Shown here: piece by piece, positions 1-55,948 of the stretch
How positions within the stretch are numbered: position 1 is the stretch's first letter
Layout: every line of letters starts with the position of its first letter
Notes under the pieces: model-generated
What the model was told of the DNA's origin: nothing
What the model saw: only the letters and a program-made list of their open reading frames with translations
Database searches by the model: none
Position numbers and translations under genes: made by a program
Assembly (NCBI GenBank): GCA_016867975.1
Contig: VGIC01000008.1
Location: 1-55,948, forward strand
Direction: 5' to 3'
Source: Betaproteobacteria bacterium
GTDB taxonomy: Bacteria; Pseudomonadota; Gammaproteobacteria; Burkholderiales; Methylophilaceae
Length of the DNA stretch: 55,948 nucleotides

Positions 1-77
1 ATTTAGAAAAGAGATACCGAAAATTTATGGGCACAAACAGATCCAAGTAAGTGAGCACTATCTTGGCTTGTATTGAT
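1..77. other. Left flank resembling the island's tRNA-proximal end
   Basis: The roughly 50 bases left of the left repeat align without gaps, but imperfectly, with those left of the right repeat. Positions 56-77 and 24199-24220 share CACTATC, GCTT, TTGA and AAA at the same offsets, and similarity continues to the GGGC at 30-33. An ordinary chromosomal flank should not resemble the end of the island. This suggests that a second, related element abuts the first in tandem beyond the window edge. Confidence 0.4.
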
Positions 78-315
78 AAATATGGCGCGCTCGGCGGGAG
101 TCGAACCCACGACCTTTGGCTTCGGAATCCGCTTCTGCTTCCAGCCAATCCTGCATATCCATGCCGTGCGTGAAGCCTCGCGCCTCGGCCCGGTAATAGG
201 CGGCCGTGGCGATGTGCTCCTGCCGGATGTGTTCACGGCGGAGATGATCATCGCGCTTGAGATGATTGGATTCTACTTTTCGAGTAGATTGCTTCTTGTT
301 GGACTCTGTGGTCAT
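58..315 (-). CDS. DUF2934 protein whose 3' end reads through the att site
   Basis: This is a small basic protein of 85 residues. Residues about 34-65 carry the DUF2934 signature (AAYYRAEARGF, then DWLEAEA), a short helical domain of unknown function. The start is firm, with GAGGAGG five bases before the ATG at 315. The last 20 or so codons are the tRNA-Arg 3' sequence (GRGFDSRRARH) and the stop lies left of the att repeat. The C-terminus is therefore composed at the island junction. In an excised circle the right-hand flank would also give a TAG at the aligned position. The conserved domain is intact, so the protein may still work. A second DUF2934 gene lies at 6859-7062. Confidence 0.6.
   Translation of the reverse strand: MTTESNKKQSTRKVESNHLKRDDHLRREHIRQEHIATAAYYRAEARGFTHGMDMQDWLEAEADSEAKGRGFDSRRARHIYQYKPR
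78..127. repeat. Left attachment repeat (tRNA-Arg 3' fragment)
   Basis: These 50 bases are identical to 24221-24270. Read on the minus strand they run from the anticodon loop (TTCCGAA) through the T arm and acceptor stem to CCA plus five bases. There is no 5' half of a tRNA next to it, so it is an att site and not a tRNA gene. Identity stops at 128, just 5' of the anticodon loop, so strand exchange probably took place in or near that loop. Confidence 0.9.
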
Positions 316-563
316 AATGCCTCCTCAATGAGAACTGGATTATTAAGTTCTTTATTTCCTAGCATGAGCCAAAAACAATGAATCTGGCTTCTAAATAAGA
401 ATTAAAAACTCATCATAAAAAAACATAACGGAGCGGTTGCTACGTCGCGAATCTTGTCGCCACTGCTGCCATTTACACAAAAATTATTTATACCCTCACC
501 CCTGAGTAGGTATTTTCTAAATTTGCAGTTGTTGCTCTTCAAAGTTGAATCCGCCATTTATTT

Positions 564-1169
564 TTAATTAATGACAGTGTTCTTAAAGAGTATCACTGGG
601 GCTTTTCTTGGGCTTGGTGTTGTTTTTCCTCTTTGGTAACCCACGATAATGGGGGCTACCACTTGATAATCATCGGTAATACTCAGTCTGTTTCTGATAT
701 CAGCATCGTTGAACGCAGGTAGTGCGTAACCGATGACACATGTACCTAAGTCCATTGCGCACGCAACCAGCATCATATTTTCTGCGGCCAGCCAGCAATC
801 TGCTTCTGCAAAAGGGGCCGATTTTTTGCCACAAATCAGAATCAGCGTGCTGGCATCATAGAATATATTGAAATCAGGGCTATTGAACATCTGACTGAAA
901 TGCGTGAGGTTGTTATGGTGCTCTTTTTGGTGCTCCTCTGCAAAGTAAAGCGCTTTGGCACGGTTGGATATTGTCAACAGCAGTGATTTGTCCTGAATAA
1001 TAACGAATGCCCACGGTTCACGATGCATTGCTGTAGGTGCACGCACTGCTGCTTCTAATAAAACGCATAGCGTTACATCATCAACTATTTGCGGCTGGTA
1101 ACTGCGTACCGAACGTCGCGCCAGTATCGTCTCATAGATTGACTTTTCTGTATCATCTAAAGGTAACAC
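564..1169 (-). CDS. Nitroreductase-family FMN oxidoreductase
   Basis: The protein has 201 residues, the normal length for the nitroreductase family of homodimeric FMN enzymes that reduce nitroaromatics, quinones or flavins with NAD(P)H. The N-terminal RRSVRSY motif and the following RAPTAMHREPW segment are the FMN-binding region, and a later GTCVIGY stretch fits the family's C-terminal FMN contact. It starts with GTG at 1169 behind GAGGTGG. The gene is divergent from the cytochrome gene at 1360, so the 190-bp gap holds both promoters. A broken homologue lies at 15966-16195. The physiological substrate cannot be read from the sequence. Confidence 0.85.
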   Translation of the reverse strand: MLPLDDTEKSIYETILARRSVRSYQPQIVDDVTLCVLLEAAVRAPTAMHREPWAFVIIQDKSLLLTISNRAKALYFAEEHQKEHHNNLTHFSQMFNSPDFNIFYDASTLILICGKKSAPFAEADCWLAAENMMLVACAMDLGTCVIGYALPAFNDADIRNRLSITDDYQVVAPIIVGYQRGKTTPSPRKAPVILFKNTVIN

Positions 1170-1359
1170 GCAACCACCTCACCACGCTGATTTAAAATAC
1201 ATTATGCGAAACTATCAGTAAATGCATCATGATGTAATCCGCGCGAACACGTATAAAAATCAATACCGCAGAAGTTTCGATCTGACAACCCATCGTTGCA
1301 TAATGAAACCGATTGATGTATGGTTAGGCCTGACTAGTCTGACAATGGAGAATTAAGTA

Positions 1360-1656
1360 ATGAAATACTTGATATTGAGTTTGCCTTTGTTGTTTGCGGT
1401 TGCCTGCACCAGCCAGAGTAAAGTTGAATCAGGCAGTGGGGCCGGGGCCAGTAAAATCGGAAGTTGTATTGCTTGCCATGGGGCGGATGGTCGTTCTGGC
1501 AAGGAAGGCGTGCCGCCGCTTGCAGACCGCTCGCGTGAAGAGCTTGTTGCCGCAATGGAGAGGGTGCGTGATGCCTACGCACCGCAGCCGCTGATTGGGC
1601 ATGATTTGAATGATCAAGAAATTCAGGATATAGCAGCCTATTTTTCAGCTCAATGA
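1360..1656 (+). CDS. Small lipoprotein c-type cytochrome
   Basis: This 98-residue protein has a lipoprotein signal peptide ending in the lipobox AVAC (Cys16) and one haem c motif, CIACH, at residues about 37-41 followed by GADGRSG. The C-terminal helix (IQDIAAYFSAQ) is typical of class I cytochromes of the c553 type. It should be a monohaem electron carrier anchored in the periplasm. The distal ligand is not certain, since the only later methionine lies in AAMERV. GGAG precedes the ATG. A decayed relative with the same N- and C-termini but no haem motif lies at 13594-13839. Confidence 0.85.
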   Translation: MKYLILSLPLLFAVACTSQSKVESGSGAGASKIGSCIACHGADGRSGKEGVPPLADRSREELVAAMERVRDAYAPQPLIGHDLNDQEIQDIAAYFSAQ

Positions 1657-1700
1657 GCGCTTGGGCAGCAGAGTAGAGGCTAACGTGTGCGGTGGTTAAG

Positions 1701-2315
1701 TTAACTTACGCCGCCGTCGTGTGCAAGCCGTGCCAGATCAAGTAAATTCATGGCGCCGGTTTTGTGCATGATTTTCGATTTATGGATTTCTACCGTGCGG
1801 TGGCTGATTTCCAGCAGGCGTGCTATTTCCTTGTTATGGTGGCCTTGAATTGCTAGTAGCATTACGTCCCGTTCGCGCTCAGTAAGTCCTGCCAGAAGTG
1901 TCTCTGCGTGTTGATGATTGGCATTCTCGCTTAATATTCTTTTCGCTTCGTTCAGTGCAGAATGTATAGCGGTTAATAACTTCTCCCGTGTTACTGGTTT
2001 GGTGAGAAAGTCCACAGCGCCTGCCTTAATTGCTCTCACACTCATTGGAATATCGCCATGGCCAGTGAGAAATATAATGGGTAACTGAATATTTTTCCTT
2101 GCAAGGTACTCTTGCAGCTGAAGTCCATCCATATCTGGCATCTTTACATCGACGATAGCGCACCCTAGGCTCCCTTCGTGGTGGGCCGCCAGAAATGCCT
2201 TGCCACTATCGTAGGTTTTAACGGTAATACCTTCCTGTCTGATCATCAGTGTCAGTGAATCCCGAATTGCGGGTTCATCATCAATAATGAAAACGGTACT
2301 GGTGTCTGTACTCAT
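1701..2315 (-). CDS. FixJ/LuxR-type response regulator
   Basis: The protein has 204 residues. The receiver domain (1-120) shows the acidic pair in IIDDEP, the phosphoacceptor Asp in VDVKMPDMDG, the switch threonine in LTGHGD and the lysine in TKP. The C-terminal LuxR/GerE helix-turn-helix (GLTERERDVMLL through SHRTVEIHKS) binds DNA. This is the FixJ/TtrR/NodW class. Its start overlaps the end of the kinase gene by 4 bases (ATGA), so the two are translationally coupled partners. The regulon is unknown; the palindromes at 3884-3980 and the neighbouring redox genes are natural candidates. Confidence 0.9.
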   Translation of the reverse strand: MSTDTSTVFIIDDEPAIRDSLTLMIRQEGITVKTYDSGKAFLAAHHEGSLGCAIVDVKMPDMDGLQLQEYLARKNIQLPIIFLTGHGDIPMSVRAIKAGAVDFLTKPVTREKLLTAIHSALNEAKRILSENANHQHAETLLAGLTERERDVMLLAIQGHHNKEIARLLEISHRTVEIHKSKIMHKTGAMNLLDLARLAHDGGVS

Positions 2316-3808
2316 GATGCCAAAGGAAGTGTGAAGTGAAAGGCCGCACCCGTGCCATCGCTAGGATCAAGCCACATTTTACCGCCATTCGCTTCTGTTA
2401 ATGCGCGGCTAATGGCTAAACCCATGCCGACGCCAGTCGGTTTTGTGGTAAAAAATGGCTCGAAGACGCGTTGCGCAATATCAGCATTCAGTCCCGGCCC
2501 CTTATCCTTGACTGTAACATGCACCATTTTTATTTCGCTATTGTTGCGAACCGTGATGGTAATGGGTGGGGACGCTGTGTTGATGGTTCTCACCGCCTCA
2601 ATCGCATTTCTTAACAGATTGACCAGAATTTTTTGTATCTGGATTTTATTGCCTATTACAGTGGCAAGATTTTCTTCAATCTGCAGTTCAGGCGTAAAAT
2701 GACCGTAGTCGTCGCCTCTGGCAATATTTACAGCCTCTTTTACCAAGTCATTTAAATTAAATTGTTCTTTGATCAAATCGCCTTTTTGCAGGAAAGCAAT
2801 TAACTCGTGTAGGCTCTTGCCCGCACGGTGGGCTTGTTCTATACAGCTTTCAAGTGCGTGTTTAATAGTGGTTTCATCTATACTGTCATTTTCAAATGCA
2901 TGTAAGGCAACTTCGCCATAGGCTGAAATTGCCGCCAGCGGCTGATTGAGTTCATGTGCAATGGCTGATGCAGTTTGTGCGGCTACTTGCTGTGCTAAAA
3001 GCGACTCAGTTTCGTTGCGATATTGCTGAAGCTTTTTACTCAGCAACTTCCGTTCAGTAATATCTCTTGCAACACCAATCAGTCGGCTTGCTACCCCATT
3101 TTTAAAAAATACGCGCCCCAACGCTATCACCCAGCGCTCTGCACCGGTGGCAGGCTCAATGACGCGATATTCAATTTTATACTTGCCTTTGCCTGCTGGG
3201 TCTGTGGCGCTGTTCAATGCATATTCTCTTGCATGGCGGTCATCGGGATGTATCACAGTGAGAAACTGTTTGTCTGACAACTCACTTTCAGCCTCTGCTC
3301 CCCACAGCACGCTCATTTTTTCATCCCAATGTTTGATAATGTAGTTGGGACCAAAGTCAAACACAGCCAGATTGGCCGCTTGTTTGGACAGGCGCAGTCT
3401 TTCTTCACTGGTTCTTAATGCTTCTTCGGCTTGGCGGCGGCGATCGGCCACGCGAATCGATGCCAGTGTGAATTTTTGATCAGTCATACGTACAGGGGTC
3501 AGGCCAATGTCTACCTTAAGCACTTTCCCATCCTGGCAAAGCACATCAAGTACAGCACCTGTGCCCATGTTGCGTTGTTCTGGATTTTCATTGAAAGCAT
3601 TGCGGTAATGGCGATGGTGTTCGTGATATTGCCGGGGCATCAGTGCCTCGACCTCGAGGCCGATGATTTCCTTTTCAGAATAGCCTAACAACTGCCGTGC
3701 TGCACTGTTGGTCAGTACCACATATCCAGATTTATCAATCAGCAGCATGGCTTCAGGCACTGCATCGAACAGTGTTTGAGAACATAGGTCTTGAAATGGA
3801 CTGGTCAT
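2312..3808 (-). CDS. PAS-PAS sensor histidine kinase (FixL-like)
   Basis: This is a 498-residue cytoplasmic kinase without membrane segments. PAS1 covers about 12-125 and PAS2 about 135-255 with its PAC segment (VARDITERKLL). The dimerisation domain has the phosphoacceptor histidine in IAHELNQPLAAIS, and the HATPase domain has the N box (NLLRNAIEAV), G1 (DKGPG) and G2 (GVGMGLAIS). The FixL/TtrS/NodV-type H box and the FixJ partner place it in that family. PAS1 lacks a histidine at the place where FixL carries its haem ligand (the segment reads RNMGTGAVL), so direct haem oxygen sensing is not supported. The signal is unknown. Confidence 0.88.
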   Translation of the reverse strand: MTSPFQDLCSQTLFDAVPEAMLLIDKSGYVVLTNSAARQLLGYSEKEIIGLEVEALMPRQYHEHHRHYRNAFNENPEQRNMGTGAVLDVLCQDGKVLKVDIGLTPVRMTDQKFTLASIRVADRRRQAEEALRTSEERLRLSKQAANLAVFDFGPNYIIKHWDEKMSVLWGAEAESELSDKQFLTVIHPDDRHAREYALNSATDPAGKGKYKIEYRVIEPATGAERWVIALGRVFFKNGVASRLIGVARDITERKLLSKKLQQYRNETESLLAQQVAAQTASAIAHELNQPLAAISAYGEVALHAFENDSIDETTIKHALESCIEQAHRAGKSLHELIAFLQKGDLIKEQFNLNDLVKEAVNIARGDDYGHFTPELQIEENLATVIGNKIQIQKILVNLLRNAIEAVRTINTASPPITITVRNNSEIKMVHVTVKDKGPGLNADIAQRVFEPFFTTKPTGVGMGLAISRALTEANGGKMWLDPSDGTGAAFHFTLPLAS

Positions 3809-3883
3809 TAAGAGGTTACCTATAATTTCTGTACGTATTGTGTAAGTCTACGATAAAAAAATAATGGATGCCTAATACTCTTT

Positions 3884-3980
3884 AACTTGATTCAAGTTGA
3901 TTGAATTCAGTAAGTTCAAATTTTAATTCCCATTTGCATGTGTCTTCGCATATAAGTGTTAGCACTTACGTGTTCGCACG
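3884..3980. promoter_or_regulatory. Cluster of three palindromes between kinase and PAS genes
   Basis: Three perfect inverted repeats lie in the divergent gap. AACTTGATTCAAGTT is at 3884-3898 (7+1+7). TAAGTGTTAGCACTTA is at 3953-3968 (6+4+6). CGTGTTCGCACG at 3969-3980 (4+4+4) directly abuts the second. They look like operators for one or more dimeric regulators, possibly the FixJ-like protein itself or an FNR-type factor. None matches the full FNR consensus TTGAT-N4-ATCAA. Confidence 0.4.
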
Positions 3981-4099
3981 AATGTACATAACATAAACGC
4001 CCTAGTAGATTTTCACTAGTTATATCGTTTTGGTAGTAGTGAGCGATGTGTCTTTCTAATTGTGATTAGATATTTTTATACATTTTTTCAGGAGGTACT

Positions 4100-4501
4100 A
4101 TGTTACCTTTAGAAGCTGGTTTGCGTGAACAGTCATCAGGTAATTATCGTAATAAAATCAGCGAGATAGATGCTGTAAACAATATTGCTGAGATTACGCT
4201 TTATGATAATGGCGTAATTGAATCATGTAGCAGAGCAGGGGCTGAGTTGTTAGGTTGTACACCGACCGCGTTGCTGATGCGACACATTACAAAAGTATTG
4301 CCGCAGTTGGAAGGTGTGACTTTAATAAAGGGCGATAGGGTAGATCCTTATTTGCGTTTTCTTTCACGTGCCGATCATCATTTTGAGGTGGTGGCCGAGA
4401 ATGGATTACGTTTTTTATGCGCATTGTTTTTTAATGACATAGGAGATTTTGGTAAACATCGTATCAGGATAATTTTTAGACCCGTTCCGACTTATCAATG
4501 A
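4100..4501 (+). CDS. Stand-alone PAS-like domain protein
   Basis: This soluble protein of 133 residues has AGGAGG seven bases before the ATG. Residues about 28-125 read like a PAS fold: NNIAEITLYDNG, then IESCSRAGAELLGC, which corresponds to the PAS core helix, and a C-terminal strand rich in F, R and I. There is no kinase, cyclase or DNA-binding domain, so it would act as a sensor or partner protein. It is divergent from the FixL-like gene and upstream of hsp20, which fits a signalling role in the same stress module. No ligand-binding residue can be assigned. Confidence 0.55.
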   Translation: MLPLEAGLREQSSGNYRNKISEIDAVNNIAEITLYDNGVIESCSRAGAELLGCTPTALLMRHITKVLPQLEGVTLIKGDRVDPYLRFLSRADHHFEVVAENGLRFLCALFFNDIGDFGKHRIRIIFRPVPTYQ

Positions 4502-4562
4502 TCACTTTGTATTTTGGATCACTTATATTTTAATTAATCCGTAAATGATGGGGGTAAGAGTA

Positions 4563-5066
4563 ATGAGTGCAGAAACTAAACAAAACATTCCGGTTACATC
4601 CACTAAGGATGACAAGCCATCCTATATGAGTTCGATATCTGATATGGAGAATGCGATTGAAAAGTTTTTCAATCGAAGATTTCCATCTTTATGGCGTTGG
4701 GGGGATATGCCAAAGATGGAGAGATTGTTTGAATTTGAAAATCAGCGTCTGCCAAGTCTGGATGTGATTGATCGGGATAATGAGGTGTTGGTGCGGGCCG
4801 AAGTGCCTGGTATTGATAAGAATGATATCAATATTACGCTTACTGATAATTTACTCACAATCAAAGGTGAGACCCGCAAGGAATTTAAAAAGGAGGAGGG
4901 GGATTATCACAGGCATGAAATATCCAGTTCATCTTTTGCTAGGTCAGTTACAGTGCCCCAGAACGTAGATGGTTCAAAAGCAGTGGCCAATTTAAAAAAC
5001 GGAGTGCTGGAAATTACCTTGCCGAAACTCGAGTCTTCCAAGCGCCATAAAATAGCTGTTCAGTAA
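4563..5066 (+). CDS. Hsp20/alpha-crystallin small heat-shock protein
   Basis: This is a protein of 167 residues counted from the ATG at 4563, which follows GGGGGTAAGAG. An upstream ATG at 4545 would add six residues and has no clear ribosome site. The alpha-crystallin domain spans about residues 62-165: PSLDVIDRDNEVLVRAEVPG, then a strand of NLLTIKGE, and the conserved LKNGVLEITLPK near the end. It is an ATP-independent holdase that keeps unfolding proteins soluble. It lies among redox and nucleotide genes on the island, a setting seen in general stress clusters. Confidence 0.92.
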   Translation: MSAETKQNIPVTSTKDDKPSYMSSISDMENAIEKFFNRRFPSLWRWGDMPKMERLFEFENQRLPSLDVIDRDNEVLVRAEVPGIDKNDINITLTDNLLTIKGETRKEFKKEEGDYHRHEISSSSFARSVTVPQNVDGSKAVANLKNGVLEITLPKLESSKRHKIAVQ

Positions 5067-5069
5067 TGC

Positions 5070-5564
5070 ATGCTACTTGGTAAAGAAAACGGATTGTTAA
5101 AGTGGCTCAGGCTTAAGCATCGGGTCGTCTTATTCATTCTGTTGATATTAGCGGTACTTTCATTGCTTTTTTCAAGCGGGGTGACAGGGTCATCATCCTC
5201 GCTTGATCCAACTGTGGAGCAGGTGGGAGATATTACCTACATCTCAGGTGGTGTGAGTGAATCCGAATCAGTCATGATGAAGGCGTTGGCGGTTGACTAT
5301 CAGCTTGAGATCGTACTGATACAAAAACTACAACAGAGAGAAGAGTATCTAGCGGATGTCAATGTGCAGGTTTTTGATCACAATCTTAAAAGCTTGCTTA
5401 ATATTGACACAGAGGGACCTTATCTTCTCATGAACCTGCCGCTAGGCAAGTATCTGATTACGGCTGAATATGAGGGGGTTGCTAAAAGTCAGTGGGTAAA
5501 GAATGATGGTAAGAAACATCAGAAATTGATTTATTGGTGGCCAATATCAGAGACCTTACCTTAG
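5070..5564 (+). CDS. Membrane-anchored protein with carboxypeptidase-regulatory-like fold
   Basis: The protein has 164 residues. A single hydrophobic segment at about 17-40 acts as a signal anchor, and the rest is extracytoplasmic. Residues about 50-65 (VGDITYISGGVSESE) and the beta-rich part from about 95 (EYLADVNVQVFD, GPYLLMNLPLGKYLITAEYEG) resemble proteobacterial proteins with a carboxypeptidase regulatory-like, transthyretin-type domain. The function is not known. It begins 3 bases after the hsp20 stop and ends 11 bases before the next start, so it is probably co-transcribed with both. Confidence 0.55.
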   Translation: MLLGKENGLLKWLRLKHRVVLFILLILAVLSLLFSSGVTGSSSSLDPTVEQVGDITYISGGVSESESVMMKALAVDYQLEIVLIQKLQQREEYLADVNVQVFDHNLKSLLNIDTEGPYLLMNLPLGKYLITAEYEGVAKSQWVKNDGKKHQKLIYWWPISETLP

Positions 5565-5575
5565 AGGAGCCATGA

Positions 5576-6142
5576 TTGGATTTTACATCAATGGGAGACA
5601 GGACTTGTCTATATCTCACAGCCCAGTTGGAAGCGGTTGTTGATGGCATGGCATGGCGTGTAGCAGGGTTTCTTACCGGCAAGGAAAATATCATGGTGGT
5701 GGGGATTTTGAGGCGTGGAGCCCCACTGGCCGAGATGTTGCGTAACCGGCTGATGAAGAATTTCAAATTGGCTAATATAAGTTTGATGAATCTGAATATC
5801 AAGCGTTACGCAGATGATTTGACCTTGATATACCCAGAAACCAAATTGACCGAAGATGACTCATCCAAATTAATCAATCTTGCTGGGACTACGGTTGTAG
5901 TCGTTGATGATGTCATGTTTCAAGGTCATTCAATGTTGCGCGCAGTTGATTATCTGGCCAGTAAAAATGCCGCTGAGATTCGCACGGTTGTGCTTGTGGA
6001 TCGTGGAGCCAATAAACTCCCTGTACGCGTTGATGTTTCTGGTGTAAGACTGGATGTGGCGCCTACTGACATTATTGAATGTAATGTTCCGCCATATGAA
6101 ACTGAATTCAAGATTGATTTGCATAAACCCACCATTAATTGA
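5576..6142 (+). CDS. PyrR-like phosphoribosyltransferase domain protein
   Basis: This protein of 188 residues has the type I phosphoribosyltransferase fold. The PRPP-binding loop is VVVVDDVMFQGHS (about 103-115), the hood-side loop is VGILRRGAPLA (about 42-52), and VDRGANKLPVRVD matches the region following the PRPP loop in PyrR. PyrR is a uracil phosphoribosyltransferase and pyr attenuation regulator, but island relatives may not share its substrate. The best start is TTG at 5576 behind AGAGGAG; an ATG at 5591 is the alternative. It is followed directly by a second phosphoribosyltransferase gene. Confidence 0.72.
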   Translation: MDFTSMGDRTCLYLTAQLEAVVDGMAWRVAGFLTGKENIMVVGILRRGAPLAEMLRNRLMKNFKLANISLMNLNIKRYADDLTLIYPETKLTEDDSSKLINLAGTTVVVVDDVMFQGHSMLRAVDYLASKNAAEIRTVVLVDRGANKLPVRVDVSGVRLDVAPTDIIECNVPPYETEFKIDLHKPTIN

Positions 6143-6153
6143 TATGGATAGTG

Positions 6154-6834
6154 ATGATGTTCAATAATCGTGCTGAAGCTGCAGAAAAACTGGCCGAGAA
6201 GCTCGGACATTATCGCGGCAAGCATCCACTGGTGCTGGCAATTCCCCGCGGGGCGGTACCCATGGCAAAAATCATTGCCGAAAAATTGGGCGGCAGTTAT
6301 GACGTGGTGCTGGTACGCAAGCTGAGGGCACCTTTTAACCGTGAGCTGGCAATTGGCTCAGTAGATGAGAGCGGATGGGTTTACCTTGCCGATTATACTA
6401 AATCCGTCGGCGCTAGCGATGAGTACATTGCGGCTGAGAAAAAGATTCAGATGGATACAATCAGAGAGCGGCGCGAGCAATATACACCTGTCAGGCCGCC
6501 CATTAGTCCAGCTGGCCGCATCGTAATTGTGGTGGATGATGGACTCGCTACGGGGGCGACGATGATATCAGCGCTGCATGGGCTTCAGAAGCAAAGGGTG
6601 GAAAAACTGATTTGTGCGGTACCAGTGTCGCCAGCGGATACGTTAAGGAAAGTTGCCAAAATCGCAGATGAAGTAGTTTGCCTTGATACGCCTGATGATT
6701 TTCAGGCTGTGGGACAGTTTTATTATGACTTTCCTCAGGTTGAAGATCATGAGGTGATGGAAATCTTGCGAGAGGCGCAGCTTGTGAAAAGCAGTAATGT
6801 CTATGAGCCGCATGGACAGGTTCCCTATACATAA
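6154..6834 (+). CDS. Phosphoribosyltransferase family protein
   Basis: This protein of 226 residues is counted from the ATG at 6154. A TTG at 6139 that overlaps the previous stop would add five residues. It has the PRPP motif IVVVDDGLATGATM (about 129-142) and the early pyrophosphate loop VLAIPRGAVPMA. RKLRAPFNRELAIGSVDE marks the group of stand-alone phosphoribosyltransferases that often lie beside dienelactone hydrolase, Hsp20 or universal stress genes. The nucleobase substrate is unknown. It overlaps or adjoins the PyrR-like gene, and the pair forms one operon with hsp20. Confidence 0.8.
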   Translation: MMFNNRAEAAEKLAEKLGHYRGKHPLVLAIPRGAVPMAKIIAEKLGGSYDVVLVRKLRAPFNRELAIGSVDESGWVYLADYTKSVGASDEYIAAEKKIQMDTIRERREQYTPVRPPISPAGRIVIVVDDGLATGATMISALHGLQKQRVEKLICAVPVSPADTLRKVAKIADEVVCLDTPDDFQAVGQFYYDFPQVEDHEVMEILREAQLVKSSNVYEPHGQVPYT

Positions 6835-6858
6835 CTTCATATTGAATAGTAGGAGATC

Positions 6859-7062
6859 ATGATGGAAGAATCAGCGCCTGACAAGAAAAATAAAACTGTC
6901 GGAGAGAAGAGGTCTGCAGCCGCACTACCTGTAGCTTATGAGTTGGAACTGCACAGACTGGTTGAGCTCGCGGCCTATTACCGTGCTGAGCAGGATGGCT
7001 TCAGGTGTTCTCCGCTTGAGTATTGGCTTGCAGCCGAGGGGCAGGTGCAAAGATTACCTTGA
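6859..7062 (+). CDS. DUF2934 small protein
   Basis: This 67-residue protein carries the DUF2934 motif at about 34-62: LVELAAYYRAEQDGF followed by PLEYWLAAEGQ. It shares AAYYRAE and the W-L-x-A-E block with the protein at 58-315. AGGAG lies just before the ATG. The function of the family is not known. The small basic helical module is commonly found in stress clusters. It ends the rightward stress operon, and 280 bases with no gene follow before the converging lipid cluster. Confidence 0.7.
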   Translation: MMEESAPDKKNKTVGEKRSAAALPVAYELELHRLVELAAYYRAEQDGFRCSPLEYWLAAEGQVQRLP

Positions 7063-7343
7063 TGCGGCTAGTCAATCAGCGCCAAGATCACTATTGAACT
7101 TGATTGGCGAGATGCAAAGCTTAATGGATTCTTCGCCCATCTCACGGTTGATATGATACTTCCATAATAAATAAATCCGTCTGCGCACCTTGTACTGAGA
7201 CTATCTACTTCAGCCCCTTAAGCAATGATCCGTTTTTTTAGACCATTACAGCTTGCATGTAAAGGGTGAGCTAAAATTTGGGACAGGCATTTCCCGCATA
7301 TGGTTGAGCCATGAAACTTTACTCACAATGGCTGTCTCCCAGC

Positions 7344-10157
7344 CTATTCGTCATCGGGTTCTCCGGAATGTTCCAATATCCACTGACGGGTTGCGTTGCG
7401 CAATTGCAAGGCCGCTTGCCAGTCCTCGCCTTGCGCCATTAAAGGTAAGCCGATCGCGACTTCCAGCCGAGCATGGTGCGGAAATTTTGTATTGCCAGGA
7501 AGCAGGAGGCGGGTGCCTTTGATTGCAACCGGTATGATGGGTGTTCTGCATTGTGTTGCAATGCTAAACGCCCCCATGCGAAAGGGTAGCAGCCCGGGAT
7601 TTCTGCGGAAAGTACCCTCAACAAAAAAGACCAGCGACACGCCGTCGCGTGCCAGCCTTTCCAATTCGCGTGTATCTTCCGCACCTCGCACGCTATCAAA
7701 CCGTTCGACAAAAGCGCTGCCCAGCCGTCGCAAAGGGATGCTTGCTACGGGTTTGCTTAGAAGCTCTTGCTTGGCGACATAAGCGAAGCGCTGCGGCAGG
7801 ACGGCGGTCAACACTAGTGCATCGAGATAGCTGGCATGGTTGACGGCCAGAATGCATGGGGTACTGCCAGCCAGATGTTGCAATCCTTCCACTCTGGGTG
7901 TCAGTCCCGTCAAGGCCAGCGCAAGACGCGCACACTGGCGGGCAAAGGTTCGTCGCAGATGGAGGGTGGGTGCCAGCGCGATCAATACCCATGCAAGCGG
8001 CACTACAAGAAGGTATATCGCCCAGGCCCAGCCTGCCCATCCCAGATTTGCCAGCAGGCGCAGGGTTTGCACCGATTTTGCCACTGCACCAGCCCGCCCC
8101 AGACGCAGCACCTGCAGCCAGGGCAATCGCTGGCTGCTGACTATTGCTCCGCGCTCGTAAAGATCCCGGCAGGCAGCACGTCGTACTTTGCCGCTAGAGG
8201 TTTTCAACACGCTGCGGGGCAGTGCCAGCACAATGTCATCCGCTGGCATGCCGATAAGATCAACAGCTAAGTTGTTGATTTCAGTCTGCAGGCGCTGGTG
8301 TTGAACTGCTTCTTCCGTACGTGTTTCTGCCAGAATGATCAGCCTTTCCGTCCCGCTACGGGGGTCGGTAGCGGGGAAGATCGCTACCCCGCCTTTGCGT
8401 ATGCCATCCAATCTGCCGATGGCTTCTTCCAGCTCCTGCGGGTAAATATTGTGGCCGCCGCGGATGACGATGTCCTTCTCTCGCCCCGTCAGGTAGAGTT
8501 CGCCCGAAGCCAGGTAGCCGAGGTCGCCGCTGTTCAGCCATGGACCGTCGAACAGGCGGGCAGTGGCTTCCATATTGCCATAATAGCCGGATGTGGCAGA
8601 TGGCCCGCGGAACTGCACCCGGCCGACATGTCTTTCCGGAAGAGGAGTGCTGGAGGCATCGACAATCCGGATTTCATGGCCAGGGAGTGCCTGGCCGCAT
8701 GAAACGATGTGCTGGGCATGGCTGTTTTTGCTATCCACAAGAAGAGCAACTCCTTCTTTCAGCATGGCGTTGCGGTCTATGTGATCTACCAGCGGCTCGC
8801 GCCCATGGGGAGGGAAGGCCAGTCCGACCGAGTTTTCCGCCAGGCCGTAAACCGGGGTCAGCGCCTCGCGACGAAAGCCATGGGGGGCGAATCGGGCAGA
8901 AAATCTATCCAGTGTCACCGGGCTTACCGGTTCGGCGCCGTTGTAGGCAATACGCCAGCAACTCAGGTCGATGCCTTCCAGGTCACGTTCATCTATCTTT
9001 CCAGCACAGATTTCATAGGCGAAGTTGGGTGCCGCTGAAATGGTGGCGCGGTGCCGGTGTATGGCCCACAACCATCTGGCTGGTCTGGAAAGAAAAGCCA
9101 GTGGCGACAGCAGCACCAGATGAAATCCGACATAAAGACTGCCCATGCAGGCGCCAATCAATCCCATATCGTGATATAGCGGCAGCCAGGAGACAAAGGT
9201 ATCCGAAGCGGCCACTCCGGAAGCATTTTTCATGGAGCGCAGGTTGGCAAGCAGGTTGTTGTGGGTAAGTATCACCCCTTTTGGATTCCCTGTGCTGCCG
9301 GAGGTGTATTGCAGGAATGCGATGTCATCCGGCCTGACTTCCGGAAGCGCTGGCGCAGCTCCATGCGCAGCAAGCTCTTCTGCAGTGACGACATTGTGTA
9401 GCGTTTCGCACTGTGCCCGCAGCAGATAGCCAGGTATTTTGGCCCGGCTATCGGTGATGAGCACCGCGGCGCCCGCATTGGCTACAATGCCGGCGATTCG
9501 GCGCATGTGGTCTTCCAGTTGCGAAAGGCGTGCAGGTGGATAGAGCGGTACCGGCACGCAACCGGCATAAATCGCACCGTAAAAGACAGCGAGAAACTCG
9601 CGGCAAGTGGGCAGCATAATGGCCACCCGACTGCCTGCTTCCAAACCAAGCGCCAGCAGACCAGCAGCAATCTTTTGCGCATCTTGTTGCAGGGCGCGAT
9701 AGCTGATGTTATGGACTTGCTCCCCATCGCTGTAGAGGGTGACATGGGTGCGCTCCCCATGATGGGCGGCATGCCAGTTGAGCAGGCCGGTGAGTGTTTG
9801 AATATCCTGTGGCGGCACCTCGAGCCGGTCTTCCGGTATTGCTTCGGCCATGGCTACAGATGGCAGATTGATACCGCCAGCGGTTTTTACTTGCACGACC
9901 AGATCCCGTGGCGTTTCGGCAGTGGCAAAAACCTCTTCGGTAAGCTGCACATTAAATTCACGTTGAATGCGGGCAAGCAGTTCCACGCGCGCCAGGCTGT
10001 CCATTCCAAAATCGCGTTCCAGCTGATGATCCAGCCCCAGCCGATCAATATCGCTGGCGCCGACGCGCAATTCTACGGAAAGATCTCGCACCATGCCGAG
10101 CAGGCGCATTTCGATGTCGGCGGCAGACGATCCGGCGGCAAGGTTTTTCTGGGTCAT
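7344..10157 (-). CDS. ACP - acyl-AMP ligase - PlsC acyltransferase fusion
   Basis: This is a three-part protein of 937 residues. Residues about 10-95 form an acyl carrier protein with the phosphopantetheine serine in FGMDSLARVELL. Residues about 110-665 are an AMP-forming ligase: P loop YTSGSTGNPKGVILTH, then YGLAENSVG, NSGDLGYL and C-terminal lysine segment SSGKVRR. Residues about 690-735 hold hydrophobic membrane helices, and about 745-937 form a PlsC-type acyltransferase with NHASYLD (HX4D) and VEGTFRRNPG. The protein could activate a free fatty acid, load it on its own ACP and pass it to a glycerol or lysophospholipid acceptor. It starts in a 4-base overlap with the transporter gene. The gene is GC-rich compared with the flanks. 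Confidence 0.88.
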   Translation of the reverse strand: MTQKNLAAGSSAADIEMRLLGMVRDLSVELRVGASDIDRLGLDHQLERDFGMDSLARVELLARIQREFNVQLTEEVFATAETPRDLVVQVKTAGGINLPSVAMAEAIPEDRLEVPPQDIQTLTGLLNWHAAHHGERTHVTLYSDGEQVHNISYRALQQDAQKIAAGLLALGLEAGSRVAIMLPTCREFLAVFYGAIYAGCVPVPLYPPARLSQLEDHMRRIAGIVANAGAAVLITDSRAKIPGYLLRAQCETLHNVVTAEELAAHGAAPALPEVRPDDIAFLQYTSGSTGNPKGVILTHNNLLANLRSMKNASGVAASDTFVSWLPLYHDMGLIGACMGSLYVGFHLVLLSPLAFLSRPARWLWAIHRHRATISAAPNFAYEICAGKIDERDLEGIDLSCWRIAYNGAEPVSPVTLDRFSARFAPHGFRREALTPVYGLAENSVGLAFPPHGREPLVDHIDRNAMLKEGVALLVDSKNSHAQHIVSCGQALPGHEIRIVDASSTPLPERHVGRVQFRGPSATSGYYGNMEATARLFDGPWLNSGDLGYLASGELYLTGREKDIVIRGGHNIYPQELEEAIGRLDGIRKGGVAIFPATDPRSGTERLIILAETRTEEAVQHQRLQTEINNLAVDLIGMPADDIVLALPRSVLKTSSGKVRRAACRDLYERGAIVSSQRLPWLQVLRLGRAGAVAKSVQTLRLLANLGWAGWAWAIYLLVVPLAWVLIALAPTLHLRRTFARQCARLALALTGLTPRVEGLQHLAGSTPCILAVNHASYLDALVLTAVLPQRFAYVAKQELLSKPVASIPLRRLGSAFVERFDSVRGAEDTRELERLARDGVSLVFFVEGTFRRNPGLLPFRMGAFSIATQCRTPIIPVAIKGTRLLLPGNTKFPHHARLEVAIGLPLMAQGEDWQAALQLRNATRQWILEHSGEPDDE

Positions 10158-11500
10158 GATGCCACCTTGGCCAATGTCTTCTGACGCAGCCGATTCTCGG
10201 CGCGCAGGGCGGTACGTCGTCCACGTCCAGCATTCACTCCCTTAAGCAAAATGAGTCCGATCACGAAATAGAGTCCGGTGGTGAGCAGAGCCAACCGGTG
10301 GTCCCCACTGCTGACCCAGCTGGCCGTACCATAGGTCAGTGGCCCAAAGATGGCTGCGAGCTTGGTGGCAAGCCCCCACAGCCCAAAAAACTCCCCATTG
10401 CGGGATGGCGGTGCCAGCAGGCCGACTATTGCCCGACTTGCGGACTGCGAGGCGCCCATGCATAAGCCGGCAATGTTGGCTGCTAGCCAAAACAGCAGCT
10501 GGCCATGCGCCATCCAGGCCAGTACTACGGCTATGAGCCAGCCGCATAGCGTCAGTGCAATGGCCCGGACATGACCAAGACGGTCCTGCCATGGGCCAAA
10601 AAGAAAGGCGCCAGCCGCTGCGGAAATATTGACGACGATAATCAAGGCAAGTGTCTGCCGGATGGCGAAACCCATGGCATGCGTGGCATAAATCGCAGCT
10701 AGGGTAATGACGGCATGGACGCCAGCTTGATAGCACAGGCAGCAAACCAAGAACCGGCGTAAGTCCGGGAATGCCTCGAGATGGCACAAAGTCTGACGTA
10801 CTCTTTTCCATGCAGAGTGTATCGGCGCATTGTTGCTGGCGGGTGGCGGCAAGGCGCGTTCGCGCAGGAACAGGAAGGTGGGCATGCTTGCCAGGGCGAA
10901 TATGCCGGCAGTTATCAGCATGGTCACCGGCACGAACTCCCTGGCAGTCATTTCACGCGATTGTGCCCATGTGACATAAGCCAGGCAGATGGCCAGTGTT
11001 GTCAGTCCGCCAATATAACCGAGGCTCCAGCCCCAGCCGGAAGCACGGCCGAGCGCACGCGGCCGCGCGAGTTCCGGCAAAAAGGCCGCAATCAGATTTT
11101 CACCGCTTGCAAAGAAAAAATTGGAAGCCACTACACAGACAATCACCAGTGGCAACTTTCCTGGCTGTGCAAAATAGAGCAGGGCAGTGAACAGGATGCA
11201 GCCGGTGGTGGTTACTGCGAGCAATTTTTTCTTTGCGGCGTGCAGGTCAGCAAATGCGCCAATGACGGGCGCGCTTGCAACAACAAGGCCATAGGATACG
11301 GAAAGCGCCAGTGTCCACGCAAATGTTGCCCATGGAGCATTGGCGGCAACTTCCGCGACAAAATAAGCATTGAACAATGCGGTAATGACTACAGTGGTGT
11401 ATCCGGAATTGGCGAAATCGTACATGGCCCATGCCCACAGCTCCCGGGGCCTGACATCCGCCCGTAGCACGGCTCGGGTATTCCGGTAACTTTTCAACAT
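10154..11500 (-). CDS. UMF1-family major facilitator transporter
   Basis: This protein of 448 residues has about 12 hydrophobic segments. The N-terminal ELWAWAMYDFANSGYTTVV is the hallmark of the UMF1/Atg22-like branch (BtlA-type) of the major facilitator superfamily, followed by PVIGAFADLHAAKKK in the loop between helices 2 and 3. The substrate is unknown in bacteria; lipids or their head groups are possible given the neighbours. Its stop overlaps the start of the ACP-ligase-acyltransferase gene by 4 bases, so the two products are made together. Confidence 0.85.
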   Translation of the reverse strand: MLKSYRNTRAVLRADVRPRELWAWAMYDFANSGYTTVVITALFNAYFVAEVAANAPWATFAWTLALSVSYGLVVASAPVIGAFADLHAAKKKLLAVTTTGCILFTALLYFAQPGKLPLVIVCVVASNFFFASGENLIAAFLPELARPRALGRASGWGWSLGYIGGLTTLAICLAYVTWAQSREMTAREFVPVTMLITAGIFALASMPTFLFLRERALPPPASNNAPIHSAWKRVRQTLCHLEAFPDLRRFLVCCLCYQAGVHAVITLAAIYATHAMGFAIRQTLALIIVVNISAAAGAFLFGPWQDRLGHVRAIALTLCGWLIAVVLAWMAHGQLLFWLAANIAGLCMGASQSASRAIVGLLAPPSRNGEFFGLWGLATKLAAIFGPLTYGTASWVSSGDHRLALLTTGLYFVIGLILLKGVNAGRGRRTALRAENRLRQKTLAKVAS

Positions 11501-11571
11501 GTCCCCAGATAACCGACGCCAATCGCTGCGGCGCGCAGTGCTGAGGCGGATAATTGACTATTCCCCATTTT

Positions 11572-12360
11572 TTACTCCCTTGCTGTCCGTCGACGCAACC
11601 GCACCAACACCCAATACGCTGCCAGCGCGGCAATCACATGTTTGAGCGTGTGGCCGCTGACAATGCCTCGGGTGGAGTTGTAAACCTGATGGTCGCTGAG
11701 ATCGAACAGCAATGCCACAGCGTATAATGCAATGACCGATAGGATATCCTTGTCCCCGCTGTAGCGCGGCGGATAAAGTCTGAGCAGAAGCGGAATCTGA
11801 AGTATGGGAATAATCTGCATCAGGCCGTAGAGACGCAAATCGCCCATCCCTTGCCGCTCACTCCAGCCCCAGTAAAAAACGCTGGCGAGCCCCGCGGCGA
11901 GCAGCAGAGGGAGCATGCTCAACCCGGCCCGCAGGCTGACGCGCTCGCACAGGATTGCGGCAAACCAGGACATGAGTGCCAGAGAGACTGCGGCGCGGTC
12001 CCACATGAGGCGGTCGTTGTCCGGTGCAAGGTGATAGAAGCCGGATCCCAGGCCGACCAGAATGGTAGCCAGAAAAAACAATCTGTAAGGCAAGGACTCC
12101 CGCACATCAATAAAAGCCCGCTGCTCTGCGGTGCCGCTCAGGAAAAACATTCCGGCCATGCCGGCCATGATAAACAGCAGGTTGGACGCGATATCGAAGC
12201 AATGCGGCACTCCCATGCAAACGCTTTGATCGGCAAAGTCATGATATGCGGCTGGCTGGGGAATGCGTGGCAGCGCCATCGCCAGAACAGCCAGAATCAC
12301 GCCAGACACGCAAAGCACAAAAAGCTTTCTGCCGTGATCTTCTCTTTTATGGGCAATCAT
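11572..12360 (-). CDS. Alkaline ceramidase-like (CREST) membrane protein
   Basis: Counted from the ATG at 12360, which overlaps the upstream stop by 4 bases (ATGA), the protein has 262 residues and about seven hydrophobic helices. GSGFYHLAPDNDRLMWDR and SGHTLKHVIAAL supply the conserved Ser/His/Asp and HxxxH-like residues of the CREST superfamily, which includes alkaline ceramidase, PAQR receptors and Per1. The family members are zinc-dependent lipid amidases or hydrolases. In bacteria without sphingolipids the substrate may be another acylated lipid. It sits between a lipoprotein hydrolase and a transporter in one operon. Confidence 0.78.
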   Translation of the reverse strand: MIAHKREDHGRKLFVLCVSGVILAVLAMALPRIPQPAAYHDFADQSVCMGVPHCFDIASNLLFIMAGMAGMFFLSGTAEQRAFIDVRESLPYRLFFLATILVGLGSGFYHLAPDNDRLMWDRAAVSLALMSWFAAILCERVSLRAGLSMLPLLLAAGLASVFYWGWSERQGMGDLRLYGLMQIIPILQIPLLLRLYPPRYSGDKDILSVIALYAVALLFDLSDHQVYNSTRGIVSGHTLKHVIAALAAYWVLVRLRRRTARE

Positions 12361-13544
12361 GGTGCTTCCCCGCGCTGCGCTAGCAGCAAATCCACCACCC
12401 GCCACAGCCGCCACAAGTCCGGGATGTCCTCGGCCCAGAAGCGCCATGTCAGGATATCGCGGAAGCGCAAATCCACATGGCCGAGAACACGGTGGATGTG
12501 GAACATCCGCGCTTGTCCCTTGGGTGCCGCAGCCGCCAGCGACAGGCTCTCCGGATAAGGGATCAGGTTGTCGTTCATGCCATGCACTATGATCAGCTGC
12601 GCCTTGAGCGGCTTGAGGTCATGCCGCGCCAGATCAAGCAGGGCAATGTCTTGCTTCATCGCGCGGGGCAAACGATCAAACAGATCGGGGAAGCGGGCGG
12701 GGTCATCGTTCACTGCCAATGCATAGACCGATCTCCCTTCATTGCTTAGCTCCCTGGCCAATGGTGACAGGTCAGCCTTTTGATCGTGCATGCGCAAGGT
12801 CACCATGTGGTCAAATACGGCATGGTCGCGCTTGTCGGCAAGATAGGGCAGGCTGGCGTAGGTCAGCACCATTTTGCCGGTATCATCCGGAATGATGTAA
12901 TGCCATTTGCCTTCGTATTCGAACCAGCCGGTAGTAAAGAAGCGCATCGCACGTTGCAAGTCGTGGTAACCGCCCACCGCGACGATAAAGCGTACCTGCT
13001 CCCGGATATCATCCTCCAGCGCTGCAAGCAGGGCAGGGCCAGCCGAGTAGCTAAAGGCGAACATGCCTGCGCGTCCGCCTGGAGCCAGTTCCCGGTTGCT
13101 GGCCAGCCAGAAAAAAGAGTCGGCGACAGTACGGGCATCCGAGGGGTGAATGCGCAGTTTCCGGAACCCCCTGATCTCTGGAGCCAGAACGGCAAAGCCC
13201 GCACGCGCCAGAGTGGTTGCAAAGGCGACAAGCCGCGGGTCATCCTTGCCTTGCGGCACAGCGCCAGGAACGACAACGATCGCAGCGCGCGGGCAGCGCG
13301 AGCGAGCCTGACAACCTTCAAGCACGTCCGGCAAATAAAGGTCGGCTTCATGGCTGCGCCCCATCACGGTATAAGACACCAGCTTGCGCTGCGGCTCAGG
13401 CGTGGTTTTTTTCAGACGAGAACCGGTATTCCCGGCAGCCAAGTCATGCAGTACCAGTGCTGCTTGGTAGTGCCGCATCGGCGAGCAGCCTGAAAGCATG
13501 GCGAGTACAACAACGCCTATCGTGACCTGTCTGATGCGATTCAT
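12357..13544 (-). CDS. Lipoprotein alpha/beta hydrolase
   Basis: Counted from the ATG at 13544 behind GGAAAG, the protein has 395 residues. The signal peptide ends in the lipobox LSGC (Cys19), so it is a lipoprotein. The alpha/beta hydrolase features are AAIVVVPGAVPQGKDD near the oxyanion site, the nucleophile elbow FSYSAG, a late Asp in HGMNDNLIPY and His in VLGHVD. It should be an esterase, lipase or amidase acting in the periplasm. It is the first gene of the run hydrolase - CREST protein - transporter - ACP ligase, in which most start codons overlap the previous stop. Confidence 0.82.
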   Translation of the reverse strand: MNRIRQVTIGVVVLAMLSGCSPMRHYQAALVLHDLAAGNTGSRLKKTTPEPQRKLVSYTVMGRSHEADLYLPDVLEGCQARSRCPRAAIVVVPGAVPQGKDDPRLVAFATTLARAGFAVLAPEIRGFRKLRIHPSDARTVADSFFWLASNRELAPGGRAGMFAFSYSAGPALLAALEDDIREQVRFIVAVGGYHDLQRAMRFFTTGWFEYEGKWHYIIPDDTGKMVLTYASLPYLADKRDHAVFDHMVTLRMHDQKADLSPLARELSNEGRSVYALAVNDDPARFPDLFDRLPRAMKQDIALLDLARHDLKPLKAQLIIVHGMNDNLIPYPESLSLAAAAPKGQARMFHIHRVLGHVDLRFRDILTWRFWAEDIPDLWRLWRVVDLLLAQRGEAP

Positions 13545-13593
13545 TGTGCTTTCCATGGCAGACACGTTTGTGAGTTAGTAGCCATTTTGCCAT

Positions 13594-13839
13594 CTATTTG
13601 ATGACACTGAAAAAATAACCGGCGATATCCAGAATGTCTCTCTCGTTCAGCGTGTGTGCTATCAAAGGCAAGTCGGAACTTGCATACTTTGGGGCGACGA
13701 GCGCCGCGCTCATGACATCTGACGTGGGTTTTCACTTTATTTCCGGCCGGCAGGTGTTGAAGGGGCGGTGCCCTTGCCTTGTGTGGTGCAGGCAGCAAAC
13801 ATGGTGATTGATTGGAACGGTGAGCGAAAGGTGTTTCAT
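13594..13839 (-). pseudogene. Decayed lipoprotein cytochrome c gene
   Basis: A good ribosome site (AGGAG) and an ATG at 13839 open a frame that reads MKHLSLTVPI. One base later it continues as ITMFAACTTQGKG, a lipobox, and soon stops. Further on, LPLIAHTLNERDILDIAGYFF matches the C-terminal helix of the intact cytochrome at 1360 (PLIGHDLNDQEIQDIAAYF). The middle with the CxxCH haem motif is missing. It is therefore a frameshifted and internally deleted relative of that cytochrome. It lies between fadD and the hydrolase operon on the same strand. Confidence 0.7.
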
Positions 13840-13912
13840 CGTGTTCTCCTGCTGTGGTGGTGGGGGTGAAAAGAATGAATGCCCGACGACCATGATGGTG
13901 CCCCTCTATCTT

Positions 13913-15592
13913 TCATGAGGCATGCTCTTCTTTCAGTTTTCTGCGCAGAATCTTGCCGATCGGACTTTTGGGCAACTTTTCCCGAAACTCCACATGCTTG
14001 GGTACCTTGTAAGGTGTCAGGTTTTCATGGCAATACGCCAGCAGTTCTCCGGCAGTAAGGGTAGGGTGTTTTCTGGTTACGAAAATCTTGACCGCTTCAC
14101 CGCTTTTCTCATCCGGCACCCCCACCGCACCCACTTCTGCGACGCCGGGATGGTGCATGACCACTTCCTCTATTTCGGCGGGATATACCTTGAATCCCGA
14201 TACCACAATGACATCCTTGCAGCGGTCAACAAAAGTGATATAGCCCTGGTCGTCCATTACGCCCAAGTCACCGGTACGCAGCCAGCCATCGGCAGTAAAA
14301 ACATGGCGGCTTTCATCCGGCCTGTTCCAGTAGCCCTTCATCACCTGTGGCCCCTTGACGCAAATCTCCCCGACACTGCCATACGGCAAGGCGTGCCCGG
14401 ATTCATCCAAGATCGTCATCAGCGTCGAAGGCAACGGCAAGCCGAGTTTCCCGCTGAACCCCGTGATATCGAAACGGTTGGCACAGACGATAGGGGATGC
14501 CTCAGTCAGGCCATAGCCTTCAATCAGCGGCACCCCCATTGTTTGCTGCCAGCGTTCCGCCACTGCGCGCTGCACGGCCATACCGCCCGCCACGGCGAGC
14601 TTGAGCGCATTGCCATTGGTCTGTTTCACACGGGCAAACCGGGGCGAATTCAGGAGCATGTTGTAGAGGGTATTGACACCGGTGATAGCGGTGAAACGGG
14701 TCTTTTCCAGCGTGCGCACGAAATCGGGAATGTCACGTGGGTTGGTAATCAGCACATTACGGCCGCCCCACTGGATAAACAGCAGCAGGTTGGCCGTCAA
14801 TGCGAAGATGTGGTACAGCGGCAATGGCGTGATGACGGTTTCCTGGCCTTCTTTCAAGGTGCTGCCGATCCAGGCTGACGTCTGCTCCACATTGGCGACT
14901 AGGTTGCCGTGCGTCAGAATCACGCCCTTGGCTACGCCGGTAGTGCCGCCGGTATATTGCAGAAAAGCTGTGTCTACGAGGGCAAGAGGTATCTCCGCCA
15001 GCTTGAGGCTAGTGCCTTGCGCGAGCGCGGCATGGAAGGGCGTGGCTTGGGGGATGTCCCAGCGCGGCACGAGGCGCTTGATCCACTTGACGGCGAAATT
15101 GATCAGGCAGCGTTTCACCGGAGGAAACATGTCGCCAACTCTGGTCACTACTACATGACGGACGGCAGTAGCCGGCAACGCCTGCTGTAAAGTATGGGCG
15201 AAGTTCTCCAGCACAACCACCAAGGTGGCACCGGAATCGGCTAACTGGTGTTCCAGTTCACGGGGCGTATAAAGCGGATTGACGTTCACGACTACCAGCC
15301 CGGCGCGCAATGCGCCAAACAGCACCACCGGATATTGCAGCAGGTTGGGCAGCATGATGGCGATTCGCTCGCCTTTGCGCATGCCGAGTACCTGCTGCAG
15401 ATAAGCGGCGAAATTTTGCGAGAGGCGGTCCAGATCGTCAAAGCTGATAGTGACGCCCATATTGGTGAACGCCGGCAAGGCGCGGTAGCGGGCGCAGCTT
15501 TTTTCCAGCATATCCTTCAGAGAGGAAAATCGGGCAATATCGGCTTCAGCCGGGATGCCGGGAGGGTATTGTTTCAGCCATACCGATTCCAT
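13913..15592 (-). CDS. fadD: Long-chain fatty acid-CoA ligase
   Basis: The protein has 559 residues from the ATG at 15592, which lies seven bases after AAAGGAG; an ORF extension to 15622 is less likely. It shows the AMP-binding P loop in LQYTGGTTGVAKGVILTH, then EGYGLTEASP, the adenine and ribose contact LRTGDLGVMDDQGY, the fatty acyl-CoA signature DRCKDVIVVSG and the C-terminal lysine in SPIGKILRR. It forms acyl-CoA from free fatty acids with ATP. A CoA ligase next to an ACP-linked ligase suggests that the cluster handles exogenous or recycled acyl chains. Confidence 0.9.
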   Translation of the reverse strand: MESVWLKQYPPGIPAEADIARFSSLKDMLEKSCARYRALPAFTNMGVTISFDDLDRLSQNFAAYLQQVLGMRKGERIAIMLPNLLQYPVVLFGALRAGLVVVNVNPLYTPRELEHQLADSGATLVVVLENFAHTLQQALPATAVRHVVVTRVGDMFPPVKRCLINFAVKWIKRLVPRWDIPQATPFHAALAQGTSLKLAEIPLALVDTAFLQYTGGTTGVAKGVILTHGNLVANVEQTSAWIGSTLKEGQETVITPLPLYHIFALTANLLLFIQWGGRNVLITNPRDIPDFVRTLEKTRFTAITGVNTLYNMLLNSPRFARVKQTNGNALKLAVAGGMAVQRAVAERWQQTMGVPLIEGYGLTEASPIVCANRFDITGFSGKLGLPLPSTLMTILDESGHALPYGSVGEICVKGPQVMKGYWNRPDESRHVFTADGWLRTGDLGVMDDQGYITFVDRCKDVIVVSGFKVYPAEIEEVVMHHPGVAEVGAVGVPDEKSGEAVKIFVTRKHPTLTAGELLAYCHENLTPYKVPKHVEFREKLPKSPIGKILRRKLKEEHAS

Positions 15593-15618
15593 TCTTGACT
15601 CCTTTAGGTTTGACTTAT

Positions 15619-15726
15619 TCAACTGGCAGCAATAAATGACTCCACGCTTTTGCGTACTATCATGACGGCGATGGCGGCGGTCGCCACAGAGAGGTAAATG
15701 ATCCGGCGCATCAGGTTTTTTTCCAT
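15619..15726 (-). CDS. Possible 35-residue membrane peptide
   Basis: This short frame lies 26 bases upstream of fadD on the same strand. It encodes a basic start (MEKNLMRRIIYL), one hydrophobic stretch (SVATAAIAVMIV) and a short polar tail, as in a single-span membrane peptide. AAAGGG lies too close to the first ATG, so an internal ATG at 15711 could be the start. It could be a leader peptide of the fadD transcript or chance. No family is recognised. Confidence 0.35.
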   Translation of the reverse strand: MEKNLMRRIIYLSVATAAIAVMIVRKSVESFIAAS

Positions 15727-15774
15727 CCCTTTAGTTAGCGAAAAGCTGAGTGCCTAACTGTAGGTAGCCCAAGA

Positions 15775-15945
15775 CTAGCGATGCCAGTGCACGCGCACCA
15801 GATTCTCACCGGGGGTATGCTTGGTTTTTAATTCGCCTTGATATGCGTGATGTACCGCCTCCCCAATGCCTTTTGCCAAATGCATGTCCGTGGTCGTGAT
15901 TTCCATCGTGCCATGCGGGTGATTGATGGCAATAATGGCGGTCGG
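15775..15945 (-). pseudogene. 3' fragment of a BCAM0308-like gene
   Basis: The frame ends in IEITTTDMHLAKG-like sequence (read here as MEITTTDMHLAKG), then GEAVHHAYQGEL and LVRVHW. From memory this is the C-terminus of the BCAM0308 family of small proteins found in low-oxygen and stress clusters of Burkholderia. The N-terminal part is missing, and the sequence runs into the nitroreductase fragment in another frame. The family match has not been tested by alignment. Confidence 0.45.
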
Positions 15946-15965
15946 CGACATGGAAAATGTTATCG

Positions 15966-16195
15966 GATTTTCCGCAAATGATGATGAACGTGCTGGCGTT
16001 GAAAAATATATTGAAATCTGGGCTACTGAAAATTTCCTCCAGTTTATGGATGTCCTGATGTTGAGATACATGCAGATGCAATGCATGCACGAATCTTGGT
16101 TTTGCATAGTCCGATAACTCCTGCAGTTTCTTATCCAGAATCACAACAAATCCCTATGGTTCACTATGCATTACGGTAGGTGCTTGGATTGCGGG
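15966..16195 (-). pseudogene. Nitroreductase gene fragment with amber codon
   Basis: The minus strand reads APTVMHSEP, then TAG, then GFVVILDKKL, and later IFSSPDFNIFFNASTFIIICGK. These match the intact nitroreductase at 564-1169 (APTAMHREPW, FVIIQDKSLL, FNSPDFNIFYDASTLILICGK). A tryptophan codon has become amber and both ends of the gene are missing. It is a decayed paralogue on the same island. Confidence 0.75.
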
Positions 16196-16405
16196 CGCGG
16201 ATAGCCTGTGGATTTATTTCACGCGGTTGATGCTCCCAGACCAATCACCTGTTCAGGACGCCCCCTGACACCGTCAAATTTTCATGAAAAGCGGTCATGC
16301 CCCACTTTTTCACTCGCCAGTCACCTAGTCTATACTCTAGCAAGAATCGCCGGTACACTTAAGTTAGGGCGAACACGTATGCTGCGTATTCAAAAAACGC
16401 GAGAT

Positions 16406-16488
16406 GTGGTGTTGGATTGTTAAAACGCCACTCGCAGTCCTTTAAAAACACTACAAAGTTGGCCTTAGGCAAACCGTTAAATTTTGCG
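16406..16488 (-). pseudogene. IS1595-type transposase fragment
   Basis: A 29-codon piece reads KFNGLPKANFVVFLKDCEW and RFNNPTP. It is nearly the same as KFNGVPKVNFVLFLKECEW in the larger IS1595 remnant at 51972-52259. The DNA of the two pieces aligns over about 80 bases with few mismatches. It abuts the end of the CHAD gene. Confidence 0.7.
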
Positions 16489-16490
16489 GA

Positions 16491-17607
16491 CTAGGTTTGA
16501 GGAGTTTCTAGATCAATCCAAAAGGGCTTAACTTTCAATAGGTTTTTTAATGCAGAATCCGCTTTAGAACATTCTTGGTTGATTTTTTTCCTGATCCATC
16601 TTTCGGAAATATCTATTGCTTCATTTAGGTTGGTACTAGGTATGGTTTTAGAAATTGGCCTTAATAGACCTTGAGTAACATTCATATCATTCATCGCACC
16701 CAAACTGTCTTGTAACTTAGCTAATTTTATTATGAATGCATCAATCTGCTTGGTTGGATACAAGTTGTAAAAAAACTCCATGGCATATCTTAATTTTTTG
16801 GCTGCAATTCTGACTTTGTGCCTATCTTTAGGTTGCATATCCTTGAATCTTAGCTTGCACTTCATTAGAGGTTTATAAAACGAGTTCAATGACTTTTTAG
16901 CAAACTTGAGTAGTTTAAAATGACCGCTTTTGTGTTGCTGCTCCAGCCAGCGTTTATTTTCAATCCAAGATGAGAGTGTTAACAAAAGACTGTGGTAACG
17001 CCGGGACAATATTGCCTCCTGCATAGCCTGACAAACTAACTGTCTTGCCCGTATTGCTTGCTCACTAAGCACTAATATGTCGTTATGATTGTTTGAATAA
17101 TCTCTAAGATTAGGGAGTGTCTCAGTAGTTAAAACGTCAAAATCCCTGACTTTTCCTAATTTGTTTGCAAGCCAACTCACTTCAGTGAGTATCAAATGGC
17201 TTTCTTCACACTTAATGAATTTTTCAAATAATGAAAATGCACAACGAAGCCGTCTCAAAGCAATACGCATTTGATGGACGCCTTCAATGTTGGCTTCATT
17301 TTGTACGATATCTCGATTACTCTCTAGATGGTTAATGCACTCCCTTGCAATTATCTTAAAAGCGGCATTTGCATCAATATGTTTATCTAGATTTGGGAAT
17401 TTAGCTTTGTACGTTTGAAGTGCGCTAGCGCGATAATACCCATAGCCACGTTTTGCTTTGCTATTATTTTCAACTCTCAAAGGAACCCTCTGCTGTAAAG
17501 CTAACACGATATCAAAGCCCCGGCCTACATTACCTGCATTTAGTTCTATTTCAATTTCATTAATTGGTTTCTGAAATTGATTTGGCGATGTTCCGGGTAT
17601 ATTGTAG
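16491..17607 (-). pseudogene. 5'-truncated CYTH-CHAD protein
   Basis: The open frame runs from 17607. Its first residues include PINEIEIELNAGN and PLRVENNSKAKRGYGYY, the end of a CYTH (triphosphate tunnel) domain. A full CHAD domain of about 290 residues follows, with the conserved histidines and arginines in VHQMRIALRRLRCAF and RHKVRIAAKKLRYAMEFF. Most of the CYTH domain, roughly 160 residues, is absent and there is no ATG before GTG at 17507. A GTG start would give a CHAD-only product of 338 residues, which could still fold. CHAD domains bind polyphosphate. It is AT-rich compared with the neighbours. Confidence 0.7.
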
Positions 17608-17719
17608 TATCAAAGTGAATTGGTAAAGCGTATTTTGTTGATGAAACTTTCGTGGCACTTGGGCCTTTCAAGTCGCCTGGATCATATAGTTTTAACACAC
17701 CCCCTAGATGGAGAGCGCG

Positions 17720-17966
17720 ATGAGAAAACTTTGGATTGGCCTGATCAATGACCTTGTTCTTGAGCGGCCTGCAAGCCTTAGCAAGCGACGAGAAGAAGAA
17801 TTCGAAGAAACCGGAATTTGCACGTATTGCTGAACCGAGCGGGAAAGCAAAACCCAATGGTCAGGCAAACTCAAAAGCCAAGGCATCTCCTATAAAGAGG
17901 GATACCGCGAAAATGCCCGTTGATCCGTTAGAAAAAAGGCGGGAATGCGCAGCAAAGAAAACGTGA
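17720..17966 (+). pseudogene. Small secreted basic protein, frameshifted in its signal peptide
   Basis: GGAGAG precedes the ATG at 17720, which starts MRKLWIGLI. One base later the frame from 17748 continues MTLFLSGLQALASDEKK and stops at 17966. Joined, the two pieces form a typical signal peptide with an ALA-S cleavage site and a mature part of about 60 residues rich in Lys, Ala and Pro. Translation from 17748 alone would leave a short but perhaps workable signal. No family is recognised. Confidence 0.4.
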
Positions 17967-18085
17967 AGGCCGCGACGTCGCCTGAGTATATTGAGGTGTT
18001 TTACAATCGCATTCGCCGATATGTAAAAAATAAACAATCAAATACCTGCTCAATTCGCCCAAGGTTGGCTTATACAACAACATAA
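17946..18085 (+). pseudogene. IS3-family transposase C-terminal remnant
   Basis: The frame reads VKAATSPEYIEVFYNRIRRY, the end of the integrase core of IS3-type transposases. After a one-base shift it continues NQIPAQFAQGWL. The remnant overlaps the end of the preceding small gene. No terminal inverted repeats were found. Confidence 0.6.
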
Positions 18086-18172
18086 AATGCTGCATAATAA
18101 TCAAACTTGCCCCTCTATAAAATCGGACTTAGCTCAAAAAACCGGCGGAAGGCCAACTACGCAGAACAGGGA

Positions 18173-20627
18173 ATGACGATGAACACAGAAACCGCAATCT
18201 CGCCAAAATATCCCGTCCTCGACGACATCGAAATTCCGGAAGACATACTGTCTAGCTGGCAGGTGACAGTCGACTTGCTGGCCGAGGTCGCCGGTATTCC
18301 GGCGGCGCTGATCATGCGGGTGCATGAGCAGGAAATCGAGGTGTTTCGCAGCAGCCACAGCCAGGGCAATGTTTACAAGCCCGGCGAAAAGGCGCCGCTG
18401 AATAGCGGGCTTTACTGCGAAACCGTCATGAGCACCCAGCGCAAGCTGCTGGTGCCCAACGCCCTGAAGGATCCGGTCTGGGATCACAACCCGGACATCA
18501 AGCTGGGAATGATCTCGTACTGCGGTCTGCCGCTGACCTGGCCCAACGGCGAGCTCTTCGGCACCATCTGCATTCTGGACAAGAAGGAAAACAGCTATAC
18601 CCCTCAGACCCACCACCTGTTCGAGTGCCTGCGCGACAGCATCCAGTTGAGTCTGCAGCAGGTCTATCACAGCGCCATTGAGCGGAGGGAGGCTGCCATT
18701 CATGAGCAGGAAATCTCGCGCAGCAAGATTGAGGCCGTGCATCAGGAATGGCTTCAGTCATTTGATGCCGTGCCGGATCCGATCTTCATGCATGATCGCC
18801 AATTCAATGTGCTCCGTGCCAACAAAGCCTATGCCAACAAGGCGGGGTTGGCTTTCAAGCAGTTTATCGGTCGTCCTTACTGGGAGGTTTTTCCGAAGCT
18901 GGAAGGGCCATTGTCGGGGAGCGTGGATGCAGTCAAGCACCCGCAACCAGGGGTTTTTCACGATCAGGAGTTTCAGCTGGAAACCGGCGAAATCTACCTT
19001 TCCCGTTCGAGCCATGCATTCGATCAAAATGGCGAATACCTATACTCCATCCACTTTCTGCATGACATTACCGAAGCCAAATTGGCCGGGACAAGGGAAA
19101 ACGAGCATCGCACCCTGTCTGATCGAAACCACGAACACCGGATATGTTGTCATCGACACTGAGGGCCGCGTCATCGATGCCAACGCCGAGTACGTTCGAC
19201 TCACGGGCTACCGCGAACTGAAGCAAATTATTGGTCGCAGCGTGATTGAATGGACTGCCGAGTACGAGACGGACAAGAATGCCAATGCCATTGCGCAATG
19301 CGCACGGGATGGACAGATCAGAAACCTGGAAATCGACTATACAGGCTGCGAAGGTAGGATCACGCCCATCGAAGTCAATGCGACGGTCGTGACACGACAG
19401 GGTCAGATACAGATACTTTCGCTGTGCCGCGACATTTCTCAGCGCAGACTGTCTGAGCATACCCTGCTGCGCGCCGTGCGTGCTTTGAAAACCCTGAGTT
19501 CCTGCAACAGGATTCTGGTCCACGCCAGGGATGAGCATCACCTGCTATCCGAGATGTGCCGGAACATCGTCGAGCAAGGCGGATACCGGATGTGCTGGGT
19601 GGGATATGCGGAACATGACGAGAAGCAGAGCATCCGTCCCATGATCAGTGCCGGACATAACGATGGCTATATTGAAATGCTGCATCTTACCTGGTCGGAT
19701 ACCGGGCGTTATGAGGGACCCACCGCACAGGCCATACGCAGCGGCCAGGTGGTTGTCGTGCGGGATATTGCCAATGAGCCATCCTTCGCGCCATGGCGCG
19801 AGGCGGCCCTTGCCCGTGGCTATAGGGCATGCATCGCATTTCCGCTGAAGCCAAAGGAGGGGGTCGCATTCGGGGGACTCGTCATTTACTCAGCGGAAGC
19901 CAATACCTTCAGTCACGAGGAACTGGATCTGCTTGAAGAGTTGGCCGAGGATCTTTCTTTTGGCATTCACACCCTTCGTACACATCAGGAACGCGATCAC
20001 TTTCAGAAGGAGCATCAGAAGAGCGCGGAACAGCTCAGGGAATCCCTGTTCGATACTATCCGTGCCATTTCGCTCACCGTGGAAAAGCGCGATCCCTATA
20101 CCGCAGGCCATCAAAGCCGTGTCGCGCAACTGGCTACCGCGATTGCCGGAGAACTCGGGATGGATGCAGATCGCATCGAAGGCCTCAGGTTGGGCGGCAT
20201 GATCCACGATATAGGCAAAATTTACGTTCCCGCCGAGATTCTCAATCGCCCGGGCCGGCTCACACATGGTGAACTTGAAATCATCCGCTCACATCCCGAA
20301 GTGGGCTACGAGATCATCAAAGATGTGAAATTCCCATGGCCGGTCGCTGACATGGTGCTGCAACATCATGAGCGTCTGGACGGGAGTGGTTATCCCCATG
20401 GGCTCAAGGGCGATGAGATCATCCTGGAGGCGCGTATTCTCAGTGTGGCCGACGTGGTCGAGGCCATCACCAGCCACCGTCCCTACCGCCCAGCCATCGG
20501 CATCGAGGCCGGGCTGGCTGAAATCGAAGCAAAACGCGACCAGATCTATGATCCGGACGTGGTTGACGCTTGCCTGAGGCTCTTCCGCGAAAAAGGCTAC
20601 GTTCTTGAAGGCGCGGGTCTTAAATAA
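18173..20627 (+). pseudogene. GAF-PAS-PAS-GAF-HD-GYP signalling protein, frameshifted
   Basis: The first part (frame from 18173, ATG behind AGGG) has a GAF domain (about 20-180) and a PAS domain ending HFLHDITEAKL. Near 19085-19115 one extra base shifts the frame. The second frame continues with PAS (ETTNTGYVVIDTEG), GAF (WVGYAEHDEK to GLVIYSAEANTF) and an HD-GYP domain with MIHDIGKIYVP, then HHERLDGSGYP. HD-GYP domains hydrolyse cyclic di-GMP, and their catalytic residues are present. Undivided, it would have about 815 residues. A sequencing error in the CCC run is possible, in which case the gene is intact. Confidence 0.75.
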
Positions 20628-20712
20628 AGTGAGTTCGCCCCTGTTGTTCAAAATACCAAGCAGTGGCTACTGATTATTTCAACGCAACTGGTGTCACTAT
20701 GAGCTAGTATAC

Positions 20713-20940
20713 TTGAGGCACACTTGGGCATCCTGGCATCGTCAGGCTGGCACGAGTTGTGATGAACTGAAGGACTTGGGAGGCTGGAAAACCAGATCGA
20801 TGGTTGATCGTTATGCAGAATTTGCAACTGAGAATCTGGCATTTGCTGCTTCCAGGATTGAACTCGGTCGGGGGACAGGTAACGTGATTAGTTTGTCACG
20901 TTTTTGTCACGTTTCAGAAATGAAAAAGGCTAGCGCATGA
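20713..20940 (+). pseudogene. C-terminal fragment of a tyrosine recombinase
   Basis: The piece reads RHTWASWHRQAGTSCDEL and then LGGWKTRSMVDRYAEF, the last two catalytic boxes of a phage-type integrase (HxxR region and Tyr nucleophile), unlike the intact integrase at 22012. The rest of the gene is absent. It ends in a terminator hairpin and lies beside a tRNA-Asn-like scrap, as a left-over of an older integration event. Confidence 0.8.
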
Positions 20941-20953
20941 ATGCTAGCCTTTT
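20924..20953 (+). terminator. Rho-independent terminator of the integrase remnant
   Basis: AAAAGGCTAGC (20924-20934) pairs perfectly with GCTAGCCTTTT (20943-20953) around an 8-base loop. The stop codon of the fragment lies in the loop region. Confidence 0.8.
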
Positions 20954-20959
20954 AGTATC

Positions 20960-20992
20960 TGGCTCCCCAGTTTAGGCTCGAACTAATGGCAC
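20960..20992 (-). other. Degenerate tRNA-Asn 3' end
   Basis: On the minus strand this ends in GGGGAGCCA and has TTCGAGCC in place of the T loop, similar to the 3' end of bacterial tRNA-Asn. Stem pairing is lost. With the integrase fragment directly to its left, it fits a decayed attachment site. Confidence 0.35.
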
Positions 20993-21077
20993 TAAATTGA
21001 ACTGCCAATTGCCCTGAACTGAGGTTGGCTTGCTGAACCTGAACGACTCCTTTGTCCGCATTATCCTGATAAAGGAG

Positions 21078-22001
21078 TCATTGTTGCTTTACCGACAAGT
21101 TATCTATCATTGATATAAGAGATGACTCCGTAGTTTTTGGAGACCTAAATCCAGTCCAGTCGGCAATCCCTTGGGTGGATGTAATGCCATGAAGTATCTC
21201 CAGCCACTCCCGCTCAGTTATTATAATCTGATACTTATTTTTTGCCTCGACCACCCATTCCAAGGCGGTGAGCTTGTGCCCAAGCAATTGCCCTCGTTTC
21301 GACATGTAATAGCGCTGATGTTGTTCGTGATACCAATACTCGTCAGTCTTGCCAATATCATGCAAAAAACAAAGCAGAGTCAAACGATTTAAATCTACAC
21401 TATCATTTAAAGTCACCTTTTGCGCCAGCTCACACACCTCAATGGTATGAATCAAATTGCCATGGGGTATTGCGTGGTGGTGGTTCAACGAGCTAGGATA
21501 GTTCAAAAATTGCCAGAAACGTTTCTGATCCCACAAAACTCCATTGATCAATCTCTGATAGTTATTAGGCAGTTTATTATAAATGGCAATAGCACGTTGA
21601 ATGAGCGACCTATCCCAGACCCAGTCGGTCGGCACTGTTTCAAAAATACTCAAGCCATTCGGTGGGCTATCAACCAACACCAGTCGGCTTATGATAATTG
21701 CGCCATGCTCGCACAAAGTTTGTCCTTTCCAGCGGATGCTGACAAGACAACCTTTTTTGAGTCGCGCATCTACATAATCAGCCGTCCATTTCACACGTAG
21801 GCTAGCCTGTTCATGAAATATCTCAGTGATTATTTCATGACGGTTATTTTCGGTCAGTCGAGATTCAATTGCTATCACCCTAAAAATCAAAGGTAACTGC
21901 TCTATCAGCATGCATAGGCTGGGTGTCGCCTTAGAGGTTAGGCGCATAATCAGTCGATCTACAATCTGCATTTCTCGTGATTCATTTAATACATCGTTCA
22001 T
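21078..22001 (-). CDS. HD-domain protein of the island recombination module
   Basis: This protein of 307 residues has an HD phosphohydrolase domain in its second half: LNHHHAIPHGNLIHTIEV, then LLCFLHDIGKT, GHKLTALEWV and LHGI. The arrangement resembles both YhaM-type exoribonucleases and the TraI_2 domain of MobH relaxases. The middle region (KKGCLVSIRWKGQ) could be an OB-like fold. It begins 11 bases after the integrase stop and so is the third gene of the xis-int-HD operon. A role in island transfer or nucleic acid processing is inferred from that context only. Confidence 0.65.
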   Translation of the reverse strand: MNDVLNESREMQIVDRLIMRLTSKATPSLCMLIEQLPLIFRVIAIESRLTENNRHEIITEIFHEQASLRVKWTADYVDARLKKGCLVSIRWKGQTLCEHGAIIISRLVLVDSPPNGLSIFETVPTDWVWDRSLIQRAIAIYNKLPNNYQRLINGVLWDQKRFWQFLNYPSSLNHHHAIPHGNLIHTIEVCELAQKVTLNDSVDLNRLTLLCFLHDIGKTDEYWYHEQHQRYYMSKRGQLLGHKLTALEWVVEAKNKYQIIITEREWLEILHGITSTQGIADWTGFRSPKTTESSLISMIDNLSVKQQ

Positions 22002-22011
22002 GATGAAGTCC

Positions 22012-23259
22012 TTATGTATTTTTAACTACAGTTGTTGTGGATGGAACCTCTAAGTTGCTTGTAAGCAAACGGTTAAAGGCAGAACCATCATTTCTCGTTA
22101 AATTAGGCACATAACGGCTATAAACGCGGAACAACATTTCCGTCGTTGAATGTCCCATCTGACGTGCAATCCATTCTGGATTTTCTCCAGCAGCTAGCCA
22201 TAGCGTAGCTGCCGTATGCCTAGATGTGTAAGGTCTGCGTAGCTCTAAACCTAGGTAGCGGAGCAATGGGTACCAGACTCTGTTGGTTAGATTGTTAAGG
22301 TTTAGATGTTTGCCCTCAGTGTTGCAAAATACGAATTCAGAATGCTTTTGCGTAGCTTCACTTTGGCGCATCAAGGCGTTGTGCACTGCATCTGACATGA
22401 AAATCTCGCGGATGGATAAATCAGTTTTACCCTCATCCTCCATCTCTTCACCCACCAAGGTTTCTCTGATCAGAATCAGTCGATTTTTAAAGTCAACATA
22501 CTTCCATTTCAAACCATGAATCTCGCCCGTGCGCATTCCTGTAAAAAATCGCACAATGAAATAATCGCGATAATCTTGCCTCACGGTTTTTAGAATCAGA
22601 CTCACCTCATCAAGCGTAAAGGGCTTAATATCCAATCGCTTGATTTTTAGGGGTTTGATTCTTTGCCCCGGTGAGGTAAAGTTATAACGGTCAGCAGCCT
22701 CATTAAGAATTTGTCTTAATCCCAATACAATGGCATTGATGCGCCGTGCTGAGAGGGTCTGATTTTTTCGTCCTGGGACTTTGGCGAGTTGAGAACGAAA
22801 ATCAAGAATATCTTCACGACGGATGCTGCTGACTACCTTTTCTCCAAAATACGGCACCAAGTGTTTATCGATGGTGTCGCGCATGGTTTGCACGTAGCTT
22901 TTGCGCCAGCCGATCTTACATTCATCAAACCATTTCTCAGTAAAGTCACTAAAAAACGGAGCACCATCAACCTGCTGTTGAATATGGGCTAATTGTTTAT
23001 TTGCTGTGACTAAATGCAAGTTTGACTCACTAGATGCAGCAATGTTAAAAGTAAAAGTTTTGGCTAGTCTGCTATTAGGAAAATATCTGGCATATTCAAA
23101 AGCACCATCTTTAATTTCGCCCTCTATTTTTTCCAGAAGCTTAGATAGCTTCTGCCGGTTCTGTTTTGTGTCTGCAAGTGCAGTGTATTCTCTACACCTA
23201 GTTCCTTTATATCGAAAGTCACAAAAGAGTTTGCCCTTATTTACACGGATGCTACCCAT
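22012..23259 (-). CDS. Island integrase (tyrosine recombinase)
   Basis: Counted from the ATG at 23259, which overlaps the xis-like stop by 8 bases and follows GGAGGG, the integrase has 415 residues. The N-terminal part (MGSIRVNKGKLFCDFRYKG) is the arm-binding domain of the DUF3596 type. The catalytic domain shows the first Arg in GMRTGEIHGLKW, box II in YTSRHTAATLW, GHSTTEM and the Tyr in VYSRYVP. It catalyses site-specific integration and excision at the tRNA-Arg att sites. The TGGGCCA array and tRNA-proximal att repeat lie about 0.8 to 1 kb upstream. Confidence 0.93.
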   Translation of the reverse strand: MGSIRVNKGKLFCDFRYKGTRCREYTALADTKQNRQKLSKLLEKIEGEIKDGAFEYARYFPNSRLAKTFTFNIAASSESNLHLVTANKQLAHIQQQVDGAPFFSDFTEKWFDECKIGWRKSYVQTMRDTIDKHLVPYFGEKVVSSIRREDILDFRSQLAKVPGRKNQTLSARRINAIVLGLRQILNEAADRYNFTSPGQRIKPLKIKRLDIKPFTLDEVSLILKTVRQDYRDYFIVRFFTGMRTGEIHGLKWKYVDFKNRLILIRETLVGEEMEDEGKTDLSIREIFMSDAVHNALMRQSEATQKHSEFVFCNTEGKHLNLNNLTNRVWYPLLRYLGLELRRPYTSRHTAATLWLAAGENPEWIARQMGHSTTEMLFRVYSRYVPNLTRNDGSAFNRLLTSNLEVPSTTTVVKNT

Positions 23260-23485
23260 GGCAGTACCCTCCATTTGCCATCGGAATGGAGGCTGGGCTG
23301 AGGGGGCGAGTAAGAATTTCGCTCTCGATGACTTCCCAGATGTACAAGATTTTTCTACGTCCAAAAGGACGTATGTAATGTACCCCCTCTATCAAAACAC
23401 TGTCCTTCAATTGATTTCGGATCGTTCTAGGGTTGTAGTTAATGCGCTCTGCCAGTTGATCAGTAGTTAAGTATGTTTGAGTCAT
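23252..23485 (-). CDS. Excisionase-like DNA-binding protein
   Basis: This 77-residue protein has a winged helix-turn-helix motif of the excisionase/MerR-like type: YLTTDQLAERINYNPRTIRN, then VHYIRPFGRRKILYIW. Such proteins bend the att DNA and turn the integrase towards excision. It overlaps the integrase start by 8 bases, so the two are translationally coupled. It is divergent from the XRE regulator at 23634, and the 148-bp AT-rich gap must hold both promoters. Confidence 0.75.
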   Translation of the reverse strand: MTQTYLTTDQLAERINYNPRTIRNQLKDSVLIEGVHYIRPFGRRKILYIWEVIESEILTRPLSPASIPMANGGYCHG

Positions 23486-23633
23486 AATATATTCTTTCTA
23501 AAAGTAAATAATTAAGATAGAATGAACATTTATCTTTCTGCCTGTATAAATTCCATCCTACATGACATTTTAGATGCAAATATTTCATTTTGCAACAACT
23601 ATTTTCATTTAGAATGTAAAAAGAGAGTTTTGT

Positions 23634-23840
23634 ATGATTAAATGTCATTTATCCCGATTGATGGGAGAGAGAAAATTGAAAATTTCTGATGTAGCAAGGG
23701 CAATAGATGTTCACCGAAACACAATTACTCTTCTTTATGATGAAAATGCTAATCGTGTTGATTTAGATACATTGAATAAGCTGTGTATATTTTTTGACTG
23801 CAATGTGGATGACTTATTGCAGTTCGTTCCAGAAGAGTGA
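23634..23840 (+). CDS. XRE/Cro-type transcriptional regulator
   Basis: This is a 68-residue helix-turn-helix protein of the Cro/C1 HTH_26 type: LSRLMGERKLKISDVARAID, then VHRNTITLLYDE and CIFFDCNVDDLLQFVPEE. It consists of the DNA-binding domain alone. Its divergent position next to xis-int makes it the likely switch controlling excision genes of the island, by analogy with phage repressors. Confidence 0.85.
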   Translation: MIKCHLSRLMGERKLKISDVARAIDVHRNTITLLYDENANRVDLDTLNKLCIFFDCNVDDLLQFVPEE

Positions 23841-24083
23841 ATTATGGATGCGTGTTCAAATGTAGAACTGGGAAGCGATTTAGGCTAGAGAAACTCTTGA
23901 AAAATCTTTCCATACTTAGCTCCGCTTAATAAATGCTATTAGTTGAGAATTTGATGATGGGTTGGCGAGAGCTAGTGAAATAGGTCGCCTGTGAACATCA
24001 TAGTGGATAAGTCATTAATTTAGTACCAATAAACTTTTAGGCACGAAGACATGGTAAAGACGACTAAAATGTAGATAAGTTTA

Positions 24084-24177
24084 TGGGCCATTAACCAATG
24101 GTCAAAATTTATAATCCAAATTTTGGATGAAAGGATGTGGGCCAAACTTGGGCCATTGGTGGGCCACTGGTGGGCCA
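24084..24177. repeat. Helically phased TGGGCCA array beside the att site
   Basis: TGGGCCA occurs at 24084, 24138, 24149, 24160 and 24171. The last four are exactly 11 bases apart, one turn of DNA, so all face the same side of the helix. The array lies 44 to 137 bases from the right att repeat. It resembles arm-type or excisionase sites of an att region. The same stretch has no gene from 23841 to 24225. Confidence 0.7.
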
Positions 24178-24220
24178 TGAAAAAGCAAAGTTAGTAATCA
24201 CTATCCTAGCTTTCCTTGAA

Positions 24221-24270
24221 AAATATGGCGCGCTCGGCGGGAGTCGAACCCACGACCTTTGGCTTCGGAA
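24221..24270. repeat. Right attachment repeat within tRNA-Arg
   Basis: These 50 bases are identical to 78-127. This copy completes the tRNA gene, so the island brought in a functional 3' end and the host tRNA was preserved. Confidence 0.9.
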
Positions 24271-24302
24271 ACCAACACTCTATCCAACTGAGCTACGAGC
24301 GC
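24226..24302 (-). tRNA. tRNA-Arg (anticodon CCG)
   Basis: The 77-nt cloverleaf is complete: acceptor GCGCTCG/CGAGCGC, D arm GCTC, anticodon stem TTGGT/GCCAA with loop TTCCGAA, T arm GTGGG/CCCGC with loop TTCGACT, discriminator G and encoded CCA. The anticodon CCG reads CGG arginine codons. The gene is the integration target of the island to its left. Confidence 0.97.
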
Positions 24303-24314
24303 ACGAAGTCGTAC

Positions 24315-24345
24315 ATTATCCTAGAAACCGCAGTTAACTGCTCAA
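24315..24345 (-). promoter_or_regulatory. Probable tRNA-Arg promoter
   Basis: On the minus strand a TTGAGC (24340-24345) and a TAGGATAAT box (24315-24323) lie just upstream of the tRNA. A 25-base segment of this region (24320-24344) recurs with two mismatches at 30694-30718. The rest of the gap to 24609 shows nothing that I recognise. Confidence 0.4.
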
Positions 24346-24609
24346 TTATTTTGTAGCCTCATGGACTGCTCTACACCGAGATATCGTCGACATTCGGACA
24401 CCCATGTCACATTTATGACCATACGACAACCGTTCACTTTAACAAAACACTATCGCTTAGACATACAGTGGCACCTTTCACCAAACATCAGGGTAAAACC
24501 CCAACGCTAAAAGTCGGGAAAACTTCCCTATCCAATCACCTTGGCAGAAGATTCTAATAGCACTTAGAATCTATTTAAGACAATTTCGCCATTACCATAA
24601 AGGAACATT

Positions 24610-25627
24610 ATGTCAGAGGCCACCTTGCAAGAATGGCGTAATCACGCGCTTGCGCTTGAACAAGAATTAAACAACGTCGTCTTAGGATTAAAACCTGCTG
24701 TACGCTTGCTGATTATTTCTATTTTTTCACGTGGCCATGTTTTACTTGAGGGCAATGTTGGCGTAGGGAAGACAACATTACTAAGAGCTGCTGCCAGAGG
24801 GATTGGTGGGGGATATCAACGCATTGAAGGCACAATTGATTTAATGCCTCAAGACTTGATCTATCACACTTAACATTAGTAGCGAAGGAAAACCCAAAGT
24901 AGAGCCTAGTCCATTATTGATGCAAGGCGAGGATTTATCCGTCTTCTTTTTCAATGAGATTAACCGAGCGCGTCCACAAGTGCATTCACTATTACTGCGT
25001 ATCATGGCAGAGCGCTCTGTGAGTGCATTTAACCGAGAATATCAATTCCCACATTTACAAGTGTTTGCAGATAGAAATGCGGTTGAAAAGGAAGAAACCT
25101 TTGAGTTACCGGGTGCAGCACGCGACAGATTCTTGATGGAAATTGAAATTGCTCCAAAAAATGATGCTGACATTCATAAGGCACTCACTTTTGACACTCG
25201 GTTTCACGATACGGATCAATTGATCCAATCGGTGACATCTAATCGCATTAACTTTACCGAGCTCCGCCTAGTCGCCCCGATTATCCAAAATATGGTAAGC
25301 GCTGGTGACGCTGTTCAAGACTTTGTGGAACATTTAAGACGGGCTTCTCACCGCCCACAAGAGTACGGTATTGCTTTACCTGATGTAGAGATGGATGAAC
25401 TGATGATCGCTGGCATGGGTCCACGAGGGAGTAGTATGCTGGTACGCGCTGCAAAAGTTGCCGCATGGATGAATGGGCGCTCCCACTTAACGCCAGAAGA
25501 TGTTGCCAGCGTGTTTCATGAAGTGATTGCGCACCGCGTGTTTTTTAAGCCAATTTATGAACTACAGCGCACTTGGCTCGCGCGTGCTTATACAAAAGCG
25601 ATTTTAAATCACGTGCCAACGCCGTAA
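24610..25627 (+). pseudogene. mxaR: MxaR/MoxR AAA+ ATPase gene with a frameshift
   Basis: The first frame has Walker A (GNVGVGKTTLL) and runs to a stop at 24871-24873 after DLIYHT. A second frame resumes at once as NISSEGKPKVEPSP, then Walker B FFFNEINRARP, and continues to 25627. Removing one T in CACACTTAACATT restores a protein of about 339 residues, the normal length for a MoxR ATPase. MoxR proteins act with VWA-domain partners, here MxaS, MxaC and MxaL, in maturing methanol dehydrogenase, for example metal insertion. One inserted base could be an assembly error, so function is undecided. Confidence 0.85.
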
Positions 25628-25659
25628 ACATCTCTCACTAGGTCTGACGATCAAGATTC

Positions 25660-26514
25660 ATGATTAAGAGCGCACTAATCCATTATAAAATTCGATGGAA
25701 GCCAACGGGCAATCAGCCGGGTGCTAAACGTGGTGTATCCGCCGGCATTGGCGATCAATTACGCGCGCTGGTTCTGCTGCGTGACCATCCTGACCCACGG
25801 CGCATTGATTTGCGGGCAAGTATGCGCGACCCCTTTGAGCAAATATGGGTAAGAGATTTTAATCTGAATACGTCGCTCAAAGTCATCGCATTGGTGGATG
25901 CTTCCGCATCTATGGGCTATCAAGGCGCAGTGAGTCGCTTTGCAGTCACGGAGGAGATTACTTCACAACTTGCACTATCTGCTTATCGCTCAGGTGATGC
26001 GTTTGGTTTCTATGCGGCGAATAGTGCAGTTATAAAGCAATACATGCTACCCCCTAAAGTCAATCGCTCCGCATGGCTTTGGGTAAAACAGCATTTATCT
26101 AAAATTGAGCTTTCAGGCAACAATGCGGATGGATTGTTGAATGTTTCATCATTACTCCCTAAACAGCGTTGCCTGGTGTTTGTGATATCAGATTTTAGAT
26201 GGGCTAAAGACCGCGCGAGAAAACTGTTTCAGGCACTTAATCACCATGATGTGGTGCCCATTATTTTGCAAGACCCCCATGAGTTTAACCACATGCCAAC
26301 GCGGGGAATTGCCACTATGCAAGATATGGAAACTGGCACATCACAATTTGTGTGGATGCGGTCAGCTCTAAAAGAAAAAATTGTTAAGGCTAGATCTGAA
26401 CATCTAAAAACGCTTCAAGACACCTGTCGTATTTATGGATACAAGCCTTTTTTAGTCAGGGGGCAATTTCAACCCGAATATTTAACACAGTATTTTTTAG
26501 AAAGAAACGCATGA
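25660..26514 (+). CDS. mxaS: MxaS, DUF58-family protein
   Basis: This protein of 284 residues belongs to the DUF58 family. QPGAKRGVSAGIGDQLRAL and DPRRIDLRASMRDPFEQIWVRDF are characteristic, and VIALVDASASMG is a degenerate VWA metal-binding site (DxSxS). It is encoded directly after mxaR in the order seen in methanol dehydrogenase clusters and overlaps mxaA by 4 bases. It is required, with the other mxa accessory proteins, for an active enzyme; its exact step is not known. Confidence 0.88.
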   Translation: MIKSALIHYKIRWKPTGNQPGAKRGVSAGIGDQLRALVLLRDHPDPRRIDLRASMRDPFEQIWVRDFNLNTSLKVIALVDASASMGYQGAVSRFAVTEEITSQLALSAYRSGDAFGFYAANSAVIKQYMLPPKVNRSAWLWVKQHLSKIELSGNNADGLLNVSSLLPKQRCLVFVISDFRWAKDRARKLFQALNHHDVVPIILQDPHEFNHMPTRGIATMQDMETGTSQFVWMRSALKEKIVKARSEHLKTLQDTCRIYGYKPFLVRGQFQPEYLTQYFLERNA

Positions 26515-27428
26515 TGCGTCACCTCATCAGAACCTTGCTATTGCTCATGTTGGTTTGTCACACAGCGATTGCAAAAGCCGTCGACGTCAACAGTGGCTTA
26601 CCTGTCCATATTGCGATGAAAGATAGTGGTTACACGATGGGGGACTACATCAAAATGCACGTAGAGATTCCTACAAAAAATAAACTTTCGATAGACCCTG
26701 AGAGCTTGCCACTGATTGGGCGTGTCAAACCTTGGTTAGATTTGCACGACTTAAAAGTGGATAGTCAAAAAGATAAAACCAGCTTAACGTTTACTTGGCA
26801 AATTTTCGCTACGGTAGAAATCGCGCAAGCACTCAAAACGCCTCAAATCATCATCAAAAGTTTAGATGACCCCAAGCAGTCTATCGTGATCCCAGCGCAG
26901 CGCTTTTACTACTCCCCCGTATTGCCTTACCCAATAGGCGAAGTAAAGCGGCATCACAATATTCCCCCGCCAGCATTTGATGTTTACACCCCGCTCACCC
27001 TAATGGGGATATGCCTCGCAATTGCAACTATCTTGGGACTATTTTTACTATGGGTGAAGGATTTGCTTCCTTGGTTACCGTATCAACCCGGACCCATCGC
27101 CGCATTGGCGCGACAACTCAAGGGCTTTAACAACGATGTGTTGCAACATAAGCAATTGCAACAAATTCATCATGCACTCAACCGTGCCGCAAAGCAAAGT
27201 TTATACCCCAGCACGCTGAATACACTGTTTACAGAAGCCACTTATTTAGAAAGCGAACGCGAGGCAATCCATCAATTTTTTAATGACTCATGGCGCAGTA
27301 TTTATGAAAACACATCGACAGCCCCAATCACTGTAGCGCAAACCTTGGCTTGGGTAAGCCGTTCAGCAATTGCTGAACGCATTTACAGAAAGCGCGCAAT
27401 GCCCGTGAAGTCGCTCACAAAAAATTAA
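26511..27428 (+). CDS. mxaA: MxaA, methanol dehydrogenase maturation protein
   Basis: The protein has 305 residues, with a signal peptide (about 1-23), a periplasmic beta-rich domain of about 140 residues and one membrane helix (MGICLAIATILGLFLLWV, about 164-183) followed by a cytoplasmic part. In methylotrophs MxaA, MxaK and MxaL are linked to calcium insertion into PQQ methanol dehydrogenase. Sequence conservation is low and the name rests mainly on position, size and topology. It is coupled to mxaS by a 4-base overlap and lies 3 bases before mxaC. Confidence 0.82.
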   Translation: MMRHLIRTLLLLMLVCHTAIAKAVDVNSGLPVHIAMKDSGYTMGDYIKMHVEIPTKNKLSIDPESLPLIGRVKPWLDLHDLKVDSQKDKTSLTFTWQIFATVEIAQALKTPQIIIKSLDDPKQSIVIPAQRFYYSPVLPYPIGEVKRHHNIPPPAFDVYTPLTLMGICLAIATILGLFLLWVKDLLPWLPYQPGPIAALARQLKGFNNDVLQHKQLQQIHHALNRAAKQSLYPSTLNTLFTEATYLESEREAIHQFFNDSWRSIYENTSTAPITVAQTLAWVSRSAIAERIYRKRAMPVKSLTKN

Positions 27429-27431
27429 GCA

Positions 27432-28478
27432 ATGAATACCCTACATTTTTTTAAGCCCGAATTATTGTGGTTGTTGCCGATGGCTGGCTTGCCTTTTATC
27501 TCACATGGGATTAGGCAATTTAACTTCCCCGGGTTAGAAGATTGGCCCAGAGACAGGCCATCCGAATATCTGCGCTGGGGTATCCGTGCACTTGCCAGCC
27601 TAACGATTGCCTGCCTAATTATTGCATCCGCAGCCCCTTTTACCGAAGGCGGAACGGCAAGCAGAATTGGCGAGGGTGCAGAAATTGTCGTGGTGTTGGA
27701 TCGCAGTGGCAGTATGTCAGAAGGTATCAAAGGCAGAGACTACAATCGGCAAGCAGCTGAGGCTGGAGAGTCATCCCATCATTTTTTGAGCAAAATAGAG
27801 GCAGCTCGCCAAGTGTTACTAAAGTTTATGCAGCGGCGACCTGCGGATACTTTTGGCATGGTGGCTTTTAATGCCTCGCCGATTAGTGTTGCGCCATTGT
27901 CTTCTGATAGAGCATTGGCAGAAGCTGCTTTATTAAGCGCGCAAAGCCAAAGTACCGGATTTACTGCCCTAGGGCGCGCCTTAGCACTGGCATTAGATTA
28001 CTTTGAAGGCAGACCTTATACCGCAACCAGACTCATTTTATTAGTTTCTGATGGCGATGCAATTATAGAGGGGGAAGATCAGGCAGTTCTCAAACAAGAG
28101 TTCATCAGGCAACGCGCTCAATTGATGTGGATTTACGTGCGCGGCGAACGAGAAATGAGCATTTTAGACACGGTGATCGCGGGTGAGAATGAAATTGAAA
28201 CCCAAGCAGACACGGCTTATGCTGCAAAAAAACAATCGACCTCCATGCACGAAGTATTTCAACAACTTGGCATGCCATACCGCGCATTTGAAGTTGAAAG
28301 TGAAGAAGGTTTGCAAACCGCGATTGCAGCCATTAGCCAAGCCACAAATAAACCCACAAGATATGAGCTACGCTTGCCGCGCAAAGATTATGGCATCTAT
28401 TTTTACATGCTCACCATGTTGTTATTAGCAGCACTCATTTTTGTTAAACGCTTAGAAATAAAAGTGTGGAAGCCATGA
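27432..28478 (+). CDS. mxaC: MxaC, VWA-domain membrane protein
   Basis: The protein of 348 residues has membrane helices near both ends (about 50-72 and 322-338) around a VWA domain. The metal-ion-dependent adhesion site reads VVVLDRSGSMSEG, with a later TGFTALG and LVSDGDAI completing the set. It is a BatA/BatB-like partner of the MoxR ATPase and should face the periplasm next to MxaL. It overlaps mxaK by 4 bases at ATGA. Confidence 0.87.
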   Translation: MNTLHFFKPELLWLLPMAGLPFISHGIRQFNFPGLEDWPRDRPSEYLRWGIRALASLTIACLIIASAAPFTEGGTASRIGEGAEIVVVLDRSGSMSEGIKGRDYNRQAAEAGESSHHFLSKIEAARQVLLKFMQRRPADTFGMVAFNASPISVAPLSSDRALAEAALLSAQSQSTGFTALGRALALALDYFEGRPYTATRLILLVSDGDAIIEGEDQAVLKQEFIRQRAQLMWIYVRGEREMSILDTVIAGENEIETQADTAYAAKKQSTSMHEVFQQLGMPYRAFEVESEEGLQTAIAAISQATNKPTRYELRLPRKDYGIYFYMLTMLLLAALIFVKRLEIKVWKP

Positions 28479-29113
28479 CCGTTCAATTCAGATTCATCAA
28501 CAAAGCTAAACATGGGTGGACACAACATTTACCCAAGATTTTATTATCCCTCATCGTTGTATTATGTACTTTTGCATGCTACCAAGCCTACATTGCTTGG
28601 AAAGCGCACCAGTTAAATCAAGATTACCGCAGTGGTGCCATTGTTAAGCACAAGCTTAACGCGAACAATCATTTGCTTGCTTACAATATTGGTTATCGCT
28701 TATCTCAACAAAAGACAACGTCACTCAAGAAAACTTCACTACTGCTCGCACAAACAGCAAAAGCGTTTACCTTAGCTGAGGCGGCTTCAGATGCAAGCAT
28801 ACGTGCGCTTGCTAAATTCGGGCTGGGTAATTTGTATTTTGATTTAGCATTAAACTCAGCCAATATAGAAGCAGGCGGCTCACATCAACAAGCCGTTGCG
28901 CATATCGAGTTAGCCAGAGAAGCTTACAAAGGTGCTTTGAGGCTGAATCCAGACTTATATCAAGCAAGATTTAACTTAGAGCTACTAGACCGCCTCAGCC
29001 CTGAGAAGCGCACGCAAGCATGGCTGGCAGAAACAGACGGTGTAACGCTGCAACCATTTAAACGTAATGGAACCGCAATGATGCGTGATAACAAACGCAG
29101 AGGCTTGCCGTAA
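28475..29113 (+). CDS. mxaK: MxaK, membrane-anchored accessory protein
   Basis: Counted from the ATG at 28475 in the ATGA overlap with mxaC (a GTG at 28466 is less likely), it has 212 residues. One N-terminal membrane helix (LPKILLSLIVVLCTFACYQAY) is followed by a helical TPR-like region (ASIRALAKFGLGNLYFDLAL, AREAYKGALRLNPDLYQ). It forms part of the methanol dehydrogenase maturation machinery with MxaA, MxaC and MxaL. Its stop shares one base with the mxaL start (TAATG). Confidence 0.82.
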   Translation: MTVQFRFINKAKHGWTQHLPKILLSLIVVLCTFACYQAYIAWKAHQLNQDYRSGAIVKHKLNANNHLLAYNIGYRLSQQKTTSLKKTSLLLAQTAKAFTLAEAASDASIRALAKFGLGNLYFDLALNSANIEAGGSHQQAVAHIELAREAYKGALRLNPDLYQARFNLELLDRLSPEKRTQAWLAETDGVTLQPFKRNGTAMMRDNKRRGLP

Positions 29114-30108
29114 TGCCCCATTCGGTAAAATATCACTGGCAACAATTACGGATTGCACTGCGCCACGCATGGCAAAACGGCTCCCTATTTTTTATATTGG
29201 CCGGATTAGTGCTATTACCGGTTTGGTTTTACCCACATATTCAATTAAAAAGCATCGTGCAAGACACGCTATTTGTCATTGATATTAGTGAAAGCATGAA
29301 TGTACGTGATGTTGACTACCCGAACCCGCAAACCTCGCGCATTGAATTAGCAAAACTCACTGTCCGAGAGGCGATGTCATCTCTACCTTGCGGGTCGCGA
29401 GTCTCTATTGGGCTATTTGCAGGAGATGAAGTTACCGTACTGTTTGAGCCACTAGAAATATGCCAACATTTCCCAGCCATTGAGCAAGTGGTGGCAAAAG
29501 TCAGCACTGATATGCGCTGGGTTGGGGATTCATGGATTATTCGCGCCCTCATTTCCTCCATCAAAGAAGCCGATAAACGAAAATTAAACCTTGTCATGGT
29601 GACAGATGCGGATGAAATGCCGCACCACAGCGCACCAAGGCTCACAGAACTACTTGAAATAAAAGGAAAAGTAAAAGGCTTATTACTAGGGGTTGGCAAT
29701 GAAACGCCACAACCCATCCCCAAACTCGATGGTCATCATCAAATTATTGGCTACTGGACACGAGAAGAAGCGGTTTTAGAAGGCAACCACCCGAATTTGC
29801 TCGCCTATGTAAAAGAGCTAAACCTGGGAGAGCCTACCCCCGATGGTTTGCTAGATGAAGTGGGGGAACATTTATCCGCATTTAATCAAACGCTTATGTT
29901 GCATGTTGCGCAAGCCGCTGCCATGCAAGCAACCCACATCAAAACACCCACTGACGCGATGAAGCCATTGAGCAACAATGAACTTAAAAAAGAAGCGATA
30001 GCCGAACGCGATGCCAGATGGATATTTGGTTTAATCGCGACCATACTGGTACTGATAGGATGGTTCTGGCATCAAGCGCCGAGGTTCTTCAAAAAGAGTC
30101 ATAAGTAA
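29113..30108 (+). CDS. mxaL: MxaL, VWA-domain membrane protein
   Basis: This 331-residue protein has an N-terminal membrane helix (about 18-36), a VWA domain with the metal site VIDISESMNVRD and MVTDADEM, and a C-terminal membrane helix (FGLIATILVLIGWFWHQ). It is the last gene of the mxaRSACKL run. In other methylotrophs it is linked to calcium incorporation into methanol dehydrogenase. The final 40 codons are repeated, with mostly silent differences, 278 bases downstream. A GGAG/CTCC hairpin without a T run follows the stop. Confidence 0.87.
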   Translation: MPHSVKYHWQQLRIALRHAWQNGSLFFILAGLVLLPVWFYPHIQLKSIVQDTLFVIDISESMNVRDVDYPNPQTSRIELAKLTVREAMSSLPCGSRVSIGLFAGDEVTVLFEPLEICQHFPAIEQVVAKVSTDMRWVGDSWIIRALISSIKEADKRKLNLVMVTDADEMPHHSAPRLTELLEIKGKVKGLLLGVGNETPQPIPKLDGHHQIIGYWTREEAVLEGNHPNLLAYVKELNLGEPTPDGLLDEVGEHLSAFNQTLMLHVAQAAAMQATHIKTPTDAMKPLSNNELKKEAIAERDARWIFGLIATILVLIGWFWHQAPRFFKKSHK

Positions 30109-30267
30109 ATTCGGGAGTTCCTCCCACTCTATCTGAAACCTGTATATGTCAACTCCATATCGAGACACAGGTCAAGTCCATAAACTGCTGTAAATAAAAA
30201 GGCGGGTAGCCACTGCTTCGGTTTGGTAAATTGACGATTCTTAAAAGACGTTAATCAACCAAAGGAG

Positions 30268-30403
30268 AAGAAGCGATTGCAGAACGCGATGCGCGTTGGA
30301 TATTTGGTTTAATCGCGACCATACTGGTATTGATAGGCTGGTTTTGGCATCAAATGCCGAAACTCTTCAAAAAGAGTCATAAGTAAATTCGGGAGTTTCT
30401 CCC
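30268..30403 (+). repeat. Second, diverged copy of the mxaL 3' end
   Basis: It aligns without gaps with 29990-30125 at a fixed distance of 278 bases, including the stop codon and the small hairpin. It would encode AIAERDARWIFGLIATILVL and so on to FKKSHK. Most differences are at third codon positions, and only three residues near the end differ. It is a remnant of another mxaL allele rather than a fresh duplication. Confidence 0.85.
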
Positions 30404-30489
30404 GTGCGGCAGCGTGAACTAATTCACGTATTGAGATGAATTTTAACGGGATTAATGAGGTCTCTCATGTAAACCCGAGGTTTATCATT

Positions 30490-30634
30490 ATGATGCTTAA
30501 GAAGAAAGCTCTAGCTTCACTCATTCCACTGGCATTTCACAGCCGCAGGTACCGAAAAAACCATGGTAGAAAGATTAATCCAACATATTGCGAGTAACAC
30601 TAAAATCTTTCAAAACCGTTTGTTTTCCACCTAA
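30490..30634 (+). pseudogene. Short signal-peptide gene fragment with frameshift
   Basis: ATG at 30490 opens MMLKKKALASLIPLAF, like a signal peptide. One base later the next frame continues TAAGTEKTMVERL and stops at 30634. The joined product has about 47 residues and is probably the truncated start of a larger exported protein. No family is recognised. The rest of 30109-31150 holds repeats and no other clear gene. Confidence 0.35.
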
Positions 30635-30693
30635 TAGCGGTCTAAAAACAATAGTTAATAAACCACGTTGCAATAAGGCATAATGCCAATAAA

Positions 30694-30718
30694 CCTAGAA
30701 ACCACAGTTAACCGCTCA
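30694..30718. repeat. Copy of the tRNA-Arg upstream segment
   Basis: These 25 bases match 24320-24344, just upstream of the tRNA-Arg gene, at 23 positions. There is no tRNA beside this copy. The two copies bracket the mxa cluster. Confidence 0.5.
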
Positions 30719-30820
30719 CAAAATCTCAATATGTTTTTGTGTGATAATTATGGGGCACTTCTATAAATACAGAGATTGAGATGCAGCATTACGCATAAGC
30801 CTGTACTTGGCTGGTCCGTG

Positions 30821-30863
30821 GAATACCCCAGCTAAAGCTGGTTATTCACACGCCAAAGGCGCA
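30821..30863. repeat. 43-base double-hairpin repeat, copy A
   Basis: It contains CCAGCTAAAGCTGG and CGCCAAAGGCG, two short hairpins. The reverse complement of 52401-52443 matches at 40 of 43 positions. It resembles a REP-type or insertion-sequence-end element. Confidence 0.65.
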
Positions 30864-30893
30864 CACCTGCACGGGGCGTCCCAACCTCGCTAG

Positions 30894-31043
30894 ATGCTGA
30901 AGCTCGAATCGGTTGTGCCGGAATTCAGAAACCGAGAAAACCAACGCAATCATGTGATCAAGTGGTTTAAGCAAGCAATCCGCGAAGCTGATGTTCGCAA
31001 AAAATGTATTGATAGAAGCGTCCTATATTTCAATTGGATGTAA
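30894..31043 (+). CDS. Possible 49-residue fragment of unknown origin
   Basis: This short frame reads LESVVPEFRNRENQRNHVIK and WFKQAIREADVRKK, protein-like in composition, but has no ribosome site. It directly follows the hairpin repeat and may be the remains of a mobile-element gene. Confidence 0.2.
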   Translation: MLKLESVVPEFRNRENQRNHVIKWFKQAIREADVRKKCIDRSVLYFNWM

Positions 31044-31150
31044 GTATTATTTAATGGCCGCAATTAGATTTGTACGTTTTTGCGAGTTACTGGTCAGATG
31101 TAGTAGATTATGTAATGCATTTATTTTTTGTATTGAATATGGAGTAATCA

Positions 31151-31804
31151 ATGAAAAAGACGCAATCGGGTTTTACTTTGATCGAATTAGCAATAGTACT
31201 GGTAATTATTGGCCTGTTGTTAGGTGGGGTTTTAAAAGGACAGGAACTAATCAATAGCGCTAAGGTTAAAAACATGGCAGCAGATATTAAAAATATACAA
31301 GTTTATATTTAGGAATATCAGGATAAATATAGGGCATTGCCAGGCGATGACAGGCTGGCAAGTACACATTTGACAGGCGGCACAAATGGAGCAGGCGGCA
31401 CTCTGGGGAATGGTGTAATTGAGGGGGATTGGGACTCCAGCACCCTTACTACAGAAGCGGGTTTGTTTTGGCAGCATGTAAGATTGGCTGGATTGGCGGC
31501 AGGTCCAACAAGTACATCCGACGCTAATTATCTGCCTACAAATACTGATGGTGGCAGGATTGGTATTGAGAGTGTTTCTACTTTTGGGGGACCGACAGGA
31601 TTAGCCGGTGCGTTTGTGATCTGTTCCGCTGGCGTTCTTGGTAAATTTGCCAAGCAACTAGATACATCTTTGGATGATAGCGAGACTTCAACGGGCTCAT
31701 TCAGGGCATATGCTACTGGCACTACACCAGTCTGGGCGACTAGTAATGTGGCATCACCAACGATTCTAGATAACTCCACGTACAATGTTTGTCTCTCATT
31801 CTAG
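31151..31804 (+). pseudogene. Type IV prepilin-like gene with an in-frame amber codon
   Basis: The start reads KKTQSGFTLIELAIVLVIIG, the prepilin leader with the cleavage site after Gly and Glu at +5 of the mature chain. After 53 codons a TAG stands at 31310-31312. The frame continues open through EYQDKYRALPGDD, a motif of this prepilin group, for 163 more codons to 31804. The undivided product would have 217 residues. It is either a recent pseudogene or a base error. GGAG lies before the ATG. Confidence 0.75.
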
Positions 31805-31856
31805 TGCGACATGATTAATCGTATATGGGAACTGCTGGAAACACACCTACCTAGAC

Positions 31857-32048
31857 GTGAAGATGCATGAAGGCACAGATTCCACCTCAAAGAAGCAGGA
31901 AAGAGTAGCAAGCCTCTACAAACTACGACATCTGGTGGAGAACGCTTTTTTGCATCTTAAGCGGTGGCGAGGAGTTGTGACTCGTTATGCGGAACTCACC
32001 TCATCACTCCTTGCTGCTGTCGATATTCGCTACATCACACGGGGATGA
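31857..32048 (+). pseudogene. IS5-family transposase C-terminal fragment
   Basis: LYKLRHLVENAFLHLKRWRG followed by VVTRYAELTSSLLAAVDIR is the C-terminal part of IS5-type DDE transposases (the E of the triad is in VENAF). Nothing of the N-terminal half remains. It lies between the broken prepilin gene and mlaF; the rest of 31805-32188 shows no other gene. Confidence 0.8.
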
Positions 32049-32188
32049 CTATCTTCTAGTTAAGTTGTGTTTTCAACGTTTAAAGCTCTCTTCGGTGAGC
32101 TTTATCGTTTAATAACTAGAAAAGCTTGCTAACAAGCTAAATTGTTTTAGAATAGTGCTTCAAATAAGCAATTAACTCCATCCTATCC

Positions 32189-32983
32189 ATGACATCCAAC
32201 ATCGTAGAAATTGACAATGTTTCCTTTGGTTACAAGGGGAGGTTACTGCATAAGGGGATCAATATGGCTTTTCCTCGCGGTAAGGTTATAGCAATCATGG
32301 GTGGCAGTGGCAGTGGGAAGACCACGTTATTGCGTTTGATAGGAGGTCAGCTCAAGCCTAGCAAGGGCGAGGTGCGGGTGGATGGAGCGATTGTCCATCA
32401 GCAGAATCGAGAGGGGATTTACCAGTTGCGCCGCAAGATGGGCTTGCTATTTCAGCATGGCGCCTTGTTTACGGATTTGAGTGTGTACGACAATGTTGCT
32501 TTCCCGATGCGAGAGCTGACGGATCTGTCCGAATCTATGATTCGGGATTTGGTGCTGATGAAACTCAATGCGGTTGGTTTGCGTGGTGCACATAGCTTAA
32601 TGCCCACTGAACTTTCCGGTGGTATGGCAAGACGCGTTGCACTTGCGCGTGCGGTTGCACTTGATCCTGATATCATCATGTATGATGAGCCATTCGCAGG
32701 TCTTGACCCCATATCGATGGGGGTTATTTGTGATTTGATCCGCAGCCTGAACGATGCGTTGGGGGCAACTTCAATTATCGTTTCGCATGATGTCAAAGAG
32801 ACATTTTTGATTGCGGACTATGTTTATTTTGTGGCAAATGGCGAGGTGGCGGCTGAAGGGACGCCGCATGATTTGATGCAGTCTACGTTACCGTTTGTAC
32901 ATCAGTTTGTACATGGAGAGAAGGACGGCCCGGTTCCTTTTCATTATCCGGCGCAAAATTACCGGTCGGAGCTATTCGGTTAG
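32189..32983 (+). CDS. mlaF: Mla lipid transport ATPase
   Basis: The protein has 264 residues. It has Walker A GGSGSGKTTLL, the Q loop in LLFQHGALFTDLSV, the signature LSGGMARRVALARA, Walker B IIMYDEPFAG and the H loop VSHD. This is the ATPase of the MlaFEDB complex, which drives phospholipid traffic between outer and inner membrane and keeps the outer leaflet asymmetric. The gene heads the order mlaFEDCB. Confidence 0.95.
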   Translation: MTSNIVEIDNVSFGYKGRLLHKGINMAFPRGKVIAIMGGSGSGKTTLLRLIGGQLKPSKGEVRVDGAIVHQQNREGIYQLRRKMGLLFQHGALFTDLSVYDNVAFPMRELTDLSESMIRDLVLMKLNAVGLRGAHSLMPTELSGGMARRVALARAVALDPDIIMYDEPFAGLDPISMGVICDLIRSLNDALGATSIIVSHDVKETFLIADYVYFVANGEVAAEGTPHDLMQSTLPFVHQFVHGEKDGPVPFHYPAQNYRSELFG

Positions 32984-33020
32984 TGGTCCAGATTAATATA
33001 CGCGAATCATCGAGAATCAA

Positions 33021-33818
33021 TTGAATTTATTTGCAGGCATGCTAGGTTTCTTGTCAGAGTTAGGTCAGCGCATGATTGCGCGAGTTTGGCGCTTGGGTGC
33101 TGGTGCGCACTTGTTTTTTTTGACCATCATCTATTCAGGCGAAAGTTTCCGTCGATTTCATCTCACATTGCGTGAGATTTATTTTACCGGTGTAATGTCA
33201 CTGCTGATTATTATCGTCTCTGCTTTTTTTGTGGGGATGGTATTGGCGCTGCAGGGTTACAACACGCTGCAGAAGTATGGTTCATCAGAGGCGATTGGTG
33301 TTCTTGTGGCGCTGGCCTTGGTGCGCGAGTTAGGCCCTGTGGTTACAGCATTGCTGTTTGCTGGTCGTGCAGGCACTGCGATTACTGCTGAAATAGGATT
33401 GATGAAGACGACCGAACAGTTATCCGCAATGGAAATGATGGCGGTTAATCCGATTGCCAGAGTGGTGGCGCCTCGTTTTTGGGCAGGTGTAATCGCGATG
33501 CCGATACTTGCGGCATTGTTCTCTATGGTGGGTGTGCTGGGGGGGTATCTGGTGGCTGTGCCGTTAATTGGGGTGGATGATGGCGCGTTTTGGTCACAAA
33601 TGCAGGCCAATGTGGATTTTCGAGATGATATTGTGAATGGCGTCATCAAGAGCTTGGTATTTGGTGTGGCGTGCACCATGATTGCGCTGTTTGAGGGATT
33701 TGATGCGCCGCCTACGGCAGAGGGCGTAAGTCATGCTACGACGCGCACGGTGGTGATTTCTTCGCTGACTGTGCTCGGATTGGATTTTGTTTTAACCTCT
33801 TTCATGCTGGTGGTCTAA
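33021..33818 (+). CDS. mlaE: Mla lipid transport permease
   Basis: This 265-residue membrane protein of the MlaE/YrbE family has five or six helices. Diagnostic stretches are FFVGMVLALQGYNTLQKYG, LVRELGPVVTALLFAGRAG and TAEIGLMKTTEQLSAMEMM. It starts with TTG at 33021; an ATG at 33039 is an alternative with a slightly better ribosome site. It forms the membrane core of the complex with MlaF and MlaD. Confidence 0.93.
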   Translation: MNLFAGMLGFLSELGQRMIARVWRLGAGAHLFFLTIIYSGESFRRFHLTLREIYFTGVMSLLIIIVSAFFVGMVLALQGYNTLQKYGSSEAIGVLVALALVRELGPVVTALLFAGRAGTAITAEIGLMKTTEQLSAMEMMAVNPIARVVAPRFWAGVIAMPILAALFSMVGVLGGYLVAVPLIGVDDGAFWSQMQANVDFRDDIVNGVIKSLVFGVACTMIALFEGFDAPPTAEGVSHATTRTVVISSLTVLGLDFVLTSFMLVV

Positions 33819-33865
33819 AAAGAATCGCTATGATATGTGTGAGAGTGAATAGGAAAGGTGCGTGA

Positions 33866-34408
33866 GTGGAAAGAACTAAAATAGATTTGTGGGTGGGCAT
33901 ATTTGTCGCGCTTGGAGTGGCTTCTTTGCTTGGTTTGGCGATGAAAGTGGGGAATCTGACTTCCAGTAAGATAGGAGATACCTACACGGTGACTGCGGCA
34001 TTTGAAAATATTGGCGGCTTAAAACCCAATGCGCCAGTTAAGAGTGCTGGTGTAGTGGTTGGTCGCGTAGAAGGCATTCGCTTTGATACCAAGGCTTATG
34101 AAGCAATCGTGAATATCAAAATCGATGAGCGCTATGCCTTTCCAAAAGATACGTTTGCCAATATCTATACAGCTGGTTTGCTGGGTGAGCAGTACGTCGG
34201 GCTAGAGGCTGGTGGTGACGAAGAGGTACTCAAGAATGGTGATAAAATCACGCAAACACAGGATGCGGTTGTATTGGAAAAAATGATCAGCCAGTTTTTG
34301 TACAATAAAGCATCTGAGACGAAGGATGACAATAAGTCGACTGATGTTAAAGCTGATACGAAGCCGACTGACGGCAAGTCAACTGAACTGGGGGATGCAC
34401 CGTTCTAG
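33866..34408 (+). CDS. mlaD: Mla substrate-binding MCE protein
   Basis: This protein of 180 residues has one N-terminal membrane helix and an MCE domain (about 38-118: AAFENIGGLKPNAPVKSAGV, GLLGEQYVGLEAGG). The C-terminal 35 residues are a low-complexity run of Asp, Lys and Thr. MlaD forms a hexameric ring that binds lipid in the periplasm. The start is GTG at 33866 behind AGGAAAGG. Confidence 0.93.
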   Translation: MERTKIDLWVGIFVALGVASLLGLAMKVGNLTSSKIGDTYTVTAAFENIGGLKPNAPVKSAGVVVGRVEGIRFDTKAYEAIVNIKIDERYAFPKDTFANIYTAGLLGEQYVGLEAGGDEEVLKNGDKITQTQDAVVLEKMISQFLYNKASETKDDNKSTDVKADTKPTDGKSTELGDAPF

Positions 34409-34458
34409 CCATGCGGCGCTTCCTTATTATTGGCATTTAGTGAAATTCAGAGGGTTTA

Positions 34459-35079
34459 ATGAGAACGTTTTTTAAGCATCTATTGCAACTGCTGCTGTTA
34501 GTGAGCTTGTCTGCGAGCTATGCAACTATGAGTGCAGAGGTAACGGCAGATGAGCTCGTTAAACGCACTGCTGATGAGGTTTTGGCTGTGGTGAAGAACG
34601 ATAAGGACATTCAAGCTGGCAATCAGCAGAAGATCTTTGCATTGGCCGAGGAGAAAATTCTTCCTAATTTCGACTTCGATCGTGTTTGTCGCATGGTATT
34701 AGGTAAGAATTGGAAAACTTCTTCACCTGAGCAGCAGACTCAGTTTCAGAAAGAGTTCCGCACACTGTTGCTACGCACTTACGCCACAGCACTCGGCAAA
34801 TATAAGGATCAAACGATAGAATATAAGCCCATGCGTGAAGATGCGGGGGCAAAGAATGTGAGTGTAAAGACACAGATTCTTCAGCCGGGTGGCCAACCCA
34901 TTGCTGTTGATTACAGCTTGATCAAGGGGGACGACGGCTGGAAGGTCTATGATATCGTGATAGAAGGCGTAAGCTTGGTCACGAATTATCGCAGTCAGTT
35001 CAGTAACGAGATACGTCAGAATGGTATCGATAGCTTGAACAAGAAGTTGGCTGATAAGAACAAAGCGGCGGGGGCATGA
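34459..35079 (+). CDS. mlaC: Mla periplasmic phospholipid-binding protein
   Basis: The protein has 206 residues with a signal peptide (about 1-26). FDFDRVCRMVLGKNW, RTLLLRTYATALGKY and DGWKVYDIVIEGVSLVTNYR are conserved in the MlaC/Ttg2D family. It carries phospholipid between the outer-membrane MlaA complex and MlaFEDB. Its stop overlaps the mlaB start (ATGA). Confidence 0.93.
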   Translation: MRTFFKHLLQLLLLVSLSASYATMSAEVTADELVKRTADEVLAVVKNDKDIQAGNQQKIFALAEEKILPNFDFDRVCRMVLGKNWKTSSPEQQTQFQKEFRTLLLRTYATALGKYKDQTIEYKPMREDAGAKNVSVKTQILQPGGQPIAVDYSLIKGDDGWKVYDIVIEGVSLVTNYRSQFSNEIRQNGIDSLNKKLADKNKAAGA

Positions 35080-35363
35080 CACATATCATAGTTCAGAATG
35101 GTACATGGCACTTGTCGGGTGAGATTCTGGTAGATAATGCCAATACGATTTTGGTAGAGAGTACCGCGCTCTCTATGTCAGCTAAGTTGTGCGTTGACTT
35201 GGCTGCGGTGACGAGTGTAGATACTTCGGCGCTGAGTTTGTTGATGGAGTGGCAGAGGCGTGCAGCTTCATTCAATCAAGAGATTGCTTTTGCAAATTTG
35301 CCTGACAGCCTCACCAGTTTAGCCGCACTTTATGGCGTTACAGATTTTATTGCATTGCATTAA
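35076..35363 (+). CDS. mlaB: STAS-domain protein MlaB
   Basis: This protein of 95 residues is a single STAS domain. CVDLAAVTSVDTSALSLLME holds the usual Asp-Thr/Ser site. MlaB binds MlaF and stabilises the ATPase. The gene ends the mla operon, and a strong terminator follows. Confidence 0.88.
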   Translation: MTHIIVQNGTWHLSGEILVDNANTILVESTALSMSAKLCVDLAAVTSVDTSALSLLMEWQRRAASFNQEIAFANLPDSLTSLAALYGVTDFIALH

Positions 35364-35381
35364 TTATGATGTGGCCTAGAG

Positions 35382-35412
35382 TTAGCCTTGCTAGATGCAA
35401 GGCTAATTTTTT
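35382..35412 (+). terminator. Terminator after mlaB
   Basis: TTAGCCTTG (35382-35390) pairs with CAAGGCTAA (35398-35406) across a 7-base loop, followed by six T. Confidence 0.85.
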
Positions 35413-35448
35413 GTAATCGTGCAGTGAACACTGCGACTCGAGAATATT

Positions 35449-36384
35449 TTGTCATCTTCTGTAGTTAAAATTAATGGGATACATAAGCATTTTGGCGGCT
35501 TGCATGCGCTGAAAGGAATTGATTTAACCATTGAGCAAGGAGAGTTCTTTGGTTTGCTCGGTCCCAATGGCGCTGGAAAATCAACGCTGATCAACATTTT
35601 GGCTGGCTTGACTAAGCCCACATCCGGTCGAGTTTCTGTCATGGGATTTGACGTCGACCAGCAGTATCAACAAGCGCGCAAATTGCTAGGGGTGGTGCCA
35701 CAAGAGTTGGTATTTGACCCGTTTTTCAATGTGCGTGAAATGCTACGGTTCCAGGCAGGCTATTTCGGGCGAGGTCGTGAAAATGATGCTTGGGTAGATG
35801 AGATACTGGAAGGTCTTGGCTTAACGGAAAAAGCGCACACCAATATGCGCAGACTTTCTGGAGGAATGAAGCGACGTGCATTGATCGCGCAAGCGCTGGC
35901 TCACAGACCTCCTGTCATCGTTCTAGATGAACCGACCGCAGGCGTAGATGTGGAACTCAGGCAGATGTTATGGGAGTTCATCAAGAGACTAAATCGTGAG
36001 GGGCATACCATCATCCTGACCACACACTACCTAGAGGAGGCTGAGACCCTATGTAGGCGCGTCGCAATGATGAAGCAAGGTGAAATTGTCGCACTTGATA
36101 GTACGGTGAATATGTTGAATCAGTTTTCGGGTAAGAATCTGGTGCTTAAGTTGTCGGGGGCGCCGCTCCCCTCAGGCTTAGAGCAGTTGCTAAAATCAAA
36201 GGAAGACCAAACGTATACTTTAGCGCTATCAGACTTAGATCAAATGGAGGGCGTGCTCAGTACACTGCGCCTAGAAAACGTGAAGGTAGAGGATATTCAG
36301 CTAAAGGAAGCGGATCTGGAGGATGTGTTCTTGTCATTAGTTGGATCTTCGGCTCTAAAATCTGAAATGGGTGACGTTGCATGA
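35449..36384 (+). CDS. ABC-2 type exporter ATPase (YadG-like)
   Basis: The 311-residue ATPase has Walker A GPNGAGKSTL, signature RRLSGGMKRRALIAQAL, Walker B VIVLDEPTAGVD and H loop TTHYLEEAE. A C-terminal domain of about 80 residues follows. It belongs to the YadG/CcmA-like group that pairs with ABC-2 permeases. The start is TTG at 35449. The substrate is unknown. Its gene overlaps the permease gene by 4 bases, and the pair sits between mla and bolA-murA in an envelope-related neighbourhood. Confidence 0.88.
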   Translation: MSSSVVKINGIHKHFGGLHALKGIDLTIEQGEFFGLLGPNGAGKSTLINILAGLTKPTSGRVSVMGFDVDQQYQQARKLLGVVPQELVFDPFFNVREMLRFQAGYFGRGRENDAWVDEILEGLGLTEKAHTNMRRLSGGMKRRALIAQALAHRPPVIVLDEPTAGVDVELRQMLWEFIKRLNREGHTIILTTHYLEEAETLCRRVAMMKQGEIVALDSTVNMLNQFSGKNLVLKLSGAPLPSGLEQLLKSKEDQTYTLALSDLDQMEGVLSTLRLENVKVEDIQLKEADLEDVFLSLVGSSALKSEMGDVA

Positions 36385-37157
36385 TTCAGCTTCATTCAAA
36401 TTGGCGTGGTGCCTATACGCTATTCAAAAAAGAGTTACTGCGTTTTTGGCGTGTAGCGTTTCAGACCATCGCGTCTCCAGTGTTGACGGCGCTGCTCTAT
36501 TTACTGATCTTTTCACATGTCCTGTCGGGGCACGTTAAAGTGTATGAAGAAGTGGCCTATACAGCATTCTTAATCCCCGGTTTAATCATGATGTCGATAT
36601 TGCAAAACGCCTTTGCGAATAGTTCATCCAGTCTGATTCAGTCAAAAGTGATGGGGAATATCGTATTTATCTTGCTAACGCCATTAACGCATTTGCAATT
36701 ATTTTTGGCATTCTTGGCCGCTTCGATGATTCGTGGTCTGATGGTGGGGATCGTTATTTATGTGGTGGCATTGTTCTTTGTGGATTTGCCTGTTGCAAAC
36801 GGTGCTTGGATTCTGACCTTCGCATTTCTGGGAAGTGCGTTGTTGGGAACTTTTGGCATTATTGCTGGTATTTGGGCTGAAAAATTTGATCAAATGGCCG
36901 CCTTCCAAAATTTTGTCATTATGCCGCTGACATTCTTGTCGGGTGTTTTTTACTCCATTCATTCATTGCCACAGTTCTGGCAAACCTTGTCTCACTTCAA
37001 TCCATTCTTTTATATGATTGATGGTTTCAGATATGGCTTCTTTGGCAAAGGGGATGTCTCACCTTGGTTTAGTCTTACCGTGGTGGTTGGTTTTTTACTG
37101 GCATTGGCGTGGGGATGCTTAAAAATGTTAGAATCCGGCTACAAGCTCAGGACTTAA
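36381..37157 (+). CDS. ABC-2 type exporter permease (YadH-like)
   Basis: This 258-residue membrane protein of the ABC-2 family has six predicted helices. FKKELLRFWRVAFQTIASPV at the start and NFVIMPLTFLSGVFYSIHSL near the end match the YadH group. It forms the channel for the ATPase encoded just upstream, with which it overlaps by 4 bases. The substrate is not known. Confidence 0.87.
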   Translation: MIQLHSNWRGAYTLFKKELLRFWRVAFQTIASPVLTALLYLLIFSHVLSGHVKVYEEVAYTAFLIPGLIMMSILQNAFANSSSSLIQSKVMGNIVFILLTPLTHLQLFLAFLAASMIRGLMVGIVIYVVALFFVDLPVANGAWILTFAFLGSALLGTFGIIAGIWAEKFDQMAAFQNFVIMPLTFLSGVFYSIHSLPQFWQTLSHFNPFFYMIDGFRYGFFGKGDVSPWFSLTVVVGFLLALAWGCLKMLESGYKLRT

Positions 37158-37179
37158 TTGCGAAAAGGAGTCGGGGTCT

Positions 37180-37437
37180 ATGTTAAGTGCGCAACAGGTT
37201 GAAGAGTACATCAGGCAGGGTTTGTTGTGTGACTACATCAAAGTGCATGGCGATGATGGTGCACATTTTGAGGTCTTGGTCGTGAGTCCCGCCTTCGTGG
37301 GTAAGTCAATGGTACAGCAGCACCAGCTTGTATATGCAGCTTTGGGTGACAAAATGCGCGCCGAGATACATGCGTTATCGATGAAGACGTTAACGACTGA
37401 AGCCTGGGCCAGCTTAAGGCAGGATAGTTTGAAATAA
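37180..37437 (+). CDS. BolA-family protein (IbaG-like)
   Basis: This 85-residue protein of the BolA fold has the conserved HFEVLVVSPAFVGKSMVQQH, including the histidine used to share an iron-sulfur cluster with monothiol glutaredoxins, and IHALSMKTLT at the C-terminal helix. The gene 22 bases downstream encodes exactly such a glutaredoxin. AAAGGAG precedes the ATG. The position upstream of murA is that of IbaG (YrbA). Confidence 0.9.
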   Translation: MLSAQQVEEYIRQGLLCDYIKVHGDDGAHFEVLVVSPAFVGKSMVQQHQLVYAALGDKMRAEIHALSMKTLTTEAWASLRQDSLK

Positions 37438-37459
37438 TTTGAATGTAGAGAGAAGGTTG

Positions 37460-37771
37460 ATGGATATACAAGCAGTCATCAAGAATCAGGTAACGAACAA
37501 CCCCGTCGTTTTGTACATGAAGGGGACGCCTAAGTTTCCACAATGCGGTTTTTCAAATTTGGCCACGCAGATACTCGATGCGTGCGAAGTTCAGTATGTC
37601 GCGATTGATGTACTGGCCGATCAAAGCATTCGGGATGGCATCAAAGTCTACTCAAATTGGCCGACGATCCCTCAGCTGTATATCAACGGCGAGTTTATTG
37701 GAGGTTCGGATATCATGCGTGCAATGTACGAGAGTGGTGAATTGCAAACTCTTTTGAATGTGGCTAACTAA
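37460..37771 (+). CDS. grxD: Monothiol glutaredoxin Grx4
   Basis: The protein has 103 residues from the ATG at 37460; an upstream ATT/ATG extension to 37439 lacks a ribosome site. It has the CGFS active site in PKFPQCGFSNLA and the glutathione-binding stretches NWPTIPQLYINGEFIGGSDI. Such glutaredoxins carry [2Fe-2S] clusters, alone as dimers or with BolA proteins. Its stop abuts the murA start. Confidence 0.92.
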   Translation: MDIQAVIKNQVTNNPVVLYMKGTPKFPQCGFSNLATQILDACEVQYVAIDVLADQSIRDGIKVYSNWPTIPQLYINGEFIGGSDIMRAMYESGELQTLLNVAN

Positions 37772-39040
<1,269 letters not shown>

Positions 39041-39066
39041 GTCGCCAAGCAAAGTAGATAGAGAAT

Positions 39067-39708
39067 ATGATTACGATAGCATTATCAAAGGGTCGAATCT
39101 TTGAAGAAACGGTACCCCTATTAGCCGCTGCAGGAATACATGCTGCTGAGGATCCGGCATCATCCCGCAAACTGATTATTGGCACTAATCGTGCGGATGT
39201 ACGCTTGATTATCGTTCGAGCAACCGACGTGCCTACTTACGTGCAATACGGTGCAGCTGATTTAGGTATCGCAGGTAAGGATGTGCTAGATGAGCATGGC
39301 GGTGAGGGTTTATATCAACCTATCGACTTAAAAATTGCTAAGTGCAAGATGATGGTGGCCGTGCGCGAGGATTTTGATTATTTTGGATCAGTTCGAAGTG
39401 GAGCCAGATTAAAGGTTGTCACAAAATATGTTAAGACCGCCAGAGAACATTTTGCTGCCAAAGGGATGCATGTAGATTTGATTAAGCTATACGGATCCAT
39501 GGAGCTGGGTCCGCTGGTCGGATTGGCGGATGTGATCGTGGATCTGGTCAGCACCGGCGGCACATTGCGCGCAAACAATCTTAAGGCAGTAGAAGAGGTG
39601 GGGGACATCTCTTCAAGGCTGGTTGTGAATCAGGCTTCTTTGAAATTGAACCGCGATAAATTGCAGCCGATCATGGATGCGTTTCAATCGGTCATTACGG
39701 CTAATTAA
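39067..39708 (+). CDS. hisG: ATP phosphoribosyltransferase, short form
   Basis: This 213-residue protein is the short HisG form that lacks the C-terminal regulatory domain and needs a HisZ partner, which is not in this window. [13 protein letters not shown] and the PRPP loop region [31 protein letters not shown] are conserved. It catalyses the first step of histidine synthesis, joining ATP and PRPP, and starts the his run 26 bases after murA. Confidence 0.95.
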
Positions 39709-39734
39709 GTCATAATCGTTTAATAGGTCAATAT

Positions 39735-41033
39735 ATGAAAATCAGACGTTTCTCTACGCTGGACGCAGATTTTGAAAGCAATCTGAAACAGCTGCTCGCA
39801 TTTGAGACTGCGCAGGATGACAGCATAGATGTGGTTGTTGCCAATATTCTGAAGGATGTGAAAACTCGTGGGGACGCTGCGGTGCTTGAATACACCAACC
39901 GTTTCGACAAAACGGGAGCAGCGAATTTAAATGAGCTTGAGCTTACCCAAGCTGAATTGATGGCGGCTTTGAATGGACTACCTGCTGATCAGCGTTCTGC
40001 ATTGCAGACGGCTACGGATCGTGTGCGCAGTTATCACGAAAAACAGCTGATGAGTTCATGGAGTTATACCGAGGCTGATGGCACTTTATTAGGTCAGCAA
40101 GTGACGTCTTTAGACCGTGTTGGCTTGTATGTGCCAGGTGGTAAGGCGGCATATCCTTCTTCTGTGTTGATGAACGCTATTCCTGCAAAAGTGGCTGGTG
40201 TGCAAGAGCTAATCATGGTGGTGCCCACACCTAACGGTGAAAAGAATCAACTGGTGCTGGCTGCCGCCGCAGTTTGCGGTGTGGATCGCGTATTCTGCAT
40301 CGGTGGTGCGCAAGCAGTGGGTGCTTTGGCTTATGGCACTGAAACCGTGCCGCAAGTAGATAAAATTGTCGGGCCGGGTAATGCGTATGTGGCTACAGCC
40401 AAGCGCCGCGTGTTCGGCGTGGTGGGGATCGATATGGTGGCGGGGCCGTCCGAGATTCTTGTTATCTGCGATGGCAAAACAAACCCAGACTGGATAGCGA
40501 TGGACTTGTTCTCACAGGCAGAACATGATGAGCTGGCACAATCCATTTTATTAAGCCCTGACGCTGAATTTCTGGATAAAGTTATCGCTAGCATTCAGCG
40601 ACTGGTGGAAGAGATGCCGCGTAAAGACATTATTACTACCTCACTGACAGATCGGGGCGCTTTGATACATGTGCGTGATTTGGATGAGGCAGCTGAGATC
40701 AGCAATTACATTGCACCAGAGCATTTAGAATTGTCAGTTGAAGATCCATTGACGTACAGCAAGAAGATCAAGCATGCCGGGGCTATCTTCATGGGGCGTG
40801 ACACCTGTGAGGCATTGGGTGATTACTGCGCAGGTCCCAACCATGTGTTGCCAACCTCACGCACGGCTAGATTCTCCTCCCCGTTGGGCGTGTATGACTT
40901 TCAAAAGCGCTCCAGCCTAATTATGGTGTCTACCGATGGTGCGCAAGTGTTGGGAAGGGTTGCCTCAACTCTCGCATACGGAGAAGGTTTGCAGGCGCAC
41001 GCGCGTTCAGCGGAGTATCGATTAAGAAAATGA
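39735..41033 (+). CDS. hisD: Histidinol dehydrogenase
   Basis: This 432-residue protein oxidises histidinol to histidine in two NAD-dependent steps. It has [19 protein letters not shown], the signature [16 protein letters not shown] with [17 protein letters not shown], and [20 protein letters not shown]. It is zinc-dependent. The stop overlaps the start of hisC by 4 bases. Confidence 0.96.
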
Positions 41034-42091
41034 GCAAATACTGGAGTGATGTTGTTCATAAGCTGACGCCCTATGTACCGGGTGAGCAACCCAAGCTGAA
41101 TAACTTGGTAAAATTAAACACCAATGAGAATCCCTACGGCCCTAGTCCAAGAGTGATTGAAGCCTTAAAGGCAGAGGCCGCAGATACTTTACGTCTGTAC
41201 CCTGACCCGAATTCAGATGCCCTGAAAGCCGCGATTGCTGAAACCTACCATTTGAATGCAAATCAGGTATTTGTAGGCAATGGGTCGGATGAAGTACTGG
41301 CGCACGTGTTTCAGGCGCTATTAAAGCATGATAAGCCATTGTTGTTCCCAGATATCACTTATAGTTTCTACCCGGTCTATTGCGGTCTCTATGGCATAGA
41401 TTACCAAACAATCCCACTGGCTGAAGATTTCAGCATCAATATTGCTGATTATGAGAAGCCTAACGGTGGCATTATATTTCCTAATCCGAATGCGCCAACA
41501 GGTATACCATTGACGCTCGCCCAGATTGAGCGGTTGCTACAAAATAACTCAGATTCTGTAGTGGTGGTGGATGAAGCTTATGTCGACTTTGGCACAGAAT
41601 CGGCAGTCGGGCTGATTGATCAATATCCCAATCTTCTGGTGACGCATACCTTATCAAAAGCGCGTTCACTGGCTGGTTTGCGTGTAGGTTACGCGTTGGG
41701 TTCGCCTGATTTGATTGAAGCATTGATTCGCGTGAAAGACAGTTTCAACTCATACCCCATCGACCGTTTTGCCTCAGCCGGAGCAATCGCTGCGATGCAG
41801 GATATTGAGTATTTTGAGAAGACCTGCAGACAAGTGATGGCCACACGCGATGATCTTGTTAAAAAAATGCGTGCTTTGGGATTTAATGTACTTCCATCAG
41901 GTGCAAACTTTATCTTTGCGCGACATAAAAAACATAGCGGGCTGGAACTGACGGAAAAATTGCGTGAACGTAGTATTATCGTGCGCCATTTCAAATCGCC
42001 AGAGCGAATTTCTCAATACATGAGAATCACAATAGGTACGGATGCGCAGTCGGTTGCACTTTTGAGGGCATTGGCTGAGATTTTGAGCTAA
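41030..42091 (+). CDS. hisC: Histidinol-phosphate aminotransferase
   Basis: This 353-residue enzyme belongs to the class I/II aminotransferases that depend on pyridoxal phosphate. [25 protein letters not shown] and the lysine of [20 protein letters not shown] are all present. It converts imidazole acetol phosphate to histidinol phosphate. After it the histidine genes are interrupted by 297 bases of leader and the hps gene. Confidence 0.95.
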
Positions 42092-42224
42092 TCGCAGCTC
42101 TTTATGGAGGATGGTTACAAAATCGGCGAAAGTAGCGTCGTTAAAGGTCTATCGCGCCATTTCATATTTTTTTAGTATGGAAAAAGAGGTTATTGTCAGA
42201 AAAAATCAATAAAAAACCCGTAAA

Positions 42225-42275
42225 TTCGCTATGAAATGTTTGAGTTTTTTTATGAACTGCGGTTATCATAGCGAA
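42225..42275. promoter_or_regulatory. Inverted repeat in the hps leader
   Basis: TTCGCTATGA (42225-42234) and TCATAGCGAA (42266-42275) are perfect inverted repeats 31 bases apart, centre to centre about four turns. Each is closely followed or joined by GAAATGT as a direct repeat. A TATAAC box occurs at about 42293. The whole 297-base gap (42092-42388) is AT-rich and has no gene; it should hold the hps promoter and operators. Confidence 0.5.
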
Positions 42276-42388
42276 ATGTGCGTTTTGTGCACTATAACAA
42301 GATGATTGTTTTTATTTTTTTAACCTAAGTAAATCGTGAACCTAAAGTAAATCTGGGTTCGATTCATTATTTAGTTGGAGGATGTATC

Positions 42389-43066
42389 GTGGCACAGACA
42401 CAAATGGCATTAGACTCATTAGATTTCGACGCAACCGTTGCTTTGGCGACTAAAGTTGCTCCACACGTAGATATTTTGGAAATTGGTACTCCATGCATCA
42501 AGCATAATGGTATCAAATTGCTGGAAACATTACGTGCTAAATTCCCAAACAACAAAATCTTGGTTGATTTAAAAACTATGGATGCTGGCTTCTATGAAGC
42601 TGAGCCATTCTACAAGGCTGGTGCTGACATCTGTACTGTATTGGGCACTTCAGACTTGGGCACGATCAAAGGTGTGATTGATGCTGCTAATAAATACGGC
42701 AAAAAAGCACAGATCGACCTGATCAACGTTGCTGATAAAAAAGCACGCACACAAGAAGCAGCTAAATTGGGCGCACATATCATTGGCGTTCATACTGGTT
42801 TGGATCAACAAGCCGCTGGTCAAACACCATTTGCTGACTTGGCATTGGTTGCCGGTTTGAACTTGGGTCTTGAGATCTCTGTTGCTGGTGGGGTAAAAGC
42901 CGCTACTGCTGCACAAGTACGTGACGCTGGCGCAACAATCATCGTTGCTGGTGCTGCGATCTACGGCGCTGCTGATCCTGCTGCTTCTGCTGCTGAAATC
43001 ACTGCGATCGCTCATGGTAGTTCATCAGGTGGCTTGTTTGGTTGGATCAAAAAATTATTCAGTTAA
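42389..43066 (+). CDS. hps: 3-hexulose-6-phosphate synthase
   Basis: The 225-residue enzyme joins formaldehyde to ribulose 5-phosphate, the key fixation step of the ribulose monophosphate pathway. The orotidine decarboxylase-like fold shows EIGTPCIKHNG, ILVDLKTMDAG with the Asp-x-Lys-x-x-Asp motif and EISVAGGVKAAT. GTG at 42389 follows TTGGAGG. Codon use looks highly biased, as in strongly expressed genes. The partner isomerase gene (phi/hxlB) is not in this window. The gene lies between hisC and hisB with its own leader and terminator. Confidence 0.95.
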   Translation: MAQTQMALDSLDFDATVALATKVAPHVDILEIGTPCIKHNGIKLLETLRAKFPNNKILVDLKTMDAGFYEAEPFYKAGADICTVLGTSDLGTIKGVIDAANKYGKKAQIDLINVADKKARTQEAAKLGAHIIGVHTGLDQQAAGQTPFADLALVAGLNLGLEISVAGGVKAATAAQVRDAGATIIVAGAAIYGAADPAASAAEITAIAHGSSSGGLFGWIKKLFS

Positions 43067-43084
43067 TTTTGAATAGATAGTCCC

Positions 43085-43116
43085 AAAAACCCCAGCGTTA
43101 AAAAACTGGGGTTTTT
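43085..43116 (+). terminator. Terminator after hps
   Basis: AAAAACCCCAG (43085-43095) pairs with CTGGGGTTTTT (43106-43116) across a 10-base loop and ends in a T run. Confidence 0.92.
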
Positions 43117-43203
43117 TATTTTGTAATTAAATTCCATGAGAGAGATATATTGCATTCTCGTATTGGGTTAAAATGCCAGCCTATTATTAGAGATTGATTA
43201 TTT

Positions 43204-43791
43204 ATGCGTAGCGCGAAAATTACTCGAAACACTTTAGAAACGCAGATTGCAGTTAGTATCAACTTGGATGGTACGGGCATCTCTAACTTTAGTACAGGGC
43301 TGGGTTTTCTTGACCACATGTTGGATCAGATAGCGCGTCATGGCATGATGGATATCGAAGTGACCGCCAAGGGCGATTTGCATATTGATGCACACCACAC
43401 GGTTGAGGATATAGGCATTACGCTCGGTCAAGCCTTTGCGCAAGCAATAGGCGACAAGAAGGGGATCCGCCGCTATGGTCACGCCTATGTGCCTTTAGAC
43501 GAAGCACTGTCTCGTGTGGCTCTGGACATTTCAGGTCGTCCAGGTTTGGAATTTAATGGCGCTTTTACACGTGCGGTTATTGGTGAATTTGACGTGGATT
43601 TAATTCACGAATTTTTCCAGGGCTTTGTCAATCATGCGGGAGTTACCTTGCATATCGATAACTTAAAAGGTCATAACGCACATCATCAGGCTGAAACCAT
43701 CTTTAAGGCATTTGGCCGCGCCCTACGCATGGCAGTTGAGCCAGACTCGCGTATGGATGGAATCATGCCGTCAACAAAGGGCAGTCTATAA
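43204..43791 (+). CDS. hisB: Imidazoleglycerol-phosphate dehydratase
   Basis: This 195-residue monofunctional HisB lacks the phosphatase domain found in enteric bacteria. The metal-binding [30 protein letters not shown] and [20 protein letters not shown] are all conserved. It removes water from imidazoleglycerol phosphate. The gene follows the hps terminator by about 90 bases and must have its own promoter or depend on read-through. Confidence 0.96.
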
Positions 43792-43856
43792 GGACTTGGT
43801 TTGTGATGGATAAACGCCATTAAGAACATGGGTACTGAGCAGCGTTTAAAAATAAC

Positions 43857-44519
43857 ATGAGCAAAGTAGATATTGCGGTAGTTGATTATGGCATGGGCAA
43901 TTTGCGTTCTGTGTCCAAGGCCCTGGAGCATGTAGCCCCTGGAAAAAACGTAGTCGTGACCAGCCGCCCTGATGAGGTGGCAAGCGCGGAGCGTGTGGTA
44001 TTTCCTGGGCAAGGGGCGATGCCGGACTGCATTCGCGAACTGATCGCAAGAGGCTTACGTGGTGCAGTGCTGGATGCGGCCAAACATAAGCCATTTTTGG
44101 GTATTTGTATCGGCCTGCAGATGTTGTTTGACCATTCTGAAGAAGGTGATGCTACCGGTCTTGGCCTGTTTAAAGGTAATGTGAAACGGTTTGCAGCCGC
44201 TGACATGGTGGATAGCCTCGGCAAAAAGCTTAAAGTGCCGCACATGGGCTGGAACCAGGTCTATCAGTCGCATCAAGTTAATTCACAGCCACATGTTTTG
44301 TGGCAGAACATTGCAGATGGGGCCAGGTTTTATTACGTACATAGTTACTATGTGCAACCTGACGATGAAAGTATTATTTCTGGGTTAAGCCATTATCCTA
44401 AACGATTTACTTGCGCGATTGCGAAAGATAACCTTTTTGCCGTACAGTTTCACCCAGAAAAAAGTGCCAATGCAGGTTTGCAACTGCTGAGCAATTTCGT
44501 GAATTGGTCGCCGAGCTAG
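43857..44519 (+). CDS. hisH: Imidazole glycerol phosphate synthase, glutaminase subunit
   Basis: This 220-residue glutamine amidotransferase has the nucleophile elbow FLGICIGLQMLF (catalytic Cys), the histidine and glutamate in VQFHPEKSANAG, and VDYGMGNLRSV at the start. It supplies ammonia to HisF, whose gene lies two genes downstream. Confidence 0.95.
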   Translation: MSKVDIAVVDYGMGNLRSVSKALEHVAPGKNVVVTSRPDEVASAERVVFPGQGAMPDCIRELIARGLRGAVLDAAKHKPFLGICIGLQMLFDHSEEGDATGLGLFKGNVKRFAAADMVDSLGKKLKVPHMGWNQVYQSHQVNSQPHVLWQNIADGARFYYVHSYYVQPDDESIISGLSHYPKRFTCAIAKDNLFAVQFHPEKSANAGLQLLSNFVNWSPS

Positions 44520-44567
44520 GTGGCTACTAACTTGTTATTTCTTGATTCATTATAAACAAAATTCATT

Positions 44568-45308
44568 ATGTTAATTATTCCAGCGATTGATCTCAAAGAC
44601 GGGCAATGTGTAAGACTGAAACAAGGTCTGATGGAAGAGTCTACGGTATTCTCTGAAGACCCAGGCGCAATGGCGCAGCATTGGGTAGATCAAGGTGGAC
44701 GACGTTTACATCTTGTGGACTTGAATGGCGCGTTTGCAGGTAAGCCGGTAAACGAAGGGGCGATTAAGTCGATAGTGGCTGCTGTTGGTGGTCGCATACC
44801 AATTCAACTCGGCGGTGGGATTCGTGATCTGGAAACCATAGAACGTTATCTAGATGATGGGATCGACTATGTGATTATCGGCACTGCCGCAGTAAAGACC
44901 CCAGGCTTTTTACATGAAGCCTGTTATGCTTTTCCTGGTCAGATTATGGTTGGTTTGGATGCTAAGGATGGCAAGGTGGCGATTGACGGCTGGTCTAAGC
45001 TGACGAGACATGATGTCATCGATTTAGCCAAAAAGTTCGAGGATTATGGCGTGAGCTCTATTGTCTACACCGATATTGGACGTGATGGCATGCTCTCCGG
45101 GGTAAACATCGAGGCAACGGTAGCTTTGGCGCAGGCGCTAACCATTCCAGTCATTGCATCTGGGGGAGTGACCAATCTGGACGATGTTAGAAAACTATGT
45201 GCAGTGGCTCAAGAGGGCATTATCGGAACCATCACTGGTCGGGCTATCTATGAAGGAACTTTGGACTTCTCTGCAGCGCAGCAACTGGCTGACGAGTTGA
45301 GTCAATAG
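44568..45308 (+). CDS. hisA: ProFAR isomerase
   Basis: This 246-residue (beta-alpha)8 barrel protein has [19 protein letters not shown] with the catalytic Asp, LGGGIRD and [11 protein letters not shown] with the second Asp. It opens the ribose ring of ProFAR in histidine synthesis. It begins 48 bases after hisH and ends 8 bases before hisF. Confidence 0.95.
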
Positions 45309-45316
45309 GAACTTAG

Positions 45317-46084
45317 ATGGGTCTAGCTAAACGCATCATTCCTTGTTTGGACGTCACCGCTGGTCGAGTCGTCAAGGGCGTTAACTTCTTAGAGTTGCGT
45401 GATGCTGGCGACCCTGTTGAGATTGCCAAGCGTTACGATGACCAAGGCGCAGATGAGCTGACCTTTTTGGATATCACGGCTAGTTCAGACAATCGAGGGC
45501 TCATTTTGCACATCATTGAAGAAGTGGCGAGCCAGGTTTTTATTCCGCTGACCGTCGGTGGCGGGGTGCGTGAGGTAGAAGATGTGCGTCGCCTTCTGAA
45601 TGCAGGAGCAGACAAAGTCAGTATCAATACGACTGCGGTACTCAATCCACAAATGGTGCAAGATGCCGCGACCAAGTTCGGCTCACAATGTATTGTCGTG
45701 GCGATCGATGCCAAGAAAGTTGAGAATCAGCCCTTCGAGTGGGAGGTGTTCACGCATGGTGGTCGCAAAGCAACTGGCTTAGATGCGGTCAAGTGGGCGG
45801 AGTATATGGTGAGTTTGGGTGCCGGTGAGCTGCTGGTGACCAGCATGGATAGAGATGGCACCAAGATTGGATTTAATAACCCGCTTAACCGAGCAATCAG
45901 CGATGCGGTAGAGGTGCCCATTATTGCCTCTGGCGGGGTAGGGAATTTGCAGCATCTGGTTGATGGTGTAAAAGAAGGTGGCGCGGATGCTGTTCTGGCG
46001 GCCAGTATTTTTCACTACGGTGAGTACACGATTAAGCAGGCCAAAGAGTACATGGCTAAACATGGAATAGAGGTTAGGTCATGA
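45317..46084 (+). CDS. hisF: Imidazole glycerol phosphate synthase, cyclase subunit
   Basis: This 255-residue barrel protein has [18 protein letters not shown] with the catalytic Asp, [19 protein letters not shown] with the second Asp, and IASGGVGN. It forms imidazoleglycerol phosphate and AICAR with ammonia from HisH. Its stop overlaps the hisI start by 4 bases. Confidence 0.96.
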
Positions 46085-46467
46085 ATTGGCTTGATGATGT
46101 GAGCTGGGATGCGAATGGCCTTGCACCAGTCATTGCGCAAGAGCATGATACGGGTAGTATTCTTATGTTTGCGTGGATGAATCGGGAAGCATTACAACTT
46201 AGTCATAAAACGAGGCAGGCGGTCTACTGGTCGCGCTCACGCGGTAAATTATGGCGGAAGGGTGAAGAGTCTGGGCATGTACAGAAAATACACGAGATTC
46301 GTCTGGATTGTGATGGAGATGTAATTCTGATTAAGGTCGAACAAGTCGGCGGCATTGCATGTCATACGGGCAGGCATGATTGTTTCTTTAGGAAGCTGGA
46401 ACAAGATCAATGGGTAACGGATCAGGCTGTTATTAAAGATCCTCATGAGATTTATAAGCATGAATGA
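46081..46467 (+). CDS. hisI: Phosphoribosyl-AMP cyclohydrolase
   Basis: This 128-residue enzyme is the stand-alone HisI domain, separate from His[32 protein letters not shown] and [10 protein letters not shown], whose cysteines bind zinc, are conserved. It hydrolyses phosphoribosyl-AMP. It overlaps hisF at ATGA and hisE by 8 bases. Confidence 0.95.
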
Positions 46468-46780
46468 TGTGTTAAGTAGATTAGGTGAATTGTTGGAGCA
46501 GAGGAAGTCAGCGGACCCTGCATCGTCTTATGTTGCTAAACTCTACGCAAAAGGCATGGATAGCATCCTTAAAAAAGTTGGTGAAGAGGCGACAGAAACC
46601 GTGATTGCTGCCAAAGGCGGCAATCATGAACAAATTATCTATGAAACGGCTGACTTGTGGTTTCATACATTGGTCATGCTGGCAAAGGCCGGGTTAAAGC
46701 CAGATGATGTGTTGGCAGAACTGGCTAGGCGAGAGGGACTTTCTGGCATAGATGAGAAAGCCAGCCGTTCAAAAGAGTAA
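46460..46780 (+). CDS. hisE: Phosphoribosyl-ATP pyrophosphatase
   Basis: Counted from the ATG at 46460 the protein has 106 residues; an ATG at 46445 within hisI would add five. [30 protein letters not shown] and [13 protein letters not shown] are the HisE/MazG-type metal-binding helices. It removes pyrophosphate from phosphoribosyl-ATP and completes the his genes present here. Confidence 0.94.
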
Positions 46781-46817
46781 TCGCTTGAATGCACGGTAAG
46801 ATTGTTAAGGGGTAATA

Positions 46818-47156
46818 ATGAGCCAAGATTGTATTTTTTGTAAGATTGTCAAAGGCGACATCCCCTCAAATAAAATCTATGAAGATGATGAGTTGATTGC
46901 TTTTCATGATATTCATCCGATAGCCCCAGTTCATTTTCTCATTGTTCCCAAGCGGCATATCGAAAGTTTACTGACATGTGAAGCGCAACATCAGGCATTG
47001 TTGGGGAAAATCATGCTACTGGCGCCAAAGTTAGCGATGGAGCAAGGGCTGAAAGGCTTTCGAAGCATGATCAACACAGGACGTGAAGGTGGGCAAGAAG
47101 TGTTTCATTTGCATGTGCATGTTTTTGGTGGCGGCGAGACGCTACCAAGGACTTAA
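46818..47156 (+). CDS. hinT: HIT-family nucleotide hydrolase (HinT-like)
   Basis: This 112-residue protein has the histidine triad HLHVHVFGG at its end and [21 protein letters not shown] at its start, as in HinT. The enzyme hydrolyses AMP-lysine-type phosphoramidates. It is placed between hisE and tatA as in many betaproteobacteria. Confidence 0.93.
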
Positions 47157-47182
47157 TAGATAAATTCATTAGGAGGTTAGCA

Positions 47183-47518
47183 ATGGGAATCGGGGCTTGG
47201 TGGCATTGGTTAGTCGTGTTATTGATCGTGGTGCTGGTATTTGGCACAAAAAAACTACGTAACCTTGGTGGTGATGTCGGTGGTGCAGTAAAAAACTTTA
47301 AGGATGCAATGAATGCTGAGAAGAATAACGCTGACGCGCCGAATTCCCAAGTGGAATCTCCTCAAAAATCAGCATTGATAGAGGCGGAATTCTCAGAAGT
47401 GCCGGCTAAGAAAAGTGCTGCTCCAAAGAAAAGTACTGCAACCAAGAAACCAGCAACTGCAAAAGCAAAAAGTACATCAGCGAAAAAGCCAGCCGTTAAA
47501 AAATCCAAAGCATCATAA
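47183..47518 (+). CDS. tatA: Twin-arginine translocase subunit TatA
   Basis: This protein of 111 residues has an N-terminal helix ([16 protein letters not shown]), the hinge [14 protein letters not shown] and an amphipathic helix. The last 50 residues are a Lys/Ala/Ser-rich tail with repeats of the AKKSA and ATKKPA kind, longer than usual. TatA forms the pore for folded proteins. AGGAGG lies before the start. Confidence 0.92.
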
Positions 47519-47551
47519 TCATCCCTGACTGCGTTCACCTGCTCTCGCTCC

Positions 47552-47881
47552 ATGTTTGATATTGCATTTTCAGAGTTGGTTGTCATCGCGATTGTTGCGT
47601 TGCTTGTCATTGGTCCGGAAAAATTGCCAAAAGTAGCGCGTACTTTGGGTGCAGTCATGGGGCGAATGCAGAAATACATGGCGCAAATCAAAGAAGAGGT
47701 CAATCGTGAAGCACGTTTTGCGGAGTTACAGCAACTGCAACAAGAGATTAAGCAAACTTCAGATGTGACTCAGCAACAAATAAAGTCGGCTACATCTGAC
47801 TTAGAGCGGGATCTGCTGGATGAAGATGCAGTCAGTCCCCGTCATGAGGCAGGACCAATAAGCACTTTAGCTAAAGATTAA
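47552..47881 (+). CDS. tatB: Twin-arginine translocase subunit TatB
   Basis: The 109-residue protein starts MFDIAFSELVVIAIVALLVIGPEKLP, a short TatB-type membrane helix with the Glu at position 8, then a long amphipathic and coiled helix. TatB and TatC bind twin-arginine signal peptides. Confidence 0.93.
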   Translation: MFDIAFSELVVIAIVALLVIGPEKLPKVARTLGAVMGRMQKYMAQIKEEVNREARFAELQQLQQEIKQTSDVTQQQIKSATSDLERDLLDEDAVSPRHEAGPISTLAKD

Positions 47882-47889
47882 AGATTATT

Positions 47890-48633
47890 GTGACACCTAC
47901 CGAGAACTTTATTTCCCATCTGATTGAGCTGCGTGACAGGCTTTTGCGCGCGGTAGCTGGTTTTGTTGTTGTTTTTATTGCACTATTCCCATTCGCTAAT
48001 CAAATATACGGATTGTTGGCGGCTCCACTATTGGCTAAGTTGCCTGCGGGAGGGAAAATGATAGCGACAGCTGTCACTACACCATTTTTCGTGCCGATGA
48101 AGGTGGCGATGATGGCTGCCTTTTTGCTGTCTCTTCCACATACGCTCTATCAGATTTGGGCATTCGTAGCGCCTGGCCTGTATGCTCATGAAAAGAAACT
48201 CATGATCCCTGTCATCACTTTCAGCAGTCTATTGTTTTTATCAGGGATGGCATTTGCCTATTTTTTGGTCTTCCCAGTCATTTTTGGTTTTATTGTGGGA
48301 ACAGCTCCACAAGGGGTGGCAGTGATGACCGATATTGGGAATTATTTGGATTTTGTGATTACCTTGTTCATAGCATTCGGCCTAGCGTTTGAAGTTCCAA
48401 TAGCAGTCGTAATGACGGTTAGATTTGGCTGGTTGACTATCACTCAACTCAGAGATGCCCGAGGATATGTCATTGTGGCGGCATTTGTGATTGGAGCAAT
48501 TTTCACTCCGCCTGATATTGTTTCCCAGTTTATGTTGGCGGTTCCTATGTGGTTGCTATATGAGCTTGGCATCTTGGTCGCCTTGTTGACCGCACCCAAA
48601 ATAACGTCGGGGACGCTGCCACCTCCACCGTAA
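47890..48633 (+). CDS. tatC: Twin-arginine translocase subunit TatC
   Basis: This 247-residue membrane protein has six helices. ISHLIELRDRLLRAV at the start, FVAPGLYAHEKK and FGLAFEVPIAVV are the conserved TatC motifs, with the Glu in HLIELRDR. The start is GTG at 47890. It ends the operon, and no clear terminator follows. Confidence 0.95.
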   Translation: MTPTENFISHLIELRDRLLRAVAGFVVVFIALFPFANQIYGLLAAPLLAKLPAGGKMIATAVTTPFFVPMKVAMMAAFLLSLPHTLYQIWAFVAPGLYAHEKKLMIPVITFSSLLFLSGMAFAYFLVFPVIFGFIVGTAPQGVAVMTDIGNYLDFVITLFIAFGLAFEVPIAVVMTVRFGWLTITQLRDARGYVIVAAFVIGAIFTPPDIVSQFMLAVPMWLLYELGILVALLTAPKITSGTLPPPP

Positions 48634-48779
48634 GTGGCTAACACCCCACCTTGCACCAGTCAGCGTAGTGCGTACTAACCTTATCAAAACAGTACGCCGT
48701 ATAGAGGTTCTGGTAATCTATGCCCGTTACACATCTCGTGCCATTCACACATGGGGGTGCGAATCACGGTTAAGTCCAA

Positions 48780-48990
48780 AATTTTCTGTAAATTCGATTC
48801 AGTAAATCTGTTTCCTCTCAGCCGTTGATCGCCATCACCATGCCGCCATCTGCTGTTGTTTTTCTGGCAGACTCATCACCGCCATAGCGTTCTCGAACCC
48901 AGCTTCAAGACATTCGAACGATTTCGGTGCATTTTTTGAGAGGCCCACAACGAACTCAGTCAGGATAGTTGCCCTTAATATTGTGGCAAT
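48780..48990 (-). pseudogene. IS256-like transposase remnant
   Basis: On the minus strand the frame reads FECLEAGFENAMAVMSLPEK, like the C-terminal third of IS256-type transposases, and is soon interrupted by stops. The rest of 48634-49208 contains only short unassignable pieces before the helicase gene. Confidence 0.4.
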
Positions 48991-49208
48991 AACTCATGGG
49001 GAGTCCTTTTGTATGCTTTAAAATTGCAATTCCCCGTATAATAAGCACCCGTTGCGTTTATCCAACTAGCACCACGACTTTACTTGACCCAGTCACTCTT
49101 CCCCATGATTGCCACACCTTAATTGGTGTTGCTCTATTAGCAACTACTGGTTGGTAGTAGAAATCCTGCATACCGTCAACGCTTTACTATTCCTTTTGGA
49201 GCACATCT

Positions 49209-50705
49209 TTGTCTATTGAAACCACCCCGATTACCCACTTTAATGCACTAGGATTATCCGAACCGATTTTGCATGCGATCAGCGATGCAGGTTACACCAT
49301 CCCCACGCCGATTCAGGCTAAAGCGATCCCCCAGATCATCACCGGTGGCGACTTGCTGGCCAGTGCGCAAACAGGCACAGGGAAAACAGCGGGTTTTACA
49401 TTGCCGATTCTGCATTTACTGAGCCAAATACCACTCACCTCGCCACATCAGAATCGTCTGCGCTGTCTAGTGCTTACGCCGACACGCGAACTTGCAGCAC
49501 AAGTTGAAACATCGGTCAAAACGTATGGCAAATATCTCCCGCTGACTTCTGCCGTCATTTTTGGCGGGGTCAATATCAATCCGCAAATCGCTCGCTTGAA
49601 GAAACCACTGGATATTCTTGTCGCAACGCCAGGTCGCTTACTGGACCACGTAGGGCAAAAAACGCTGGACTTATCTGGCATTGAAATCTTAGTGCTGGAT
49701 GAAGCCGACCGCATGCTAGACATGGGCTTTATCCGTGACATCAAAAAAATCTTGGCATTGCTACCAGCACAACGGCAGAATCTACTTTTCTCAGCTACAT
49801 TCTCAGATGAGATCAAGGCGCTGGCAGACGGCCTGCTACACAACCCTGGTTTTGTGGAGGTAGCACGCCGCAACACAGCATCTGAACTGGTGGAACAGAC
49901 CGTATACATGGTGCCGCAAGCACAGAAACGCGAACTCATGAGCCACCTCATCAAACAACAGGACTGGCGGCAGGTGTTAGTGTTTACACGTACCAAGCAT
50001 GGCGCGAACCGCTTGGCTGAGAAGCTGGTGAAAGATGGCATTACCGCTGCCGCTATTCACGGTAACAAGAGCCAAAGCGCGCGCACAAAAGCGCTGGCTG
50101 ATTTTAAAGGCAATATCATCCGCGTACTCGTTGCCACAGACATTGCGGCCCGTGGGCTGGATATCGACCAACTACCGCAGGTCGTGAATTTTGAACTGCC
50201 CAATGTGCCAGAAGATTATGTGCACCGTATCGGGCGTACTGGTCGCGCTGGCAGTGCCGGTGCCGCGGTTTCTCTGGTGGACCGCGAAGAGCTCAAACTA
50301 CTTAAAGATATTGAGAGGTTAATCAAGCGCGAAATCCCAAAAGTGACTATTGAAGGCTTCACTCTTGCAGTGAATTCTGAGCCAGAAGTTGCACGACCAC
50401 CCTTTCCTCGACACAAACAGAAGCAACTGGCTGGCAACACGGATGACCAACGCCATGCGCAGCACCAAGATCAACGTCGGGATCAGCGCAAGCCTAAGCA
50501 AAAACCCATGTCAGAGGCCGCTCGTCATCAGGCGATGCCACAACAAAGTCAATCTACCCCCGCGCCAAGGAATAAACCGCGTGACGGTGCCCATGCCGGC
50601 AACCATAGGCATCATTCGAGTAGAGACGGCCAGTATCCCAAACACGCGGACCGAAGCCCCCGTCACCAGGACAGAGCCCATCGAAACGGCAACCGGGGAC
50701 GCTGA
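49209..50705 (+). CDS. rhlE: DEAD-box RNA helicase (RhlE-like)
   Basis: The 498-residue helicase has the Q motif ([12 protein letters not shown]), motif I AQTGTGKT, motif [14 protein letters not shown], motif III SAT and motif [13 protein letters not shown] basic tail from about 390 is rich in His, Gln, Arg and Pro and should bind RNA. Such helicases act in ribosome assembly and RNA turnover, often at low temperature. The start is TTG at 49209, eight bases after TTGGAG, in agreement with the alignment of the Q motif. The 240 bases upstream look like a long leader. Confidence 0.92.
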
Positions 50706-50710
50706 TCCGC

Positions 50711-51217
50711 ATGCAAATCTGGGTAGATGCAGATGCGTGTCCGGGCGTGATTAAACAGATTCTGTTTCGAGCTGCAGAACGGGCGAAAATCCAAACGACA
50801 CTGGTCGCCAATCAGCCCTTACGCGTTCCGCCCTCGCGCTATATCAACACGGTTCATGTTTCCCATGGCTTTGATATTGCCGACAACCACATCGTGTCGG
50901 TCATGTCCTCGGGTGATCTGGTCATTACAGCCGACATTCCTCTAGCCGCACAAGTCGTCGCCAAGGGCGGCTATGCGCTTGACCCACGCGGCGAACTGTA
51001 TACAGAAAACAACATAAAGGAACGCTTGACCATGCGCAATTGGATGGAGTCGTTACGTAGCAGCGGTGTGGCGTTGGATGGTCCGAAGACCTTTAATCAA
51101 GGCGATCGCCAGAACTTTGCCGCATCGTTGGATCGCCTACTCGCCAGACAGCACCGCACTGACTCCACACAAAATAAATCTAGCCCATCATCAGGTGATA
51201 AACACAATTTAGATTAA
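50711..51217 (+). CDS. YaiI/YqxD (DUF188) family protein
   Basis: This 168-residue protein has the family marks [36 protein letters not shown] and [13 protein letters not shown]. The conserved acidic residues resemble a PIN-like nuclease site, but the function is not established. It starts 5 bases after the helicase stop and is probably co-transcribed. The last 25 residues are polar and variable. Confidence 0.9.
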
Positions 51218-51270
51218 AATTGCGCTATTCCATTTAACTGATTGATATCCATCTCCCTAAGGAACACCCC

Positions 51271-51750
51271 ATGAAAATTGCGATGAACACTGTTGTAACC
51301 ATGACTTACGAACTGAAAGATGCCGATGGCAACGTGCTTGAATCAAGCAACGAGCCCGTAGCATATCTGCATGGGGGCTATGACAATATTTTCCCTAAAG
51401 TAGAAGAGGCCATGCACGGCAAAAACATTGGTGATGTAGTGGTGGTGGATATGCAGCCGGCCGATGCTTTTGGCGAATATGATGAAGAGCTGGTGCAGAT
51501 TGAGCCGGTCAGCGCTTTTCCTACTGCTGAATTGAAAGTGGGCATGCAGTTTGAAGGAGAGGATGAAACAGGCGATGTGATTCTTTACACTGTGACTGAA
51601 ATCGCTGACGGAAAAGTGATTGTAGACGGCAACCACCCATGGGCCGGTGAGCGTGTGGTTTTTACTGCCACTATCACCGATGTACGCCCTGCAAACAAAG
51701 AAGAGATTTCACACCAGCACGTGCATGGCGTGGGCGGCCATCATCACTAA
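51271..51750 (+). CDS. slyD: SlyD-type FKBP peptidyl-prolyl isomerase
   Basis: The 159-residue protein begins MKIAMNTVVTMTYELKDADG and carries YLHGGYDNIFPKVEEAMHGK, the SlyD FKBP half-site. The IF chaperone domain (about 70-120) is inserted, and GNHPWAGERVVFTATI closes the FKBP fold. The C-terminus ends in a short histidine-rich tail (HQHVHGVGGHHH) that can bind nickel or zinc. It is a folding catalyst and metal chaperone. Confidence 0.93.
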   Translation: MKIAMNTVVTMTYELKDADGNVLESSNEPVAYLHGGYDNIFPKVEEAMHGKNIGDVVVVDMQPADAFGEYDEELVQIEPVSAFPTAELKVGMQFEGEDETGDVILYTVTEIADGKVIVDGNHPWAGERVVFTATITDVRPANKEEISHQHVHGVGGHHH

Positions 51751-51805
51751 TAGACTCTCAACCCGCTAGCCTTAATCCAAGGTAATTATTAAGTTTAGTA
51801 TAAAC

Positions 51806-51838
51806 AAGGACTTGTATTAAATTGCAAGTCCTTTTTTT
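51806..51838 (+). terminator. Terminator after slyD
   Basis: AAGGACTTG (51806-51814) pairs with CAAGTCCTT (51825-51833) across a 10-base loop and runs into seven T. Confidence 0.9.
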
Positions 51839-51971
51839 GTACTTTGTCGAAACTGTTCGCAATAATAGTTAAAGTGGATTGAAGAAATATTGGATGTGCA
51901 TTTGCCAGCCAACGCCTTCCGCCAGAAGTTTACGATATCTATACAAATATAAAAGGGGCTGTCCTAGATAA

Positions 51972-52259
51972 CTAGCCCATATGTTGTTTAACCCATTGTT
52001 TCAATTGCATTAACTGTGCTTGTGGTGTTGGGTTGTTAAAACGCCACTCGCACTCCTTTAAAAACAGTACAAAATTAACCTTAGGCACACCGTTAAATTT
52101 TCGCATGTGTCGCTTGGCTTGGTTCCAAAAATTCTCGATGCCATTGATGTGGTTTTGCTTATCCGCAAACAACTTTGAATGGTTAATTCGGTAGTGCTTA
52201 AAGTCCGAAACATCTAATACGTTATATCCTCGCCAGCTGTCTGAATAGACAATGCTGTC
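51972..52259 (-). pseudogene. IS1595-family transposase remnant
   Basis: The minus strand reads SIVYSDSWRGYN, then HINGIENFWNQAKRHMRKFN and ECEWRFNNP to a normal stop. These are the last 95 codons of an ISXO2-like (IS1595) DDE transposase, starting right after a TGA. The N-terminal zinc ribbon and first catalytic Asp are missing. A smaller related piece lies at 16406-16488. The rest of 52260-52508 holds the hairpin repeat and no gene that I can support. Confidence 0.88.
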
Positions 52260-52400
52260 TCAGCGGCTCAATTACCTTAGGAGGCTTTTTCAAAAGCACT
52301 TAATTATGACGAATCACTGCGTTTTTCGGCACTGCAACCACGCTGTATACCGCATACTATGGCTTTGCACTTCATTGATTTCCTCGGTTTCTGCGTTCCA

Positions 52401-52443
52401 TGCGCCTTTGGCGTATGAATAACCAGCTTTAGCTGGTATATTC
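52401..52443. repeat. 43-base double-hairpin repeat, copy B (inverted)
   Basis: The reverse complement matches 30821-30863 at 40 of 43 positions. It contains the same two hairpins, CCAGCTTTAGCTGG and CGCCTTTGGCG as read here. It lies 66 bases upstream of the MoeB/ThiF-like gene and 141 bases from the IS1595 remnant. Confidence 0.65.
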
Positions 52444-52508
52444 TACGAACACACCCTTGACGGGTGTTGCTTCATCCACAATTAGCACTTTTTCGAAGGC
52501 CTCCTTAG

Positions 52509-53255
52509 ATGAACGACAACCAACTCTTGCGCTACAGCCGCCACATTTTGTTACCTCAAATTGAGTATACAGGTCAAGAAAAGCTTGTGAGCAGTCACGC
52601 GTTAATCGTGGGGGCTGGCGGCCTTGGTTCACCTGTAGCACTCTATTTGGCGGCAAGCGGTGTAGGCACACTCACCATTTGCGATTTTGATGTGGTGGAT
52701 TTAACCAATCTACAGCGTCAGGTGGTGCATACAACATCGTCCATAGGCATCAATAAAGCCATCTCGGCCAAACAGACTTTATTGCAAATTAATCCTGAAA
52801 GCACCATCAACACGATTTGTGAGAAGTCGACAGAAGATAGCTTTGCTGCGCTCATCCAGAAGGCAAATGTTGTACTGGATTGTAGTGACAACTTTGCCAC
52901 ACGGTACACGCTGAATAAACTATGCGTTCAATTAAAAAAGCCGCTGGTGTCTGGAGCTGCAATTGGTTTTGAAGGGCAAATCACGGTGTATGACATGCAA
53001 GACGATGCAAGCCCCTGTTATCACTGTCTGTTCCCCGACAATGGGGAAAATACCGAGCTGCGTTGTGCCAATAATGGGGTGTTTGCGCCATTGGTTGGCA
53101 TGATCGGTACTGCCCAAGCGGCAGAGGCGCTAAAGTTATTGATGGGTATCGGTGAAAGCTTACAAGGTCGCTTGCTGTTATTGGATGCGCTTGCCATGGA
53201 ATGGCGCACCATCAGGCTGAAAAAAGACACCGCTTGTACGGTTTGCGGTGTATAA
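52509..53255 (+). CDS. MoeB/ThiF-family adenylyltransferase
   Basis: This 248-residue E1-like protein has the ATP-binding loop ALIVGAGGLGSPVALYLAASGVG, the arginine motif DLTNLQRQV, DCSDNFATRY and two zinc-binding pairs (CYHC and CTVC). Such enzymes adenylate the C-terminus of MoaD (molybdopterin) or ThiS (thiamine). thiC lies next to it in convergent orientation, so a thiamine role is possible, but the sequence alone does not decide between MoeB and ThiF. The start follows AAGGCCTCCT; no strong site is visible. Confidence 0.88.
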   Translation: MNDNQLLRYSRHILLPQIEYTGQEKLVSSHALIVGAGGLGSPVALYLAASGVGTLTICDFDVVDLTNLQRQVVHTTSSIGINKAISAKQTLLQINPESTINTICEKSTEDSFAALIQKANVVLDCSDNFATRYTLNKLCVQLKKPLVSGAAIGFEGQITVYDMQDDASPCYHCLFPDNGENTELRCANNGVFAPLVGMIGTAQAAEALKLLMGIGESLQGRLLLLDALAMEWRTIRLKKDTACTVCGV

Positions 53256-53412
53256 CGCCCTCCTTAGTATCATCCCTCATCCAGAATATGTGCTAAATAT
53301 ACCGGTAGTTGATATCTGTTGGAGTTTATGTGGTTTTGGTCAACGGGCGTGTATACTGCTAGGCATCTAAAATGTGCTTAAGTGGATTTTGCACACTCAT
53401 TTAAAATAGCGT

Positions 53413-53447
53413 GATAAAAAAGCAGGCATATGACCTGCTTTTTTATC
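53413..53447. terminator. Bidirectional terminator between moeB/thiF and thiC
   Basis: GATAAAAAAGCAGG (53413-53426) pairs perfectly with CCTGCTTTTTTATC (53434-53447) across a 7-base loop. With A and T runs on either side it can end transcripts from both converging genes. Confidence 0.9.
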
Positions 53448-53458
53448 AACAGAGTAAT

Positions 53459-55480
<2,022 letters not shown>

Positions 55481-55719
55481 AATGGCGTAAATATACGCGA
55501 AAATGGCAATAAAACCAAGTGATTATGCTGAGTTACTGACTAACGGAGTGAGTGTGTGCAGAGTGGGTGAAGTGGCTGGCAAGCCAGTTGCAGTTTGGGG
55601 TAACTACTAAGTAAAAGGGCGCTTCTATCAATACATTCTTTGAGCGCCGGGGGATGAAGGGGATTATTCTGACACTAGGGTGACTGTGCTCCCAGTAGTC
55701 CTGTATTTCTAGTAACTTT

Positions 55720-55948
55720 TCAACACGATTTCCTGCCGACGTAATTCTTTGCAGCTAAGGCTTGTTTTTTGAGTCCTAGATTCACGATCTTAGGCGAGAT
55801 GCCATTCAGCCAAGCAAAAAATGACTCTGGCTGACCGATAAACAACTCCTGACGCTCACTCTCGATGGCCTTCACGATCATAGCGGCTACTTTGTCCGGT
55901 TCGTCCACATGGCCGCCCGTATTCGCCAGCATAGCGAGCGTTGCGGCA
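55720..55948 (-). CDS. Short-chain dehydrogenase, C-terminal part (runs off the window)
   Basis: Only the last 75 codons are present. VDEPDKVAAMIVKAIESERQ, ELFIGQPESFFAWLNGISP and NLGLKKQALAAK resemble the C-terminus of SDR-family oxidoreductases with the pattern of membrane-associated or lipid-related SDRs. The Rossmann motif and catalytic Tyr-x-x-x-Lys lie outside. The gap from 55481 to 55719 shows nothing recognisable. Confidence 0.7.
   Translation of the reverse strand, partial: AATLAMLANTGGHVDEPDKVAAMIVKAIESERQELFIGQPESFFAWLNGISPKIVNLGLKKQALAAKNYVGRKSC

Follow-up and report, generated by a model that had tools for sequence, protein, structure and literature searches.

A probable integrase-only genomic island in the tRNA-Arg(CCG) gene of a Methylophilaceae bacterium

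Which kind of element lies between two copies of a tRNA 3′ half in this Methylophilaceae genome, and is it a single mobile unit? The window, which is the whole stretch of DNA analysed here (55,948 nucleotides), is the entire contig C8 of its assembly. The 24.1 kb enclosed by the two copies are very probably an integrase-only integrative genomic island in tRNA-Arg(CCG). As a mobile island it is of an ordinary sort, and its docking site is unusually clear. The observations behind this assignment are the repeat, the tRNA, the gene content, a conserved module, phased arrays, a differently loaded sister element, and an arm-like outer flank.

Borders of the island

The island is bounded by an exact direct repeat of 50 nt without mismatch. 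The left copy, attL (78..127, minus strand), was placed by exact-repeat match and consists of the tRNA-Arg(CCG) 3′ half plus 5 nt. The identical right copy, attR (24221..24270, minus strand), was found in the same way and lies within the intact tRNA gene (24226..24302, minus strand), whose 3′ half comes from the element. ARAGORN finds this single tRNA in the window and sets its anticodon at tRNA position 35. From these positions, the repeat begins in the anticodon loop and extends 5 nt past the 3′ end of the tRNA. The initial annotation had described a perfect 50-bp repeat matching the 3′ end of the tRNA from the anticodon loop onward; the repeat is exact, its coordinates were correct within one base, and the tRNA placement agrees.

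A probe of 261 nt spanning the left copy matches three places in the 1.56-Mb genome (44 contigs), namely itself, the tRNA copy, and an end of contig C15. A probe from the tRNA side gives four own-genome matches, of which three (the only ones among the matches listed) fall at the same places and the fourth is weak. Since the matches, apart from the weak one, are confined to the copies at this locus and to C15, which belongs to the same locus, a general genomic repeat is ruled out, which the initial annotation had named as a possible refutation. A conserved terminator stem downstream of the tRNA was also considered and is not claimed, being strong in G147 (z = −5.06), weak in G144 (−1.67), and unsupported in the window and in C15 (−0.66 each).

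Because the window is a whole contig, the sequence to the left of position 78 is ended by the assembly. Its left neighbor is contig C15, which begins with a valS-like ORF and has an end identical to window positions 1 to 127. Contig C8 overlaps by exactly 127 nt at either end (apparent assembly k-mer, 127), and the left overlap terminates at the last base of the repeat. This stop suggests that the sequenced DNA also contained another allele, probably that of the empty site. In draft assemblies, a contig break can fall exactly on the repeat by which an island is defined. The outer flank (1..77, minus strand) runs on into C15 and resembles, by sequence comparison, the decayed arm of a similar element that probably occupied this tRNA site earlier.

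The integration module

The initial annotation had placed integrase and xis-like genes together with the restored tRNA at one end of the island, and the module is indeed found there, adjoining the tRNA. The tyrosine integrase (22012..23259, minus strand) carries, according to Pfam, the arm-binding domain PF12167 as well as PF14659 and PF00589; its longest ORF has a TTG start at 23364, and the first ATG is at 23259. It is overlapped by the gene of a xis-like small protein (23252..23485, minus strand), a homolog of which adjoins int in 80 of 80 loci. Divergent from xis-int is a Cro/C1-type HTH regulator (PF13443; 23634..23840, plus strand) with homologs of 24 to 76% identity in 71 of the 80 loci. 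A YhaM-like OB-fold and HD protein (21078..22001, minus strand) follows behind int and has a homolog in 26 of them. The reading frames of int, xis, and the HTH gene are all intact, and the integrase is the only one among the ORFs scanned. Four related loci occur in IMG/VR contigs.

The same module is present in Methylophilus sp. 14 (G074; loci L017/L160), with identities of 79% (int), 88% (xis), and 68% (HTH); its tRNA-Arg(CCG) lies 12.4 kb from the module. The tRNA-Arg loci of 34 relatives were compared over at most 10 kb per side, several of them shortened by contig ends, and none of the cargo blocks was seen there (single matches, at most 35% identity). The same cargo in the same place without int, another refutation named by the initial annotation, was not encountered at these loci. 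In relatives the site is thus empty or differently filled; G074 combines the module with another cargo.

A phased array beside the tRNA

Four TGGGCCA (GGCCCA) sites start at 24138, 24149, 24160, and 24171 (24138..24177, minus strand), about 49 to 88 bp from the tRNA, and are presumed to be arm-type integrase sites of the P arm. A fifth site (24084..24090, minus strand) stands 54 bp past the array. A four-site array at the spacing of 11 bp beats all 60 shuffles in 20 of 29 loci, the window included; in the same loci, spacings of 9, 10, 12, and 13 do so in one, none, none, and four, respectively. Of 28 relatives in which a tRNA lies near int, 19 have a similar array and nine have no significant one. 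Because similar arrays adjoin related integrases in those 19 loci, the GGCCCA array is predicted from its sequence to be, likely, the arm-type part of attP.

Of the family's 35 tRNA-Arg flanks, eight show a significant array, again including the window, and the remaining 27 do not. A related integrase accompanies the array within the fetched stretch in only two of the seven relatives concerned (G147 and G074); none was found in the fetched stretches of G144, G129, G140, and G063, and that of G139 comprises only 476 bp. The association between array and integrase is a statistical one, since some arrays stand where the fetched stretch holds no related integrase, and we read these flanks as decayed or rebuilt elements. 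As a simple sequence mark, the 11-bp phasing may help to pinpoint, in draft genomes, where elements of this integrase family end and where they have left scars.

Cargo

The cargo opens with a block (128..6834) that encodes a DUF2934 ORF (315 down to 58, overlapping attL), a nitroreductase, a cytochrome c, a FixJ/FixL-like pair, a hypothetical protein, HSP20, a second hypothetical protein, and two phosphoribosyltransferases. A lipid block follows (7344..15622, minus strand) with an ACP/fatty acyl-AMP ligase/acyltransferase fusion, an MFS transporter, a ceramidase-like protein, an alpha/beta hydrolase, and a FadD-like ligase; its GC content is 57% versus 47% in the flank. The third segment (15775..20842) is mixed and holds nitroreductase and BCAM0308-like remnants, a transposase-like remnant of 81 nt (16405-16485), a CHAD protein, and GAF/PAS and HD-GYP frames. 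Two transposase-like peptides of 26 aa gave no Pfam match. Parts of the island may be decaying, as two internal places (18107-20627 and 15775-16144) look broken. PADLOC, run on five island ORFs, returned no defense gene at 1e-5.

The initial annotation described a cargo of stress and lipid genes not known from any described element. These genes are not special to this element, since both blocks are found, each clustered, in other Methylophilaceae/Burkholderiales genomes apart from this integrase, and the Druantia-type genes of the sister element are unrelated to them. The cargo is a mosaic that accreted from two or more blocks differing in origin. A plasmid origin was rejected as well: ten plasmid records match the acyl-ligase fusion at E 1e-100 and three match the integrase at E 1e-60, all below 60% identity and none pointing to a donor. 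The methanol oxidation cluster mentioned in the initial annotation does adjoin the locus, but it lies across the tRNA and outside the element. Its adjacency looks incidental because no cluster of this type was seen at the other sampled tRNA-Arg stretches; the nearest case is G129, about 18 kb off on the tRNA 3′ side. The island illustrates how a methylotroph gains blocks of genes.

Proposed mechanism and mobility

For this island we infer integrase binding and catalysis, present-day excision, and a route of transfer. The tyrosine integrase would recombine the 50-bp identity segment, that is, the part of tRNA-Arg(CCG) from the anticodon to the 3′ end. Upon insertion, the element copy would substitute the tRNA 3′ half, and the displaced half would remain at 78-127; the tRNA gene would stay whole because the element copy takes the place of its 3′ half. 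The PF12167 domain presumably binds the phased GGCCCA array. A role in directing excision is proposed for the overlapping xis-like gene, and the HTH gene divergent from it would govern the switch.

Neither an empty site nor a circle was found in the genome bin. The genomes compared included no close relative sharing both flanks, and none of them showed the exact empty site between its two flanks. An exact-pattern scan of viral contigs returned no circle junction and no left flank plus repeat, the latter being a pattern that ends at the repeat end and would match filled and empty sites alike. Of 30 ORFs scanned with Pfam (25 in the island; small ORFs partly covered), none was recognized as a relaxase gene, a conjugation gene, or a gene for phage structure or packaging, and at E 1e-60 the integrase matches none of 50,697 phage records; the locus therefore shows neither the transfer genes of an ICE or IME nor the phage genes of a prophage or phage satellite in the scanned ORFs. 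Given this gene content, the island probably depends for its transfer on another element or on natural uptake of DNA. Its sharp borders allow excision tests.

Alternative explanations

An island that inserted properly once and has since lost its mobility is unlikely, although it deserves serious thought. The cargo contains broken reading frames, and the arrays persisting at tRNA-Arg of G144, G129, G140, and G063, where the fetched stretches hold no related integrase, make decay of such elements seem common. The intact frames of the integration module, the identity of the att copies, and the contig break exactly at the repeat end argue against such a loss here.

A composite, whose left repeat stems from an older element and whose right repeat stems from a younger one, so that the 24 kb represent two partly deleted elements, is improbable. 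It would accord with the arm-like outer flank, which makes an earlier element at the site probable, and with a mosaic cargo whose segments differ in GC. A third att copy was not found in the window, however, a single integrase is present among the ORFs scanned, and all 50 nt of the left repeat agree with the tRNA, whereas this tRNA-Arg differs by 1 to 7 of 45 nt from that of 31 of 34 relatives.

Least probable is an integrative mobilizable or conjugative element whose relaxase would be the HD gene, for although this gene weakly matches MobH (NCBIfam, E 2.4e-4), its sequence and fold match the YhaM exoribonuclease, Pfam gives only a general HD domain (E 0.01; two homologs, E 0.1), and conjugation genes are absent from the 25 island ORFs scanned.

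Comparison with known systems

The single integrase-only island favored here may also belong to something wider. Tentatively, and as one joint proposal, it would represent a widespread unnamed family of mainly beta- and gamma-proteobacterial integrase-only islands with a fixed module and a phased attP arm. The module would comprise the divergent HTH gene and overlapping xis-int, with the YhaM-like OB-HD protein in about one-third of cases as a dedicated accessory factor. The arm would consist of four 11-bp-phased sites that vary in sequence (GGCCCA, GTGCCCA, GTGACCA, GTGTCCA) at constant spacing. Such islands would carry any cargo, defense or metabolic, into tRNA-Arg, tRNA-Met, or tRNA-Pro and decay to recognizable arm scars. 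No description of the element or array was found in open-licence PMC titles and abstracts, among the matches listed.

The integrase-only islands described for the E. coli pan-genome (PMC10121019) combine an integrase, fixed sites, and swappable cargo without recognized transfer genes, and many of the hotspots reported there lie in tRNA genes. The present island likewise has an integrase, a tRNA site, exchangeable cargo, and no transfer genes in its scanned ORFs; unlike those islands and their defense cargo, it occupies tRNA-Arg(CCG) in a member of the Methylophilaceae and carries stress and lipid genes. Its integrase shares the arm-binding domain PF12167/DUF3596 with the IntBPP-1 subgroup (PMC8138268), next to a tyrosine-recombinase catalytic domain. 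That subgroup is marked by a weakly conserved first His of the catalytic pentad, and at this point the present sequence, read by eye, shows Tyr-Thr-Ser-Arg-His. The IntBPP-1 examples named in that source are phage integrases, in contrast to this one with its lack of phage matches at the threshold used.

The flexible islands and tycheposons reported for Methylophilaceae (PMC10872708) reside at tRNA-Ser(gga)/tRNA-Arg(cct), tRNA-Lys, and tRNA-Met and belong mostly to streamlined pelagic lineages; the tycheposon carries a tyrosine recombinase. The present element is also a tRNA-bounded variable island of the same family with a tyrosine recombinase and a tRNA at its border, a likeness in gene content; it differs in occupying tRNA-Arg(CCG), a site not named for those islands. 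Closest is the Methylophilus sp. 14 sister, which has the same module, a tRNA-Arg(CCG) nearby, and a phased array at the tRNA but, unlike this island, carries its Druantia-type cargo between regulator and tRNA.

Borders and integration module

The 24-kb island is bounded by exact copies of a 50-nt repeat (78-127 and 24221-24270), which is the 3′ part of tRNA-Arg(CCG) from the anticodon loop onward plus five bases. ARAGORN places this tRNA, the sole one in the window, at 24226-24302 on the minus strand. The borders proposed in the initial annotation, a 50-bp repeat framing an island in tRNA-Arg(CCG), are thereby confirmed, and its reading as a mobile island is supported. Two copies of the repeat, and no more, are found in the window. 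Against the own genome (1.56 Mb, 44 contigs), a left-copy probe hits three places (both copies and the end of contig C15), and a tRNA-side probe has four matches, three of them among the matches listed.

The integrase (22012-23259, minus) carries PF12167, PF14659, and PF00589; PF12167/DUF3596 marks the IntBPP-1 subgroup in PMC8138268. The integration module was surveyed in the best 80 of 322 confirmed relatives' loci. A homolog of the xis-like gene that overlaps int (23252-23485, minus) adjoins int in all 80. Homologs of the divergent HTH gene (23634-23840, plus) are found in 71 (24-76% identity, a subset of which may be different HTH proteins). The HD gene that follows int (21078-22001, minus) has a homolog in 26. 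The HD protein is predicted to combine an OB-like domain with an HD domain (mean pLDDT 87; alignment of 13 sequences). YhaM is its best solved match by sequence and the sole fold match at E <= 0.001 (Foldseek E 4.3e-9). An assignment as MobH was rejected, as the match is weak and Pfam gives no support.

At E 1e-60, 6 of the 187 family genomes, counting the own one, encode the integrase. In the Methylophilus genome G074, the module is 79% (int), 88% (xis), and 68% (HTH) identical and lies 12.4 kb from tRNA-Arg(CCG); the interval holds genes matching DruE, DruA, DruG/DruC and, more weakly, DruB. At the sister-element locus of this Methylophilus genome (L160, 6913-17479), Druantia-type defense genes adjoin the integration module. 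In G147, int lies beside tRNA-Arg in two pieces with stops.

The presumed arm-type array

The most useful feature of the element is its phased arm array, together with the scar apparently left by it. GCCCA cores lie at +50, +61, +72, +83, and +137 downstream of the tRNA 3′ end, an arrangement that presumably resembles the phased arm sites of lambda-type integrases. The array was evaluated in 29 loci, namely the window and the 28 of the 80 loci with a tRNA at most 3 kb upstream of int. In 20 of the 29, four sites spaced by 11 bp score above each of the 60 dinucleotide shuffles; control spacings of 9, 10, 12, and 13 do so in 1, 0, 0, and 4 loci. Arrays are seen beside tRNA-Arg, tRNA-Met, and tRNA-Pro with varying sequence, as expected if they track the integrase and not the tRNA.

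Among 35 hand-picked tRNA-Arg flanks of the family, the array is present in 8 (window included) and absent in 27, as judged by mononucleotide shuffles. A related integrase is found in the fetched stretch of only two of the seven array-bearing relatives, G147 and G074. The stretches fetched from G144, G129, G140, and G063 contain none, which counts against the array following the integrase; for G139, only 476 bp were at hand, so integrase presence was not judged. In the own genome a TGGGCCA-N(4-6)-TGGGCCA pair occurs at this site only. Such a pair is found somewhere in 11 of 52 genus genomes, often with different spacing and in a different place.

Contig ends and the left neighbor

The window comprises contig C8 in its entirety. 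The end of C15 is identical to window bases 1-127, and the start of another contig, C18, to the final 127. The exact 127-base overlap at either end suggests that the assembler used a de Bruijn graph with k = 127, which makes C15 the left neighbor of the window. The first long ORF of C15, named by eye, looks like valS. Upstream of the valS-like ORF, locus L004 (255-504) holds a dispersed intergenic sequence that recurs at several positions in other genus genomes with ∼68-73% similarity, in some cases at contig ends.

Position 127 is both the end of the shared 127-mer and the last base common to island and tRNA. A branch of the assembly graph at this base would be explained most simply by a second allele in the sequenced DNA, presumably an empty site in which the sequence runs on into the intact tRNA. 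Another element in the same site would also account for the branch, and the genome bin contains no empty-site contig.

Alignment of the C15 flank to the eight flanks with an array gives scores of 22-39 for seven of them and only 9 for the eighth, L160. L190 of G065, which has the stem without an array, scores 23, and the other 26 flanks score at most 12; the maximum of 300 mononucleotide shuffles is 16. Much of the similarity is accounted for by the stem just past the tRNA. GCCCA cores persist in C15 at +50 and +106; judged by eye, the latter is the counterpart of the fifth site and the middle sites have been lost. This likeness and the kept cores suggest that an earlier element of the same kind probably once occupied the site. 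At L190 (downstream of 10092), tRNA-Arg is followed by the elements' stem without the array, and beyond the stem by an apparent part of another tRNA gene.

Cargo and neighborhood

The novelty ascribed to the cargo was overstated, as both of its blocks occur in other genomes. The phosphoribosyltransferase (6139-6834) is found in the own genome and in 25 others among the 187 of the family, and these 25 share no member with the five further genomes that carry int. From these 25, 18 loci were fetched (<=20 kb each; matches at >=35% identity). All 18 also hold the partner phosphoribosyltransferase, 10 have HSP20, and 8 have FixL or FixJ; int is found in none of these stretches. Near-full-length copies of the 937-aa ACP/acyl-AMP ligase/acyltransferase from the lipid block occur in 3 of the 187 family genomes, and the protein is found in 43 of 399 sampled order genomes (E 1e-200), own included in both. 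All five lipid genes cluster in G144 (66-73% identity), and one to three of them in six order loci. The lipid block has 57% GC (GC3 0.60-0.68), compared with 47% (0.40-0.54) in twelve hand-picked flanking genes. Given this GC content and the separate occurrence of the blocks elsewhere, the cargo is a mosaic. Judging from its domains, it would provide the host with redox and heat-stress functions as well as fatty acid activation and re-acylation.

Two overlapping frames at 18107-20627 encode GAF-PAS and PAS-GAF-HD-GYP domains, resembling a single long sensor gene with a frameshift. An 81-nt repeat (91% identical) occurs inside (16405-16485) and outside (52021-52101) the island; its minus-strand peptide, which has no Pfam match, presumably resembles the end of IS1595-type transposases.

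Beyond the tRNA, positions 24610-30108 hold genes with homologs in a moxR/mxa-type cluster of G129. MoxR-type AAA and VWA domains were identified; the remaining mxa gene names are putative. In G129 the cluster lies ∼18 kb from tRNA-Arg on the 3′ side. Elsewhere, in the stretches sampled around tRNA-Arg (<=10 kb to either side, several of them shorter), neither the cluster nor valS was seen. The moxR-like gene (24610-25627) is split over two frames and is either a pseudogene or an assembly error; the two pieces of its G129 homolog share one frame. A 136-nt direct repeat (29990-30125 and 30268-30403, 90% identity) lies at and past the end of the VWA gene.

Comparison with known islands

No published description of this element is among the matches listed, most subscription papers being outside the scope. 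Three sources describe comparable islands. Those of PMC10872708 also belong to Methylophilaceae but sit at tRNAs other than tRNA-Arg(CCG), and PMC12629846 describes modular defense hotspots on Pseudomonas islands. The closest known class is the integrase-only islands of PMC10121019, whose movement is unexplained. The element thus belongs to a known kind of island, of which it is a new example.
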